This document shows, piece after piece, positions 1-64,000 of a stretch of 64,000 bases of DNA. The stretch is from positions 156,463 to 220,462 of the forward strand of contig NZ_JAILWB010000008.1 of assembly GCF_025699295.1 (NCBI RefSeq). Direction: 5' to 3'. Within the stretch, counting starts at the first letter, position 1; the number at the start of each line of letters is the position of its first letter. The DNA is from Hydrogenophaga sp. (GTDB taxonomy: Bacteria > Pseudomonadota > Gammaproteobacteria > Burkholderiales > Burkholderiaceae_C). The position numbers were made by a program, and so were the translations under genes. A model generated the notes under the pieces. The model did not search any database and had not been told where the DNA came from. It saw only the letters and a program-made list of their open reading frames with translations.

Positions 1-1855
1 GTTGGGGCGACTCGCCAAAACTCTGCAGCGACTCCGTGATCTCAGTTTCTGAGGGGAACATTGCCACCGAGGTGGAGACATTACCCACGCGTTGCATCGC
101 GAGAGCGAACGCAAGCGTTGCTTCTGCGGCGGTTCGCAGCTTCTTTCTCATGCTGCCCGAGCGATCCAAGATGACCTTGACCGCTGCATCCACTCCGTGT
201 GTTCGCGCTTTCACGCGAAACACCTTTGTGTCACCCATCGCGCCCAACCGCCAGAAGCGGTTGACTGCGACTTGGCCACCAGCGCGAGCCATCTTCGTTG
301 GCCGCCGGCGCCTGTCCTGCAACTCACGCAGCAGCACACGCACCATTCGAGCCTGTACCCCGTCGAGTCGCACGTCGAGTTCATTGGTCACGGGGATCGG
401 TGCGGCGAGCGCCATGGCACCGAGAACACCCTTTGCCTGGCTACCACCCTCTCCGACCTCCGCGCGCTCTAGTGCTGCCAGCGCAGCCTCCAAGAGCTCG
501 TCCAGACTGGGGCCGTCTTCTCCACCTCGCTCGGACGCCTCTCGAAGCGCTTGTACCAAATCGTCGTTGGACGATTCGGGTTCAGCATCCGGAGTTCGCA
601 TCGGTTGCGGCTTCCCATACTTGGACTCATAGGCCTCGCGCAGCATGTCACCCAGGTCGTAGCTGGCCAACGGGACTGTCGGTTCTGCGGGCATCGCATT
701 GAGCTTCTGCTCGCCGCCGGTCTGCCCCTGAGGCTCACCGACTGAGGCCGATTCGCCCGCTTGCGTTGCTTTCTGCGCACCTGCTTCGCTGCCTTGATCA
801 GGCGGCCCCGAGGCACCGGTAGCGTCAGCTTGCGCTGAGCCGTCGGACTGCTCGTTGGCTTCGCCCTGGCCAGCCTCGCCCTGCTGCTGTCCGCTCGAGT
901 CCTGGCCGGTGTCGCCACTGCCCCGATCCCCTTGCGAGAGCTTCTGTTGTTCCTGCGGAGCAGATTCGGACTCGACACCTTCTACCTCGGTTTGAGCTTC
1001 GTCCTGCGTTGGAGTTACCTCGTTCGACGCTTGTGCTTCCTCTTCGGTCGCATGGTCCGATGGATTCGTGCCATCGCCGCTAGGTTCGCCTTCGCCGGCC
1101 TGCTCCTGCCCAGGGGCAGCATCAGCGTCGGAGATGGTGTCGGTTCCGCTATCGTGCGGCTGTTCCTGCTCGGGCACCTGTTCGAGCTCCGACTGCGCCT
1201 CCTGTTGCTGGGACTCCTGCTCAGGCGGCTGCTCGCGCAACTGTCGATTCAGGAGGATCGCCAACGCTTCAGTGTCCTGGCTGCAAGTGAGCTTCGGCAG
1301 CTCAGCGATCGCGGCGTCGATGGCCTGGCGCTGGTGTTGATTGACAACTTGCGCTGCCAGATCTTCAAACGCCTTGGCCCTCTGCTCGATCGCCGGTTGA
1401 GGGGCGACCGCGCGAAACCCGCGCAGGATGATGTCAAGCTGCAGCGCTTTGGCTCGATGCTCTTCAAGCTGGAGATCCAGCCCTTTGAGAATCGTATCCA
1501 GCGCTTCATCCAGGCCTCGTCCAAGGATGACACCGGCGCCGGCGAAACGCTTGCGCTGCTCCATCTCTATGCGAGGATCTTCCAGCAGGTTGAACACCTG
1601 CAGCTGCTCTTCAGTCAGCCTCTGTGCGCAATCCAGGTCGGTGTGAGCGGCGTGCCCCGCCTCATGAACCGCCATGCGCGTGAGCGCGGCGATCTGGCTG
1701 GCATCAGCGCTGGCCGGCATCGGCAGTACGATGCTCCCATCTTTTGCCATCGCTGCTGTCTCGCCCCACCGCAATGTGACCTTGCGGCCCAGGATGAGTG
1801 AGACAAAGCCTGCGATGACCTTCTTGACCATCGCAATATCAGTTTCGGTTTGCAT
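1..1855 (-). CDS. CobT-like protein (cobaltochelatase-T type) with C-terminal VWA domain, truncated by window start
   Basis: Open minus frame from ATG at 1855 running off the window, so absent from the ORF track. Reads MQTETDIAMVKKVIAGFVSLILGRKVTLRWGETAAM...MAVHEAGHAAHTDL..., then an acidic Q/E-rich linker, then ...VKVILDRSGSMRKKLRTAAEATLAFALAM (MIDAS DxSGS). Confidence 0.75.
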   Translation of the reverse strand, partial: MQTETDIAMVKKVIAGFVSLILGRKVTLRWGETAAMAKDGSIVLPMPASADASQIAALTRMAVHEAGHAAHTDLDCAQRLTEEQLQVFNLLEDPRIEMEQRKRFAGAGVILGRGLDEALDTILKGLDLQLEEHRAKALQLDIILRGFRAVAPQPAIEQRAKAFEDLAAQVVNQHQRQAIDAAIAELPKLTCSQDTEALAILLNRQLREQPPEQESQQQEAQSELEQVPEQEQPHDSGTDTISDADAAPGQEQAGEGEPSGDGTNPSDHATEEEAQASNEVTPTQDEAQTEVEGVESESAPQEQQKLSQGDRGSGDTGQDSSGQQQGEAGQGEANEQSDGSAQADATGASGPPDQGSEAGAQKATQAGESASVGEPQGQTGGEQKLNAMPAEPTVPLASYDLGDMLREAYESKYGKPQPMRTPDAEPESSNDDLVQALREASERGGEDGPSLDELLEAALAALERAEVGEGGSQAKGVLGAMALAAPIPVTNELDVRLDGVQARMVRVLLRELQDRRRRPTKMARAGGQVAVNRFWRLGAMGDTKVFRVKARTHGVDAAVKVILDRSGSMRKKLRTAAEATLAFALAMQRVGNVSTSVAMFPSETEITESLQSFGESPQ

Positions 1856-1903
1856 GTGCTCTCCCAACGCCCCGGCGCAATGCCGGAGCGTCTTTGGGTT
1901 TCG

Positions 1904-3010
1904 TTAAAACAAGCCGACGAACTCGGGCTCGAAGCCGTCGTTCGCGATCGGTTGCTGGACGGGCACTTGCTCGTCCAAAGCCGAATCGGCTTCTTGTGCC
2001 GTGCGCTGCTTGGCAACGCTCTCAGGCGCGGGGCCGGATGCTTGCTGTGCAGGGCTGGTGACCTGCTCCGGTGCGCTCACGAGGAGTGCTTCGAAAGCGA
2101 GGTTCGCCGCGCCCGAGTCCATCACCAGATGGGCGGCCTGCAGTGCGGTTGCGCTGTTCGACAGCGTCTTGGCCAGCGTCCAGACGTGCATGAGGTGCAC
2201 GCCTTCGATGGGGCCTTCCTGCGGAAGGATGCCCAGCACGTGGTCAACGATTTGCGCTAGCGGCTCGACGGTGTGGTCCAGGAAGCTGAAGCTCTTGAAC
2301 TTGGCACCGATTCGACGCAGCGGACCGAGGGTCTTCTGCGTGATCTTCTCGCGTTTGCGCACCGCACCGTGAGCGTCCTTACCCAGCAGGTATTTCTCCA
2401 TCAGGGTTCGGGCCTCCTCGGCGGCCTCATCGAACAGTTCACCTTTGAGGCCGGTGATCTGGTGACCGTAGTGCTTGTTGACCTCGCTGAACTCGTCGGT
2501 GCTGGGGGCACTGACGCGGCACAGGTGAAAGCCAAAGGCCAGGCGCCCTGCGACGTATTCCGGCGTCGGAATGTCCGTGATCAGGTGTTGCCAGGCCTGG
2601 TTGTCGATGCGCTCGCGCCAGTCAGTGATCCGCGCGTCGAAATCGCGGTACAGCTTCTGGGCATGCTCATCGAACTTCTGCTTGATCTCCAGCAAGCCCT
2701 TGTAGACGCGATCGACCTTCCCTTCCGGGATGCCGACGGTGCCCAGCAAAGGCAGGCCGTTGAGCTTGAGCAGCTTTTCCGCCTCGCGCTTGTACTTGAG
2801 GAACGGAGCGAGGTCATCTGGGTCTGCGATCTTGATCGAGCCCAGGGTGGCCAGCGACTCGGGTGGCAGGTGTGCCAGCTCTGGGTTCTTGGCCAGCAGG
2901 TTCTCCTTGCGAAGACGCTTGCGGCCAGACCAGAGGTGGATCTCCAGAGCAACGCAAACGATGCCCGTGGCCTGGGCCTGCTTGATGTTGGGAACGACAG
3001 GTGCGTTCAT
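1904..3010 (-). CDS. DUF3150 family protein
   Basis: 368-aa ORF resembling DUF3150 proteins, which are commonly found beside CobS/CobT-like genes on plasmids; directly upstream of the CobT-like gene. Confidence 0.65.
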   Translation of the reverse strand: MNAPVVPNIKQAQATGIVCVALEIHLWSGRKRLRKENLLAKNPELAHLPPESLATLGSIKIADPDDLAPFLKYKREAEKLLKLNGLPLLGTVGIPEGKVDRVYKGLLEIKQKFDEHAQKLYRDFDARITDWRERIDNQAWQHLITDIPTPEYVAGRLAFGFHLCRVSAPSTDEFSEVNKHYGHQITGLKGELFDEAAEEARTLMEKYLLGKDAHGAVRKREKITQKTLGPLRRIGAKFKSFSFLDHTVEPLAQIVDHVLGILPQEGPIEGVHLMHVWTLAKTLSNSATALQAAHLVMDSGAANLAFEALLVSAPEQVTSPAQQASGPAPESVAKQRTAQEADSALDEQVPVQQPIANDGFEPEFVGLF

Positions 3011-3030
3011 GTGGGTAGCTCCATAGAGGA

Positions 3031-3105
3031 GCGGGAACCCACGACCCCATGCGGGAAGTGGATTCCCGCGGGGGTTGGATGGTGAAGGCAGGCGCTAAGA
3101 CCTGC
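3031..3105 (-). promoter_or_regulatory. Structured 5' leader, copy 1 (upstream of DUF3150)
   Basis: RNA sense: GCAGGUCUUAGCGCCUGC hairpin, then CCAACCCCC-[GCGGGAAUCCAC]-UUCCCGCAUGGGGUC-[GUGGGUUCCCGC]; 12-bp stem with one GU. Confidence 0.7.
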
Positions 3106-3248
3106 GAACGGCTATGCCGAACATTTGCATGATAGGTCTTCACGCACACGGGCGCAAAGGATCTGGCTCACGTTGGCTGGTTCGCGCCTTCAAGTAGCCT
3201 GACGGCGTCCCGCAAGTTGCTCCGCTCTGTGTCACGCACTGATACAGC

Positions 3249-4532
3249 CTACCGGGGCTGCGTCGTCTCATGCTCGCTTGCGATTCGCAAAACGCGCTCA
3301 ACTGGAACCTGGTATCGAGGATCGGCCGTGCTCTCGGGTTTGACCATCTCTGAATGCCCCCACTGTGGATATCGCAGGTATTCATTGCACTGATAGATTG
3401 CACTGTCCTCGGAAACAACCGCGTCATGAGGACTTGTTAGACAGTAGCCGTGAGGACGATCACGGAATGAATTCCAATCGTCTCGAAGGCTATCGAGCAT
3501 TTCGCTTCCCGGTCGAAGATCCTCCGCGTACCCTCGACTGAGGCCAAGCGTTGACAGTAGCCTCGCGATGTCGGCCCCTCGATAAGGCGATGCAATTGAT
3601 ATGACGCTCTTGTAGGCCATGTTGTTGTTCGCAAGGCGATTTTCGAGAAGCATCCCCCGAGCGATGAGCCCTCCCATCGAATGGGCGATCACGTAGATTT
3701 CCGTGTACTGTTCGTATCGTCCATTGATCACCATGAGTTCGTTCAGCCAGCGTGACATCTGACGGATTCGCAAGTTTCGTCTTGCGAGCACCGTGGGGTA
3801 TTCAACCATCCACAGGTCGAACTCCTCGAGTCGAGAGTCGTTCTTGAGCAATTGCGGAAACTGGTTCCAAGTGCCGGACGCATCGCCGTTCCAACCGTGC
3901 AGAAGCACCAGTAGTTTGTGGTTCTGCGTACCCCTTCTCACCACTGCGGGCTCTTCAAGCCCCGCCGTAGGTGGGATGATCAGGCTCCCCGTGACGCGCG
4001 GCCAGACCGCAATGGCAAGCGCAAGCACTATCCCAATCACGGTCCCCACTCGTCGTGCCGCGCGGTACCGATCGGCGCCGCTCACTTTCCAGTACGCCGT
4101 TGTTCCGACTGCGCGATAGACGCGTATCGTCAGTGCCCCCGCCACAACCACTACTGCAGCGTGGGCGACGAGGCTCAATATGTACCCAGGCAGTGAGCGC
4201 AACCACCGTGGCACAGTGCTCGACTCTGACAGACCCGGAATCTCCACCGCGGTCGGCACCCCGAGCAGACTCCAGAAAGCAAGAGACACACCGACAAAAG
4301 CCACAAGAAGCCAAAGTGTCGGCAGTCTGGAACTTGGCCGCCTCCTTCTTGTATCTCGGTTGGCGTGCTTGATGAAAGATTCCGCTTCAGCCGTAGCACG
4401 CTCCGATTGCACGGCAACTGAGTCTGATCTTCGCAGTATTGCGAGCAACGCGAGTGCAACTACAGCTACCGTCCCTGTCAGGGAGAACAAGGCCACCTGG
4501 TTCCGGATCAAGAAGTCCAGCAAGTCGCTCAT
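3249..4532 (-). CDS. Membrane-anchored alpha/beta hydrolase (lipase-like)
   Basis: N-terminal TM segments; LLVLLHGWNGD and AHSMGG nucleophile elbow; start taken at MSDLLDF. Confidence 0.6.
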   Translation of the reverse strand: MSDLLDFLIRNQVALFSLTGTVAVVALALLAILRRSDSVAVQSERATAEAESFIKHANRDTRRRRPSSRLPTLWLLVAFVGVSLAFWSLLGVPTAVEIPGLSESSTVPRWLRSLPGYILSLVAHAAVVVVAGALTIRVYRAVGTTAYWKVSGADRYRAARRVGTVIGIVLALAIAVWPRVTGSLIIPPTAGLEEPAVVRRGTQNHKLLVLLHGWNGDASGTWNQFPQLLKNDSRLEEFDLWMVEYPTVLARRNLRIRQMSRWLNELMVINGRYEQYTEIYVIAHSMGGLIARGMLLENRLANNNMAYKSVISIASPYRGADIARLLSTLGLSRGYAEDLRPGSEMLDSLRDDWNSFRDRPHGYCLTSPHDAVVSEDSAIYQCNEYLRYPQWGHSEMVKPESTADPRYQVPVERVLRIASEHETTQPR

Positions 4533-4557
4533 CAAGCACCTCCCGAGGTCCAAGCAG

Positions 4558-4803
4558 CTACATCTCGATCTCCGGGCCAGACGCGTTGTTGTGTTGTGCC
4601 AGAACCGCCTCCGCGGGAGCAAGGTCGCACACAACAACTGCCTGGTTCGCATCGTCCCAATCGTGAACGACTCGAATCACCACAAAAGCCCGCCGATTCG
4701 CGGCAATGATGATTTCACCTTTGATGGGTATGCGCCGAAGCAACACCGGATCTCGATTGGCCAGTTTTCCTGTCGAAGCCATGCGCAAATAGACAGCCTC
4801 CAT
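4558..4803 (-). CDS. Hypothetical protein
   Basis: About 81-aa ORF starting MEAVYLRMASTGKLANRDPVLLRRIPIKGEIIIAANRRAFVVIRVVHDW. Confidence 0.35.
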   Translation of the reverse strand: MEAVYLRMASTGKLANRDPVLLRRIPIKGEIIIAANRRAFVVIRVVHDWDDANQAVVVCDLAPAEAVLAQHNNASGPEIEM

Positions 4804-5067
4804 ACGCCCTCCTCTATGCTCGTACAGACGTGGACCACAACGGAAACGGGACTGCCAGAAGCACCTTGTCATACGCGGTCATCGCGTATTGGCTCCAGTG
4901 GCTAGTCTGTCGCCCAGCTGTTGCAGCTGGCAGTCGAATTCTGAAGTGTTGTTCACTTCTCGACAATAGGCCTGTTTGACTGTCTGAAAGCTCGGTTGCC
5001 TTTAGACAGTCCCCTCTTTCGAGGGAACTGCGAAACCGGGGCGCTACCCCCGATTCCACTATTTTGG

Positions 5068-7255
5068 TTAGCCGCAGCTACCAATGTGCCCGCACGCATC
5101 GCACGACTCGCACCCGTTGACCTTGTGCAGCGCCATGGCACCGCATTCCGGGCACTGCTTGCCGCCCAGGCGAACCTCACGGCTTTCCTTGGCGCCCACG
5201 TCGACCACACCCGAGGTGTTGTCACTGCGAGCCAGCGGAGCGCCTTTCAGCAGGCCCAGCGCTTTCATGCGCGCCAGCAGCAGGGTGGCCACGTAGGCAA
5301 CTGTGCTCGGGTAGTTCTCTTGCTTGACGTCTCCCGGCACCTGGGCCAGGAAGTCGCCACGCACCTCACCGAAGTTCGCCAGCTTCTCCAGCTTCATGGC
5401 CACCCATTTCGGGTCGCTCACTCGCATGTCGATCGACAGCACCTTCATGAGGCCGTTCAGAGCCGCCGGATAGGTACCAGACAACCACACCGAGTACGGG
5501 CGGATCTGGCCGTTGGGCAACTTCAGTTCCTTCGTATGCAGGAGGAAGTCGTCGCCCGTTGCCGGGTTGCTTACGTCCACATGCCAGCCAAGACCACCGT
5601 TGGGCCCAGTCTTAGGCTCGCGCCGGCTGAACAGGGCTTCCATCATCGGCGAGGCCTTGTGTTCATTGAGCGCACCGATCTCGTTCAAGCGATGCTTGAC
5701 CAGGACCGCGAAGCCAGCCGTCAGTGACGGCATCAGCACTCGTGCGCCCGTTGCCGGGTGGGTCATCTCGAAACCGTCATCACCGACCGTGTTGATCAGG
5801 GAGTCCAGCTTCATCTGCAAGAAGGCGCCGTCGTCGGTACGCATGTCCACGCTCAGGGCCTTTGCGATTGCTCCCAGGCCGCGCGGCGCTTCGTTACCAG
5901 CAATGTAGACCTCCAACGGATGTTTCTCGCCGTTCTGCCAGTGGTTCACAACCACCGCGAAGTCCCCTTGCGGGTGACGCACGCTGTAGGTGACACCCTC
6001 TGCCACTACGTCCGGTCGGCTCGGCCAACGCAGGTTGTCAACGACGTTGGGAACGTCCTTGATCTCCACGCGACGGTCCGGATCATCGGTTCGCAGATCC
6101 TGCTCACCTTTGCCGGCGCCTTTGGCTTCTTCTTCCGTCATCAGCACCGCGCCCGTCATTTCGTTGGGGCGATAGGTGGTGATCCCTTTGAGGCCCGATT
6201 TCCATGCATCCATGTAGATGCGCGAGAAGGCCTCGAAGGAGTAGTCGGCCGGCACGTTCACCGTCTTGCTGATTGCGCTGTCGATGAAAGGAATCACAGC
6301 CGCCATGACGCGCAGGTGTTCCTCAACCGATAGCTCCAGCGCCGTCGCGATCACAGAGGTGTCCGCGTCCTCGCCTTTGACCATCTTCAGCACGCGGTAT
6401 GCGTGATCGTCCGCGGTCCAGAGCTTGCGCTCCTCGCCTTTGCCGGTACGCACGTTGCGGTATTGCTTCAGCGCGAACGTGGGCTCGATGCCGGAGCTTG
6501 CGTTGTCCGCAAAGCCCAACGAGATCGTGCCAGTTGGCGCAATCGACAGCAGATGCGAATTGCGGATGCCATGCTTGCGTATGGCCTCTTTGATGTGCTC
6601 GGGCAACGTCGATGCGAAGGTACCCTCTTCCAGGTACTTGTCCGCGTCGAACAGGGGGAACGCGCCCAGTTCTTTTGCCAGCTCCACGGAAGCCATGTAG
6701 GCGGCATCACGCATCTCGCGCGTCACCTTCGACGCGAACTCAGCGGACTCTTCGCTACCGTAGCTCAGGCCCAGCATTGCCATCGCGTTTGCCAGACCAA
6801 GGTAGCCCAGACCGATGCGACGCTTGAGGTGCGCTTCCTGCTTCTGTTGCTCCAGCGGCCACTTGGTTGCATCGAGCACACGATCGAGCATTCGAACGGC
6901 GCCCGGCACCACGCGCCTGAACGCCTCGTAGTCGAACTCCGCCTCGTGCGTGAAGGGGTTCTTCACGTAGCGGTAGAGATTCAGTGCACCAAGGTCGCAG
7001 CAGCCGTAGCCTGGCAACATTTGCTCACCACATGGATTGCTCGCCGCGATGGTTTCGCAGTATCGTAGGTTGTTGGCTTCGTTGATGGTGTCCAGGAACA
7101 TCACGCCAGGGTCCGCCGTCTCGTACGTGTTTCGCATGATCTTCTGCCACAGGTAGCGGGCCTTGATCGTGCGGTAGACGTAGCGCGCTTTGCCGTCCTT
7201 GCAGACGACCGTTTCGGTCGCGCCGCGCGGAGGGGCTTCGTGCACCAGGTTGAAA
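5068..7255 (-). pseudogene. nrdJ: 3' part of adenosylcobalamin-dependent (class II) ribonucleotide reductase, separated from its 5' part by an insertion
   Basis: Starts inside DFNLVHEAPPRGATETVVCKDGKARYVYRTIKARYLWQKIM; contains NPCGEQMLPGYGCCDLGALNL, two TSCPD-like segments and C-terminal CPECGAMALHKVNGCESCDACGHIGSCG. Confidence 0.9.
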
Positions 7256-7260
7256 TCACC
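7256..7260. repeat. Target-site duplication (left), TCACC
   Basis: TCACC immediately left of CGTAGGGCGCCA; same 5 bp at 22332-22336. Confidence 0.85.
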
Positions 7261-7527
7261 CGTAGGGCGCCAGAGTAGTTGCTCTGGCGCATTGGAGAAA
7301 TCAAGGACTTGCGGGACTTCGTGCCACAGGGCTGGACCCGCTCGGACCAAAGTTGGTGCGACCGACCTGCTTCGCCGCCAAGGTTCTTGCAACTTGACTT
7401 CTGGCGAGACGCTGAAAACTTTGTCGATGGCGGGCGGCTGCCTTGCAGAAAAATGGCTCGGGCATGCAAACCGCGAGTTGCATCGCTCACACAATGGGTG
7501 ATGAGCAATGGCTTGATTGCCGGTGGG

Positions 7528-8754
7528 CTAGATGTGCTTGAGATCGACCAGAAGAGCGGCGTCGGCGGCCAGATCGTCCCCGCATATCCATTCGACTGCA
7601 TCGAGCTTCAGTCGAATGTATTTTTTGAAGAGCTCTCGCAAGTCCTTCTCGATCGAGGTTGCAGTCAAACCGGGCTGCAGCACCCCACGGAAGGTAAGAA
7701 TCTCTCTGTGCTCACGCTTCGAGACAACCACTTGCGCGCGTTGAATCTGCGGGATGCGCACCAGCATCTCTTCAATGTTGCGCGGATAGATGAAGATTTC
7801 GCGGGCTTTCACCGCCTGTCCAACCCGGCCCTTCAGCGGGCTGATGCGGCTGACGAATCCGTCGGTCGAGGTGGCGATACCTTCGGCCAAATCGCCTGTA
7901 CCAAACCGCACAAGGGGCCAGCCGTGATTCAGGGTGGTGACCACGATCTCACCGGTGTGACCCAAGGGCAAGGGAATGCCCGTTCGGGGGTCACAAATCT
8001 GGACCAGCCTTTGCGGCTGCACGGTGTAGCCTTCATGGCCCGCTTCTTCGTAGCCGATGAGGCCAAAATCGCCGGTCGCGTACGCTGAGAAGGTCTTGAT
8101 GCTGTAGCGGTTCTCCAGTGCACGCCGCTTGCCCATCCAGTCGCCCATTTCCCCACCGAGCAGCACCGACTTGAGTTTCCAGGCCGCCGGAAGCGGATGG
8201 CCCAACTGCTCCAGTGTGTTGATCAGCGTGATGAAGAAGGCCGTTGAGGCGCAGACGCAGGTGACACCCAGTTCCAGTATCAGTTGGGCCTGCTGTTCGG
8301 CGCCACCGGGGCCGCAGGGAATGACGGTGGCGCCTGTGGCCGCGATGCCCTGGTCGAGCAGGACACCTGCAGGTACCAGGTGATACGACCATGTGTTCAG
8401 CACCCGGTCCTGTGGGCCGATGCCCGCGCGCCGGAAGCTATGGGAAAAGCCGTGACCGTCCCGATCGTCGTTCAACTGAGGTTCGTAAATGGGGCCTGGC
8501 GACACAAAGATGCGCCGGATCGCTGCTTCGTCGGCGGCCAGGAAGCCGCCGAACGGCGGCGCCTTGCGCTGGTGGTCCAGCAGCGCGTCCTTGCTCGTGA
8601 CGGGCAGGCGCGCCAAGTCGGCCGCACTGCGGATCTCCTGCGGCGTCATGCCCGTGCGCTCGTAGATGTCGCGGATGGCGGGCGCGCGGTCGTAGGCGTT
8701 CTGCTGCGCGGCACGAAGGTAGGCGAGCCGATCCGGCGGCAAGGGGTACGTCAT
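7528..8754 (-). CDS. Phenylacetate-CoA ligase (PaaK)-like adenylate-forming enzyme
   Basis: AYATGDFGLIGYEEAGHEGYTVQPQRLVQICDPRTGIPLPLGHTGEIVVTTL...VKAREIFIYPRNIEEMLVRIP. Confidence 0.75.
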   Translation of the reverse strand: MTYPLPPDRLAYLRAAQQNAYDRAPAIRDIYERTGMTPQEIRSAADLARLPVTSKDALLDHQRKAPPFGGFLAADEAAIRRIFVSPGPIYEPQLNDDRDGHGFSHSFRRAGIGPQDRVLNTWSYHLVPAGVLLDQGIAATGATVIPCGPGGAEQQAQLILELGVTCVCASTAFFITLINTLEQLGHPLPAAWKLKSVLLGGEMGDWMGKRRALENRYSIKTFSAYATGDFGLIGYEEAGHEGYTVQPQRLVQICDPRTGIPLPLGHTGEIVVTTLNHGWPLVRFGTGDLAEGIATSTDGFVSRISPLKGRVGQAVKAREIFIYPRNIEEMLVRIPQIQRAQVVVSKREHREILTFRGVLQPGLTATSIEKDLRELFKKYIRLKLDAVEWICGDDLAADAALLVDLKHI

Positions 8755-8769
8755 GGTCGGCCTCTTCGC

Positions 8770-9582
8770 CTACTGGCCCGTGAATCGGGGCGGCCGCTTC
8801 TCTTCGAAGGCCAACAATCCTTCGCACTGGTCGGCGCTGTGCGAATGCACTTCCGAGGCGAGCAGTTCCAGGCGCAATGCGGTCTCCATGGGTTGTTGCA
8901 GGCCATCGTCGATCAGCGCCTTCATGCGCCTCACGCCCAGCGGACTCTTGGTGGCGATCTTGTCCACCAGAGTCTGGGTGGCCTCCTCCAGATCTCCTGC
9001 GTCCACCACCTGGTTGACCAGACCGGCCTGCATCATGTCTTCCGCAGTGAGAAAGTCACCTGTGAAAAGCAGGTACTTGGCGCGTGTGGGCCCAATGACG
9101 CGGGGTAGGCGAACCGAGCCCCCTCCGCCCGGCAACAAACCGTAGTTCGCATGGGCATCGCCGATCTTGGCGCCACGAGCGGCCAGCACTAGGTCGCAGC
9201 AGAGCACCAACTCCAGGCCGCCGGCCAGGGCCAGTCCATTGAGTGCGGCGATCACCGGTTTTGGGAAGCTGTCCAGCCGGTTCATCGTGGTCAGGACACA
9301 GTCGAGAAACCGACGCGGGCCGTCCGGGTCCGATTGCGCGCGAACGTACTTGAGATCAGCCCCGGCGCAGAAGGCCCGGCCCGCGCCGGTGAGAACGACC
9401 GCCCGAACCTCGGGGTTTTTCTCGGCCTCGTTCAGGGCCTGATCAATGCCGTTGAGCAGTTCCGGTGTGAGGGCGTTCATGGCCTCCGGCCGATTCAGGC
9501 GGATCCACATCGCCCCTTGGCGGACTTCCACGACAACAGCGGGTGGCGGCATTGTTTCTCTCTCCATGGCTTGTTTTTTCAT
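8770..9582 (-). CDS. Enoyl-CoA hydratase/isomerase family protein
   Basis: LNRPEAMNALTPELL...GAGRAFCAGADLK...LNGLALAGGLELVLCCDLVLAA crotonase signatures. Confidence 0.9.
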   Translation of the reverse strand: MKKQAMERETMPPPAVVVEVRQGAMWIRLNRPEAMNALTPELLNGIDQALNEAEKNPEVRAVVLTGAGRAFCAGADLKYVRAQSDPDGPRRFLDCVLTTMNRLDSFPKPVIAALNGLALAGGLELVLCCDLVLAARGAKIGDAHANYGLLPGGGGSVRLPRVIGPTRAKYLLFTGDFLTAEDMMQAGLVNQVVDAGDLEEATQTLVDKIATKSPLGVRRMKALIDDGLQQPMETALRLELLASEVHSHSADQCEGLLAFEEKRPPRFTGQ

Positions 9583-9648
9583 GATCGGATTCTGCGATTC
9601 AACCGGCAGTCGGGCCCTCGGTAATTTCCATTACTGCAGGGTTGTTAA

Positions 9649-9666
9649 TTTTACTTTACAGTAAAA
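9649..9666. promoter_or_regulatory. Candidate operator, copy 1 (TTTTACTTTACAGTAAAA)
   Basis: Near-palindrome in the divergent intergenic region between the crotonase and CoA-transferase genes; shares 15 bp with 10793-10810. Confidence 0.6.
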
Positions 9667-9688
9667 ATTAAACAACCGAAAGAGCAGA

Positions 9689-10756
9689 ATGAACCAGCAG
9701 GCGGCATTGCAGGGGTCTCCGTTGAAGGGGATCAAAGTGGTGGAGTTCGAGGGCATCGGACCGGGGCCTCTGGCCGGCTTGCTGCTCATGCAACTCGGGG
9801 CGGAGGTCACGCTGGTGGCGCGTCCGGGACCGGGCGCATTGCCCAAGGACATGACGCCGCGTGAGGATGGTTTGTTGTCTCGCGGCAAGCGCCGCGTGGT
9901 CTTGAACTTGAAAGAGGACCACGGCCGCGCCCACGCGCTGGAGATCGTTGCGGCGAGTGACGGGCTGATCGAGGGCAACCGGCCCGGCGTCATGGAGCGC
10001 CTGGGTCTTGGGCCGGGCGCCTGTGCGCCGCTGAACCCGCGCCTGGTGTACGGGCGCATGACCGGTTGGGGCCAGGACGGGCCACTGGCGCAGGCCGCCG
10101 GCCACGACATGAACTATGTGGCGCTCACCGGCCTCATGGCGTTGACGCAGCGCCCTGGTCACCCGCCCATGCTGCCCCCCACGGTGCTGGGCGATGCGGC
10201 GGGCGCGCTGGGTTTCGCGTTGGGCATGGTGTCCGGCTTGCTGGCGGCCAGGTCGAGCGGGCAGGGCTGTGTGGTGGATGGCGCCATCGTGGATGTGTTG
10301 GCCATGCTGTCTCCGCTGGTGCAGATCATCAGCGCCGCAGGTGGTTTTGATCCGGGGGTGCCCAGTGTGTTCCACGACTCGCCCTTTTACGACCGGTACC
10401 TCTGTGCGGATGGTCGCTACATCACCGTGGGGGCCATCGAGCCACCGTTCTACGCACTGCTGCTGCAGCGGCTCGGGCTGACCGATGTGGTGTTGTCCGA
10501 TCAGATGAACCGATCGGCGTGGCCGACGCTGAAGGCGCGGATGACGGCGCTGTTCGCATCGCAGCCCAGTGCCCACTGGACACAGCTTCTGGAGGGGACG
10601 GACGCCTGCTATGCACCGGTGCTGAACATGACCGAGGCGGCCGTCCACCCACACAACGTGGCGCGTGGCCTGTACCGCGTCACGCCGGAAGGCGATGTCG
10701 AGACCGTGAGGGGATTGCGATTTCTGGCGCTGACGGATCGGGCCACCGCCGTCTGA
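9689..10756 (+). CDS. CaiB/BaiF-type CoA transferase / alpha-methylacyl-CoA racemase family
   Basis: GIKVVEFEGIGPGPLAGLLLMQLGAEVTLVARPG...SRGKRRVVLNLK...NRPGVMERLGLGP. Confidence 0.85.
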   Translation: MNQQAALQGSPLKGIKVVEFEGIGPGPLAGLLLMQLGAEVTLVARPGPGALPKDMTPREDGLLSRGKRRVVLNLKEDHGRAHALEIVAASDGLIEGNRPGVMERLGLGPGACAPLNPRLVYGRMTGWGQDGPLAQAAGHDMNYVALTGLMALTQRPGHPPMLPPTVLGDAAGALGFALGMVSGLLAARSSGQGCVVDGAIVDVLAMLSPLVQIISAAGGFDPGVPSVFHDSPFYDRYLCADGRYITVGAIEPPFYALLLQRLGLTDVVLSDQMNRSAWPTLKARMTALFASQPSAHWTQLLEGTDACYAPVLNMTEAAVHPHNVARGLYRVTPEGDVETVRGLRFLALTDRATAV

Positions 10757-10792
10757 TCAGGCATCGGGATTTCCCTAGTCGTTTCGTCAAAA

Positions 10793-10810
10793 TTCTACTT
10801 TACAGTAAAA
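10793..10810. promoter_or_regulatory. Candidate operator, copy 2 (TTCTACTTTACAGTAAAA)
   Basis: Shares TACTTTACAGTAAAA with 9649-9666; about 65 bp upstream of the thiolase start. Confidence 0.6.
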
Positions 10811-10875
10811 CAACTTTACAAACAGTAGATCGGTGTCGAGGCGGCGCCTCCATTCGACCCGCTTAAAGGAGAAAT

Positions 10876-12117
10876 GTGTTGGAAGACATCTATGTCGTTG
10901 GTGTGGGGATGACCCCGTTTGGCCGACATCTGGACAAAGACATCAAGCAGCTGACGCGCGAGGCGACCGAGGCGGCGCTGGTGGATGCAGGGATGCGGCA
11001 GGAGGACCTGCAAGCCGCCTTCTTTGGCAACACCTCCCAAGGTCACATGGAAGGCCAGCACATGATCCGCGGGCAGATTGCCTTGCGCGCCATGGGGATC
11101 GGGCGCATCCCGGTGGTGAACATCGAGAACGCCTGCGCCAGCGGATCCTCCGCGTTCGTGCTGGCGTGCAACCACGTCCGGTCAGGTGCCAGTGACGTGG
11201 CCCTGGCCATTGGCGCGGAGAAGATGTTCACCACGGACAAGCAGAAGATGTTCTCGGTCTTTGACAGCGCCTGGGATCTCTCCCGGGCGGCCGAGATTCG
11301 CGACGACCTGATGAAGCTCGGGCGCGATGTGTTGGTGCCGGAGGGGTCCACTTCACCCCGGCCCTACAGCGTGTTCATGGACGTGTACGCGGCGTTCGCG
11401 CGCTCCCACATGCGCACGTTCGGCACCACGCAGCGGCAGCTGGCGGCCGTCTCTGCCAAGAACCACGCGCACTCGGTGCACAACCCGCTGTCGCAGTACC
11501 AGGTGGCTTACAGCATCGACGACGTGCTGGCCGCGCCGCCCATCACCTACCCACTGACCTTGCCGATGTGTTCTCCGGTGTCGGACGGTGCGGCCGCGGT
11601 CATCGTGTGCAACCGGTCCGCGCTCCAGCGGCTGGGCCTCGACGCGCGCCGGGCGATCCGGGTGCTGGCCACCCTCGTGCAAAGCGGCTCGGCCCGCAGC
11701 GAGGACGACCACGCCAACCATTGCACGGCGCTGGCCGCGCGCCGGGCCTACGAGCTGGCCGGTGTGGGGCCTGACGACATCTCCGTGGCCGAAGTCCACG
11801 ACGCCACCGCCATGGGCGAAATCATCCAGTCCGAAAACCTGGGCTTCTGCGAGTTCGGCCAGGGTGGCGTGATCGCCGAGCGGGGCGACACCCGCATCGG
11901 TGGGCGCATTCCCATCAACCCATCGGGTGGGCTGGAGTCGAAGGGGCACCCGGTGGGTGCGACAGGCCTGGCGCAGGTGCATGAGCTGGTGACCCAGCTG
12001 CGCGCCGAAGCCGGCGCGCGGCAAGTGGAAGGCGCGCGCATCGCATTGGCAGAAAACGGCGGTGGTCTCGAAGGCATCGAGGAAGCCGTGGCCTGCATCA
12101 CGATCCTGGCGCGCTGA
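10876..12117 (+). CDS. Thiolase family protein
   Basis: GTG start; NIENACASGSSAF and NPSGGLESKGHPVGATGLAQVHELVTQLR. Confidence 0.85.
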   Translation: MLEDIYVVGVGMTPFGRHLDKDIKQLTREATEAALVDAGMRQEDLQAAFFGNTSQGHMEGQHMIRGQIALRAMGIGRIPVVNIENACASGSSAFVLACNHVRSGASDVALAIGAEKMFTTDKQKMFSVFDSAWDLSRAAEIRDDLMKLGRDVLVPEGSTSPRPYSVFMDVYAAFARSHMRTFGTTQRQLAAVSAKNHAHSVHNPLSQYQVAYSIDDVLAAPPITYPLTLPMCSPVSDGAAAVIVCNRSALQRLGLDARRAIRVLATLVQSGSARSEDDHANHCTALAARRAYELAGVGPDDISVAEVHDATAMGEIIQSENLGFCEFGQGGVIAERGDTRIGGRIPINPSGGLESKGHPVGATGLAQVHELVTQLRAEAGARQVEGARIALAENGGGLEGIEEAVACITILAR

Positions 12118-12143
12118 GCGCCCTACCGAAAGAAGCAAGCAAC

Positions 12144-12905
12144 ATGGACATCAAGAACACGGTGGCGCTGGTGACCGGCGCGGGTTCGGGCCTGGGTCTG
12201 GCGACCTGCAAGGCCCTGGTCGATGCGGGCGCCAAGGTGGTGGCGGTCGACCTGGACGAAGACCGCCTGGTGCGCGAGATGACGCCTTTGGGCGACAGCG
12301 TGCGCGCACTGAAAGTGGATGTGGCCGACGACGCCAGTGTGGAGGCCGCCGTAGCGTTCGCGGTCCGCACGTTCGGTGCCTTGCAGGTGGCCGTGAACTG
12401 CGCGGGCATTCTGGGCCCGTGCAAGACCTTGTCCAAGGGCGAGCTGTTTCCGCTGGACCTCTGGAACCGCGTGATCGGTGTCAACCTCACCGGCACCTTC
12501 AACGTCATCCGGCACGCTGCCCGGGCCATGGCTCAAAACGAACCTAATGTGGACGGCGAGCGCGGCGTGATCGTCAACACATCTTCGGGGGCGGCCTGGC
12601 AAGGGCAGATGGGGCAGGCCGCCTACAGCGCCAGCAAGGCGGGAGTCATGGGTCTGACCCTACCCGTGGCGCGAGACCTGGCGCAGCACGGGGTGCGGGT
12701 CGTCGCGCTCGCGCCGGGTCTGTTCGAGACAGGCATGTCGGCCGGCATGCCGACCAAGGTGGCGCAAAACATCATCGAGAAAGTCATCCTGTTCCCGAAC
12801 CGCATGGGGCAGGCGCCGGAGTTCTCTGCCCTGGTCCGCCATGTGGTGGAGAACGCCTACCTGAACGCCACCACGCTGAGCATCGATGGTGGCGCCCGGC
12901 TCTGA
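12144..12905 (+). CDS. SDR oxidoreductase (3-hydroxyacyl-CoA dehydrogenase type)
   Basis: ALVTGAGSGLGLATCKALVDAGAKVVAVDLD, YSASKAGVMGLTLPVARDLA. Confidence 0.85.
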   Translation: MDIKNTVALVTGAGSGLGLATCKALVDAGAKVVAVDLDEDRLVREMTPLGDSVRALKVDVADDASVEAAVAFAVRTFGALQVAVNCAGILGPCKTLSKGELFPLDLWNRVIGVNLTGTFNVIRHAARAMAQNEPNVDGERGVIVNTSSGAAWQGQMGQAAYSASKAGVMGLTLPVARDLAQHGVRVVALAPGLFETGMSAGMPTKVAQNIIEKVILFPNRMGQAPEFSALVRHVVENAYLNATTLSIDGGARL

Positions 12906-13011
12906 CCGGGGCCGATGCGCCAGCCCGAAAAGAACCCCACCGCAAGACCCCCCAATGGTCTGAACAAGGAGACCCGATGGACATGATCCCACCTGGCAAG
13001 AGGCAGCCCTC

Positions 13012-13809
13012 ATGACGGCCACCACCAGTGCCCATTCGCACGATGTGGTGCTCTCGGCCCGGAACCTGTTGCTGCAGTTCGGTGGCATCGTCGCGCTCAA
13101 CGATGTGTCCATCGATGTGCGCAAGGACGAGCTGCTGGCCATCATCGGTCCGAACGGCGCGGGGAAGTCCTCGCTCATGAATTGCCTGAGCGGCTTCTAC
13201 CGCCCCAGGAAGGGCGATATCACGCTCGGGGGCCGCAGCGTGCGCCACATGGCGGTGCACGAGGTCGCGGGCCAGGGCCTGGCCAGGACCTTTCAGGGCA
13301 CGCACATCTTCTCGGGTATGACGGTGGTCGAGAACCTGATGGTGGGGCGCCACATGCACATGCGCACGAACCTGGCGGAGTCGTTTCTCTACTTTGGCGC
13401 GGCCCGGCGCGAAGAGGTGATCCACCGGGAGGTGGTGGAGGAAATCATCGAGTTCTTGGAAATCGAGGCGATTCGCCACGCCCCGGTGGGCAGCCTGGGC
13501 TACGGCCTTCGCAAGCGCGTGGACCTGGGGCGGGCGCTGGCCCAGGACCCCCGCATCCTGTTGATGGACGAGCCCATGGCCGGCATGAACGCCGAAGAAA
13601 AGGAAGACCTGGCGCGCTTCATCCTGGACGTGCGCGAAGCCAAGCGGATTCCGGTCGTGCTGGTGGAGCACGACATGGGCGTGGTGATGGACCTTGCGGA
13701 CCGCATCGCGGTGCTCGACTTCGGTCGCAAGATCGCCGAGGGCACCCCTCGCGAAATTCAGGCCGATCCCGCTGTCATGAAAGCCTATCTCGGGGAGGGC
13801 GGGCCATGA
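13012..13809 (+). CDS. Branched-chain amino acid-type ABC transporter ATP-binding protein (LivG-like)
   Basis: IGPNGAGKSSLMNCLSGFY, LLMDEPMAGMNAEEKEDLARFI. Confidence 0.85.
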   Translation: MTATTSAHSHDVVLSARNLLLQFGGIVALNDVSIDVRKDELLAIIGPNGAGKSSLMNCLSGFYRPRKGDITLGGRSVRHMAVHEVAGQGLARTFQGTHIFSGMTVVENLMVGRHMHMRTNLAESFLYFGAARREEVIHREVVEEIIEFLEIEAIRHAPVGSLGYGLRKRVDLGRALAQDPRILLMDEPMAGMNAEEKEDLARFILDVREAKRIPVVLVEHDMGVVMDLADRIAVLDFGRKIAEGTPREIQADPAVMKAYLGEGGP

Positions 13810-15773
13810 TGCTCAAGATCGAAACCCTGCCACAGCTTTTGCAGCGCCATGCGCAGGCCACACCCGAGCGGTTGTCCCAGCGCCACAAGCAACGTGGCAT
13901 CTGGCGCGAATACAGCTTTGCGGCGGTGGAACGCCAGGTGCTGGAGCTGGCCCTGGGGCTGCACCACATGGGCGTGCAGCGCGGTGCCACGGTGGCCATC
14001 ATGGGTGAGAACGAGCCGCAGCACTACTGGGCCGAATTTGCGGCGCATGCGCTGGGCTGCAAAGTGGTCTCGCTGTACCCGGATCTGACGGCGGACGAAG
14101 TCCAGTACCTGCTGGAGGACAGCGAGACGGTCTGCCTTTTCGCCCAGGACCAGGAGCAGGTGGACAAGGGCCTGGAGGTCAAGGACAAGCTGGGGCTGCT
14201 TCGCCACATCGTGTACTGGGACGACACCGGCATGTGGTCCTACAACGACCCGATCCTCGGCACCTTCAGCTCGGTGCAGCAGCAGGGGCGTGCGTTGGAG
14301 GCGCAGGACCCCGGGCTGTACCGTTCGCTGCTGGCAAAAGGCTCGCCCGACGACGTGGCCGTGTTGTCCTACACCTCGGGGACCACCGGCAAACCCAAAG
14401 GGGTGGTTCTCACGCACCGTTTCCTGATCGACAACGCGCAGCGCCTGATCCAGGCCACCGACGCCCAGCCGGGCATGGAGTACCTGAGCTACATCGCGCC
14501 GGCCTGGGCGACCGAGCAGATCAACGGCATCTCGGTGGGCCTGGGGCTGCCCATGGTGGTCAACTTCCCGGAAAACCCCGAGCAGGTGCTGGCCAACATC
14601 CGCGAGCTGGCCGTCGAGGCCATGACCTTTGCCCCGCGCCAATGGGAGAGCATGGCCTCCTCGGTGCAGGCCCACATGCTGGACGCCGGGCCCGTGCGGC
14701 GCGCCGTCTACGAGTGGGGCTTGAAGGTGGGGCGCGCCTTCAACGTGGGCCGCCTGGATGGTCAACCGATCGGCTGGCTGGACCGCCTGCAGTTCCCCCT
14801 GGCCGAAGCCTTGGTCCTGCGGCCCTTGCGGGACCAGCTCGGGCTGACCCGGTTGCGCATTGCCAGCTGTGGCGGGGCCACCATGGCGCCCGACGTGTTC
14901 CGCATGTTCCATGCCATGGGCGTTCCCTTGCGCAACATCTACGGCTCTACCGAAACCGGCCTGCTCACCTGCCACCAGAGTGACCGCTTCGACCTGGAAA
15001 CCGTGGGGCACTGGATGCGGGCGCACCCGGAGGCCGGTCCTCCCCTCGAATGGCGGGTGAGCCCGGACGGCGAACTCCAGATCCGGGGTGGCAGTCCTTT
15101 CCTGGGCTATTACCGGCGGGAGGGGTCGGTCGAGTCCAAGGTCAAGGACGGCTGGTTCCACACCGGCGATGCCGTGACCCGGACCGACCGCGGAGAGCTG
15201 GTCTTTCTGGAGCGGCTGTCCGACTTGAAACGGCTGCGCAGCGGCGATACCTTTCCGCCCCAGTTCGTCGAGACGCGTTTGCGGTTCAGCCCGTTCATCA
15301 AGGACATCATGACCGTGGGCGATGAAGGACGTGACTTCGTGGCCGCGCTCATCAACATCGACATGGCGGTGCTGTCACGCTGGGCCGAAGACAAGCGCAT
15401 CGGTTTCTCGACCTTCACCGATCTATCGCAACGCCCCGAGATCGCGGTCCTGATCAGCCAGGAAATCGCGCGCGTCAACCAGTTTCTGCCGGTGCATGCG
15501 CGGGTGAAGCGGTTCGCCAACTTTCCCAAGGAACTCGATCCCGATGAGGGGGAGCTGACGCGTTCGCGCAAGCTGCGGCGCGAGTTCCTGGAGGAGCGCT
15601 ACAGCGCCCTGATTCAGGGCCTCTACGACGGCTCCCGTGAGGTGCGGATCGACATCCCCGTGACCTACCAGGACGGACGCCGAAGCAACTTCAACGCGAA
15701 GGTGTTCATTCACGATGCCGACGGATCCGGTTCGAACACCTTGACCGAACCCCAGCGAAGGAGGCCCGCATGA
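13806..15773 (+). CDS. AMP-dependent (long-chain-type) acyl-CoA synthetase
   Basis: AVLSYTSGTTGKPKGVVLTH, NIYGSTETGLLT, GWFHTGDAV; start at MMLKIETLPQLL overlaps the previous stop (ORF track start 13182 is too far upstream). Confidence 0.85.
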   Translation: MMLKIETLPQLLQRHAQATPERLSQRHKQRGIWREYSFAAVERQVLELALGLHHMGVQRGATVAIMGENEPQHYWAEFAAHALGCKVVSLYPDLTADEVQYLLEDSETVCLFAQDQEQVDKGLEVKDKLGLLRHIVYWDDTGMWSYNDPILGTFSSVQQQGRALEAQDPGLYRSLLAKGSPDDVAVLSYTSGTTGKPKGVVLTHRFLIDNAQRLIQATDAQPGMEYLSYIAPAWATEQINGISVGLGLPMVVNFPENPEQVLANIRELAVEAMTFAPRQWESMASSVQAHMLDAGPVRRAVYEWGLKVGRAFNVGRLDGQPIGWLDRLQFPLAEALVLRPLRDQLGLTRLRIASCGGATMAPDVFRMFHAMGVPLRNIYGSTETGLLTCHQSDRFDLETVGHWMRAHPEAGPPLEWRVSPDGELQIRGGSPFLGYYRREGSVESKVKDGWFHTGDAVTRTDRGELVFLERLSDLKRLRSGDTFPPQFVETRLRFSPFIKDIMTVGDEGRDFVAALINIDMAVLSRWAEDKRIGFSTFTDLSQRPEIAVLISQEIARVNQFLPVHARVKRFANFPKELDPDEGELTRSRKLRREFLEERYSALIQGLYDGSREVRIDIPVTYQDGRRSNFNAKVFIHDADGSGSNTLTEPQRRRPA

Positions 15774-16654
15774 GCGATTTTCTGAACTACCTCGTCAACG
15801 GGGCATTGACCGGTCTGCTCTACGCCCTCATGGCGATGGGCTTCGTGGTGATCTACCGCGCGTCCAAAGTGTTCAACTTTGCACAGGGGGAGCTGGTCGT
15901 CTTCGGCGGCTACATGGTGTGGTGGACCATCATCCAGATGGGCATGCCGGTGTGGCTGGGCTTGCCCGTGGCCTTCGCCAGCGCGGCGATCTTCGGCCTG
16001 ATGATCGAGCGCATCTTTTTCGCGCGCCTCGTGGGCGAATCCGTGTTCTCGATGGTGATGGTGACGATCGGACTGCTGATCCTGATCCGCGGGATTGTGC
16101 TGGTGTTCTTTGGTCCCCAGGTGCGCGCCTTCCCGATCATCTTTCCGATCGAACCCATCATCCTGGGTGATGTGGTGATCTCCCGCTCGCTCCTCTACGG
16201 CGGCATCCTGACCGTGGCCATCGGCTTTGGCCTTTCTTGGTTCTTCAATCGGACCCGCATGGGTCTGACGATGACGGCCGTGGCCGAAGACCACCAGGTC
16301 GCGATGTCGATGGGCATCTCGGTGCAACGCTCGATCGCGTTTGCCTGGATGCTGGGTGCCGTGCTTTCGACGCTGGGCGCGATGGTCCACCTGAGTGGCC
16401 GGTCCATCAACATGATGAGTTCCGACATCGGCCTGGCCGCGCTGCCCGTGGCGCTGCTCGCGGGCCTGGAGTCGCTGGCCGGGCTGCTGCTAGCCGGCAT
16501 TCTGGTCGGGGTTATCCAGGGGCTGGCGTCGGCCTACCTCGATCCCCTGGTGGGCGGGGCGCTCGGCTCGGTCTTCCCTTTCATCATCATGTTGTTGATG
16601 TTGTTGATCCGTCCCACCGGCATGTTCGGCTGGAAAACCATTGAGAGGGTATGA
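15770..16654 (+). CDS. Branched-chain-type ABC transporter permease (LivH-like)
   Basis: Hydrophobic; NGALTGLLYALMAMGFVVIYRASKVFNFAQGELVVFGGY. Confidence 0.85.
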   Translation: MSDFLNYLVNGALTGLLYALMAMGFVVIYRASKVFNFAQGELVVFGGYMVWWTIIQMGMPVWLGLPVAFASAAIFGLMIERIFFARLVGESVFSMVMVTIGLLILIRGIVLVFFGPQVRAFPIIFPIEPIILGDVVISRSLLYGGILTVAIGFGLSWFFNRTRMGLTMTAVAEDHQVAMSMGISVQRSIAFAWMLGAVLSTLGAMVHLSGRSINMMSSDIGLAALPVALLAGLESLAGLLLAGILVGVIQGLASAYLDPLVGGALGSVFPFIIMLLMLLIRPTGMFGWKTIERV

Positions 16655-17709
16655 GCATGGATCCCGCAGGTGTTTTCGCGACCTCGTTTGCCCAGGACCA
16701 GGCGCTGGTGCGCACGCGCAGCCAGGCCGTGACGCTGGCCTTGTTCGTCTTGGCCATGTTTGCGCTGCCCCTGATCGCCGACGCCCGCTCGGTGGCGGTG
16801 ATGACCTCGATGCTGATCACCGCCGTGGTGGTGATCGGCTTGCAGATCAACACCGGCCTGGCCGGGCAGATCAACATGGGACAGGCAGCCTTCATGGGCG
16901 TGGGCGCCTACGCCACCGCGCTGCTCGCGACCAAGGGCGGCCTGCCGTTCTGGATCGCGTTGCCGGTCGGTGGCGTGTGCGCGGCCCTGTTCGGCCTGGT
17001 GTTTGGCCTGGCCGCTGTCCGCATCAAGGGCTTTTACCTGGCCCTCACCACGATCGCGGCGCAGATCCTGTTCCATTTCATGGTGCTGAACCTGCCCGCT
17101 GCCTGGCTGGGTGGGTCCAACGGCATCACGGTCGATGCGGCACGGCTGTTCGGCGTGGTGCTCGACACCGATGCCGGCGTCTACTACCTGTGTCTGGTGG
17201 TGGCCTGCATCATGATCGCGGGCGCCTATGGCGTGGCCCGCAGCCGGCATGGCCGGATCTTCGCCGCCGTGCGCGATGACGACGTCGCCTCCGGCATGAT
17301 GGGCATCAACGTGGTGCGCACCAAGGCACTGGCCTTCCTGCTGGGCGCCTTCTATGCGGGCATCGGAGGCGGGCTGTGGGCGTACTACGTGCGCTTCGTC
17401 TCGATCGATCAGTTCACCCTGATCCACTCCATCTGGTTCATCGCCATGATCATCGTGGGTGGCATGGGCTCGGTGACAGGCGCACTGATTGGTGTGTTCG
17501 TCATCCGCCTTGCGCAGGAGTCCTTTACCAGCATGGGCCCTTCCCTGGTCGAGAGCTTCTCGTTCCTGAGCGGCGACGTGGTCTTCGCCGCGATGAACAT
17601 CTTTCTGGGCGGCATCATCGCCGGCTTCCTGATCTTCGAGCCGCGTGGACTGATGCACCGCTGGAACATTCTCAAGCGGTCCTACCGGATGTGGCCCTAC
17701 CCCTACTGA
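16651..17709 (+). CDS. Branched-chain-type ABC transporter permease (LivM-like)
   Basis: GLAGQINMGQAAFMGVGAYATALLATK...MGINVVRTKALAFLLGAFYAGIGGGL. Confidence 0.85.
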   Translation: MSMDPAGVFATSFAQDQALVRTRSQAVTLALFVLAMFALPLIADARSVAVMTSMLITAVVVIGLQINTGLAGQINMGQAAFMGVGAYATALLATKGGLPFWIALPVGGVCAALFGLVFGLAAVRIKGFYLALTTIAAQILFHFMVLNLPAAWLGGSNGITVDAARLFGVVLDTDAGVYYLCLVVACIMIAGAYGVARSRHGRIFAAVRDDDVASGMMGINVVRTKALAFLLGAFYAGIGGGLWAYYVRFVSIDQFTLIHSIWFIAMIIVGGMGSVTGALIGVFVIRLAQESFTSMGPSLVESFSFLSGDVVFAAMNIFLGGIIAGFLIFEPRGLMHRWNILKRSYRMWPYPY

Positions 17710-17790
17710 TACCGGACTTTCGCGGCCGTCCGCTGCGCTGGAGGACGGTTGATTCGTGTTGGACAGCGTGATCAAAACCAGGAGACTTGC

Positions 17791-19041
17791 GTGAATACAA
17801 ACAATGGATGTCTGTCGGCCTTTGCCCGCGTGGCGCGATGCGGTGCCTTGGCCGCCGGTGTGTTCGGTCTCGCGGGCACGGCCCAGGCACAGACCACCTA
17901 CAACATCGCTGGACTGGCCGACTTCACCGGGCCTTATGCCGACGTCATGAAGGACATGACCGGTTGCCGCAAGGGCGTGCTCGACTGGTGGAGTGAGGAG
18001 GTGGGCAAGCCCCAGGGTGTGGCGCTTCGCGTCAAGGAGTACGACACGCGCTACGACGTCGCGCAGGTCGCCAGCCTGTGGCCCGGCATCCGGTCGGAGC
18101 TGGACCCCGTGGCCATTCTGGGCATCGGCGGGTCGGACGCGGCGGCCCTGCAGCAGCGCCTGCCCAACGACAAGGTGCCCCAGGTCCTGGCCACGGCCGG
18201 TTATGGCTTTGCCTGGAAGAGCGACAGCTGGGTGTTCAACGCCCGAGCCACCTACCCGCACGAGGTGGCGGCCTTCTACACCTGGTTGCAGAAGAAATCC
18301 GGTTCCGCCGCGCCCATCAAGGTCGGTGTGATTTCCTCCGAAGTGTCCCCGGCTTACGTGGACATCCACAAGGGAACCGAGAAGTTCGCGAAAGACAACC
18401 CCAAGATCCTGGAAGTCGTGGAGACGGTCTACACCGAAGCCCAGCCCACCGACCTGACGCAGCAAGTGAACCGCCTGATTCGCAAGGGCGCGACCGTACT
18501 CCAGGTCTTCAACAACACGGCCTCCGTGGTGGCGACGCGCCGTGCCCTGCAAAGCCTGGGCAAGACCAACATCCCCATCGTCATGTCGGCCCACAACGGC
18601 TTGATTTCATCGGGCAAGGCCCTGGGTGGTCTGGAGCAGATGGAAGGCAACTACGAGGTCTACGGCATGGCCATGCCCACGGACGATCCGACCACGGCGC
18701 GGGCCTTCTTCGACCAGCTGCGCAGCAAGTACAAGGCACAGGTCAGCTACACCTCGGCCTGCATCATGGGCATGAGCCAGGGCCTCATCGTGGCCCGTGC
18801 CGTCGAGCAGGCGATCAAGACCAAGGGGGTCAAGGGCGTCAAGGGGGAGGACGTCCGCGCGGCGCTGCTGTCCACGCCGATGCCGAGCGAGCGCAGCTTT
18901 GGCGTGCTGCCCAACCTGCAGTACGGCAAGGATGCGCCATTTCCCACCGAAGGCCTGGCCGTCAACATCGGCACGGTGGAAAAGGGCAAGTACAAGCTGC
19001 TGGAACAGAACGTTCCCATGCCCGTGTTGAACAAGTGGTAA
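17791..19041 (+). CDS. ABC transporter substrate-binding protein (LivK-like)
   Basis: GTG start after GGAG; signal peptide ending AQAQT; TYNIAGLADFTGPYADVMKDMTGCRKG periplasmic-binding fold. Confidence 0.8.
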   Translation: MNTNNGCLSAFARVARCGALAAGVFGLAGTAQAQTTYNIAGLADFTGPYADVMKDMTGCRKGVLDWWSEEVGKPQGVALRVKEYDTRYDVAQVASLWPGIRSELDPVAILGIGGSDAAALQQRLPNDKVPQVLATAGYGFAWKSDSWVFNARATYPHEVAAFYTWLQKKSGSAAPIKVGVISSEVSPAYVDIHKGTEKFAKDNPKILEVVETVYTEAQPTDLTQQVNRLIRKGATVLQVFNNTASVVATRRALQSLGKTNIPIVMSAHNGLISSGKALGGLEQMEGNYEVYGMAMPTDDPTTARAFFDQLRSKYKAQVSYTSACIMGMSQGLIVARAVEQAIKTKGVKGVKGEDVRAALLSTPMPSERSFGVLPNLQYGKDAPFPTEGLAVNIGTVEKGKYKLLEQNVPMPVLNKW

Positions 19042-19890
19042 ATGAACCCCGGCGTGGATCCGGATCGATCGCGGTCCACGCCCACTCCAACGGAGTCACC
19101 CGTGCTTGAACTGAACAACGTCGAGGTCCTGTACAGCGATGTCATCCTCGCTGTCAAAGGCATTTCCGCCCAGGTGCCCACCGGGCAGTGCGTGACCTTG
19201 CTGGGCGCTAATGGGGCGGGCAAGAGCACCACCCTGAAGGCCATCTCGAACCTGATCAAGACCGAAGATGGCCGCGTGACGGCGGGCACCATCCGCTTCG
19301 ATGGGGCCGACATCACGGGGGGCAACCCGGCCGAGCAGGTGCGCAGGGGGCTGGTGCATGTCATGGAAGGCCGCAAGGTGCTGCGGCACATGACGGTGGA
19401 GCAGAACCTGGTGGTCGGCGGGCACATGGGCCCTGGGCGAGACGCCCGTGAACTGCTGGACGAGGTGTATGGCCGCATCCAGCGGCTTGCCGCCTTGCGC
19501 CACCGCACGGCGGGCTACCTGTCCGGGGGGGAGCAGCAGTTGCTGGTGATCGGGCGGGCCCTCATGGCCAGACCCAAGCTGGTCATGATCGATGAGCCCT
19601 CGCTGGGCCTGGCACCGCTCATGGTGGAAGAGGTCTACGGTTTGCTCGCCGATCTCAAGGCCAGTGGCCTGACGCTGCTGATCGTCGAGCAGAACACGCG
19701 CGTCGCGCTGGAGCTGGCCGACTACGGCTACGTGATGGAAGGCGGTCGGGTCGTGCTCGAAGGCCCCTCTGCCAGCCTCAGGAGCAACGAGGACGTGCGC
19801 GAGTTCTACCTGGGCCTGACGGTGGAAGGCGAGCGCAAGAGCTTCAGGGACATGAAACATTACCGCCGCCGCAAGCGGTGGTTGGGCTGA
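19042..19890 (+). CDS. Branched-chain-type ABC transporter ATP-binding protein (LivF-like)
   Basis: LLGANGAGKSTTLKAISNL, YLSGGEQQLLVIGRALMARPKLVMIDEPSLGLAP. Confidence 0.85.
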   Translation: MNPGVDPDRSRSTPTPTESPVLELNNVEVLYSDVILAVKGISAQVPTGQCVTLLGANGAGKSTTLKAISNLIKTEDGRVTAGTIRFDGADITGGNPAEQVRRGLVHVMEGRKVLRHMTVEQNLVVGGHMGPGRDARELLDEVYGRIQRLAALRHRTAGYLSGGEQQLLVIGRALMARPKLVMIDEPSLGLAPLMVEEVYGLLADLKASGLTLLIVEQNTRVALELADYGYVMEGGRVVLEGPSASLRSNEDVREFYLGLTVEGERKSFRDMKHYRRRKRWLG

Positions 19891-19935
19891 TGGGCCGATC
19901 CGCCCAACGCCATCGACAACCTTCAAGGACGAGCC

Positions 19936-21087
19936 ATGACAAGTGTTTCCAATGCATTTTTGAGCGAACAGGAAGTGATGATCCGGGAGTCGGCCCGTCG
20001 CGTCGCCAGCGAAGTGGTGGCCAGCACCGCGGCCGAGCGCGATCGCAGCAGCGCCTGGCCCCACGATGAAATCCGGGCGGTGGCCGAGCTCGGCTTCATG
20101 GGGATGCTGGCGCCTCAGGCCCACGGCGGATCCGGACTGTCGTTCGTGGAGTACTGTCTGGCGATCGAGGAGTTCGCCGCTGCGGATGGTGGTTTCGCCA
20201 CCATGATGCATGTGCACAACTCGTCCGCGCACGTGCTGCGCTCATTCGGCACCGAGGAGCAGATGCGCGCCTACCTGCCGGAGCTGGCCCGCGCCCAGCG
20301 CATCGGGGCTTTCCTGTTGTCGGAGCCCCATGCGGGTTCCGACACCGCCGCCATCCGCACCACGGCGAGGCGCGAGGGGGACAGCTACGTGCTCAATGGG
20401 AGCAAGCAATGGATCTCCAACGGCAGCGAGGCCGGCTTCGCCCTGGTGGTTGCCGCCACGGGCGCGCCTGGCGCTCGCGACCGCTTCAGCCTGTTCATCG
20501 CGGACCCGAAGGAGCCCGGTTACCAATGCCTGCGAATCGAAAACAAGCTGGGCCAGCACACGGCCCACACGGCCCAGATTCAGCTGGACAACCTGCGTGT
20601 GCCGGCGAAGAACATGATCGGCGAGGAAGGTCGCGGCTACGGCAAGGCGCTCTCGTTGCTCTCCGACGGCCGCATTGCGATCGCTGCGCTGTCCATCGGC
20701 ATTGCCCGCGCTGCCCTGGAGGCCGCGATCCGATACGCGAAGGAGCGTGAAGCCTACGGAAAGCCGATCGCCGAGTTGCAGGCCGTCAGCTTTGACCTGG
20801 CGGAGATGGCCACGCAGGTGGACGTGGCGCGCCAGTTCATGTTGTACGCGGCGCGCTTGACGGACGCGAAGCTGCCGTCCATCAAGGAAGCCGCGATGGC
20901 CAAACTGTTCGCCAGCGAGATGGCGGAGAAGGTCTGTTCGGCCGCGCTTCAGGTGCATGGCGGCTATGGTTACGTGAACGATTTCCCCGTCGAACGCTAC
21001 TACCGCGACGTGCGGGTGACGAAGATCTACGAGGGCACCAGCCACATCCAACGGCTGATCATCGCGCGGCAACTGCTGGCGGGTTGA
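19936..21087 (+). CDS. Acyl-CoA dehydrogenase
   Basis: LSEPHAGSDTAAIRTTARREGDSYVLNGSKQWISNG...QVHGGYGYVNDFPVERYYRDVRVTKIYEGTSHIQRLIIARQL. Confidence 0.9.
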   Translation: MTSVSNAFLSEQEVMIRESARRVASEVVASTAAERDRSSAWPHDEIRAVAELGFMGMLAPQAHGGSGLSFVEYCLAIEEFAAADGGFATMMHVHNSSAHVLRSFGTEEQMRAYLPELARAQRIGAFLLSEPHAGSDTAAIRTTARREGDSYVLNGSKQWISNGSEAGFALVVAATGAPGARDRFSLFIADPKEPGYQCLRIENKLGQHTAHTAQIQLDNLRVPAKNMIGEEGRGYGKALSLLSDGRIAIAALSIGIARAALEAAIRYAKEREAYGKPIAELQAVSFDLAEMATQVDVARQFMLYAARLTDAKLPSIKEAAMAKLFASEMAEKVCSAALQVHGGYGYVNDFPVERYYRDVRVTKIYEGTSHIQRLIIARQLLAG

Positions 21088-21178
21088 CGCCAGCTCGCAG
21101 GTCTGGCGTTGCGACTTGCCTGTCCGATATCATTGAAACTCGCCCTTTTCGGGGCAAATGCGCAGAGGACACAGAAGA

Positions 21179-21901
21179 ATGAGCACGCAAGTCGACGCCA
21201 AGCCGAAGCTGCGGCCCCGTTGCCCGGCCGCCAAACGCCCTGCCAAGAGCGTGAAGTGGAACAACGCGGTCGGCGGCGCGGATGAACAATACCAGCTGAA
21301 GAAGCAGGCGGTCATTGCGGAGGCGTCCCGCACGTTCGGCCGCCACGGGTACAAGAATGTGTCTCTGGATGAGATCGCTGCGGCGCTCAATGTCACGAAG
21401 CCGGCGCTCTACTACTACTTCAAGAACAAGCAGGAACTGATCTACGAGTGCCACGAGCTGTCGATGAGGCTGGGGGACCAGGTTCTGAAGGACGCCATTG
21501 CCTCGGAATCCACGGGGTATGGACGCATCACGACCTTCATCAAGAACTACATCTCACTGCTGACCGACGAAATGGGGGCGCCTGCGATCCTGCACGATTT
21601 TTCGGCCATGACGCCCGCGGATCAGAAGAAGATCACCGCAAGGCGCCGCAAGTTCGATCTGGAGTTGCGCCAGGTGTTTGAGGATGGCATTCGAGACGGG
21701 TCCATCGCACCATGCGATGCCAAGTTGGCCGTATTCTGGTTCATGGGGGCCGTCGGGGGAATTTCCCAATGGTTCCACGCAGAAGGTCGCCTGCGTGGCG
21801 ATGAGGTCGCTGACATTTTCATCGGCCTGCTGGCTCATGGCATTCGTCCGGTTGCGGTCGGAAAGATGGGCATGACGTCAAAGTCAGCCAGAAGTCGGTA
21901 G
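21179..21901 (+). CDS. TetR family transcriptional regulator
   Basis: EASRTFGRHGYKNVSLDEIAAALNVTKPALYYYFKNKQELIYE TetR HTH. Confidence 0.85.
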   Translation: MSTQVDAKPKLRPRCPAAKRPAKSVKWNNAVGGADEQYQLKKQAVIAEASRTFGRHGYKNVSLDEIAAALNVTKPALYYYFKNKQELIYECHELSMRLGDQVLKDAIASESTGYGRITTFIKNYISLLTDEMGAPAILHDFSAMTPADQKKITARRRKFDLELRQVFEDGIRDGSIAPCDAKLAVFWFMGAVGGISQWFHAEGRLRGDEVADIFIGLLAHGIRPVAVGKMGMTSKSARSR

Positions 21902-21953
21902 CTATATGACGGAAGCCTGTTGTCTTCCACTGAAAGCTGCGACACCGAGTGTC

Positions 21954-22070
21954 ATGAGACGCTGGGCACTGCGCGCACAGATGTCCATCCGCGAGATCTC
22001 CAGGCCCACAGGCCTGGCTCGCAACACCGTTTAAAAGTACCTGCGGGTGGGCAATGAAGAGCCCCGCTAG
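21954..22070 (+). pseudogene. Remnant of IS21-family istA transposase (N-terminal HTH), internal stop
   Basis: MRRWALRAQMSIREISRPTGLARNTV*KYLRVGNEEPR. Confidence 0.55.
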
Positions 22071-22075
22071 TAACC

Positions 22076-22174
22076 GACGAGAGGCCGCGCAAGACGCTCG
22101 GCTTCCATATCCCCGCTGAGATGTTCAGCGAATGTGTTGCATCGACCGGTGAATCCGCCCCGCATAGACGACCT
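22076..22174 (+). pseudogene. Remnant of IS30-family-like transposase C-terminus
   Basis: DERPRKTLGFHIPAEMFSECVASTGESAPHRRP in the plus frame. Confidence 0.5.
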
Positions 22175-22331
22175 GGACACCGACGTTTTATGCGCTGTGA
22201 GAAGGGCGCAGCAAGACCCAATACCACCATAAGTTGGCGATAACTTTGGCGCGAAATAGGGCAGTCGCAACAACTAGTGACCTCCAGTCGCAGCACTTTG
22301 GCGCCAGTTCCATTTAATGTGGCGCCCTACG

Positions 22332-22336
22332 TCACC
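22332..22336. repeat. Target-site duplication (right), TCACC
   Basis: TCACC immediately right of TGGCGCCCTACG. Confidence 0.85.
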
Positions 22337-23068
22337 ATCGCTGATGACCGCATCCATGAACTCGTTGGTCACGCCCACCGAGATGTTGAACTGAGACAGC
22401 TGCGCAAACGCGCCGCGCACCATCCAGCCGAAGTTCGGTTTGCTCGCCAGGAGCTTCATGAACTGGCGCTCTTCCGCCTCGTCCAGACCCATGGTCTTGA
22501 AATCCGGGGTCTTCTTCGAGTCGATGAACGCCTCGATGTCCGGGTGATCGCAGCGCAGCACGCCCATCTGGGCACCGCGGCGGGCACCGGCCGATTCCAC
22601 CGTCTGGCAGGCTCGGTCAAAGACTCGCATGTAGCTCACCGGGCCGGAGGCCGTGGAGTCGGTGCCCTTCACATGCGCGCCACTGGGGCGAATCAGCGAG
22701 AAGTCGTAGCCGACGCCGCCACCTCGACGCATGGTTTCCGTGGCTTGCGCCAGGGCTTCCATGATCCCGGGCATGCCGTCTTTGTACCCGGTCATGGTGT
22801 CCGCGATAGGCTGAACGAAGCAGTTAATCATCGTAGCCACGCGGTCCATTCCAGCAGCACTGTTGATGCGCCCGGCCGGGATGAAGCCGTCGATCTGCGT
22901 CTGCAGGAACAGCTGCTCCATCTCAGGCGTGGTCGCCAAGGCCTTGGCCACGCGCTGCTGGACTTGCAGCATGGTGGTTTCACCAGGTGCTGCGTACTTT
23001 TCTTTGAAGACGTGAGCGCACAGATCCTGAGCAGGCAGGGGCGGCAGCACGTTGAAGTCTTGTTTCAT
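22332..23068 (-). pseudogene. nrdJ: 5' part of class II ribonucleotide reductase, interrupted by the element
   Basis: Native residues MKQDFNVLPPLPAQDLCAHVFKEKYAAPGE...SQFNISVGVTNEFMDAVISDGD; the remaining track residues GRHIKWNWRQSAATGGH are read from the element. Confidence 0.9.
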
Positions 23069-23118
23069 TGGGGACTCTCAGTTGGGGGTTGAATTGCTAA
23101 AGGGGGTCTACGAGACCC

Positions 23119-23192
23119 GCCAATGCACACCCCCCAACGGGGAGGTGCGCATTGGCTGGCCCCGTGGGGAAATGCCGTCCTTGGCGAACGGC
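23119..23192 (-). promoter_or_regulatory. Structured 5' leader, copy 2 (upstream of nrdJ)
   Basis: RNA sense: CCCCACGGGGCCA-[GCCAAUGCGCACC]-UCCCCGUUGGGG-[GGUGUGCAUUGGC]; 13-bp stem with one GU; GCCGU...ACGGC hairpin upstream. Confidence 0.7.
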
Positions 23193-23430
23193 CATGGCTG
23201 CCGGATAGCAAGCCTCAGCGAGACTTGAGATCGGTGGTGATGTCTGGGGTCGCCTCTCTCGGGGAAAGGCTCGCGGTGTCCCAGATCCGCGTTTCGCTCT
23301 CTTGGAGCAGAAGCTTTGTCAAAGGAGCCCAACTCGGACACTTTTGGCAAAGCTTAGGGAAATTGTCCGGGCCTTGCGGCCACCAGGCAAACGATCCGGT
23401 CCAGTATTGACACTGGACCGGACGCTGCGC

Positions 23431-23661
23431 TCAATGCACCACAGATGGCGGCCACTGCAGGGGGTGGAAGGCCTCAGCCTCCTGCCACCACTGCGGCGAA
23501 GGCGGTTTGCCGTCGACCATCAGCCCCACGTAGGGATTGAAGCCGATGCGGTGGATCGCCATGGATTCGTCGTGCTTTTCAATCACAACGACCATGCTTT
23601 CCTCGCCTGTAGCCTGCTGGAACTTCACTACCTGCTCTCGCAGGTTCTCACCGATGCACAT
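23431..23661 (-). CDS. Small hypothetical protein (76 aa)
   Basis: MCIGENLREQVVKFQQATGEESMVVVIEKHDESMAIHRIGFNPYVGLMVDGKPPSPQWWQEAEAFHPLQ; GGAGA upstream. Confidence 0.55.
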   Translation of the reverse strand: MCIGENLREQVVKFQQATGEESMVVVIEKHDESMAIHRIGFNPYVGLMVDGKPPSPQWWQEAEAFHPLQWPPSVVH

Positions 23662-23676
23662 GTTGTCTCCGGTTGT

Positions 23677-23721
23677 GACCGAAGGCACCCCCGACCGGGA
23701 GGTGTCCCGGCCAAGGGTTGG
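23677..23721 (-). promoter_or_regulatory. Structured 5' leader, copy 3 (between ssb and the 76-aa ORF)
   Basis: RNA sense: CCAACCCUU-[GGCCGGGACACC]-UCCCGGUCGGG-[GGUGCCUUCGGUC]; stem with internal loop. Confidence 0.65.
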
Positions 23722-23728
23722 TTGATGC

Positions 23729-24337
23729 TCAGACGAAGCCGGAAACGTCATCGAACGCGGAGTCACTGCGATCGAATCCAGAGTCGTCAAAGCCCCCACC
23801 GCTCTGCTGCGTTGCCTGTTGGGGCGCCGCAGAGTCACGGTGGGACTCGTTCTGGCCACGTTGGTACTGCTGGCCTTGGGCGGACGAGGGGCGGCCAAAG
23901 CCACCGCCAGTCGCACGCATGTTGTTGGGAGCCTGGCGCGCGCCGCCCTGGTTGCCGCCGCCCTGCCGCTCATTGCTGAACCGCTGAGCGCCAGCGCCTT
24001 CGGACTGTTGCGCCCCCTGTTGGGAGCTGCGCGGACGCGCTCCCTTCTGGTGCCAGGTCATCCTGTACTTGGTGAAAGACTTGCGCGCACCGTTTGCATC
24101 GGTGTAGGACGAAGTCTCCTGAGTACCGCTTGCCGAGATCAGTTGCCCTTTCTCAGCCGTCTCGCAGAACTTCTCGGCTTCCGCGTCGAAGCAGAAGAAC
24201 GTCACCGCTTCGGTGACTTCCTCGCCCTTCGCGAAACGAGTGCTCAGCAGACGGAACTCACAGACAGCACCGCCGTTGCCCAACATCTTGAGCTCGGGCT
24301 GGTGGGCCAGTCGGCCGTGGACATTGATCAGGATCAT
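23729..24337 (-). CDS. ssb: Single-stranded DNA-binding protein
   Basis: MILINVHGRLAHQPELKMLGNGGAVCEFRLLSTRF...SYTDANGARKSFTKYRMTWH OB-fold; G/Q-rich tail. Confidence 0.8.
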   Translation of the reverse strand: MILINVHGRLAHQPELKMLGNGGAVCEFRLLSTRFAKGEEVTEAVTFFCFDAEAEKFCETAEKGQLISASGTQETSSYTDANGARKSFTKYRMTWHQKGARPRSSQQGAQQSEGAGAQRFSNERQGGGNQGGARQAPNNMRATGGGFGRPSSAQGQQYQRGQNESHRDSAAPQQATQQSGGGFDDSGFDRSDSAFDDVSGFV

Positions 24338-25302
24338 GCGGACACCATCAGGTTTTCAACTTTGTACAGGTTCTTGCTTCCTTCGCGCCCACCGGCCAAC
24401 GTGACCGGGACCTTCCCCATCGGGGTGATCGAGACACGCTCGCCAACTTGGCAGCCTGCCGCATCGAGCTCGCGCTCGAGTTCGGCACCGCGCAGAGGAA
24501 GTTCCGCGCCGTTGTCCAGAAGAATGGTGGCTTGAAAGACCTCATAGGGCTCACGATCCCGGGGGGTCATGCGATGAGATCCAGACTGCTTGAGCACGCC
24601 AACGTAGGTGATTCCCACCGTCGGCGTTGGTGCGAACACCTTGCTCTCCATTCCCTTCGGCTTTTCAACCGAGGTTGTCTTGGACGGCGCGGCGGGTTTC
24701 GCTGGCTGCTTCGCCACAGGCTGGGCCTGCGTCTTCTGCAGCTCCGAGTCCTTTGCTTTCGCAACAGGCGCCGGCTTGGCTATATCCGCTCTGCGTTCGT
24801 CCTTCGTCGGCTTTTTGCCCTTAACGCGGGCGTTGCCAAGACGGTTGATCAGTTCCTCGGCAAGTTGCACCGTCTCGTCCTTAACTTCCTCCAGATCGCT
24901 CTTGGGGTCGAAGGCCGTATCGGCAAACGTGAAGCGGCGACCTTTCATGATCGCGCGCAGCCGAGGCTCATTGATGATCAAGTCGCGCTTGATCGTCTTG
25001 CTTGCTTTGTACACACGCAGATTGATGACACCTACCGCAGGCACTAGACCGATCGAGATGATGCGGTCCGCCGCCTGAAAGTCGATGTTCTGAACCGCGC
25101 TCGCAAAGTCTGGTGATGGCACACCAGCAGCAACGGGCGCTACAGGTGTACGTGCATTGCTGGCCGCGTCGCTCACCGTGACGGCCGGTGCCTTGCGCTT
25201 GGCAGCAGGCTTGGCGGCCCGCGCAATCGCTCGTCCTGCCCGGAACGCACCCCAGAAGGGGCTCGTCACGAGGAAGACGAAGAACTTGAAATAGTCTCGC
25301 AC
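24334..25302 (-). CDS. Hypothetical protein with N-terminal membrane segment
   Basis: 322-aa ORF, 4-nt overlap with ssb, consistent with an operon. Confidence 0.55.
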   Translation of the reverse strand: MRDYFKFFVFLVTSPFWGAFRAGRAIARAAKPAAKRKAPAVTVSDAASNARTPVAPVAAGVPSPDFASAVQNIDFQAADRIISIGLVPAVGVINLRVYKASKTIKRDLIINEPRLRAIMKGRRFTFADTAFDPKSDLEEVKDETVQLAEELINRLGNARVKGKKPTKDERRADIAKPAPVAKAKDSELQKTQAQPVAKQPAKPAAPSKTTSVEKPKGMESKVFAPTPTVGITYVGVLKQSGSHRMTPRDREPYEVFQATILLDNGAELPLRGAELERELDAAGCQVGERVSITPMGKVPVTLAGGREGSKNLYKVENLMVSA

Positions 25303-25313
25303 TTGGTTTCCTA

Positions 25314-26042
25314 TTAAAAGGCTGCCATCCCCGCCTCAGCAATCCAGCTGTTGGCTTGGTCAGCGTTGTCGTTGGTCACGGGGGCGACCACAGGGCGCAG
25401 CATTGCGTCGCGTAGCGACCACTGCAACTGCTCCAATGCGTTCTGAACCCGCTCCTCGGTGAACCAGTTGGACAGGAACTGCTTCCATGCCATCGGGTCC
25501 TCCTGAGGTGCTCTCTGCGGCACAACGCCCTTCTGAGAAAGGACGATCTGCCGATTCCTCAAGGCCCAGTCCGCCAGCACCAGCGCAAGGGCTGGGTGGT
25601 TGTCGAACGCCGTGAGGTACTGTTGTGCTCGTTCTTGGCGCTTGAGCCATTGACTTGCTTGCTCGCTGACGCCGCTGACTGCTTGCAGTGTGGTTTCCCA
25701 CACCGTGATCAGCTCCAGCGCCGTATCCCCGAAGGGCTTCGGCACCATCAACACCAGCGACTCTCCCGAGGCCGCACATACGTCCGGATGGACCTCGTTG
25801 AACTCACCGAACACTTCCCCATCGTCGGAGAGCGTCTGGTGCAGGTACTTGGCGCGCGTCATCCGCACGTAGCCCATGCGGACTCGTTTGGTCAACAGTG
25901 CGCCCAGCTTGATGGCCTCGACACGTTCGAGCTTCAACGCCTTCTCGGGCTTGATCTCGGCGGTCCAGACCTCGGCGCCAACGGCGCTGAAGCCCCACTG
26001 TCCCTTGGTGCTGTGCGTGTAAACATCAAAGACCTGGTTCAT
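25314..26042 (-). CDS. Hypothetical protein
   Basis: 242-aa ORF between neighbouring minus-strand genes. Confidence 0.55.
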   Translation of the reverse strand: MNQVFDVYTHSTKGQWGFSAVGAEVWTAEIKPEKALKLERVEAIKLGALLTKRVRMGYVRMTRAKYLHQTLSDDGEVFGEFNEVHPDVCAASGESLVLMVPKPFGDTALELITVWETTLQAVSGVSEQASQWLKRQERAQQYLTAFDNHPALALVLADWALRNRQIVLSQKGVVPQRAPQEDPMAWKQFLSNWFTEERVQNALEQLQWSLRDAMLRPVVAPVTNDNADQANSWIAEAGMAAF

Positions 26043-26050
26043 GTCAGGCC

Positions 26051-27025
26051 TCAGCTGTTCAGGTTCTCGTCGTAACCTGCCAGCAACGTGATCTGCTCGT
26101 TGACGGCCTTCGCCATCGAAGAGCTCATGCGCACGGCTTGGCGAATCGCGTAGTGCAATCCGCTTCGACCCTGTGCCTTCATCACGCTCTGGAACATCAC
26201 CGTGTACTTAGCCCAGCGAAGCACAGCGCGTGTCGACAAGGGCTTGTCCACGCCAGGCGCATCGTCGCGGAATGCCTGGCGCACCGAGTTGGCAACGCGC
26301 ACGCATACCTTCGCGATTGGTTCAGCGATGGCCTTGTCTACCTTGCCCGCGAGCAAGTGACGCAGCACCAAGGCCTCTTCGAGTTCGGCTTTGAGGTAGT
26401 CCACTTCCATGTAGGACCACCGATCATCGTTGGCGGTGTCCTGGACGTTTCGGCCAGACACAGATACGCGGCTATCAACGGCGTTCTGGGTACCGAAGAA
26501 GCGAGTCGTCGGCGCGGGCGTGATGGTTTCACCCGTCTCCGGGATCGTCCACGAGTAGCCCTCCAAGAGCATGTTCAGGCCAGTTGCCTCGCCGGGGTCC
26601 AGCGTGTTGTACTCATCGAGCAGCACCGAGGTGCCATCACGACAAGCTTTCACCACCGGCCCGTCCTTCCAAGCGAGGCGTCCATCTTCGGTCGGCAGCA
26701 GCTGACCAATCAGGCGGAAGCTCTCCGTCGTGGGCGAGCAGGGCACCTTGTAGAGCGGCACGTTCAGACGAGCGTGCCACTGTTCGATCAGCGAGGTCTT
26801 GCCCGCTGCTGGGTCACCCTCGATCAGGAGGGCTTTGAACCCGCCGACCCAGAACATCGTCAGCTGGCGCATGCGCTCAGCATCGAAGACATAGCTCGGG
26901 TCCGTGGGTGGCACGCCTTCGAGACCAGGCACAAGGCCAGGAATCGCAGCGTGCTCAGGTGCTTCCGCCAACCCGAAGGTCGTTCGCACGTTGTACTTCT
27001 GGATTGCGGGTGTTTTGTTTTCCAT
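26051..27025 (-). CDS. AAA ATPase, MoxR/CobS-like
   Basis: LIEGDPAAGKTSLIEQWHARL Walker A, DGTSVLLDEYNTLDPGEATGLNMLLEG Walker B; start placed at MENKTPAIQ. Confidence 0.75.
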   Translation of the reverse strand: MENKTPAIQKYNVRTTFGLAEAPEHAAIPGLVPGLEGVPPTDPSYVFDAERMRQLTMFWVGGFKALLIEGDPAAGKTSLIEQWHARLNVPLYKVPCSPTTESFRLIGQLLPTEDGRLAWKDGPVVKACRDGTSVLLDEYNTLDPGEATGLNMLLEGYSWTIPETGETITPAPTTRFFGTQNAVDSRVSVSGRNVQDTANDDRWSYMEVDYLKAELEEALVLRHLLAGKVDKAIAEPIAKVCVRVANSVRQAFRDDAPGVDKPLSTRAVLRWAKYTVMFQSVMKAQGRSGLHYAIRQAVRMSSSMAKAVNEQITLLAGYDENLNS

Positions 27026-27662
27026 CGAAAAGTTCCTTAAAGACATTTCCAAGGCCAATCTCTTTGAGGACGGGGACTAAGCCGTCCTGCAGTCGCTCAG
27101 GGCTGTAGCCGCAGATGCGGCAGCACTGTTCAAACGAGAAAGGTGTTGCGGATTGAGGCAGGATTGCCTCAACAGGCTGCATGTGTTCGTCCTGGAGGAC
27201 GGCAACCATGGTGGTGGGAGCGAAGATCCACTGCAGGACCTCTTTCTTCTCTGCGCCGTTGCCGCGGGCCTGAAGCAACCTCAGCGAGTAGTGCAGGACT
27301 ACCTCGTGAAGCTCCTCAATGGCGGCATCGGACCACTCTTCGGACTCACCGTCGAGCGCTTCGATCTGTTCGATGACATTGACCCGCAAAGGGTCCACAT
27401 CACAGTTCAGTTCGTTGCCGTCTCTGGGTCCGCCAAGTGGGATGTCCAGCAGGCGATCGTCAATCGCATCGAACAGGCCTGCGTCCGCTGTTGCCTCCCT
27501 GACCCGAAAGGTCCTGGTGGCACCGTCGCGGCGATGGGCTTTGTCCTTGCGCTGCTCGATCGCGAGCATGGCCTGCTCAACAGCCTCGATTTCGTGGCTG
27601 AGGAACATCGGCAGGTGAAGCTGTCGGTATTGCTGCGTGGGGTCAGTCGCTGCGGCGCTCAT
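26955..27662 (-). CDS. Hypothetical protein, overlapping the 5' end of the CobS-like gene
   Basis: 235-aa ORF with ATG at 27662 downstream of leader copy 4. Confidence 0.55.
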   Translation of the reverse strand: MSAAATDPTQQYRQLHLPMFLSHEIEAVEQAMLAIEQRKDKAHRRDGATRTFRVREATADAGLFDAIDDRLLDIPLGGPRDGNELNCDVDPLRVNVIEQIEALDGESEEWSDAAIEELHEVVLHYSLRLLQARGNGAEKKEVLQWIFAPTTMVAVLQDEHMQPVEAILPQSATPFSFEQCCRICGYSPERLQDGLVPVLKEIGLGNVFKELFDGKQNTRNPEVQRANDLRVGGST

Positions 27663-27717
27663 AGGATCTCTCCCAGATGCCGGCGATGTATGTGTCCATC
27701 GAGCTTCCAGCTGGTGT

Positions 27718-27805
27718 GCCGGAAAAGCCCCCAGCCGGGAGCTTGTCCCGGCGGGGTGGATGAATGCGGTGTGACCGCTTGGTGAATGCTGGCACTAAGA
27801 CCAGC
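27718..27805 (-). promoter_or_regulatory. Structured 5' leader, copy 4
   Basis: RNA sense: GCUGGUCUUAGUGCCAGC hairpin ... CCACCCC-[GCCGGGACAAGC]-UCCCGGCUGGGG-[GCUUUUCCGGC]. Confidence 0.7.
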
Positions 27806-27902
27806 GCTGCTCGACTTGCATCGAGAAGTGCTCATGGCATGGGCGCAGGCCAATGCCCTCAGCAGTTCTCACGCGTGAGCGAAAAAAGTGCGTGTAGGGA
27901 TG

Positions 27903-27936
27903 AAAAAAAAGGAAGGGCAAGAGCCCTTCCCTTTTC
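27903..27936 (-). terminator. Rho-independent terminator
   Basis: Minus strand GGGAAGGGCTCTTGCCCTTCC followed by T8. Confidence 0.8.
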
Positions 27937-27953
27937 TCAGCAAGCGATGTTGA

Positions 27954-28088
27954 TCACTTGCCTGCCTCTTCCAGAACCTTCTCGATCTGAGAATGACGAT
28001 CCTGGATCTTGGTGGAACCAGCAGTGCCGGTGCCGATAGCGAAGTAGGCGACCAACAGCGAAGCGACGACCAGCAGAACTGCTTTCAT
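27954..28088 (-). CDS. Small (44-aa) membrane/secreted peptide
   Basis: MKAVLLVVASLLVAYFAIGTGTAGSTKIQDRHSQIEKVLEEAGK; GGAGA upstream; leader copy 5 upstream and terminator downstream. Confidence 0.6.
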   Translation of the reverse strand: MKAVLLVVASLLVAYFAIGTGTAGSTKIQDRHSQIEKVLEEAGK

Positions 28089-28118
28089 GGGACTCTCCAG
28101 AAAAGGAAGACCCACCAA

Positions 28119-28162
28119 GCAATCCGCACCCAACGGGCAATGGAATTGCCCAGATGGGAAGT
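28119..28162 (-). promoter_or_regulatory. Structured 5' leader, copy 5 (upstream of the 44-aa peptide)
   Basis: RNA sense: CUUCCCAUCUGG-[GCAAUUCC]-AUUGCCCGUUGGGUGC-[GGAUUGC]. Confidence 0.6.
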
Positions 28163-28527
28163 TTCGATGCGATGAACTCACCGGAGTGGGAACATCAGTT
28201 GAACGCGTGCAGGTGGCACGCAACGGAGCTTTGCAGCTACGTTTCTTTCGACTACGTCGAGGAAGACGTCACGGCTCAAACCATCAAGCCGTCACGTCTT
28301 TCCCGTGCGTGAATTCTATCCAAGGACCAGGCAAGTAACATGGACTGGGGACCGAAGCCCCCGCCACGCGAGACCCGTAGGGCCTCGACCATCATTGCTG
28401 TTGCTCTTGCGAGCGGCTCCCAGTGATCTACCGAGGGCAGTTATTGATCTGAATGTTTAGGTGTCCCATCTGCACCGCCGCTGGTAACCAGAAGGCCGTT
28501 GCATTATTCGGCCACCCCTGATCGAGG

Positions 28528-29871
28528 TCAATCGATCCGGCTCAGTGTGTTCGTGGCCATCATGTGCGGAACACCGGTGACCATGGCCAGCGCGTTGAAG
28601 TGTTTCGCCTGTACGCGCGCGGCAAGGGCTTCCCCCGCCCCTGCCGAGGAGGTGACGAGTGCGAGCGAATGCGCCGGCTTTGTAAGCTGCTTCAAGAGAA
28701 GCGCGCCCCCTGGCAGCGCTTCGTCAGCGATCACCAGGCGCATCGTTTGCTGCAAGCCACCCGCCGTACCCAAGGGGGCCACCGCAACGATGCGTTCGTT
28801 CCGGAGGCAATGCGGTCCAGGCCAGTCGAAAACTAGGTTTCTCGGGTCCGTTGCGCACATGAGGACGGGCTGTTCTCCCTCGCGCAAGATGACTACCGCC
28901 AGCCTCGCTCTCGTGATCCCTGCCTCCCCGTCGGCGCTTTCAGTGACGCTAACACCCATCCCGAAAGCAATCGCTCCCGCATCCGTGGCCGGGTTCGTTT
29001 CTCGTGCAAACGAAGCGACTTCCTCGACCGGATGCACCCCGAAAGCATTCACCCCAGTGAGGACCAGCCCGACCTTCGCTCCGGGCTCGTCTGCGCCGCC
29101 GAGCGCTGCCAAACTAAGTTTCGTGCGAGCAATCCGCTCCTCCAAGGTGACCGCTCCAGCCTCTCCCAGCCGCCCCCATCTGCTTTGAACGGCTGCAGCC
29201 TGCCCTGCCTGCCGCGGGACCACGGTTTGGTCGCCAAGGCCCTTTCCGATCACCGCAAACGCGATGATCAGCGCCAGCCCGCGCGCCGAATGCCATGCCC
29301 AGCGCTTGATGGTTCGATGACGCTCAGACAGCACGTGGTACACGGTGAACGCAGTGACGACTGGCCCAAGCACCAGGGTTGCTAGCCCCCACGAGCCTTT
29401 CGCGTCGAAGGCCCAGCCCCAGGCTGGATGTACAGCACCCATGAGGCCCAGCGGCGTCAGCAGTGTGAGCGACCAAGCCAACACCAGACGCAACGCCACG
29501 TGGCCAGCGCGCCGGCGCGGATCGACCACCATCGTCCACATGATCGCGGCGAGCGCCGATCCCCCAAGCCACAGCGTCAGTTTCGGCAGAACATCCGCCC
29601 CCACCATTGGTGATTGCAGCGCGCTGACTGGCAAGGAACTCAACGCTCCGAGATAGTAGCCACCGGCCAAGGTGAACGCAGACCACTTCCTGCGACAGAG
29701 AGCCACAGCTACAGGCAAGACGATGCTCAGGCCGGCCGCCCAGGTCGACAGGGGCCATGCAACAGCCCCCAATGCAGCGCCTGCAACCAAGAGCCCCAGG
29801 GTGACCCCCGCACGGGGTGGGACTGTCTGCGGAGTTGTTTTGCCCAAGAGTGGGTCAGATTGTGTGCGCAT
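28528..29871 (-). CDS. TraB-like CN-hydrolase paralogue, probably catalytically degenerate
   Basis: Multi-TM N-terminus as in 42509-43786; VLTGVNAFGVHP and LVIADEALPGGALLL at the positions of VVWPESIIGTYNP and AFIFCYEEYMPFFYLL. Confidence 0.5.
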   Translation of the reverse strand: MRTQSDPLLGKTTPQTVPPRAGVTLGLLVAGAALGAVAWPLSTWAAGLSIVLPVAVALCRRKWSAFTLAGGYYLGALSSLPVSALQSPMVGADVLPKLTLWLGGSALAAIMWTMVVDPRRRAGHVALRLVLAWSLTLLTPLGLMGAVHPAWGWAFDAKGSWGLATLVLGPVVTAFTVYHVLSERHRTIKRWAWHSARGLALIIAFAVIGKGLGDQTVVPRQAGQAAAVQSRWGRLGEAGAVTLEERIARTKLSLAALGGADEPGAKVGLVLTGVNAFGVHPVEEVASFARETNPATDAGAIAFGMGVSVTESADGEAGITRARLAVVILREGEQPVLMCATDPRNLVFDWPGPHCLRNERIVAVAPLGTAGGLQQTMRLVIADEALPGGALLLKQLTKPAHSLALVTSSAGAGEALAARVQAKHFNALAMVTGVPHMMATNTLSRID

Positions 29872-30021
29872 CGTCTGATCAAGTTATCACGCCGGTCTTG
29901 CGATGCAACCCCGCCCGGGGCCGGTCTTCGGGGTGGTATGGGGCCGTTGATCGCCCCTCCTCCTGTTGTTTGGGCACCTAAAGTCACTTTCAACATTTTC
30001 AAACAGCTGGAGAGCACTCCC

Positions 30022-30870
30022 ATGTCACAAGCCCCGAGCGCCGCCGAACTGGCTGCCATCAATCAAATCACTGCCACACGCCAGCGCGCCCTGGTGGAAG
30101 TCTTCGAGGCTGGATTCGCCAGCAACTTCCAAAGCCCCGTTGTCTTCCTGGACAACATGCAACTGCAGTCCCCCCTTTCGGTGCGCTTCTATCGCCGGGA
30201 CTTTGCATACCTGTCCAAGCAGCTGTACCTGGAGTATCAGTACCGCAGCTGGCGTGGCTACAACCCTGAGGTGCTCGACCGCTACAACGAAGTCATCACC
30301 AAGAAGCTCACGAACATCAACATCATGTTCACCAATACCATCAACCGCCTGGAGAAGCTGCTGCAGCAGAACAGTGTGGTGATGGAGAGCTCGCTGTTCC
30401 CCAACCCCGTGACGGTGACCGTGCCGGTGATTGCCTCGCATGCCCGTGCCTATTTCCAGCTGCTGAGCGATCTGGACCGTGTGAACCTGCTGGCCGGCAC
30501 CGCCAACCTGCTGGGCGTGATCGACTCCAAGCAACGCACCGAAGCCGAGTTCATCTGCAAGAAGGCCGTCCGCGCGTTCCGCTCCATCCTGATGAACGAA
30601 GTGGCCAAGCTCTACCGTGAAGCCAAGCGCGTCATGGAAGAGCAGAAGAACGGTGGCAAGGTTGATCCCTCGATGTCGGCTATCGTTGCCGAGCAGGGAA
30701 AAGAGATCGCTGCATTCGAATCGAGTGCAGACGAGGGCTCCGAGGCCGACAGTGCTCTGGCCATTGGCAACGCCGATCCATCGCAACTCATCGATGACGC
30801 TGCGGCTGCGGCCGTCGCCGCTTCTGCTGCCACCAAGGGCCGCAAGAAGGCCGCGACGACCACCGCCTGA
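30022..30870 (+). CDS. Conserved plasmid/ICE protein, possibly DUF1845/AcaB-like
   Basis: MSQAPSAAELAAINQITATRQRALVEVFEAGFASNFQSPVVFLDNMQLQSPLSVRFYRRDFAYLSKQLYLEYQ; family name from memory only. Confidence 0.4.
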   Translation: MSQAPSAAELAAINQITATRQRALVEVFEAGFASNFQSPVVFLDNMQLQSPLSVRFYRRDFAYLSKQLYLEYQYRSWRGYNPEVLDRYNEVITKKLTNINIMFTNTINRLEKLLQQNSVVMESSLFPNPVTVTVPVIASHARAYFQLLSDLDRVNLLAGTANLLGVIDSKQRTEAEFICKKAVRAFRSILMNEVAKLYREAKRVMEEQKNGGKVDPSMSAIVAEQGKEIAAFESSADEGSEADSALAIGNADPSQLIDDAAAAAVAASAATKGRKKAATTTA

Positions 30871-30914
30871 CCCGTTTTCTCCCTTCTCATCTTTCGCTCC
30901 CAAGAGATGAGCTT

Positions 30915-30944
30915 TGGGCCGTGGCAACGCGGCCCATTTTTTTT
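30915..30944 (+). terminator. Rho-independent terminator
   Basis: GGGCCGTGGCAACGCGGCCC followed by ATTTTTTTT. Confidence 0.85.
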
Positions 30945-30971
30945 GGCCTTTGATCAGCAGTAGGACAAGCC

Positions 30972-32753
30972 ATGGCCTTCACCCGGGCACAGCAGCAAGC
31001 CATCGACCACGACGGACACATGCTCATCGTGGCGGGGCCCGGCTCTGGCAAGACGACGACCTCGGTCGCCAAGGCCATGCGCATCCTCGCCGATCCGCGG
31101 CGAAGCCTCATCATGGTGACCTTCACCAAGGAAGGGGCCGTGGAAATGCGCCGCCGCTTGGACGCCGCCCAGCAAAAGGCAGGTGGCGCCCCCTTCCGTG
31201 AGGAACGACTGATCATCTCGACGTTTCACAGTATCGCGATCAAGCACCTCTACCGCCACACGCCGCGCCAAAAAGTCCTGAGCCCGGTGCAGCAGAACAT
31301 TTTGCTCAACGATGCAATGAGCATGTTCATCCACGATGCGGAGGAGCAAAAGGCAGCGCGCCAGGGTTTTGAGTCCTACATGTATGCGGTGGACCGCTCG
31401 AGCCTGGCCTTGCCTGAGGAGGTCTACCGGGTTATCCAGCGCTACAGCGAGCGACTGCGCGACACCGGCCATACCGACCTGTACTCAATCATGCGCGACT
31501 GTGCGCTACGCGTACACGAAGGCACCATCCCACCCATGCCGTTCACGGACATGCTGGTAGACGAGGGTCAGGACACGGACGATCTGCAGAAACACTGGAT
31601 CTTTGCGCACGCGCGCGCCGGCTGCCGCGTCACTATCGTGGGCGACGACGATCAGTCCATCTACGAGTGGCGCCAAGCCTTGGGCTACGCTGGGATGAAG
31701 TCGTTCATGGACACGTTTCGGGCCAAGCGCATCGAGCTGGGCGACAACTTCCGGTGCCGCTCTGAGATCCTGTCCCATGCCGTCACGCTGGTGGGGCTCA
31801 ACAAGGCGCGGCTGGAGAAGACACTGGTGGCTCGCCGCGGCAAAGGAGGCAGCATCGGCGCATACAACACTGCCAGTGCCACGCACCAGGCGCGCGAGTT
31901 GGCTGCGCTGGTTGCAGAAACCCCCGCGCAGCATTCCAATGCGGTTGTGTTGGCGCGCAAGAACCGCTCCCTGGACTTGCTCGAGATGGAGCTGCGCGCC
32001 GAGGGTGTGGAGTACATGCGCCTGGGCAAGAGCATCTGGGACAACCCTAACATTGCGGGCTACCTGTCGTTCCTGCAAACGCTGCTGGACAACTCGCCTG
32101 TGGGCGTTCTCGGTGTGATGCAGTACCACGGCATCAGCGAGGATCTCAAATCTGAGGTGCTGCGCTCCATGGATGGTAGTGCTGCGACCTTTCTTGACGG
32201 CGAGGTGCCGGATCTCGATCATGCGACAGCCCAGGACCACAAGAACCTGCAGGAGCTTGCCAATAGCTGCGCGTACTGGCGCAAACAGCTACGTGCATCT
32301 CGCACCGGCGTGACAGGTTCGGTGCGAGAGGTGATCTTGGAGGTGGGTTCGCTCTATTCCGGCTGGATGAAGCGGCGCCACACGTCCGAGCTGGTCGATA
32401 TCTGCTCGCGAATCCTCAGCGACCTGAGCGGAACCCTCTCCAGTCGCCTGAAACTGGTCAGCACGCGCTCTCGCGACCTTGACAGTGTTCCCCTGGTCCT
32501 GATGACCATGCACGGCTCCAAGGGCCTGGAATTTGAAACGGTGCACGTGATCGATGCCAGCGCGAGCGACACCGACTCGCATGTGGCCAACTACGAAGCC
32601 GAGCGCAGGCTGATGTACGTGGCGCTCACCCGTGCGAAGAATCGCTGCATGGTCTGGTATTCGGGAAAGCCCCATATGACGGTCACCGAGGCCCGAATCC
32701 CGGTCAAGCACCGGTACGAGGAGGTCAAGGAGCTTCTATTGAAGGGCAACTGA
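30972..32753 (+). CDS. UvrD/Rep-type (SF1) DNA helicase
   Basis: IVAGPGSGKTTTSVAKAM, LVDEGQDTDDLQ, GDDDQSIYEWRQA, MHGSKGLEFETVHVIDAS, YVALTRAKNR. Confidence 0.9.
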   Translation: MAFTRAQQQAIDHDGHMLIVAGPGSGKTTTSVAKAMRILADPRRSLIMVTFTKEGAVEMRRRLDAAQQKAGGAPFREERLIISTFHSIAIKHLYRHTPRQKVLSPVQQNILLNDAMSMFIHDAEEQKAARQGFESYMYAVDRSSLALPEEVYRVIQRYSERLRDTGHTDLYSIMRDCALRVHEGTIPPMPFTDMLVDEGQDTDDLQKHWIFAHARAGCRVTIVGDDDQSIYEWRQALGYAGMKSFMDTFRAKRIELGDNFRCRSEILSHAVTLVGLNKARLEKTLVARRGKGGSIGAYNTASATHQARELAALVAETPAQHSNAVVLARKNRSLDLLEMELRAEGVEYMRLGKSIWDNPNIAGYLSFLQTLLDNSPVGVLGVMQYHGISEDLKSEVLRSMDGSAATFLDGEVPDLDHATAQDHKNLQELANSCAYWRKQLRASRTGVTGSVREVILEVGSLYSGWMKRRHTSELVDICSRILSDLSGTLSSRLKLVSTRSRDLDSVPLVLMTMHGSKGLEFETVHVIDASASDTDSHVANYEAERRLMYVALTRAKNRCMVWYSGKPHMTVTEARIPVKHRYEEVKELLLKGN

Positions 32754-32965
32754 TGCGCCGGGTGCACGAGCCGCTGGAGATGGTCTACGAGCGCAGGCCA
32801 CACCGCATGCTCGTGCTGGAGTCTGACAGCACCCAGGAACTTGACGAATTGGTGGAGCGCGCGCGTGGCAAGGGGTGGCAGGACTACCTCGAAGGTCGCG
32901 TTCCAGCCGATGGCTGGTACAGCGCATGGATGCTCAAACCTGCCGGTGAAGCACCACCGCCGTAG
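32753..32965 (+). CDS. Small hypothetical protein
   Basis: TGATG overlap with the helicase stop; 70 aa. Confidence 0.5.
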   Translation: MRRVHEPLEMVYERRPHRMLVLESDSTQELDELVERARGKGWQDYLEGRVPADGWYSAWMLKPAGEAPPP

Positions 32966-32978
32966 CAATTCCTGGCCA

Positions 32979-33680
32979 TCACCCTGCAAGAGTCTGGTCG
33001 CTCACATAGACGCCTCGGGACGCTCGCGCTGAGAGTGCGTTGTATCCCTCCATGAGCACCGTCATCGGCAGCTCGTAGACGAGATCGGGGCCACTGGTGT
33101 CATAGATGACCACCATCTGCTGCTCGATGGACGCCCCTCCTCGCACCGCGACCACACGAACGACATGATTCTGGGGTCGCACCAGTGGCGGGGTGTAGTC
33201 CAGTTGGCGTTGGGCCGACAAGTACCGGTAGATTGGCTTCGCAGAGAGCGCCACGATCACGACTCGCGAGGCCCGCACTCCCCCAACGATCATGGCGTGA
33301 GCCTCAGCGGTTGGCGTTAGCTTCCCGGACAGCAGCGCACCCATCGCTCCGCCAACATACTTCCCCGGCATGCCAAGGCGCGCCAGGACGTCGCCGTACG
33401 CCGTGATCGCCTCGACCCGGTTGGCGATTTCCCGCACTCTCGCTTCGGTCGGAACGCTTTTGCCCAGTGCGATGGCGGCGCCTCTGACCTGGTAGAACAC
33501 GCAGGTGTCCCCGACTTGCCTCTCTGCAGCCTTGGTCGCTGCATTGATCCACGCGGCTTGTTTCCCATAGGCCGCCGCCTCAACAGCCACCGAAAGCCGT
33601 TCGCCGGCCTGCGTGGCCGAGAGGTGAAGCATTGCCAGCAGCGCGGCGATGAGAAGAAGAAGGTTCCTGGTACGTGTCAT
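32979..33680 (-). CDS. Secreted hypothetical protein
   Basis: Signal peptide MTRTRNLLLLIAALLAMLHLSATQAGE; 233 aa. Confidence 0.5.
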   Translation of the reverse strand: MTRTRNLLLLIAALLAMLHLSATQAGERLSVAVEAAAYGKQAAWINAATKAAERQVGDTCVFYQVRGAAIALGKSVPTEARVREIANRVEAITAYGDVLARLGMPGKYVGGAMGALLSGKLTPTAEAHAMIVGGVRASRVVIVALSAKPIYRYLSAQRQLDYTPPLVRPQNHVVRVVAVRGGASIEQQMVVIYDTSGPDLVYELPMTVLMEGYNALSARASRGVYVSDQTLAG

Positions 33681-33785
33681 GTTCGAGTCATTTCGACAGT
33701 TGAGGTGAATTCAAGATATCTGAGTCTCTCGAAACTTCCAGATCGGTTGTCGAAGGCGGTGGTGGCATGTGCACCTCAGCCCCTC

Positions 33786-33820
33786 AAAAAAAAGGCCCGA
33801 GCGCAATGCCCGGGCCTTTT
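33786..33820. terminator. Bidirectional rho-independent terminator
   Basis: AAAAAAAAGGCCCGAGCGCAATGCCCGGGCCTTTT. Confidence 0.85.
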
Positions 33821-33846
33821 CCGTGTGTTGTTGAACCTGCAGCACG

Positions 33847-34719
33847 TCAAGCCGCGACGGCCTCCTCATGTTGCTTCTTCTTGCGCTTGGCCACCACGGA
33901 CGGCCTCTCGACCTTGTGGCGCTTGCCATCGCGAACGATGCCAAAGCGTTCCCACACCGCGGCGTCGATCCGCAAGGGCGTCACCATCATCCGGTTGAGG
34001 TTGATGAACGCACCCTGCGTATCTAGACGCCCCTCGGTGAACAGCATCCACAGCAGATTCGCTGCGAAATCCGACACCGTCGTGTTGATGTACAGGCTCT
34101 GCTTCTCCAGCGCTTCGGCCAATGAACACGATGGCGTGTTGTCCTTGTCCTCGGCAGCCGAGTCGATGAGATCTGGGTAGAACTCAGCGATGTGCGGCAG
34201 TCGCTTCGGGTCGTCCTTCACCTTGCGGCGCGACGTGACCTGCCCGAGCACCACCTGCCCATCGTTGGCACGGTTTCCCGTGTCCAACCAATAGCGGGTG
34301 CCGCTCGCACAGTTCTCCAAGCCTCGCAGGATCGCCAGGCGGGCAGCGCGGTTGTCCACCGCGCCTATCACCAGGTCGAAGGCATCCAGGCTGGCTCGGG
34401 TTCCGAGGATGGCCGGTTGCGCCTTCCATCTCGTGCACTCCAGCGCCATGTTTGCTCTGTTGACCAGGACATCGCACTTGTATGCGCCGATGTCGCTTGG
34501 GTAGAACGCCTGTCGCCCGATGTTGGCAGCAGACACCGTGTCCGGATCCACAACCACCACATCGAGGCCATTGGGATGACCTTTCGCCTTCAGTGCACGG
34601 TGCAGCGCAACGAGCTTCTCGAGCATTCGACTACCTGTGCCTCCTGCTCCCACGAGGAGCACTTTCACAGCGCGCGTCATCAGCTTTCCGTCTAGCACGT
34701 GAGTATCGCGTGGCTTCAC
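33847..34719 (-). CDS. PRTRC system ThiF family protein
   Basis: VKVLLVGAGGTGSRMLEKL, VVVDPDTVSAANIGRQAF, LVIGAVDNRAARLAI ThiF fold, at the end of the PRTRC gene order. Confidence 0.85.
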   Translation of the reverse strand: MKPRDTHVLDGKLMTRAVKVLLVGAGGTGSRMLEKLVALHRALKAKGHPNGLDVVVVDPDTVSAANIGRQAFYPSDIGAYKCDVLVNRANMALECTRWKAQPAILGTRASLDAFDLVIGAVDNRAARLAILRGLENCASGTRYWLDTGNRANDGQVVLGQVTSRRKVKDDPKRLPHIAEFYPDLIDSAAEDKDNTPSCSLAEALEKQSLYINTTVSDFAANLLWMLFTEGRLDTQGAFINLNRMMVTPLRIDAAVWERFGIVRDGKRHKVERPSVVAKRKKKQHEEAVAA

Positions 34720-35342
34720 AGCGTCACCTCCAGGCTGCCATCGGCTTTGATCGCCGCTGGCATGTAGAGGCCCGCCATGCAGAGCCGGATGGCCGAACTT
34801 GGCGTTGCGTGATCCAGGTTTCCCAGAACCGCACTGAACTTCATGGAGCCGTGATCGTCTTGATCATCGACCTCGGAGAAGAACGCTCGATGCTCTCCGT
34901 GGCTGTGGAAATCCACCACCAGGTGTTCGCTATCCGCCATGCGAACCTCTTCGAACTGCACGTAGACCGCGTTGGCGACCACGCTCTTGCGAACCTGATA
35001 GCGCCACTGGTTGGTCTTGGAGTTCCAGATCAGAGCGGCGGCGACCTCATTCGGAAGCGCTGCGCGCGCGTCGGCGGTGAACTGACGAATCAGATCAGCC
35101 GGAACACGAGAGCAGCGCACCCGAACAGAGGCTTCCAACTCCCCGTAGGGAAGCTGCAGACCGCCGTCGAGACTTGCCACCGGATGCACGATCTGCAGCC
35201 AGGGAAGGCTGACTTCGCGCATCACGCCGGTTTTGCCGACCAAGAAGCGAACTCCATGCTCGGCGTATTCTTGCAGGGGCTCCGCAGTCGGTACCGCCAC
35301 AAGCGGGAAGGCGCTCAGGATCGCCTTGTCCATGTTGTTCAT
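34716..35342 (-). CDS. PRTRC system protein A
   Basis: 208 aa; LVVDFHSHGEHRAFFSEVDDQDDHGSMKFSAVLG (JAB/MPN-like HSH motif); between ThiF and protein B. Confidence 0.75.
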   Translation of the reverse strand: MNNMDKAILSAFPLVAVPTAEPLQEYAEHGVRFLVGKTGVMREVSLPWLQIVHPVASLDGGLQLPYGELEASVRVRCSRVPADLIRQFTADARAALPNEVAAALIWNSKTNQWRYQVRKSVVANAVYVQFEEVRMADSEHLVVDFHSHGEHRAFFSEVDDQDDHGSMKFSAVLGNLDHATPSSAIRLCMAGLYMPAAIKADGSLEVTL

Positions 35343-36112
35343 CAGAATTCTCCTTCGGCCCGAACGTGCGGGCGCTCATAGAAATCGAGCGCCAACAGAT
35401 CGTTGACGTTGAGTTTGATGTCCACCAGAACGTTCTCGGGGAACGTCTTGGCAGGCCGATTGAGTTGCTTCTGCCAAAAGGCGCAGGGCTCAACCCCGAG
35501 GGTCAACCTGTCCTTCTGACGGAAGTTCGGGTGGGTGAAGTTCGATCCGAAGAAGAACCGTTCCCAGGCCTCGAGGTCGTTGCGCTGATCCTCTTCCGGC
35601 AGCATGGCGTTGCCCACGCAGACCTGGCCGTTGGACCACACGTTGAAGAACGGGGCTTGAAACAGTTGGGTCTGCCTCGTCGGTGCAGCGTCGCCCTTGA
35701 AGGCGAAGACATGCAGCGTGCGAGCCGCGGCCATGAACACCAGCCCCGGGGTGGGACAGGTGCCTTTACCGCTGAACTCGACCAGGCTGTGACTGCTCGC
35801 CTTGAAGAACATCGCGCGCTTGCGCGGCGGTGTCCACCAGATGAGCCGCCCCATACCCCTTGCGAGGATGGCCGGGTCGTTCCACTCGATGCTGGGCCGA
35901 TCCTTGGGTTTGAGCCCTTCGATCAGCGCCTTGTAATCGCCCTCTGTGAGGGGGCTTCCCGGTCGAATCATGGGCTTACCGTCCATGAGCTCGATCGGAT
36001 GCTTCGTCGCGTAAGCGTCTCGGCTTGCGCGCGACTGGTAGACCAGTAGGGCATGGGTCAGGTTGTACTGATCGCCCAGGCTGTCCGCTTCAAATTTCAT
36101 CGTCGTCTCCAT
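35342..36112 (-). CDS. PRTRC system protein B
   Basis: 256 aa; overlaps neighbours; position in the cassette. Confidence 0.75.
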   Translation of the reverse strand: METTMKFEADSLGDQYNLTHALLVYQSRASRDAYATKHPIELMDGKPMIRPGSPLTEGDYKALIEGLKPKDRPSIEWNDPAILARGMGRLIWWTPPRKRAMFFKASSHSLVEFSGKGTCPTPGLVFMAAARTLHVFAFKGDAAPTRQTQLFQAPFFNVWSNGQVCVGNAMLPEEDQRNDLEAWERFFFGSNFTHPNFRQKDRLTLGVEPCAFWQKQLNRPAKTFPENVLVDIKLNVNDLLALDFYERPHVRAEGEF

Positions 36113-37214
36113 GGACGGAAAGGTGTGACATCAGCCGCTCGAGCAGATGCCACGCGTTGAGATAGTCCTTGAGTTGAACGACGAGCCCAGCGAGTTGCTG
36201 GTCCGTCACTCCATCCTTCAAGGGCAGGGTTTTGCGCGCGTAGGCCTCAACGACGTCGCCGGCGTTGTAGCTGTTCTCCTCCGCGTGGGCTGCCGTCTCC
36301 CAAAGGAGGTGCGGGTCATCCCAGGCCAAGAAGCACATAGCGCCGATCGACTCCATGTCGGCCGAGTACTCGTCCTGGAAGAAGCCGAACTCAGGCGCGC
36401 CCTTCTTGGTGAGCGCAGCGTGTACGTCCAGGGCCGCACTCACACACGGTGCTTGAGGGTGCTTGCCATTGGTCTTGAGCCAACGCTTCACCGCCCGAGT
36501 GCTGGCCGGCCGACCGTTTCTTTGCTTCTTGGCTTTTGGCTTGTAGGAAACAGTGCCAAGCAGGTGGGCGTGTCCTCCCACGCTGTTCAGAATGTCCGAA
36601 GGCCAGTGCACGTACTGCTCGCGCAGTGCTGCGATCTTGTCCTCAGATACCGGGGAATCGTCCTCGTACTCACGCGCACCCTCTTCTGCAAGCAGCAAGC
36701 GGGCAAAGCATTCGTCGGTGAACTCATCAAGCTCGCTTAGACGGTAGTCCAGGTGATAGGCCACCATCGCCATGTCGTACATGAACAGCCCCGAACAACG
36801 GGCCTGTTCCAGCACTTCGTTGACGAACCACCCCAAGCCAGCCATGGCGACCTCAAGGGGCTCGACCACCGGCTTGAGCTGGAAGGTTGGTAGATGTTGA
36901 TCCGCGCCGATGTAGATCGTCAGCAACTCGTCACTGACCTCCACGCGGGGGTGGCCGAGCAGGGTTTGCCCGAGACCTTCATAGCGCTGGCTCACGAAAT
37001 CGGTCCATTGCTGAGCGACCACTTCCTGCACCGACTGCATCTGCCCGCCGGGCAGCGCAACGCCAGAGGCTTCACCCGCGAGGGCAAAGCGTGCAAGTAC
37101 GCGAGATCGCTCTGATGCCTGCTCCAGCACGTAGGGGATCTCCGGGGAGATCGTGGGCAGGACGAAAAGCCCCGGGACCGCTACTGCGGCGGGGGCGCTT
37201 TCCATTGTTTCCAT
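36090..37214 (-). CDS. PRTRC system protein F
   Basis: 374 aa, first gene of the F-B-A-ThiF run; leader copy 6 upstream. Confidence 0.7.
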   Translation of the reverse strand: METMESAPAAVAVPGLFVLPTISPEIPYVLEQASERSRVLARFALAGEASGVALPGGQMQSVQEVVAQQWTDFVSQRYEGLGQTLLGHPRVEVSDELLTIYIGADQHLPTFQLKPVVEPLEVAMAGLGWFVNEVLEQARCSGLFMYDMAMVAYHLDYRLSELDEFTDECFARLLLAEEGAREYEDDSPVSEDKIAALREQYVHWPSDILNSVGGHAHLLGTVSYKPKAKKQRNGRPASTRAVKRWLKTNGKHPQAPCVSAALDVHAALTKKGAPEFGFFQDEYSADMESIGAMCFLAWDDPHLLWETAAHAEENSYNAGDVVEAYARKTLPLKDGVTDQQLAGLVVQLKDYLNAWHLLERLMSHLSVHGDDDEI

Positions 37215-37228
37215 GGGTTCTCCAGAGT

Positions 37229-37299
37229 CGGGAACCCAACATCCCCATCGGGAAGCGGGTTCCCAATGGGTAGGTAGAGGCGCAACGGCTAGGCGTCGC
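37229..37299 (-). promoter_or_regulatory. Structured 5' leader, copy 6 (upstream of PRTRC F)
   Basis: RNA sense: GCGACGCCUAGCCGUUGC hairpin, then UACCCAUU-[GGGAACCC]-GCUUCCCGAUGGGGAUGUU-[GGGUUCCC]-GACUCUGGAGAACCC-AUG. Confidence 0.75.
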
Positions 37300-37367
37300 G
37301 CGAAATCGCAAGGTGCGAAGACGGTGGGATTTTCGCAGACCCGCGCACTGGTGTCATCCGACCAGGT

Positions 37368-38462
37368 TCACCTCGCCCGCGGCAATATGCGGGTGGCGTT
37401 CTGAACTCCGCTCTCGTAAAGGTAGCCAAAAGGGTACCGCGCTGCCGCCAGCACGAGATAGGTAGTCTCGCGTGAGCCATCGTTACCCTCGTCAATCCAC
37501 CGCAAAACAGACGCCGGCACCGTCCTGGCAAGGATCCACCCGTTATGGCTGTCATCAGCGAAGAGGCGGTAGACGTTGTAAGCCTCTACTGGCGGGTCTC
37601 CTGACGCTCGCACCTGCCCAGATACGTCTTCCCATTCGATCAGAACGGCATGCTGACCGCTATTCGGCGACGTCACATGGGCTAGGCGCGTAACCTTGGG
37701 CTCCACCTCTAGAAGAGTGACAGGGTCCTGGCCGAACGCAATTTGGTTCGCCGTTATGACGATCACCGGCTTCGCGTCTGGCAGATCTACCTGACCTTCG
37801 TCAAAGTACTCAATCGGCGGGTTTGCCAACTCCAGGATGCTGCCTCTTGGCGGCCAATGGTGGATCTGGGTCTCGAATATGGGCTCTTTGCGAGACCGAA
37901 GTCGATGTGGTGCCGATGCCCCATCAGGCTGGAGGGTCAGGATCATCCGCCCACCCATCCGTAATTTCATTGCCGTCTGAGACGAGCGAGTGACTTCGCC
38001 CGCCATCACGAACCCGTCCTCCATGTGAACGAGCCATTGCGCCCCTATCGGCTGATAGGGCTCATCAGCAAGCAGTGACTTGGCGCGCCGAGTCACGTTG
38101 GCCAGGCCTACCGCCAGCCTCATAGGCCCAGCAGGCGCCAAAGGCGCAAAGCCATGCTTTGCGAATCGAAGGATCTCAACTGACTCGGACACCACCCCAC
38201 CAGCGGCAAGACTGACCGCCACCTCAGGTGATACGGAGTGGCTTTTTCGACATTGACTGCCGCATGCCGTCACCTCTGAATTGAGGTTGACTGGCTGGCC
38301 GTTGTACAGGGCACTCGCCGTCAACGCCAAGTGCAAAGAGGATGTTTCGAATTCACTCGCCTGCGCCAAGGGCTCGAACGCGCTCGCTACGCTCCCGTCA
38401 TCGGCGGCGGTGTTGATGCCAACAGGAGCGACATTGACGCCTGTAGTGCGGAGTAATGGCAT
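37368..38462 (-). CDS. Hypothetical protein with fibronectin type III-like C-terminus, inside the PRTRC locus
   Basis: 364 aa; PKVTRLAHVTSPNSGQHAVLIEWEDVSGQVRASGDPPVEAYNVYRLF. Confidence 0.4.
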   Translation of the reverse strand: MPLLRTTGVNVAPVGINTAADDGSVASAFEPLAQASEFETSSLHLALTASALYNGQPVNLNSEVTACGSQCRKSHSVSPEVAVSLAAGGVVSESVEILRFAKHGFAPLAPAGPMRLAVGLANVTRRAKSLLADEPYQPIGAQWLVHMEDGFVMAGEVTRSSQTAMKLRMGGRMILTLQPDGASAPHRLRSRKEPIFETQIHHWPPRGSILELANPPIEYFDEGQVDLPDAKPVIVITANQIAFGQDPVTLLEVEPKVTRLAHVTSPNSGQHAVLIEWEDVSGQVRASGDPPVEAYNVYRLFADDSHNGWILARTVPASVLRWIDEGNDGSRETTYLVLAAARYPFGYLYESGVQNATRILPRAR

Positions 38463-38575
38463 AAGCGCTCCTCCTATTCGAGTTTTCTGCGCCGACTATG
38501 ACTCGACCGAGAGGTGACGTTCACAGATGGACGCGCCACGCGTCGCGGCGCATCTACTGGAAGTTGCACGAACTC

Positions 38576-39139
38576 TCAACCCCTGGGCAATGGCCTTCGC
38601 AACGTGTCTGTCTCTACCAGAACTGCCGTTGTTCGAAGTTCTGCAGCAATTTTCGTAAGCTCAACCCGAGACTTGTGTACTTCATTCAGGAGTTTGCTGA
38701 ACGGCAAGAGCTGGCGAGCAGCAGAGTCCCGAGCATCATCGTCAACGAACAGATCCCCATTGATGCAAACCGTCCCATCACTGTTTAGGTGAGCACCCGC
38801 CTGTATCAAGACAGCCGGATGGATGAACGTCAGGGCAAACAAAGGCTCTAGCTGTTTCGCAGTCTGCTGCGCGGGCTTGGCCAGCCTCCAGTAGGAATCC
38901 AACTCGCTACAAGCACGCACCATGTCGCGAAACTCCTCCGTCAGGTCGGGCGGAGACCCACGCTCCTGCTCGATACGATCCAGCGCTGTCTTGGACGCAT
39001 TGATCAATCTGTCGATTGAGTCCGCAATTCCGTTCAGAAGCCGCGCTTGCTCATGCCGCCGCTCTCGATCCATCCGAGTTGCATCAACAAACGTCTTCTG
39101 CAGGAAGGACAGCGCCGTCAAAATGAAACCATCTGGCAT
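38576..39139 (-). CDS. Hypothetical protein
   Basis: 187-aa minus-strand ORF, helical sequence. Confidence 0.4.
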   Translation of the reverse strand: MPDGFILTALSFLQKTFVDATRMDRERRHEQARLLNGIADSIDRLINASKTALDRIEQERGSPPDLTEEFRDMVRACSELDSYWRLAKPAQQTAKQLEPLFALTFIHPAVLIQAGAHLNSDGTVCINGDLFVDDDARDSAARQLLPFSKLLNEVHKSRVELTKIAAELRTTAVLVETDTLRRPLPRG

Positions 39140-39377
39140 GCGGGCTCCAGAACACCTGAATTGGCCTCATCTGCAAAGCATGGACTGTGGCACTCAATGC
39201 AGCAGAAGCTCAATCATGAAGAATCGACTGTTGCATATGTCAGCACTGCGCGCAAGTCAGTACGAACGCCCCACCGCGCGACGAAATCCATTTCCTATGT
39301 TCGGCTGCATCGATCTCCCGTTTCGAACGTTGCTGGTTCCGGTTACTGTTGGCTGCAGGGCTTCTGCTGCAAGCAGC

Positions 39378-39415
39378 CAAAAAAAAACCCGCCGAGGCAC
39401 GAGGCCAGGGCGGGT
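39378..39415 (-). terminator. Rho-independent terminator downstream of PRTRC ParB-E-C
   Basis: Minus strand ACCCGCCCTGGCCTCGTGCCTCGGCGGGTTTTTTTTT. Confidence 0.8.
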
Positions 39416-39482
39416 CACTTGATGAGTTGTGTTGTCGTACGGCGCCCCATGGATGTCCATGGTTCGCGCCGGCGTCAGGGTC

Positions 39483-39899
39483 TTAGCCCCAGATGCCAAA
39501 GGCCTGCGAAGGCATGCCCATCGGCTGCCCACTGCTGCGGCTGTCCGAGAGAACAGTCATCAGTCTGGCGGCCGCCTGGCGGTCGTTGTTCGACTTCATC
39601 TCCATCGCGGGCAGGCTACCGGTAGCCCCTGCCGTCACAACTCGCTCGATGAGCGATCGTGCGTCCAGCAACGTGGCACTGGGAGCCGCCTCGACGCGTC
39701 CTTTCGCGCCGGCGGCCCGAATGAACTTCCAAGTGGCCACTCCGTTTTCCGTCGTAGGGCCCTCGGTGACAGCGTTGTTGAGTTCCGGGAACTGCGTCGC
39801 GTAGAACTCCCGCACCTGATCGAGCGTCATCGACTCGTTCGGATCGGGCAACGTCAGCGAGTTGTAGCGAAACTTGCGCGTGAGGTTGAGCACTTGCAT
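39483..39899 (-). CDS. PRTRC system protein C
   Basis: MQVLNLTRKFRYNSLTLPDPNESMTLDQVREFYATQFPELNNAVTEGP; downstream of protein E. Confidence 0.75.
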   Translation of the reverse strand: MQVLNLTRKFRYNSLTLPDPNESMTLDQVREFYATQFPELNNAVTEGPTTENGVATWKFIRAAGAKGRVEAAPSATLLDARSLIERVVTAGATGSLPAMEMKSNNDRQAAARLMTVLSDSRSSGQPMGMPSQAFGIWG

Positions 39900-39910
39900 G
39901 GTCTTCCTCC

Positions 39911-40423
39911 TCAGAACAGAGACTCGTCCAGAGCGCCAGTGCCAGCGGGTTGAGCATCGCTGCCCTCCTCACCGGCCGGATCCCCCGACTCATCAATTTC
40001 TTGGGTATCGCCGCCGTCCATAAGGCCGTCGGTGAGATCGCGCGGTTTCTTTCCCGGCACCGAGGGCCTGGTCATGGACTTGCCGGGCGCTTTCGGCGTC
40101 GACTTGTTGGCGACCGCAGCCTTGGCTTCCTGAGCGAGGCTCTTGGCAGCATCTTCCGCAGCTTTGAGTTCCGCCTGGGACTGCTCGATCAGACCGGAAA
40201 TGGTCAGTTGCGAGGCCAGGTACGTCTCCAAGAAGGCGGGCAGCTGCTCGTCGAGCTCGGCCGCCGATGCGACCAGGGCCTTAGGAGTGAGCGTGATGCC
40301 TGCCTTGTTTTCCTTGGCCACAGGGATCAGGTCCAGCTGCAGCTTCTCGCCGTTGGCAGAAAGCTTCATCTGAATCGTCACACCAGCGGCAACCAGGGGA
40401 GCGAATTGTTGAAAGAGGTTCAT
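39911..40423 (-). CDS. PRTRC system protein E
   Basis: MNLFQQFAPLVAAGVTIQMKLSANGEKLQLDLIPVAKE; between ParB and C. Confidence 0.75.
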   Translation of the reverse strand: MNLFQQFAPLVAAGVTIQMKLSANGEKLQLDLIPVAKENKAGITLTPKALVASAAELDEQLPAFLETYLASQLTISGLIEQSQAELKAAEDAAKSLAQEAKAAVANKSTPKAPGKSMTRPSVPGKKPRDLTDGLMDGGDTQEIDESGDPAGEEGSDAQPAGTGALDESLF

Positions 40424-40448
40424 GTCGTCTACTCGTGATGAGGTTTGA

Positions 40449-40516
40449 CAGGAACCACCCCCCCTGATGGGAGGTGGGTCCCATCGGGAGGTGTTTCTGC
40501 TGAGCCGTCAGGGCTC
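40449..40516 (-). promoter_or_regulatory. Structured 5' leader, copy 7 (upstream of PRTRC E)
   Basis: RNA sense: GAGCCCUGACGGCUC hairpin, then CACCUCCCGAU-[GGGACCCACC]-UCCCAUCAGGGGG-[GGUGGUUCCU]. Confidence 0.7.
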
Positions 40517-40527
40517 AACGGGTTGGC

Positions 40528-42276
40528 TTACTTGCCCCAGCGCATAAGTGCCGGAACGTTGCCTCTGTACTCGAAGCCTTCAACTGCCAACACGCCCTTG
40601 ACGAAGTCCTTCTTGGGACCGTTCTTGAGCTTGTCGTAGTGCTTGCCTGCTGCATCCGCCAGGCCGATCTCAATGCACACGGCGTCAATCTCGGTTTTGG
40701 TGAGGATGTCCAGGAAGGTCTCGTTGAGCTTCCAGTAGTTCTCGATGCGGATGTCCAGCGCCTTGAGGTAGCCGGTGATATCCGCGATCGGAGCCGTCTT
40801 GCTGACGTTCGCTGCAAGGTGCTGCAGCGCCGTCGCCAGCGCGGTCTGATCCAGGCCCAGGAGCATGGTCAGAAGTTTGCTGGTGTCGAGCTCGGTGTTG
40901 AGCTTGACGTTCAGCGCCTTCTCGATGGCCTCCGTACTGGCCATCCGATCCATATCGGACGGTCTGTGCAGTGCCAGTGCCACGAGCAACGCTCGGTTCT
41001 GAAGCACGGGCAGCTTCTCAGCTGCTCGCTTGAACACCGCGCGCCAGATGGCTTCACGGTACTCTTTCACAGTCCCTCGCGGTTCTGCACTGGCCACGAC
41101 CTTCGGCGCCGCTTTTGCAGGCGCATTCGACGTCTTGGTCGGCGCTTCGGTCGGTGCTGTGGACGTTTCCTTGCTGGCAGGCACCGCTCCCGCATGCTCC
41201 TCCTTCTCGGCGGAGCCTGCCGGTGCGGACGCTGCCTGCGCATCCTTGAGTGCCTTGACGTTGATCGCCACCTTCTCATCGTTGCAGGTCTTGTTGAAGC
41301 ACACGTCCTTGTAGACGAGGCCCAGCTTGTCCGGAACCGCTGAAACGCACGCGCCAAAGTCACCACAGGTGCGACAGGCCCTTGCCTGTTCTTCACCCAG
41401 CCCCTTCACACCATCTGCGCGCACGGGCTGCAGGGTTGCGTTCTCGCCCGGTCGGACGATTCGCACCACCTGGTAGGTGTCGGCAAGCGCCTTGACGCGC
41501 TTTTGCAGCTCGTCTTCGGTCTTGTCCGAGTAGCACTCCTTGTTCGTACAGCGTGAGCCACTGAACGAGGTCTCGAACATCGACTGTTGCATGCCGGTGT
41601 TGTACTGGCATCCAGTGCAATCGGCTCGATCGAAGATCGCCGCTTCCAGACTCAGCAGCGACTGTTCGGCCGCGGCCTTGAGCTGCTCAACGGTGATCTT
41701 TCCCTGCGCAGCGAGCAGTTTGGCAAGCACGTTGGCCTGCACTTCTTTGCGCAACGCGGCGAGGATCTCCACGTGGCCCACCAGGATCTTGTCCTCCAGG
41801 TAGGCGTCGCGCACCTCTTGCGTGGCGTTCATCACCGCAAGGCGACGATCGAGTTTGTTGCGGCCCCAGCCCAGGCGGCGCGCGGCTTCCTCGCGGTCGC
41901 CCTTGCACAGCCCCAACATGCGCATGGCGCCTTCGGCATCTTCGATGACCGAGGGATCCTCACGCTCGTTGTTTTCCGCCAGCATGGCCGCCGTCGCCTC
42001 GGCGTCTGACATGACACTGACTTCGGCCTTGATCATTGCTTCTGGGCCGAACTCGGCCACCACTGCCTTGAAGCGGCGACCGCCAGCGATCAGCTGGTAG
42101 CTGTCGTCGGCGAGCTGTCGAACCACCACAGGCTGGAGTAGTCCTCGCGCTTTGATGTCTTCCCGCAGGCTGGCCATCTTCTCCGGGTTGTACCGGCGAC
42201 GATAGTTGAAGCCCTCCTTCACCTGCGAAACAGGGATGAGGCGGCTCTGCGCGACTTGGGGGTTGGTACTTTCCAT
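40528..42276 (-). CDS. PRTRC system ParB family protein
   Basis: Start MESTNPQVAQSRLIPVSQV...NYRRRYNPEKMASLREDIKARGLLQPVVVRQLADDSYQLIAGGRRFKAV ParB nuclease-like domain; Cys-rich middle. Confidence 0.85.
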   Translation of the reverse strand: MESTNPQVAQSRLIPVSQVKEGFNYRRRYNPEKMASLREDIKARGLLQPVVVRQLADDSYQLIAGGRRFKAVVAEFGPEAMIKAEVSVMSDAEATAAMLAENNEREDPSVIEDAEGAMRMLGLCKGDREEAARRLGWGRNKLDRRLAVMNATQEVRDAYLEDKILVGHVEILAALRKEVQANVLAKLLAAQGKITVEQLKAAAEQSLLSLEAAIFDRADCTGCQYNTGMQQSMFETSFSGSRCTNKECYSDKTEDELQKRVKALADTYQVVRIVRPGENATLQPVRADGVKGLGEEQARACRTCGDFGACVSAVPDKLGLVYKDVCFNKTCNDEKVAINVKALKDAQAASAPAGSAEKEEHAGAVPASKETSTAPTEAPTKTSNAPAKAAPKVVASAEPRGTVKEYREAIWRAVFKRAAEKLPVLQNRALLVALALHRPSDMDRMASTEAIEKALNVKLNTELDTSKLLTMLLGLDQTALATALQHLAANVSKTAPIADITGYLKALDIRIENYWKLNETFLDILTKTEIDAVCIEIGLADAAGKHYDKLKNGPKKDFVKGVLAVEGFEYRGNVPALMRWGK

Positions 42277-42293
42277 GGAATCTCCAAAAAAAA

Positions 42294-42366
42294 TGGGATT
42301 CCACGGCCCGCTAAGGGACTCGAAGAATCCCAGAGAGGGTTGGCTTGTGGCGCACAGGACGTGCGC
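42294..42366 (-). promoter_or_regulatory. Structured 5' leader, copy 8 (upstream of PRTRC ParB) with U8 tract
   Basis: RNA sense: GCGCACGUCCUGUGCGC hairpin, AACCCUCUC-[UGGGAUUCUUCG]-AGUCCCUUAGCGGGC-[CGUGGAAUCCCA]-UUUUUUUUGGAGAUUCC-AUG. Confidence 0.75.
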
Positions 42367-42508
42367 TTTCCTCACGTACGCGAGGGGTTGGAGGTCATTC
42401 TATCGGGCACCGCGCGAGCCCGCTTGATTCGCGGCCCACCTTGCCGGCAAGACCCCCTCCTGAGAAAGCTGGTGGGGAGGACGGCTGCTGCGCCAGGGCA
42501 GCGCAAAC

Positions 42509-43786
42509 CTAGTTTTTGCTGGATGGCAGGGGCCGGTTCTCGGCCTTGATGTAGGGCCTGCCGAACAGGCGCGCCATGCCAAAAGAATGCTGAGTCTGAA
42601 TCTCGGCCGCCTCGGGGCTTTCCGCTGCCCACGTGTTCGCCATCGCAACGTACAGATCCACCGGCCCCTGCAGTTCGTTCAACAGGTAGAAGAACGGCAT
42701 GTACTCCTCGTAGCAGAAGATGAACGCAGCGCGGCGCGTCGCGCCTATGGTGAGCACGTTGTTGGCGCTCCAATCTGCTACGAAGGTATCGGTCTTCCTC
42801 CACGGCTTCCACAGGGATACCGGGGCTGGCTGGCGCGCGACTGCCCGGGCTGTTCGCCCGTCGGGGTAGAACGCCACCGCGGCGTTCTCGTAGCGGTTGC
42901 CGTCTCCAACCAGGTCCATCCCGATGATGTGCGTTTGACCGCTTGCCCGTGCTACCGATAGCACCTCAATGTTGAGGACGGGGTAGAGCGCCGGGTTGTA
43001 TGTGCCGATGATCGACTCGGGCCACACCACCGTTGTTGGAGCTTCCTGGGTGGCCAGGGTGCGGGTCACCTCGCCCATGCTGGCCACGCGCTGCAGGATG
43101 CCATCGACCGACACGTTCTGGCCCCATTCCGTTGTTACGCCCACTGCGGCAGGCGTCGCACGGGAAGGCGACTCAAACCGGGCGAAGCCAATCGTGCACA
43201 ACGCCGCGCCAAGCAGCGCCAGCACCGCAGCCAGACTCTTGGCCGAAGGCCTGTGCCTGGCGACGAGCCAGACCATGGTCGCTGGACCGAGCACAGACAG
43301 CCCAACTCCGACCCAACCCGAACCGGGAAGAATCGTTCCCCAAGCAATCACAGGGTGGCCGGCAACACCGAGCGAGACCGGAGGGAGCAAGGCGACGATC
43401 CACGCCACGACCACCGCAAGAGCTTTGCGCCAGGGCTTTCCTGATGCGCTCCACCCGAGAGACCACACGGCCCCGGACACAAGCACATAGACCGTTTCCG
43501 CCGCCCATCCAATCACAAGGCTGTTACCAAACCAGCTCCCAATGAACGCTGGGTTGTGGCGCTCCATGAGGAGCGTGTAGGCCATGCCCAAGACAAACGC
43601 CTGCCCCCGCGTTCGGCAAGCGGCCAGCAGCAGAGGCAGCAAGGCGGCAAGCGCGGGCGCCCTGCCCTGTCCCCACGCAATCCAACCAAGCGCAGAGCCC
43701 ACAAGTGCAACCGCGAGGAGCTGCGTCCAGGGGCGAATCTCGGCTCTTTCTTCACCTGTGGTGAACAGTCTCATGGCCAGCGTCAT
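42509..43786 (-). CDS. TraB-like CN-hydrolase / apolipoprotein N-acyltransferase-like membrane protein
   Basis: Multi-TM N-terminus; TTVVWPESIIGTYNP and AAFIFCYEEYMPFFYLL carry nitrilase-type Glu and Cys. Confidence 0.55.
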   Translation of the reverse strand: MTLAMRLFTTGEERAEIRPWTQLLAVALVGSALGWIAWGQGRAPALAALLPLLLAACRTRGQAFVLGMAYTLLMERHNPAFIGSWFGNSLVIGWAAETVYVLVSGAVWSLGWSASGKPWRKALAVVVAWIVALLPPVSLGVAGHPVIAWGTILPGSGWVGVGLSVLGPATMVWLVARHRPSAKSLAAVLALLGAALCTIGFARFESPSRATPAAVGVTTEWGQNVSVDGILQRVASMGEVTRTLATQEAPTTVVWPESIIGTYNPALYPVLNIEVLSVARASGQTHIIGMDLVGDGNRYENAAVAFYPDGRTARAVARQPAPVSLWKPWRKTDTFVADWSANNVLTIGATRRAAFIFCYEEYMPFFYLLNELQGPVDLYVAMANTWAAESPEAAEIQTQHSFGMARLFGRPYIKAENRPLPSSKN

Positions 43787-43835
43787 GGCGCGTCCTCGGA
43801 TCTCTTTCAGTGATGTTGGTCGAGGTCTCGTGGGC

Positions 43836-44273
43836 TCAGTTCAGACCCTTGAGGTTGCGATCGCCTTGCCACTCGGTCTTGCCGTTGGTAGCGCCGAGCA
43901 GCCAGATCTCGTCCTTCACTTGGTGTCCCTTGATCTCGTAGTCGCGGCCCCGAATGCCCAATCCATTGCTGACGCCGGTGGCCTTGGCGTTGATCGTGTA
44001 GCTGCAGCTGGCGTACGCTTGGATCTTCTTGTCGGCATCTCCGCCGAAGAAGGAATACGCCTTCTTGATCTTCTCGACTTCCTTGGACGGCGCAGACCCA
44101 CACTTCAGATCGGAGACCTCGTAGCGGTTGATCTGGTAGGCATACGTGGGCGTCATCTTCAGTCGCCAGGCCTTGACATCTTCAAGCGACGGCGTCTTCC
44201 CGCCGCATCCGGCAAGCAAGGCGGTGGCACTGATTGCAATCGCTGCGAGGCTGAGTTTGGTGAATCGAGTCAT
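43836..44273 (-). CDS. Putative lipoprotein
   Basis: MTRFTKLSLAAIAISATALLAGCGGK lipobox. Confidence 0.55.
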   Translation of the reverse strand: MTRFTKLSLAAIAISATALLAGCGGKTPSLEDVKAWRLKMTPTYAYQINRYEVSDLKCGSAPSKEVEKIKKAYSFFGGDADKKIQAYASCSYTINAKATGVSNGLGIRGRDYEIKGHQVKDEIWLLGATNGKTEWQGDRNLKGLN

Positions 44274-44277
44274 GGTT

Positions 44278-45108
44278 TCACTTAGATAGTTGTTGATGCT
44301 GCGATGCGGCTGCAATGCTCATCGCCCCTGTGCGTTTCAGCATCTCAAGAAGTAGCCCACAGTCAAGGGCCTCGTCGTTCTTTTTGAGCGCATTGAGAGT
44401 GATTGCCGACCACGCGAAGGTGTCAGCCGGCCCTACTGGTAGTGCGAGTGCGCGTGCGCCCTGCCTGAGCTTCACGTACAGGCTTGGGCCTTGCATTTGA
44501 AGCTCCAGGCGCTTGTCATGCTCTGGGCCGTGATTCGTCAGAACGAGAGCGTCACCCGCATAGCCCAGCAACATGGCACCGAGTAGCGGTAGCTCGCGGC
44601 GTGTGAACTGAAAGCCCACTTTTCTCTGCCAGTCGAAGGTGCGCGCTGCCTTCGCTGGGGCCAGCTCAAGCTGAACGGTGTAGCGGGCCGGCATCCCAGG
44701 ATCGCCGCGAAGCAGATCGAGCTCGACCTTCATCGCAGCCTTTTGGCCATAGATGTGGACGCCGTGATCCCGGACCCATGGGCGATCCTGGGATGAGTCG
44801 GTCGGGGCAGCGCGATTGCCTGGACAGCTTGAGGATGCGACCGTCGTCACCTCGCTCACGCACAGCTGTCTCGCAGGGGACGTCGACTCATCGGCTCTCC
44901 GGCCAGCAGCGTCGATGGCGCCCAGCAGTTCGTCCAAGGTTTGCGATGTCTCGACTCCACGCGCGATCGAATCGAGCGCGGCCCGTGCGCTCGCGCGCGC
45001 GGTTTCGTCCAAGGACGCCACGAAAGCGGCGCAGGCGCTTTCAGGTGGGGCGCGTACTCCTCGATCCTGAAGCACCTGGCGCAGCCATTTGTGCGAAAGC
45101 GCGACCAC
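44278..45108 (-). CDS. Hypothetical protein
   Basis: 276-aa minus-strand ORF adjacent to neighbours. Confidence 0.45.
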   Translation of the reverse strand: MVALSHKWLRQVLQDRGVRAPPESACAAFVASLDETARASARAALDSIARGVETSQTLDELLGAIDAAGRRADESTSPARQLCVSEVTTVASSSCPGNRAAPTDSSQDRPWVRDHGVHIYGQKAAMKVELDLLRGDPGMPARYTVQLELAPAKAARTFDWQRKVGFQFTRRELPLLGAMLLGYAGDALVLTNHGPEHDKRLELQMQGPSLYVKLRQGARALALPVGPADTFAWSAITLNALKKNDEALDCGLLLEMLKRTGAMSIAAASQHQQLSK

Positions 45109-45129
45109 TTCTTGAGCGCCTACCGAGCC

Positions 45130-45525
45130 TCAGCCTCGCTTGATCGTCTTGATACGGCCATCCACCTGCGAACCTTCATAGGTCTTGAAAGCGCCGGCAG
45201 TGATGTTGGCCTTGGCGTTCACTGTCTCGGTCAAAAAAACCGCGCCATGTGCTTCAAGCTCGCTGGGTTCGCCATTGGTCTGCTCCTCGATCGTACCGAA
45301 CAGGTACGCGTCGCCGTCGCACGTCATGACACCACGAATGACTCCCTCAGGCATCAGCACCAGCGGGCCACCCTTTACCACCAGCGTGCCGACGAAAGAT
45401 CCTTCGACCATGACGCCCCCTTGGCACTCCAGCACTCCTTCGGATCTGGAACCCGCAGCAATTCGGTTGATGATCTTCATCGCCACCGGATCGATGACGA
45501 TGCTTTCCTGATTGGTGTTATTCAA
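45130..45525 (-). CDS. Bactofilin-like (polymer-forming cytoskeletal) protein
   Basis: TTG start with AAAGGAG; RIAAGSRSEGVLECQGGVMVEGSFVGTLVVKGGPLVLMPEGVIRGVMTCDGDAYLFGTIE...AFKTYEGSQVDGRI. Confidence 0.65.
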   Translation of the reverse strand: MNNTNQESIVIDPVAMKIINRIAAGSRSEGVLECQGGVMVEGSFVGTLVVKGGPLVLMPEGVIRGVMTCDGDAYLFGTIEEQTNGEPSELEAHGAVFLTETVNAKANITAGAFKTYEGSQVDGRIKTIKRG

Positions 45526-46498
45526 GGGTGTACTCCTTTGCGCCCGTGCTGACCTTGCCGGTCTTGGCATCGATGGCCTTGATGGTGTCGCCGCTGGGCA
45601 GCTTGTCGCCGGCCTTGAACTGACGCGGCAGCTTGGTCGCGGGGTCGGTGAAGACGGCGAACTTGCCGTCTGGGGTGATGGCCAGCAGTCCTCTACCTGC
45701 CGAAGCTTGTGCGATCGGCGCGACTGGAGCAGCGACCGGCTTGTCTGTCGAAGTACCAGCAACTCGTTGCGGAGACGCCGCTTTGGGGTGCTTATCCGCC
45801 AGCTCATCCAGCAGCACGGCGGGCGGGCGCGGCTCTTCCTTGGCGCCCTTGCTCGGGCCTTTGGCGACGTCTCGGGCGGCAACCTTTGTTTCGGGCGCTG
45901 TCTTGGGGGGCTGTGTTCGCTCTGGCGAAGCCTTTGCGCTGGGAAGTGGCGTGGGCAATGGTGGCGTCTCGGCCCTCGGAGGAGCGATCGGAAGCGAGGG
46001 AGCGGCCGCCTGGGCAGTTGGTTGCGGCGGCAGCGCCGCCTCATGCGTCTCGATCATTTGCAGATTGGTTTCTGCCGGCGCCTGGTATGGCTCATCCACG
46101 CTGCGGACAGCGTCCGCGGGAGTCGTCACCGGCACCACCGGCAGTTCGGGCACCTTCACTTCCGTCACGGTCACAGGTTGGGGCAATGGGGCGCGCTCCG
46201 GCCGCAGCAGCGCGCCGATTCCAGCTCCGATCCCCCCAATGGCAAGTAGGCCGGCCAAGAGCGGCACCGAGAGGCGAATCGGCACGCGCTTGGCCGAGCG
46301 CGCCGGGAACACCAGCAGCTTGGCAGGTCTTTTGACGGCGATCTTCTCGAGCAAGTTGGTCGTACCTTGCCATTTCCCATCCCGCCACTGCAGCACCTTG
46401 CTGGCGTCCACCGTCGTGGCGCTCTGCCCAACCGAGCGTCCAATGCTCAGCGTGATCGGCTCTCCCACGACGAGACGCGTGATGTCAGCTTGATTCAT
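45518..46498 (-). CDS. Hypothetical single-TM, proline-rich protein
   Basis: 326 aa; TM LSVPLLAGLLAIGGIGAGIGALL; overlaps the bactofilin start by 8 nt. Confidence 0.5.
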   Translation of the reverse strand: MNQADITRLVVGEPITLSIGRSVGQSATTVDASKVLQWRDGKWQGTTNLLEKIAVKRPAKLLVFPARSAKRVPIRLSVPLLAGLLAIGGIGAGIGALLRPERAPLPQPVTVTEVKVPELPVVPVTTPADAVRSVDEPYQAPAETNLQMIETHEAALPPQPTAQAAAPSLPIAPPRAETPPLPTPLPSAKASPERTQPPKTAPETKVAARDVAKGPSKGAKEEPRPPAVLLDELADKHPKAASPQRVAGTSTDKPVAAPVAPIAQASAGRGLLAITPDGKFAVFTDPATKLPRQFKAGDKLPSGDTIKAIDAKTGKVSTGAKEYTLE

Positions 46499-47514
46499 GT
46501 TCCACTACTTTCCAATTCGGGGATGTTGGCGCGCCCGGCACCAGCACGGCGCACCGCGTCCGCAATGACGCTGTCGGCAGTGGTTTGGTCTGCGCCCGCT
46601 GCGCTCTGCGCCGGTGCAACAGCGTCTCCACGCATAGGTTGTGTGCGACGAGCCGGGCGGCTCACTTCGTAAAAGTCGCTGACCATCTGGAAGTCATCTC
46701 CCAGCAGATCTGCAGGGTCCGTCACATCAGTGGCGGTAAAGAGATCGTCCACTTGATCATTGAGGCCATCGGCCAGAGCCTTCTCGCGCGCCGTCTTCGC
46801 TTGAGCCATTGCGCTGGCTTCGTCATTCGCATCAATCCCCAGGCGCAGAAGGTCAAACGCCTCGTACTGGCTCGCTGCATTGCTTGCACGCCACATCTGG
46901 AGCTTGAGAGGGACATGGCGCAGGCCCCCAAAGCGGTGTTCGATCAGACGAAGCTGTGCTGCAAGGGCTCGGTAGCTGTTGATCGAAGACGAGCGCACTT
47001 CGAACACGCTCAAGGGGTCGTCTTGCCCCTCGATCTGCACAGTCATCTTCACCTGCCGGCGGCAGGCCGTTCCTGCGGCCTGGGCGAACGAGCATCGCTC
47101 AGCGCCAGGACACGGCACCTGGGAGAGCGACTGGGTCGAATCGCCCGCAACCGTCACGCGCGCGGCGCTCTTGCCATCTCCGGTGCACACTGGGGCGCCG
47201 GTTTCGAGGTCATAGGCCTTGTAGTGGATGGCGATTGAGTTCCCTGCTTTGTTGAAGAACATGCGAACCGGGATTTCCACCACCGCTTGCGCCTCTCTGT
47301 TCGCAGGGCGCTCTAGGAGTTTGGCGTGGATGGCGTGCTCGGCAAGTTCGGGCTGCGTCCGATGCCCGGATTCTTCCTCCATCGCCTCGTGATGGCGGGC
47401 GCGCACGACCATACTGGGCCGCGTCTTGACCGAGCCCTGCTCTTCCCCAGGCTCGCAGTCAACTTTGATGATGCCCTGCGCGAACGGGGTGATGGCGATG
47501 AAATTGAGGTTCAT
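46495..47514 (-). CDS. Hypothetical protein, possibly recombination directionality factor-like
   Basis: 339 aa; C/H motifs CTGDGKSAARV...CPGAERCSFAQAAGTACRRQVKMTVQIEGQDDPLSVFEVRSSSINSYRAL; family call tentative. Confidence 0.4.
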   Translation of the reverse strand: MNLNFIAITPFAQGIIKVDCEPGEEQGSVKTRPSMVVRARHHEAMEEESGHRTQPELAEHAIHAKLLERPANREAQAVVEIPVRMFFNKAGNSIAIHYKAYDLETGAPVCTGDGKSAARVTVAGDSTQSLSQVPCPGAERCSFAQAAGTACRRQVKMTVQIEGQDDPLSVFEVRSSSINSYRALAAQLRLIEHRFGGLRHVPLKLQMWRASNAASQYEAFDLLRLGIDANDEASAMAQAKTAREKALADGLNDQVDDLFTATDVTDPADLLGDDFQMVSDFYEVSRPARRTQPMRGDAVAPAQSAAGADQTTADSVIADAVRRAGAGRANIPELESSGT

Positions 47515-47579
47515 GGTTGCTTGCCTTCGGTTGTTCGATAAATCGGGTTCGATTCATGAAAACACGAAAGCCGGGAGTG

Positions 47580-48518
47580 TCAAGAGCGCATGTTCTTGGC
47601 CGGTGCGTCTCGGGCCGCATCCATGACAGGTGCGAGCGACGCCAGCATCTGCAGCACTTCGTCAACGCCGCGAAGGCCGATCTGGTGCTTTCGAAGCGTG
47701 AACTGGGTCAGCGGCACTTGCTCGCTGTCCAGGCGCAATGTGACTTTCACGACATCGGCAGAAGCGGCAATAGGTGTAGCGCTCCAACCGAGCACTTTGC
47801 ACGTTCGGTCGAGTTCATGGAGCCAAAGGCACACGCCGTCCACCATCGCGAACTGGACCCGATCTGGTGTCAGTGCAGTTGGGGGAGTGCTGTACGCGTT
47901 GTCGTGAAACGCAAAACCCACCACGTCGCGCAGTCGCTTGTCGGCCAACGTGTTGGCGCGCGGCAGCGTTGGCCAGCCACGGTCGCTGGTGAGGACCATG
48001 CACAGGAATCCCAGACGGGGCGCTTCGTCGGGGCATGCAATGTCTTCCGACAGTGTGGTGATACTCGCCTGGTCATTGCCAGGCATCGTTCGGTATAGGT
48101 GGCTGCGCAGAACGGCCGGACGCCACGTGCCCACCCAGTCGAAGGGGCGAATGCCATTGAACACGGTCTTGGCGGTCTTCTTCGGCAGCCAGCTATCCAG
48201 CGCTTCGCCCACGGCAAAGCTGGCCGCCTTCCAAGCTGCTTCATTGGCGATGACGTTTGCTCCGGCCGGCTCGATCATCGGCAGCAGGAACATCTCGGAG
48301 AAACGTGGTCGGCTGTCGATGCGGTACGCCAGTCGCGAGACGAGCGTGGCCATGGCCTCCTGCGCCTCCTCCTGGTCGGGTTGGCGTGCCACCACCTCCC
48401 ACATCCCTGCATCGTCATTGCGGCGAATCGCTTCATCCAGTTCGATTTGCCAGTTTTCTCGGACGAGTACGGGGTGGGTGTGCATTCCTACTGTGTGTGT
48501 GCTTTGTGCTGGGTTCAT
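47580..48518 (-). CDS. Hypothetical protein
   Basis: 312-aa minus-strand ORF. Confidence 0.45.
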   Translation of the reverse strand: MNPAQSTHTVGMHTHPVLVRENWQIELDEAIRRNDDAGMWEVVARQPDQEEAQEAMATLVSRLAYRIDSRPRFSEMFLLPMIEPAGANVIANEAAWKAASFAVGEALDSWLPKKTAKTVFNGIRPFDWVGTWRPAVLRSHLYRTMPGNDQASITTLSEDIACPDEAPRLGFLCMVLTSDRGWPTLPRANTLADKRLRDVVGFAFHDNAYSTPPTALTPDRVQFAMVDGVCLWLHELDRTCKVLGWSATPIAASADVVKVTLRLDSEQVPLTQFTLRKHQIGLRGVDEVLQMLASLAPVMDAARDAPAKNMRS

Positions 48519-48784
48519 TCTTGGTCTACCTCTGATTTAAGGTATCACGCAGCCATGCACCTTCAAGCCCCGCTATCGAGGCATTTGCACCCCATAGACC
48601 CCCCTGCACTGGATGTCGTGTCTCAATCTGAGTGCGCGACTACTTCGTCAGGTACGTAAAAGGTTTATCGTTGTTCTGGGGTATGGCGGCTACCAGCTAG
48701 GGCCGCCAGAATGCGCTTTTGCATCTATTCGCTCCATACCTCGTGACCTTCGACTACCACCGACCGCTGCTTCCTCAGGGAAAG

Positions 48785-49048
48785 ATGGGCCGCTTCGTGG
48801 CGCGCGACAAGGAGACTGCTACCAGGTATGGCCGCGTCGTGCTTGCGGCAGAAATGAGCAACGCACAGTACGCTGAGCGGCACCAGCACCTGGCTGAGGC
48901 AAACAACATGCGACCTCCGCCCTCCCACCACCGCATCTTCAGCGGCTATGTGGTAGTCCGACGTATCGGACACTCGGACCGCTATGAAACCTGGATGCCG
49001 GAGCACGTGTTTGCCGAGATCTATGTCCCAGAGGCCGCGGCTCAGTAG
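48785..49048 (+). CDS. Small hypothetical protein
   Basis: MGRFVARDKETATRYGRVVLAAEMSNAQYAERHQHLAEANN...; terminator follows. Confidence 0.45.
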   Translation: MGRFVARDKETATRYGRVVLAAEMSNAQYAERHQHLAEANNMRPPPSHHRIFSGYVVVRRIGHSDRYETWMPEHVFAEIYVPEAAAQ

Positions 49049-49081
49049 CGACGATTCCTGCTTCGCGCACATCAAGAAAGT

Positions 49082-49120
49082 GGAAGTGCGCAGCCCCGCG
49101 CCGGCCGCGCACTTCCTTTT
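49082..49120 (+). terminator. Rho-independent terminator
   Basis: GGAAGTGCGCAGCCCCGCGCCGGCCGCGCACTTCCTTTT. Confidence 0.75.
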
Positions 49121-49686
49121 ATCAAGACACCGACTGTCACGTCACCGTTGAGCCGAGTCCACCCACTGCATGCCGTTGCACCTCTGCGGCACTTCCTGCT
49201 GAGGCGGCTGACGGGAGTCAGCCGGTGCAACATTGGTGAAGGCACCGCTCAAGAAGAACGCCGCCGCCGCAATGTTGCGAAGCGTCGAGGACAAGCTGTC
49301 CAGACGCTTCCAGAGTCGAGGTTTAGAACGTTCCGTCACGTTCGCACCCTCCTTTCCCTCGAGGCCGCCCAGCCCTGCGCCGGTGCAGTCTGCCAAGAAG
49401 TCTCTAGTATCTAAGTCATTCAAGCAGACAAACTAGGCCGGTTCAACTGGTTGACACCTGGCGCTTGCAGCAGCGGGGGATTCCACGAACCACTTGACAT
49501 GCGCTCGGTTGGCCTTCTTCCTTTTTAGAGGGTCGTGCAACGAACTAGTTTCCGCACGAACGTTGCGCCTCTGGAGGTTCCGATCGTTGCAAGATGTGGC
49601 GCCCCTTCTTGCCGCTGTTAATTCCCGGCCCCTTGACATCTCGGTCCTTCGTGTTTTCATGGTTCAAAGACCAGACGCAGAACCAC

Positions 49687-50613
49687 ATGGACGCCTTCAC
49701 CGACTTCAGTACCGCCCTGGACCTCGTGGCTGATGCCACCGACGAGGTGCGCCCAGTTCCAGGCTTTGCCCAAGACAGCCTGCTCTACCCTGACTTGCCC
49801 GCGCACCTGTACCACGCGGATCGCGACGCCTTGAGTTGTTCCTTGCTCAAGCCACTGCTGGTTTCGCCTGCGCACTTCCAGGCAGCCTTGACCGCGACTC
49901 AGTCTTCAAGCGATGCCAAAGACTTCGGAACCTTGCTGCACCTTCTGTTGTTGCAGCCGCACCTGACGGGGCAGGAGGTTGCCGTGTACCCCGAGATCGT
50001 CTCCCCCTTGAGCCGGGACTACAAAGCGTTCCTGGAGTGCAATTCGCACAAGCTCGTAGTGGATGAGCCGACGTTCACCAAGGCGCGGCTGCTCGCCGAC
50101 AAGGTGCGCGAGACGCGCTACAAGGGCCGCCCGCTTGGCCTCTTCCTCGAAGAAGCGCAGACGGAGGTCAGCATCTACTTCACCGAACCTACGACCGGAC
50201 TGCGGCTGCGCGTGCGCCACGACATCTTTCATCCGGATCTGGCCTTCGATCTGAAATCCACGCGCCACCCGAGCGTGGGCTTGTTCACGCGCGATGCTGT
50301 CAAGCTCGACTATGACCTGCAGGCGTTCATGTATTCGCTGGCGCGTTCCCTCTATGAGGGGACCAGCGATACCAAGCCGTTCGTGTTTATCGCTGCAGAG
50401 AGCAGCGAGCCGTTCTCGGTGCACACCCTGGCCGCCGGCGGCACATTCCTCACAAACGGCGCGAAGAAGTTTCAGGAGTGCCTGTCCGTCTACAAGGCCT
50501 GCTCCGTGACGGGCCACTGGCCCGACCTGAGCAGCGACGGCGAGATCGAGATCGACCACTGGCAGCAGTACACGCCAACACGGGCGTGGGCCGCTGGGCA
50601 GTCTGCGGCGTGA
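49687..50613 (+). CDS. PD-(D/E)XK exonuclease, RecE/exodeoxyribonuclease VIII-like
   Basis: YHADRDALSCSLLKPLLVSPAHFQAAL...DFGTLLHLLLLQP...RHDIFHPDLAFDLKSTRHPS...YDLQAFMYSLA. Confidence 0.7.
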   Translation: MDAFTDFSTALDLVADATDEVRPVPGFAQDSLLYPDLPAHLYHADRDALSCSLLKPLLVSPAHFQAALTATQSSSDAKDFGTLLHLLLLQPHLTGQEVAVYPEIVSPLSRDYKAFLECNSHKLVVDEPTFTKARLLADKVRETRYKGRPLGLFLEEAQTEVSIYFTEPTTGLRLRVRHDIFHPDLAFDLKSTRHPSVGLFTRDAVKLDYDLQAFMYSLARSLYEGTSDTKPFVFIAAESSEPFSVHTLAAGGTFLTNGAKKFQECLSVYKACSVTGHWPDLSSDGEIEIDHWQQYTPTRAWAAGQSAA

Positions 50614-50642
50614 CCGCCCCCTACTAGCCCAGCAGCACGCAG

Positions 50643-51680
50643 CTACTTCTTTGAGCTGACAACTGCGAGCACCGGTCGGTTCGTCTTCGCCACATGCACC
50701 TGGTCATTGACGATCTGGTATCCGCCGAGGAACCCCACCTCAATGAGACGGTCCAGCGCATTGCGCAGGTTGCGCCGGAAAGTGCTCAGCTGAGCATCTG
50801 ATCGGCACAACTCGTGCAGTTTCTGTACGGAAAGCGGCCACGGGTCGCGGTGCGAGGCGTAGAAGGCATGCAGCCACTGGGCGATAGTGGCGCGCGGTCC
50901 GATCTTCTTTCGCGTCTCCCACTCCAGCAACGTTGTGGTGTCGTTCATGAACAGTACGGACACCTTGGGCTCGAAGCGCACCATCCACTTGGTGTTGCCC
51001 TTCTCATCGGCGTCGGCCCACGCGTACTCCCTAATGAGTGAGCCGGCATATCCTTCAGCCTTGTCCTTGGTACTGATCTTGATGCCGGTGACCTTCAGCC
51101 GTTCGATTGATTCCTGTGCACGCCTGTAGGACTCACTATGCATCCTCCAGCCTAGGTCGCGGATCAACTGGTAGCCGGTGAACCGGACCTTGTCTGAGAG
51201 CGCCGTCTGACGCGCGAGGTTGATGAGACTCATCCACACGCTCAGGTCATCCTGCTGCAGATCCTGGCCCGTGTAGGTGATCTCGTAGTTGCTCAGGCTG
51301 CTGATGGGCATGTTCGGCAGGAACTCGCGCTTGGCGGATGTCCCGACGCCAAAGAGGCCGCCGCGGATCAGAGGGTTGGGCACGCCTCGGTTTTCATCAT
51401 CCCAGAACGGAAACGAGTCCTGCAGGACGCGCAGGTCGTAGTCCGCTATCCGGCGCGCAGCGATCTCCGCAGCCTTGGCCTTGACGCCCTCAACCGCTTC
51501 GTCGTAGCTCTTGCTGCGCTTGGTACGCGGCGCCTGCTTCGGCACGCCCTCGGGGATCGCGGTGTCTGTCAGCTTGGCTCCGTTGGCGCCTTTGCCCTTG
51601 TTCGGCTTGCCCAAATTCAGAAGCGACGGCAATCCGCCGAAGTCGAGGTTGTTGAAGTTGGGGTTGGGCTTGGCAGACAT
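50643..51680 (-). CDS. trfA: TrfA-like plasmid replication initiator
   Basis: PNPLIRGGLFGVGTSAKREFLPNMPISSLSNYEITYTGQDLQQDDLSVWMSLINLAR...WLHAFYASHRDPWPLSVQKLHEL. Confidence 0.8.
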   Translation of the reverse strand: MSAKPNPNFNNLDFGGLPSLLNLGKPNKGKGANGAKLTDTAIPEGVPKQAPRTKRSKSYDEAVEGVKAKAAEIAARRIADYDLRVLQDSFPFWDDENRGVPNPLIRGGLFGVGTSAKREFLPNMPISSLSNYEITYTGQDLQQDDLSVWMSLINLARQTALSDKVRFTGYQLIRDLGWRMHSESYRRAQESIERLKVTGIKISTKDKAEGYAGSLIREYAWADADEKGNTKWMVRFEPKVSVLFMNDTTTLLEWETRKKIGPRATIAQWLHAFYASHRDPWPLSVQKLHELCRSDAQLSTFRRNLRNALDRLIEVGFLGGYQIVNDQVHVAKTNRPVLAVVSSKK

Positions 51681-51739
51681 GCGTTGTTCCGTTGGTCTGA
51701 TCGATTAGACCGTAGCCCCGAAGCGATGGTCAACGCGCG

Positions 51740-52424
51740 CTACTAGCGCAGCAGCACGGTTTTGATGTCTTCGATTCAATTTCAAATCATCAGCCTCGCC
51801 ACAAGTGCCATGAGCTTCGAGGTCGCACGGGTACGCCGATTAAGAAAGACTTGAATGAAGACTAGGAGAAGACTATGGCTGGCGAGAACCCAGTGTTTAT
51901 GCGGGCTCCAGCGGGTTTCGCGTGCTCACACGCTAGTAGCGCAATGGCGCAGCGCTATTAGCGCAACGCCACACCGCTAGTAGCGCTGTGCCACTCCGCT
52001 AGCACCTGGTGGCTGTTGTCCACAGCCCCGCGCGTGCCTTCGTGCTGCTTCGCTAATAGCGCTGCGGACCGACAACGTGGGTTGCTTGCGAACGGCGCGA
52101 ACTACTAGCGGAGCAGCACGCCTCGCCTGCTGGGATCGAGGCTGTTCGTGGCCTGCGCGGCAATCTACTAGCGGAGCAGCACGCGTGGTCTCGTCGCCGG
52201 ACACAGGCTCGCGTCCCTCGGTACTAGCGGAGCAGCACGGTTTTGACCTCCACACCCCGTTTTGTTGGTCTGGCGCCACCTCTACGCAGGCCAAGCCACG
52301 CGCCACGACCCACTGCGCTATTAGCGGAGCAGCACGCCCGCACCAGGTCAAGCTCATCGCCCGCGTTCGATCCCGTGTGCCATGCGCACGCTGGAGTCGC
52401 ACCGACTATTAGCGGAGCAGCACG
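51740..52424. repeat. Probable origin region: dispersed 19-bp direct repeats CTANTAGCGGAGCAGCACG
   Basis: Copies at 51740, 52102, 52165, about 52221, 52318 and 52406, upstream of trfA. Confidence 0.75.
51932..52019 (+). repeat. 22-bp iteron array
   Basis: GCTAGTAG / GCTATTAG / GCTAGTAG / GCTAGCAC starting at 51932, 51954, 51976 and 51998 (exactly 22 bp apart). Confidence 0.75.
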
Positions 52425-52601
52425 GGCTCCGTATCCCCCAAACCGCGTGCGATCTGCCACGGGCCCGATTTACGTAAGCGGTTACTTCACTTTTTCTTCC
52501 GTGAAATCAAGCGCTTATCCACGCGCGCTGCCTGGATGTGCTGTTTCGCTAATAGTGCCGCACTCGGGGAAACGTCTGCCCCGCCGAAGATGCCCGCGAA
52601 C

Positions 52602-53105
52602 TCAATGGTGGGAGGAGGCCTCGGCTGATTGCTCTGAGAGCAAGAGGGCCCTCTGCCGGACCCATTCGGAGCGGTTCTCGACGCTTCCTGGTACCGAGCG
52701 CGCGATGTCGCGCAGAGCCTGCACAGTCTGCTTTCGCCCACCGGTGACCGTATCGATCTTGAGCAGCATTTCCGCGGGGATGGAGACTGACGTCGCCCTG
52801 CCATTGCACTCGACGTAGATCCGCTTCGCCGGCGCTTGACGCTTGCGAAGCTGCACGCCTGATGCCCCCAGCGCGTTCTGAACGGCCTGGGTCACGAGCT
52901 CGAGCAGATCTGGCGCTTGGACTGGTGCTTCCTTGCGGCCAAGGATTGTGGCCACCTCGTCTCGGAAGCTGGCGGCGAACGCCCCGACTTTCGCACTGGA
53001 CGCACCGGAGCTGACCATCCCCTTGAGGGCGGCCCCAACGATCGCATCCAATTCGTCTTCGCCTTCTTCCATGCTGCTTAGACCGTATTTGCCGGTCCTT
53101 TCCAT
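52602..53105 (-). CDS. Hypothetical protein, possibly DNA-binding
   Basis: MERTGKYGLSSMEEGEDELDAIVGAALKGM...PAKRIYVECNGRATSVSIPAEMLLKIDTVTGGRKQTVQALRDIAR. Confidence 0.4.
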   Translation of the reverse strand: MERTGKYGLSSMEEGEDELDAIVGAALKGMVSSGASSAKVGAFAASFRDEVATILGRKEAPVQAPDLLELVTQAVQNALGASGVQLRKRQAPAKRIYVECNGRATSVSIPAEMLLKIDTVTGGRKQTVQALRDIARSVPGSVENRSEWVRQRALLLSEQSAEASSHH

Positions 53106-53429
53106 ACTACCAAATACCAATGCAGCTTATGGCACTACCTATTTGCAACGTACTAAGCGGGTGGTCAGTACCGCATTACCGAGTTTGAGTATGCGAATCT
53201 GCCACCGCTCGCACCTGCCTTCGTGGTCCCTGAGGATCACGATTTCACGGATTTTTTTCAACAATCAACCAACAAACACCCCCAACTGCTGCGCCTGGTG
53301 GCGGTCTTGAGCGCGCGCGGCGGCTGTGGCGGCGTTGCAGTCGTTTCAGGGTTACAAGAACATTCCAGTTGTTCCAAGTGAGATTCTTTATCTGAATCAA
53401 CGACTTAGGCCATTGTCGGTGGCGCTTTC

Positions 53430-53556
53430 GCATACTCGTTGTGGCAGTCCTGTGCTGCGGCCGACCACTTTGCATACTCTCCCTGGCGCCTGCGCGTACG
53501 GGCTATGGCGATGCAGTTCGCCCTCGATGGCAGTTCTGCATACTCGCCCCAGGCCA
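53430..53556 (+). repeat. Short direct repeats GCATACTCGCCNTGGC upstream of the Rep_3-like gene
   Basis: CGCATACTCGTTGTGGC, TGCATACTCTCCCTGGC, TGCATACTCGCCCCAGGCC at about 53430, 53471 and 53537. Confidence 0.45.
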
Positions 53557-53672
53557 GAACCATTGATGGCAGTGGCGACTCACCAGCTGCCATCGGTTAC
53601 GATTTCGGTGTGCCGCCCACTTCACCCGATGCCATCAATTCCGAGGACGATTCGGAGCCCTCGCCTGATCCC

Positions 53673-55172
53673 ATGGCGACGCAGGAGATCGCGGGCTTTG
53701 ACACCAGGGTGCGTGACACCGGGCAGCAGTCGCTTTTCCCGACCACCGACCTGGTCATCCCAGATACCCTGCGCACGATGCGCAAGGCCGTCGCCGCGAT
53801 CCACGCGACCCCGATCAAGGCCGAGCACGCCCAGAGCCTCAACAGTCGACGCCTATTCGACGCCTGCATCATCCTGGCGCAGATTGACTTCCGCAAGCGC
53901 GGTTCAGAAGCGCTGGAGCGAGTCAAGACCGAGCGGCTAAGCCCGGTCTTCGAGACGCGGATTACCGATCTGGCCCGCATCGCCGGTATCCCTGGCAAGA
54001 ACTACACCCGCATCTACAGCGAGCTCGACAAGTTGTTCGAGATGATCTTGCGCTGGAACATCATCGGTGAGGGCAAGGACGTTGAGTGGGAGATGAAAAG
54101 TCACTTTCTGAGCTCGCTTGGCTATGGCAAGGGCCACAAGCGCGGGCTCATCCGCTTCGCCTTCGACCCGCAGGTCCTGGAGATCATTCTGGAGCCCTCC
54201 AACTGGGCGCCGCTGAGCATTCAAGCCCAAGAGGGCCTGCCCACGGCGCCCAGCTACGCCCTGTACCAGAACTGCTGGCGCTACGTGACGACTCAGCAGA
54301 AGGTCACGGCTGCGCTGCCCACGGCAACCTGGATCGAACTCTTGATGGGCCGCTGCGGCTACCTGGAAGACGACCCTGAGGAGGGGTTGCGGGTGGTGCG
54401 CTATGCGGACTTCAAGCGGAGGGTGCTGCTCGATGCGATTCGCAGGGTGAACGACAGCCCCGCGCTCAACTACACGCTTGAGCTCAAGGAGCTCAAGTCA
54501 GGCACGCGGGTGTCCAAGCTGCAGTTCAAGTTCATCCCCAAGGCCACGCCGTCGCTTGGCGTTCCCCTCACCTGGCCGCGCGACATCCTCATGGTGCTCG
54601 ACAACATCGGTTTCTCGGCCAAGGAGATCGAGGACCTTGCCCAGGCGCGTTCGTACGAAGAGGTCGCAGAGTCCATTGTTCGGATGAAGGACGCCGAAGC
54701 GCGGCTGAAGCAGCAGGGCAAGCGCATCAGTTCGCGAAAGGCGTACTTCAGCGGCATCCTGGAGAACATCGCTTCCGGTGCGCAGGCCGAGGAGCTTGAC
54801 GACGAGCGCCTTGAGCAGGAAGCAACTGCCAAGGAGGCGCAGCGCACGGCTCAGATGCGTCAGGAGCGGCTGAAGGAGGCGTTCGAACAGCACAGCAGCG
54901 CGCGCTTCGCCGAAGCCGTGTTCGGACTCGCGCAGAGCGATCGCGCTGCCCTGCTCTCCCTGTTCGAAGCGGCCAACGATGGGGCCGCCGCGCGCGCTCT
55001 GTATGCGAAGGGCTGGAGCCCGCAGAACCGCCCTGCCTTGGCCTTGCTGCGCCGCTGGCTTCTCGACAAGCAGCCTGAGACGTTCCGGCGCCTGATGCCA
55101 TTCCCACAAGACGTGGAGTTCGAAGCGTGGATGGCCTGGCGCATCGAGTCAGCCAACGACTCTGCGCCCTAG
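53673..55172 (+). CDS. Replication initiation protein, Rep_3-like family
   Basis: NCWRYVTTQQKVTAALPTATWIELLMGRCGYLEDDPEEGLRVVRYADFKRRVLLDAIRRVNDSPALNYTLELKELKSG; start uncertain (track starts at 53439). Confidence 0.65.
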   Translation: MATQEIAGFDTRVRDTGQQSLFPTTDLVIPDTLRTMRKAVAAIHATPIKAEHAQSLNSRRLFDACIILAQIDFRKRGSEALERVKTERLSPVFETRITDLARIAGIPGKNYTRIYSELDKLFEMILRWNIIGEGKDVEWEMKSHFLSSLGYGKGHKRGLIRFAFDPQVLEIILEPSNWAPLSIQAQEGLPTAPSYALYQNCWRYVTTQQKVTAALPTATWIELLMGRCGYLEDDPEEGLRVVRYADFKRRVLLDAIRRVNDSPALNYTLELKELKSGTRVSKLQFKFIPKATPSLGVPLTWPRDILMVLDNIGFSAKEIEDLAQARSYEEVAESIVRMKDAEARLKQQGKRISSRKAYFSGILENIASGAQAEELDDERLEQEATAKEAQRTAQMRQERLKEAFEQHSSARFAEAVFGLAQSDRAALLSLFEAANDGAAARALYAKGWSPQNRPALALLRRWLLDKQPETFRRLMPFPQDVEFEAWMAWRIESANDSAP

Positions 55173-55179
55173 CCTGCCT

Positions 55180-56589
55180 TTGCGCCCAACCTTGCTGCCT
55201 GCCACTCTGCGTTCCCTCCACGTACCTTTCGGACTGAGGGACGGGCGCTTGTTTGAGCCGTTGCAGGTCGAAAGCGGGCTCAGATGCGGTTGCACCTGTC
55301 CTGGATGTGGCGCTCCGCTCGTTGCGCGGCATTCCCCGGAGGGCAAGGTTGTGTCGAACTTTGCGCACCATCGTGGCGCCAGTTGCGCTCTTGGCTTTGA
55401 AACGGCGGTCCACCTGGCTGCCAAGCAGCTCATTGCCGATCGCATGGCCCTGTACCTCCCGGCGGTGCGCACCAACGCTCCCGGCGCTGCGGACGATGGA
55501 GACCTGTTCGCGCAGCCAACCCTGTTCGCCCCTGCGGGCGTGTCGCGGCTGCAAGCTGTGAGGGTCGAAGGTCGCGTCGGCGAGATCCGTCCGGACCTTG
55601 TCGTGTCCCATGGTGGGCGCGATGTGCTCGTTGAGATTGCCGTCACGCACTTCGTGGACGCACTCAAGCTGCGTCGCATCAAGGATCTCAGGGTGGCCGC
55701 GGTTGAGATCAATGTGTCCGCGGTGCGCGAGATGAACTTCGCCGCGCTGGAGGCGGCGTTGTTCACCAGCGAGCAGAAGTCGCAATGGCTGTGCCATCCA
55801 GAGCGTGACGCGGAGCAGGCGCGCCTCGATGCATTGGCAGCAGATGAAAAAGCACGCCGGCACGCAGCGTCTGCGCGCCGGCGTGACGACGAAGCTGTTC
55901 GGCTTGAAATGGCCCTGCAGCATGAGCGCGCAAGGCTTGCTGCGATCCGCGCTGAGCCAGCTGCCGCAAAGCTGCGCCAGGCCCTTGACCACATGGGCGC
56001 GAGGGACGCCGGTGAACTCGGGTTCCTGCCGGTGCCAGTCAAAGCGAGCAACGCAATCGCTGCCCCTCCCTTGGTCTGGCAGGCGGCAGTCTTCTCCGAC
56101 CTGATGCATGGCGCGATCGAGGTGAACGCGGCTTCGATCTCGGCGCGTCGAGTGCGCGCATGGATTGAAGAGCGGTTCGAAGTCCCTGGGAATGAGCAGG
56201 CCTTCGCGGTTGCCGTCTGGGACTTCTTGATTGGGCTGGCCGCGCTTGGGTTGCTGCACCACGAAGGACGACAGCAGTTCTTGATCACCGTTGTGGGCTG
56301 CGCCGGCGCGCGCGCAGTTGTCGCTGACGCGAGAGAAAGTGGGGCACTGCCGCTGTCTTGGATGCGAACCTGGCCAGATCGATCAACGACGAAGTGTCTT
56401 GCAGTCGTCTTCGGCACTGTGTTCGGTTCTGCGCAGAAGTGGGAGCGTGTCGCGGGGTTGCTGCCGAAGGTTCGCGGGGAGGAACCGCCCGATGCCGTGA
56501 TTCAGCACTACGCCGAAGTTGGGCTCGATGCTGGCCTGCTTAGGCGATTCTTCTTGGCTGTCGGGTTCGCACGGCTTGCCGGCACCTAG
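55180..56589 (+). CDS. CoiA-like nuclease family protein
   Basis: LRCGCTCPGCGAPLVARHSPEGKVVSNFAHHRGASCALGFETAVHLAAKQLIAD...GEIRPDLVVSHGGRDVLVEIAVTHFVD. Confidence 0.65.
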   Translation: MRPTLLPATLRSLHVPFGLRDGRLFEPLQVESGLRCGCTCPGCGAPLVARHSPEGKVVSNFAHHRGASCALGFETAVHLAAKQLIADRMALYLPAVRTNAPGAADDGDLFAQPTLFAPAGVSRLQAVRVEGRVGEIRPDLVVSHGGRDVLVEIAVTHFVDALKLRRIKDLRVAAVEINVSAVREMNFAALEAALFTSEQKSQWLCHPERDAEQARLDALAADEKARRHAASARRRDDEAVRLEMALQHERARLAAIRAEPAAAKLRQALDHMGARDAGELGFLPVPVKASNAIAAPPLVWQAAVFSDLMHGAIEVNAASISARRVRAWIEERFEVPGNEQAFAVAVWDFLIGLAALGLLHHEGRQQFLITVVGCAGARAVVADARESGALPLSWMRTWPDRSTTKCLAVVFGTVFGSAQKWERVAGLLPKVRGEEPPDAVIQHYAEVGLDAGLLRRFFLAVGFARLAGT

Positions 56590-56687
56590 GTCGCTGTCAC
56601 AGGCCACCCTTGCCCCAAATGCGCAAGCCGATTGAGTGCATCTCGGATGCTACGATTTCGATAGTCCCCTCGTTGTATTTGTTCCAT

Positions 56688-57350
56688 ATGACCAAGCAGC
56701 AATTCAAACGCCTGACCATTGTTCTGCTTCTTCCGTTGCTCGCGCTCGGTGCTTGGCTTGGGGCCAAAGACGTGCTTTGGGATAGCCGTTTCACGACCCT
56801 GTGTACCGAACACGCTGAGTTCTTTGTCTGCAGCAGCACTGAAGGGGTTTCCGAGGCAAGGGCGCTTTCCGACTTGGAAGGCTCGGTACTGCGGTTCGGC
56901 TCGGCCCGGCTGCCCGGTGGGCTTCGCCACGATGTCACCATTACCGAGCAGTTGGCGGCCAGAGTGGTTGACGGTGAAGAGAAGATGGTCAACGTGGCAG
57001 AAGACGGCATCAAGCGGCGCCTCGTGGCGCCCACCGGGATCTTGGGCGATCGGCAGACCGGCCAGCACTGTTCAATCGACAAGCACTACACCAAGGAAGG
57101 CCGATGGTGGGTTACCTGCAATGGCGGGGCAACGCTTATGTTCGCATTCGACAACCCGAAGGATGCCAAGAAGTTCGATGACCTCGTCGAGATTGAGCGA
57201 GCGGAATCCATGCGCGTGTCTACTGCTGGCTCTGTGCGGCGGGCAGTTGCGACAGTCCTTCCACTAGCGGCGTACTTCGCCCTTGCCCTCGGCTGCTGGA
57301 TCCTGATCCGCCTGGCCCGCTACGTTCGGGGTCCTGCCGTCACTGGTTGA
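56688..57350 (+). CDS. Membrane hypothetical protein
   Basis: MTKQQFKRLTIVLLLPLLALGAWLG... with C-terminal TM. Confidence 0.5.
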   Translation: MTKQQFKRLTIVLLLPLLALGAWLGAKDVLWDSRFTTLCTEHAEFFVCSSTEGVSEARALSDLEGSVLRFGSARLPGGLRHDVTITEQLAARVVDGEEKMVNVAEDGIKRRLVAPTGILGDRQTGQHCSIDKHYTKEGRWWVTCNGGATLMFAFDNPKDAKKFDDLVEIERAESMRVSTAGSVRRAVATVLPLAAYFALALGCWILIRLARYVRGPAVTG

Positions 57351-57466
57351 TCTGGCGGCCAGTTTCTGCCACGCAGCTGGTACACGCAGATTCAAGCAGT
57401 TCTCGCGGGCGGATCGCACTGAAGTTCTGTTGCCCCAGCGCGCCAACAGGAGGAGCGACACGAACG

Positions 57467-58030
57467 CTACGGGGTTTCGAAGAAAGGCATCAGTGGTGCG
57501 TCAAACCGCTGGTACAGGGGGTGTACAGGGGCACCGGTCTTGTTCTTCCCGAAGCAAAACACCCTGGCCGGATCGCACACTTCGCGCAGGATGCTCTCCA
57601 CGACCGCACCACGGCCGGACTCGTGGCCTGGGTTGCCCCAGCTGGCGACGACGAGACGGGCCTTCGGCGCGAGTCGCCTTATCCACTCGTCGTTCTCTGG
57701 CAGCCATAGCGTGCTGGCTTTGGCCAGATCGCTTGAGTCAGTTGCCCGGATCGACATGACGTTGAGCTGGTAGTAGGCGCCGACGCCCCAGTGTTTTCGT
57801 GCTCGCTCGCACATGCCGTCCACCGTCCGGTCACCCATGTCCTCTGAGGCGCCAGAGGGGTTCATGCTGATGCCAACCGCAAAGTCATCAACGTCGCCCC
57901 AATGGCGAAAGAGCGTGAACCGGTGCGTGCGGTCCTCGTTGAAGATCGTCCGTTCGGCAACGAGTGGATCAACGAACAACCCTGGAAGCGGCGCCGAGGA
58001 TCCGAGAGTAGCGGTAGCGCGAGTTGCCAT
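57467..58030 (-). CDS. DUF1643 family protein
   Basis: YRFTLFRHWG-type start (HRFTLFRHWGDVDDFAVGISMNPSGASEDMGDRTVDGM...VMSIRATDSSDL...VVASWGNPG). Confidence 0.65.
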   Translation of the reverse strand: MATRATATLGSSAPLPGLFVDPLVAERTIFNEDRTHRFTLFRHWGDVDDFAVGISMNPSGASEDMGDRTVDGMCERARKHWGVGAYYQLNVMSIRATDSSDLAKASTLWLPENDEWIRRLAPKARLVVASWGNPGHESGRGAVVESILREVCDPARVFCFGKNKTGAPVHPLYQRFDAPLMPFFETP

Positions 58031-58035
58031 GTCAG

Positions 58036-59139
58036 TTAGCGCGAGCCGCCATCCTTGTCGCGCATGAACGTCTCCAATGTTTGCACGAGCGCCGCACGCA
58101 GGCCTGGCATTTCCGCCTCATCGAGCCCCTTGAGCGATAGGTCGAGTTGGCCCTTCTTGGTGAACATCTTGATTTGGCCTTTGTGGTGGCCGAACTCAAG
58201 CGGGTGCACCGTGCTGCGCTCTCGCGACTTGGGGCCCGCAATCTTGGACTTCACAAGGGCTGCGATCTGATGGCGATTGAGCTTCTTGCGTTTGATCTCG
58301 TCGATGATTTCGAGGGCGAGGTCGAGCTTTGCCTCAAGCTCCGTTTCGCCCAGGCCATCGGGGAACAACTCGCTCACGGCATAGAGCGCCACCACCGTCG
58401 AAGTCTCCGGCGACTCGCTCATGGCGCGCTGGATCTTCTCGGGCATGCGCGCGATCCGCATGTAGGTGCTGACCGCGGCCTCGGACAGCTTGCCCCCAGA
58501 TGGTGGCTCCACCTTCTCCATGAGTTCTCGCTGACTGGCCACGGCGCCTTGCTCAAGGAGGGCGCGCAGGCTCAGGGCGAAGTCCAGCGCCGTGGTCGCA
58601 GAGCGCTGCTCGTTGAGCGCCCTCGCCCGCTTGTACAGCGCGAGTTTGTCCGCAGGCGCCTCTTCAATCTTGACCTCCAGGAAGGTGCAGTCGGTGATCT
58701 TCGCGGCGCGAAAGCGCGTGCCCCCATCGATGAGCTTGATGCGCCCGCCCTCCAGGTAGCCGTTTGCGGCAACGTCCTGGCCATCGGGCATGGTGCGCGC
58801 GATCTTGTCGACCTCCTCATTCGTGTAGATGTGGCGAGGGCTCAGCGGGTTGGCGTCGATGAGATGTAGCGGGACCTGGACGATGGTGCCCGCCACACAT
58901 GCGCTCAGGTCGAACGCTTGCGCACTGGACACAACAGGGCGTTTGAGGGTGGTCGGCGCCGCTTCGGGCACGGGTGCGACGGCGCCCTTCCCCGCCGTGA
59001 CGGGGCTCAACCCCGTGGGCTGGTCTTTGGTGATCTGCTCAGCTAGTGCGAAGCGATCGACGGCCGCAGTGGTCGCAGCCGACTGATGCCGTTGCATTGC
59101 GGCCTTGGGGTCAAGCTTGAGTTTGGGTACGGGTGCCAT
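58036..59139 (-). CDS. parB: ParB/KorB-like partition protein
   Basis: VPLHLIDANPLSPRHIYTNEEVDKIARTMPDGQDVAANGYLEGGRIKLIDGGTRFRAAKI; next to parA; start at MAPVPKL. Confidence 0.8.
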   Translation of the reverse strand: MAPVPKLKLDPKAAMQRHQSAATTAAVDRFALAEQITKDQPTGLSPVTAGKGAVAPVPEAAPTTLKRPVVSSAQAFDLSACVAGTIVQVPLHLIDANPLSPRHIYTNEEVDKIARTMPDGQDVAANGYLEGGRIKLIDGGTRFRAAKITDCTFLEVKIEEAPADKLALYKRARALNEQRSATTALDFALSLRALLEQGAVASQRELMEKVEPPSGGKLSEAAVSTYMRIARMPEKIQRAMSESPETSTVVALYAVSELFPDGLGETELEAKLDLALEIIDEIKRKKLNRHQIAALVKSKIAGPKSRERSTVHPLEFGHHKGQIKMFTKKGQLDLSLKGLDEAEMPGLRAALVQTLETFMRDKDGGSR

Positions 59140-59140
59140 G

Positions 59141-59839
59141 TCAGCCCTTCTTCGTTGCGGGGATCTTGAGGAGCTTGGCGACGGCGTCGGCAAGCGCGTC
59201 AATTTCGGTGATGGCGTCCTTGGCGTTGGGCATGGAGTGCACCGTCGCGCCATAGAGCATCGATCGCGTGAATGCCACGCGGTCGCTCAGCACCTGCTTC
59301 ATCACCCAGAACTCGGGATAGACCTTGTCGGCGGCGATCACCTCCAGCGCCGCCCTTTCGTCTGCACGATTGCGGCGGAATGCGGTGGGCAGGATGCGCA
59401 CCGGGTAGTCGCGCCCACTGGTGATGAGCGCCTTCTTGGCCAGCGCCAGCGCCGCGGGCAGTGCGTCTGTATCGGCGGGGCTGAGCTTGGTGGGCACCAG
59501 TGCCAGGTCGCTCACGAGCAATGAGGCCCAGGTGCCGGGCTGATCGACTGCGGGGGCGCAGTCCACAAAGATGAGGTCGTACTTGGCGGCGAGCTTGCCG
59601 AGTTCGGCGGCGGTGCTGTCCTTGTATCGAAAGCCACTCCACAGCGTTGCGGGAAAGTTGGCGCCGTCAGCGCGCGAGAGCCACGCGGCTGATGTCTGCT
59701 GTGCGTCGAGGTCCGCCACGAGGACGTCGTAGCCGCGATGGCCGAAGGTGCCAGCCAGCTGGCAGGTGCTGGTGGTCTTGCCGACCCCGCCCTTTTGGTT
59801 GAAAAACGTGACGATCTTGCCCAGTGGCTTACCTGACAT
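59141..59839 (-). CDS. parA: ParA partition ATPase
   Basis: IVTFFNQKGGVGKTTSTCQLAGTFGHRGYDVLVADLDAQQTSAAW deviant Walker A. Confidence 0.9.
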   Translation of the reverse strand: MSGKPLGKIVTFFNQKGGVGKTTSTCQLAGTFGHRGYDVLVADLDAQQTSAAWLSRADGANFPATLWSGFRYKDSTAAELGKLAAKYDLIFVDCAPAVDQPGTWASLLVSDLALVPTKLSPADTDALPAALALAKKALITSGRDYPVRILPTAFRRNRADERAALEVIAADKVYPEFWVMKQVLSDRVAFTRSMLYGATVHSMPNAKDAITEIDALADAVAKLLKIPATKKG

Positions 59840-60033
59840 TATTACTCCTTATGAATGGATGCATTCTCGCGTACTTGATGCTCCCAGTTCAAGTGCTTGG
59901 GGGAATTTGGCTTGCAATCTCTTGCATTCGCTGTCTGTTTGTTGCTCGTGTGCATCGATTTCTCTATTACCGTCCCTGTGCGCAGCGTTCTAGTGGGTGC
60001 CCAGGCATTGCCGAGATCGCTCACCGCTATGTG

Positions 60034-60630
60034 CTTCAGACGGTTGAAGTTGCATTTCTGTTGTTGCTTGCCCCGATTGGTTGCCCATGGGGCGACGCCT
60101 TCAGACGGTTGAAGTTGTGCCTTCGCTGAAGCAACGGGCGCTGAGCGTGTTCCAACTTCAGACGGTTGAAGTCGTTGGCTCAGCGATCAATGGCGCCGCC
60201 CGTTGTCCAGTTGTCGCGGCTGCGCAAGGGTCGGAATCCACATCTCGCCTTGCCGCCTCTCAGTGTGTTGGGCTCTGAGTGTGGGCATTAGCTAGTAGCG
60301 CTTCTGGTTGGTGCCCCGGTGAGCGGCCCGCCTTCCGCGATCAGGGCCCGCGCTTCAGACGGTTGAAGTCTCGTCGCTGCAAATGCTTCAAACTTCGATG
60401 GCCGCAGTGCGGACTTCAGACGGTTGAAGTTTTAGTGTTGGTGGTGGTGCGCCAGTTGTAGGTCTGCGCCTGGTGCGTTGAGCTTCGGACGGTTGAAGTC
60501 ATGGGGCGAACGGCTCATCGCGGCGTGGCCCTGCTCCAGTGCCCGGAATGCAGAACTTCAGACGGTTGAAGCTTGTCCGTCCGCCTCGTTCTGGAAAGCC
60601 GTGCGCCCATGGAGCTTCAGACGGTTGAAG
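60034..60630 (+). repeat. parS-like array: eight copies of CTTCAGACGGTTGAAG
   Basis: Copies at 60034, 60099, 60156, 60353, 60414, 60483 (CTTCGGACGGTTGAAG), 60556 and 60615; dyad CTTCA-N6-TGAAG with conserved GACGGT core. Confidence 0.85.
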
Positions 60631-60657
60631 CTGCCCATGGAGGCCTACTCTCTTCAT

Positions 60658-63057
60658 TCAGACCCCTTCGGGAAAGACCAATCTGGCAGCCTTCACCTTG
60701 ATGGTGTCGTCCTGCTTAGCGTAGACGGCGGTGGTGGTGATGCTCGCGTGACCCAGCAGCTGCTGCGCAAGCTTGAGCCCCGTGTCACTCGGGTTGGTGC
60801 GCAACACCTCCTTGGCGAAGGTGTGGCGCAGCCAGTGCGTGCTGATTCGCGCGCGGCGCTTCCACATTGCTCGCTCCTGGTCCAGGCGCTTGGCCTCCAG
60901 CGCAAGTGCGGCATACCGCTCCGCTTGAGCCATTGACCCAGCCTTCTTCTGCATGCGGTCCACCGCGCTCCTTGCTGCCGTAGCGCGCCGCAGTTCCCGA
61001 TTGGCCTCGGCACGAAAGAACGCCTTGAGCGTGCGGTAGATGCCTTGGAGGCCCAGTGCGTGCGATTGCGAAGCACTGTTTGCAGTTGTTTCTCCTCGGT
61101 TCCCAGCAGGGGAGGGCGCTCTGCCCAGAGCGCCAACCATGGGTCGCTCGACCCGAAACGCCAGCAGCTTCTGGCTGGTTGTCCCGTGGGCCTTGGTGAT
61201 TGCGCGCTCTACATCCGCGTGGTGATCGAGCATCAGCTGGTAAACGGCGGGGCTGATGTAGACCGTGCGCACGCGCTTGCCCTTGCCGACCACGCGCAGA
61301 ATGTGTCCCTCGGCTGGCACATCGGGTGCCCCTTGCGATGGGTACATGTCGGTGGCGCGGGCATTGGCCAGTTCCTCCAGGCGCAGGCCGGTGGTCAGCA
61401 GGATGTTGAGGATGAACTTGAGTCGACGCGCGCGCGCCGCGCCCAGAGCAGGGGAGGGCACAGCATCCTGATCGTGCACGGCGCTCTCTGCTTGGGCGCT
61501 CTCGCGCTGCGCCAGGGTCTTTCGCACCCATTCGATGTCCCCGGGATTGAGTGAGCGGCTGGTGTCCATGGCCTGGTCCAGCGTGGCGCTACTCTTGAGC
61601 GCGGCGAATGCATTTCCACTGAGGTACCCCGCCTTGCAGAGCGCTTCCATCATCACCTTGAGCACGGTCAGTGCATAGGTCTGGCTGCGTGCGGTGAGCT
61701 GGCCCCGCCATGGTCGCCAGAGCGGGTCTTCGCGCGTGACGCGCGCGTGGCTAAGGTACGCGAGCGGGATCTTGGCAAGGAACTGCTGGTAGCCGAGCGC
61801 GTGTGCGGTGCTGACGCTGGCAAGCGCCACGCGCGCCTCCTGCATGCACCAGATGTAGAAGCGCTCGACCTCGCGCCGGTAGGCTTCGAAGGTGCGCTTC
61901 TTGCCAGCCCTGAGGAAGGTCGACAGCCAGATTGTGATCGCCTGCATGTCGTTGCGCGCTCCAAAGTGGTTGGGGGCGGCCACGCGATAAAGCCCTTGTG
62001 AGCCATCGAGATCGGGCGGTACGCGCAGCATCTCCAGTGGGGCGACCCCCGAGCGCTGCACGATCTGCATTGCGTCTGGCGAGGCCACGCCTTCTTCTCC
62101 CTGGTATTCCAGGACCGCCACTTCGGGCGCGCGTTGCAGGGCGCTGAGCCGGCTCTTGAGCGGCTTGTGGGCTTCCCAGGCAGGCGAGGTGCGATCGATA
62201 GGGCCCAGCGTCTCGGCGTGATCCTCCAGCCAGGCCTGCAGCCGCCTTGCCCGCACATGTCCCAGGCGCGAAATCGCGCGATGCCAGTTGCGCCCGCTCG
62301 CGCTGATGTAGCGCACAAGCTGCCCGAGTGTGTGGATCTGCAGCCGCTCCAGCGCGGCGCGCACCGGGGTCGCCAGCCAAATCGAGATGGCCGCGTCCTG
62401 GCGGGGTCGGTAGGCGAGGGCGGTCTGCAGGTGGTTGAGTGCTTTCACCTTGCGCTCGATCATGGTGGCGCGGCTGACCTCATTGCTCTGCTGGGCCGTG
62501 ACCTCGATGTCGTTGTCGGCGAGGTACTCCTTGAAGCGCTCGGGCAGCTCCGACTCGGAGTACACGTCCTCATCCAGGTTGTCCACCCATTCGGCGAAGA
62601 GCTCCTCCAGCCCCCGTCGCTGTGCCTGGTCACTGGCCTGTTCGGGAAGCTCGGCGGCGAGGGTGCGGGCGTGCTGCTGTAGCCACTGCTCCGCCGATGA
62701 GGAGGCTGCCGCCAGGATGCGCTCCTCCAACTGCTTGAAGCGCGCGGCCAGGCTGAGCCCATGAGGGACGGCGGGCACCCCTTGCGCATCGAAGTGGATG
62801 TTGGCGTAGAAGCGCAGGAAGGAGTCGCGCGGATCCATGCCGTTGTAGACGCCGCGCACAAATGAGAAGTCCTCCAGCGTGAGTTCGTCCAACTGGGCAA
62901 AGGTGGGCAGGCGAAAGCCGATCTTTCTCCCGCGCCGGCGTGGCGCTGCCGGGGCGGGAGAGGGCGCCTCATCGGGCGCGGTTCCCTTGCGAGGGCGTCC
63001 GCGCCCACGTTTTTGCGCAGGCGGCTCGATCTCAGTCAGCGTGTGCTCGCTTTGCAT
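60658..63057 (-). CDS. Large (799-aa) tyrosine recombinase/integrase with DUF3701-like N-terminus
   Basis: FLRFYANIHFD N-terminal segment; LLTTGLRLEELANARATDM, HWLRHTFAKEVLRTN, LAQQLLGHASITTTAVYAKQ catalytic boxes. Confidence 0.85.
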   Translation of the reverse strand: MQSEHTLTEIEPPAQKRGRGRPRKGTAPDEAPSPAPAAPRRRGRKIGFRLPTFAQLDELTLEDFSFVRGVYNGMDPRDSFLRFYANIHFDAQGVPAVPHGLSLAARFKQLEERILAAASSSAEQWLQQHARTLAAELPEQASDQAQRRGLEELFAEWVDNLDEDVYSESELPERFKEYLADNDIEVTAQQSNEVSRATMIERKVKALNHLQTALAYRPRQDAAISIWLATPVRAALERLQIHTLGQLVRYISASGRNWHRAISRLGHVRARRLQAWLEDHAETLGPIDRTSPAWEAHKPLKSRLSALQRAPEVAVLEYQGEEGVASPDAMQIVQRSGVAPLEMLRVPPDLDGSQGLYRVAAPNHFGARNDMQAITIWLSTFLRAGKKRTFEAYRREVERFYIWCMQEARVALASVSTAHALGYQQFLAKIPLAYLSHARVTREDPLWRPWRGQLTARSQTYALTVLKVMMEALCKAGYLSGNAFAALKSSATLDQAMDTSRSLNPGDIEWVRKTLAQRESAQAESAVHDQDAVPSPALGAARARRLKFILNILLTTGLRLEELANARATDMYPSQGAPDVPAEGHILRVVGKGKRVRTVYISPAVYQLMLDHHADVERAITKAHGTTSQKLLAFRVERPMVGALGRAPSPAGNRGETTANSASQSHALGLQGIYRTLKAFFRAEANRELRRATAARSAVDRMQKKAGSMAQAERYAALALEAKRLDQERAMWKRRARISTHWLRHTFAKEVLRTNPSDTGLKLAQQLLGHASITTTAVYAKQDDTIKVKAARLVFPEGV

Positions 63058-63059
63058 GC

Positions 63060-63671
63060 CTAGGTTCCGGACGAATCGGCCTGGGCCGCCGCGCGCTTGC
63101 GGGTGGCCACCACGTCCCGCGCGAAGCCCATCAAGGCCTGGGCGCGTCGCTCGAGCATCTGATGCGCCTGCGAGGCGACGCTATCGCGCTGGTGCTGGGG
63201 CCAGGTCTTGACCTCCTCGATCCAGCGGTCGATTGCGTCGACCTCGCGCACGACGGCGCCGGCGCACTGCAACAGGTGCGCTCGCTCCTGCTCAGGCAGG
63301 GTGAGGACGGCGTGCCGCAGGGGCTCATCCTGCTCCATCAGGAACTCCATCACGCGCACCTGGCTTGGTGACGAGTCTGTCCATGGATTAGCGCTGGACG
63401 CCGGCGCGGCAAGCGGCTGAAGTGGGGTAGGGGGGCGCAGTCGATCGCGCACCGTGTCGACTGCCAGGCTGGCAAGGAAGTACAGGACGGCGGCGAGCGC
63501 GAGGAGCGGGAATAGGTAGTCGAGCAGCCGGGCCACGTTGGCGACGACGCCGAACATGATGAAGAGAGCCAGGGCGATGCCGGCGAAGGAGGCGAGGCGC
63601 TTGAGGAAGTCAACCAAGTGCTTGATCTCGTTGGGTTTTTGTCGCGGGAGGGGGCGGGTGTACGGTCGCAC
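63060..63671 (-). CDS. Membrane hypothetical protein
   Basis: 203 aa with TM region; directly upstream of the integrase. Confidence 0.5.
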   Translation of the reverse strand: MRPYTRPLPRQKPNEIKHLVDFLKRLASFAGIALALFIMFGVVANVARLLDYLFPLLALAAVLYFLASLAVDTVRDRLRPPTPLQPLAAPASSANPWTDSSPSQVRVMEFLMEQDEPLRHAVLTLPEQERAHLLQCAGAVVREVDAIDRWIEEVKTWPQHQRDSVASQAHQMLERRAQALMGFARDVVATRKRAAAQADSSGT

Positions 63672-63838
63672 GTTTTTCTTTTATTTTACCGCTGCTTTAA
63701 TCACGCGTCACGCTAATAACAGTTAGGCAGACGCACAGCATAAAAGCGCGCTTCCCAAAATCCGCAGAACGAAAGCTTTGTAATTCAGGCGGGCCTGCGC
63801 ACACTGCGCAGACACCCAAACCACCCCGAAAGCACCCC

Positions 63839-63975
63839 ATGGCCACCGTTCAAGACACCAAGATCTCCGTGGGCGTCGTCACGACGCTCTTTCACGACTG
63901 GCAGGCCCAGCTCGAGGAGTGCTTCATCAAGCGCGACGCCTTCCTGGGGTCTCCTCGTTTTCAGTGCAATAAGTG
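63839..63975 (+). pseudogene. Hypothetical ORF truncated by an IS1071-like insertion
   Basis: MATVQDTKISVGVVTTLFHDWQAQLEECFIKRDAFL then runs into the inverted repeat and stops. Confidence 0.65.
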
Positions 63976-64000
63976 ACGGTACGAAAAGCTAGCACTGGCG
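63946..64000. mobile_element. Tn3-family inverted repeat, IS1071-like, continuing past window end
   Basis: GGGGTCTCCTCGTTTTCAGTGCAATAAGTGACGGTACGAAAAGCTAGCACTGGCG; matches IS1071 IR from memory. Confidence 0.8.

Follow-up and report, generated by a model that had tools for sequence, protein, structure and literature searches.

A recurrent leader RNA with competing folds, probably a translational switch, ahead of genes on a Hydrogenophaga plasmid and other mobile elements

The window studied here, a stretch of 64,000 nucleotides from a plasmid contig of Hydrogenophaga sp., carries a short structured RNA element that recurs in the leaders of eight of its genes. Judging from the folds that can be modelled for it, this element is probably a bistable translational switch located in the mRNA leader and deployed anew for one gene after another of a mobile element. 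On the best reading, such a switch would serve the establishment, replication and partition genes of the element that carries it. A reading of the sequence alone had already pointed to eight leaders and proposed a shared cis-regulatory RNA. The shared, selected RNA just 5' of start codons is supported by the analysis described below, while regulation in cis is what we infer from it.

The element is about 45-70 nt long, with freely varying stems, and is ordered from 5' to 3' as hairpin P0, linker, CCC, A, B, A', GGG, X, Shine-Dalgarno (SD) and AUG. P0 is a 5' hairpin (mean folding z=-2.0), and the linker that follows it is unpaired and has CAA or a similar sequence at its 3' end. Segment A has two possible partners: it pairs either with A', forming P2, which is enclosed by P1 (CCC:GGG), or with X as a part of helix B, in which A+B is paired with X and in which the CCC of A' forms an inner hairpin with the same GGG that P1 uses. 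Segment X also has two partners, as it pairs either with A+B or with the SD region as far as the AUG, the latter pairing being helix C. Helix B is thus incompatible with both P2 and helix C, and the SD side mimics A+B in sequence (e.g. GGGGCAAGC, GCUUGCUCC and GGAGCAAGC in locus L029). The long stem of the sequence-only reading is helix B and it holds, but the fold drawn there is just one of two competing folds; P2, helix C and P0 were overlooked, and only one of three covarying helices was described. A pseudoknot of P1+P2+P3 was considered as the main fold and rejected: its loop:X pairing is significant (z=-6.5), yet it is a part of helix B, and wherever this pairing would span 10-13 bp, its coexistence with P2 seems difficult on steric grounds. 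The pseudoknot is retained as a possible intermediate at most.

These pairings suggest how the element might work. In the OFF fold, P1 and P2 would hold A, and because A is occupied, X would be left free to form helix C with the SD region, and often with the start codon, an arrangement expected to prevent initiation. In the alternative ON fold, X would be captured into helix B by A+B, A' would pair with GGG in place of A, and the SD would become exposed. Translation would then start once P1/P2 is opened, for example by a protein or an RNA that attaches to the unpaired linker and the CCC. We infer that translation would be the controlled step, with OFF as the resting state and a trigger that releases it.

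In the window all eight leaders lie on the minus strand, and their stems, the inner hairpins of CCC with GGG and the start codons that follow agree with the earlier description; the distance from stem to start codon, previously given as 16-56 nt, is 17-62 nt on recount. The matches given here are those of model R1, which was built from 33 hand-picked leaders from the window's plasmid and four other plasmids, and the energies are predicted values for the OFF and ON folds, respectively. The leader of the DUF3150 gene (3008..3078; start codon 3010-3008, coding sequence to 1904) matches at 3032-3076 with 42.5 bits, has folds of -33.4 and -33.1 kcal/mol, and is kept ahead of DUF3150 in loci L001, L002, L004, L006 and L021-L031. 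A conserved leader peptide ahead of DUF3150 was also considered; it was suggestive by eye in two leaders and is missing from others. The next leader (23066..23173; start 23068; match 23118-23172) was said, under position 23119, to precede a backbone gene; the B12-dependent ribonucleotide reductase (RNR) gene found downstream of it is split, and the leader stands before its 5' fragment. A 76-aa ORF follows the leader at 23659..23721 (start 23661; match 23678-23718; -30.3 and -28.4 kcal/mol), which lies 11 nt past an upstream stop codon and has an ortholog in pPBL-H3. The leader at 27660..27760 (start 27662; match 27719-27759; -34.2 and -31.0 kcal/mol) had been placed directly upstream of its gene (at 27718), but here a short ORF starts ahead of the start of the 235-aa gene. 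This leader and that of a 44-aa ORF (28086..28161; start 28088; match 28116-28161; -29.3 and -26.8 kcal/mol) both have orthologs in L001, L002 and L003.

The three remaining copies precede PRTRC genes. In the leader of PRTRC protein F (TIGR03742; 37212..37273; start 37214; match 37229-37273 with 44.3 bits; OFF -31.0, ON -32.7 kcal/mol), helix C is UGGGUUC/GAACCCA and adjoins the AUG. The leader of PRTRC protein E (TIGR03741; 40421..40491; start 40423; match 40448-40491; -26.3 and -30.5 kcal/mol) has the weakest helix C among the window copies. That of the PRTRC ParB-family gene (TIGR03734; 42274..42342; start 42276; match 42293-42341; -35.8 and -26.7 kcal/mol) carries a U-run 3' of X.

When the 4.69 Mb host genome was searched with R1 (E<=1), all 10 matches fell on one strand of one contig, C41, which is the plasmid contig of 220,462 bp that contains the window. 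Five of the ten lie beyond the limits of the window, and as new copies they are the informative part of the result, because R1 was built partly from window copies. The earlier count of at least eight copies stands, with further copies outside the window that had been missed. R1 matches are concentrated on a single contig in other genomes as well (12 of 14 in G115, 9 of 10 in G188 and 5 of 6 in G030). As a looser descriptor was too noisy, a stricter version was used for counts; it gave 17 matches on the minus (coding) strand of the window's plasmid against 0-3 in Markov shuffles, and 26 on the plus strand of the G188 plasmid; over both plasmids, shuffles gave 0-4 per strand. Low-scoring matches also turn up on the reverse strand.

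It could be argued that we are dealing with a repeated DNA palindrome, namely an operator, a REP-like repeat or GC-rich inverted repeats arisen by chance, with no role at the RNA level. The elements are indeed GC-rich and partly palindromic, and the low-scoring reverse-strand matches fit this idea, but the sequence of the stems varies freely while their pairing is retained, the strand is fixed, as is the distance from the start codon, and the counts are well above those in shuffles. We thus consider this explanation extremely improbable.

Retention of pairing was also tested directly. Because the copies align poorly by sequence, we used an alignment-free test, in which the duplex energy of a strand with its own partner is compared to that with partners dealt from other leaders. 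For 47 leaders, cognate pairing exceeded permuted pairing with z=-11.5 for P2, -14.1 for helix B and -12.1 for helix C, permutation z-scores that do not fully correct for relatedness of the leaders and that for P2 are partly circular, since landmarks were set via P2 and the models score P1/P2 (helices B and C being much less affected). None of 20000 permutations equalled the cognate pairing, and three control pairings were near zero. A set of 13 DUF3150 leaders, picked by orthology alone, gave z=-3.9, -5.0 and -4.5 for P2, B and C, and in 101 later leaders, taken from other genomes with model R2, the values were -15.7, -18.0 and -15.6, whereas the controls gave -1.2 and -2.4. Even in the window alone, seven leaders gave -4.7 for P2, -4.5 for helix B and -2.6 for helix C. 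Five RNR leaders have five different P2 helices, all perfectly paired, with a nearly constant helix B. As for alignments, the stems were out of register in A1, made with MAFFT, which displayed no covariation in P1/P2 and some in helix B; the model-refined alignment A4, which was fitted to the P1/P2 structure, contained 97 doubly changed P1/P2 cells against 35 in shuffles. The covariation suspected from the window is thus strong both by permuted pairing and in the model-refined alignment.

Which of the two folds predominates is a matter of prediction. P1/P2 together with helix C, in which the SD is hidden, is lower in nearest-neighbour energy than helix B, in which it is free, in 38 of 47 leaders; the mean gap favouring the former is 4.7 kcal/mol, with 22 of the 47 within 5 kcal/mol, although such predicted energies are rough. 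Of 90 predicted 3' hairpins, 86 have a paired SD region and 48 a paired AUG. Helix C is weak, or gives way to another hairpin, in the leaders of PRTRC E and RNR. What is found, then, are mutually exclusive helices, one of them covering the SD, all kept by covariation, as expected of an SD-sequestering bistable leader.

A transcription attenuator would be built quite similarly: helix B with a U-run would act as an intrinsic terminator and P1/P2 as the anti-terminator, so that transcript length would be controlled. Several copies (ParB, L029-L031, L164 and L171) do have 6-9 U directly 3' of X, a hairpin with a U-run is found in many AT-richer copies, and RNAalifold, run on one set of 37 leaders from another group, prefers helix B. 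Against this, no more than one window copy out of eight has a clear U-run after X. Moreover, the U-run frequently pairs with an A-run 5' of the SD, and therefore belongs to helix C, and termination leaves the covariation between X and SD unexplained. We therefore find attenuation unlikely. Adjacency to the start codon, proximity to upstream stop codons (31 of 83 elements having an upstream gene start no more than 30 nt from its stop codon), pairing with SD and AUG, and scarcity of promoter hexamers all point to translation instead.

If translation is controlled, the question is by what. The stretches compared contained no gene for a regulator that all carriers share. A plasmid-encoded ProQ/FinO regulator was also considered, and none was found on the plasmids. 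The lack of a shared gene in the compared stretches, and of ProQ/FinO on the plasmids, favours either a factor supplied by the host or a folding device that works on its own. The latter might need no dedicated trigger at all: a static or kinetic device could delay or tune initiation, insulate each cistron from those next to it, allow fresh transcripts a spell of translation until they refold to OFF, as metastable hok-type mRNAs do, or melt with temperature. Such a device would account for the absence of a common gene in the stretches read; the element displays neither a strongly conserved pocket nor a known ligand site, the predicted gaps between folds are small (the 22 of 47 leaders mentioned above), and the order of strands permits P2, B and C to form in turn. 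On the other hand, each copy maintains its three covarying helices at a cost, which speaks for a choice under regulation. We regard the triggerless device as a serious possibility, yet one that we would not favour over the translational switch.

The element is not confined to the window's plasmid. The nearest named plasmids are Hydrogenophaga pBPS33-1 and pPBL-H3_B2-1 and plasmid 1 of Polaromonas sp. JS666, and orthologous leaders with the element are present in pBPS33-1, pPBL-H3 and JS666. On Comamonas pB1A it lies ahead of DUF3150 and toprim genes, and all 11 DUF3150 loci found in other genome contigs carry it. The expectation that orthologous PRTRC/DUF3150 loci should possess the element is borne out at these loci, but not on pPNAP01 or an IncC-like Klebsiella plasmid, where there was no element in the stretches read. 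Carriers were also found among plasmids of Pseudomonas mandelii, Azotobacter, Stutzerimonas and Paraburkholderia. Among sampled genomes, the element was detected in 7 of 301 at the family level (model R1) and, with model R2, in 28 of 399 in the order Burkholderiales and 17 of 369 in the class; as the cut-off was E<=0.01 per genome, 3-4 false-positive genomes are expected per scan (about four for the order). Element clusters lie on mobile elements of many families, and most copies are on mobile elements. There are 13 matches in about 12 kb in locus L164, 13 in L171 and about 18 in Sulfuricystis pSTJ2, and a single plasmid can hold as many as about two dozen copies. Genes in these clusters encode SSB, RecT, RadC-like, ArdC-like, nuclease-like and toprim proteins, B12-dependent RNR, ParB, PRTRC proteins, and DUF3150 and DUF3577/STY4534 proteins.

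As to known systems, no Rfam 15 family reaches its gathering score at the window elements or at further carrier loci, in agreement with the initial impression that the motif belongs to no familiar class, and permissive scans gave unrelated weak matches only. The radC RNA motif, reportedly described by Weinberg in 2010, is said to occur in leaders of proteobacterial mobile-element genes, e.g. those for radC, anti-restriction and DNA methylation. It likewise occupies leaders of mobile-element genes, but its model (RF01754) has 149 positions, none of its matches in eight carrier genomes exceeded the gathering score, and no weak one fell at an element. Translational riboswitches and other SD-sequestering leaders have the same mutually exclusive 5'-leader hairpins, one of which hides the SD; our element differs from this general kind in having no recognisable ligand pocket, in displaying many unrelated stem sequences on one architecture, and in the many copies per plasmid noted above. 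In hok-type plasmid mRNAs, a metastable leader with competing folds gates translation, but neither a toxin nor an antisense RNA has been identified with the element.

Three further systems offer comparisons at the DNA level. Frpo/ssi hairpins are single-stranded DNA promoters which serve leading-region genes (PMC11541004), and one might suppose that our copies act likewise, as they lie ahead of genes of the leading-region type (ArdC-like, SSB, RecT, RadC-like) and mostly on one strand. However, the stem contains no -35/-10, pairs resembling these hexamers being rarer in elements than in their shuffled copies; besides adjoining the start codon, the element pairs with the SD, and many copies lie within operons, all of which makes a single-stranded DNA promoter very unlikely. 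The CUP elements of IncN plasmids are repeated upstream DNA bound by the ArdK transcription factor, which makes leading-region genes one regulon (PMC6289460). They share with our element the repeated upstream position, but by description CUP acts at the DNA level, whereas the element pairs as RNA with the SD. EGeRS1 regions of pLS20-family Bacillus plasmids are structured and precede several establishment genes (PMC8708921). They too occur several times per plasmid, but they are 420-750 bp long and 62-95% identical, whereas the element is far shorter and its stems vary freely. We found no description of the element in open PMC papers; subscription papers and preprints were outside the scope of this search, and an earlier description is possible.

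Taken at its broadest, the translational switch might represent a class of RNA that has not been described so far. With it, conjugative plasmids and ICEs in Burkholderiales and relatives would keep ten to twenty-odd genes translationally silent, using switches that evolved individually but are equivalent, until one shared host-encoded or physical trigger releases them all, e.g. while the element becomes established in a new host; we propose this tentatively and hold it less probable than not in its full form. In either form, the element offers a testable handle on post-transcriptional coordination of establishment, replication and partition genes in large conjugative elements, where the comparable regulons in the literature searched (CUP/ArdK, Frpo) operate at the DNA level. 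It also marks mobile-element genes whose function is unknown. As the same architecture, with freely evolving stems, was detected in those 28 Burkholderiales genomes, it amounts to a natural library of bistable RNAs, and one type of switch may govern translation of dozens of plasmid genes.

In the DUF3150 leaders of four loci (L022-L025), a promoter-like pair, TTGCAC-N17-TATATT, lies about 100 nt before the element, and a small conserved hairpin, GUUCGG...CCG, likewise precedes P0, the 5' hairpin of the element. Both features are weaker in two further DUF3150 leaders, L027 and L028. The presence of this pair and of the small hairpin before P0 suggests that the leader RNA at these loci may be roughly 130 nt long.

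At window 27630-27700 (minus strand), a short ORF (MDTYIAGIWERSYE...) follows the element and overlaps the start of the 235-aa gene downstream. As similar short ORFs occupy the equivalent position in L001 and L002, two related-plasmid loci with orthologous leaders, this arrangement hints that translation of the short ORF and of the 235-aa gene might be coupled.

In the window, the gene for the B12-dependent ribonucleotide reductase lies in two separate pieces (5068-7494 and 22274-23068, minus strand). By sequence match, its N part corresponds to residues 1-246 and its C part to residues 245-974 of the protein of pPBL-H3, a related Hydrogenophaga plasmid, and the roughly 15 kb between them carries mostly plus-strand genes. 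GTAGGGCGCC is present at both junctions, inverted at one relative to the other, as expected of a transposon end.

An RF01497 match (ALIL pseudoknot, going by its name presumably an IS3-type frameshift signal) was noted in the Azotobacter plasmid pAcX50f (L189, 17825-17939).

Other upstream repeats were observed as well. pPNAP01 (L005), which lacks the element in the stretches read, bears a different recurrent leader hairpin, approximately GGYUUGCCGUUAYG...CRUAACGGCAAGCC followed by a U-rich stretch, located 5' of PRTRC ParB and several other genes. In the IncC-like Klebsiella plasmid CP124763.1 (L185), a short AT-rich repeat, approximately AAATATATAAA, stands close 5' of the start codons of each of the SSB, RecT, MoxR, DUF3150 and VWA genes, and is perhaps another plasmid-wide upstream element.
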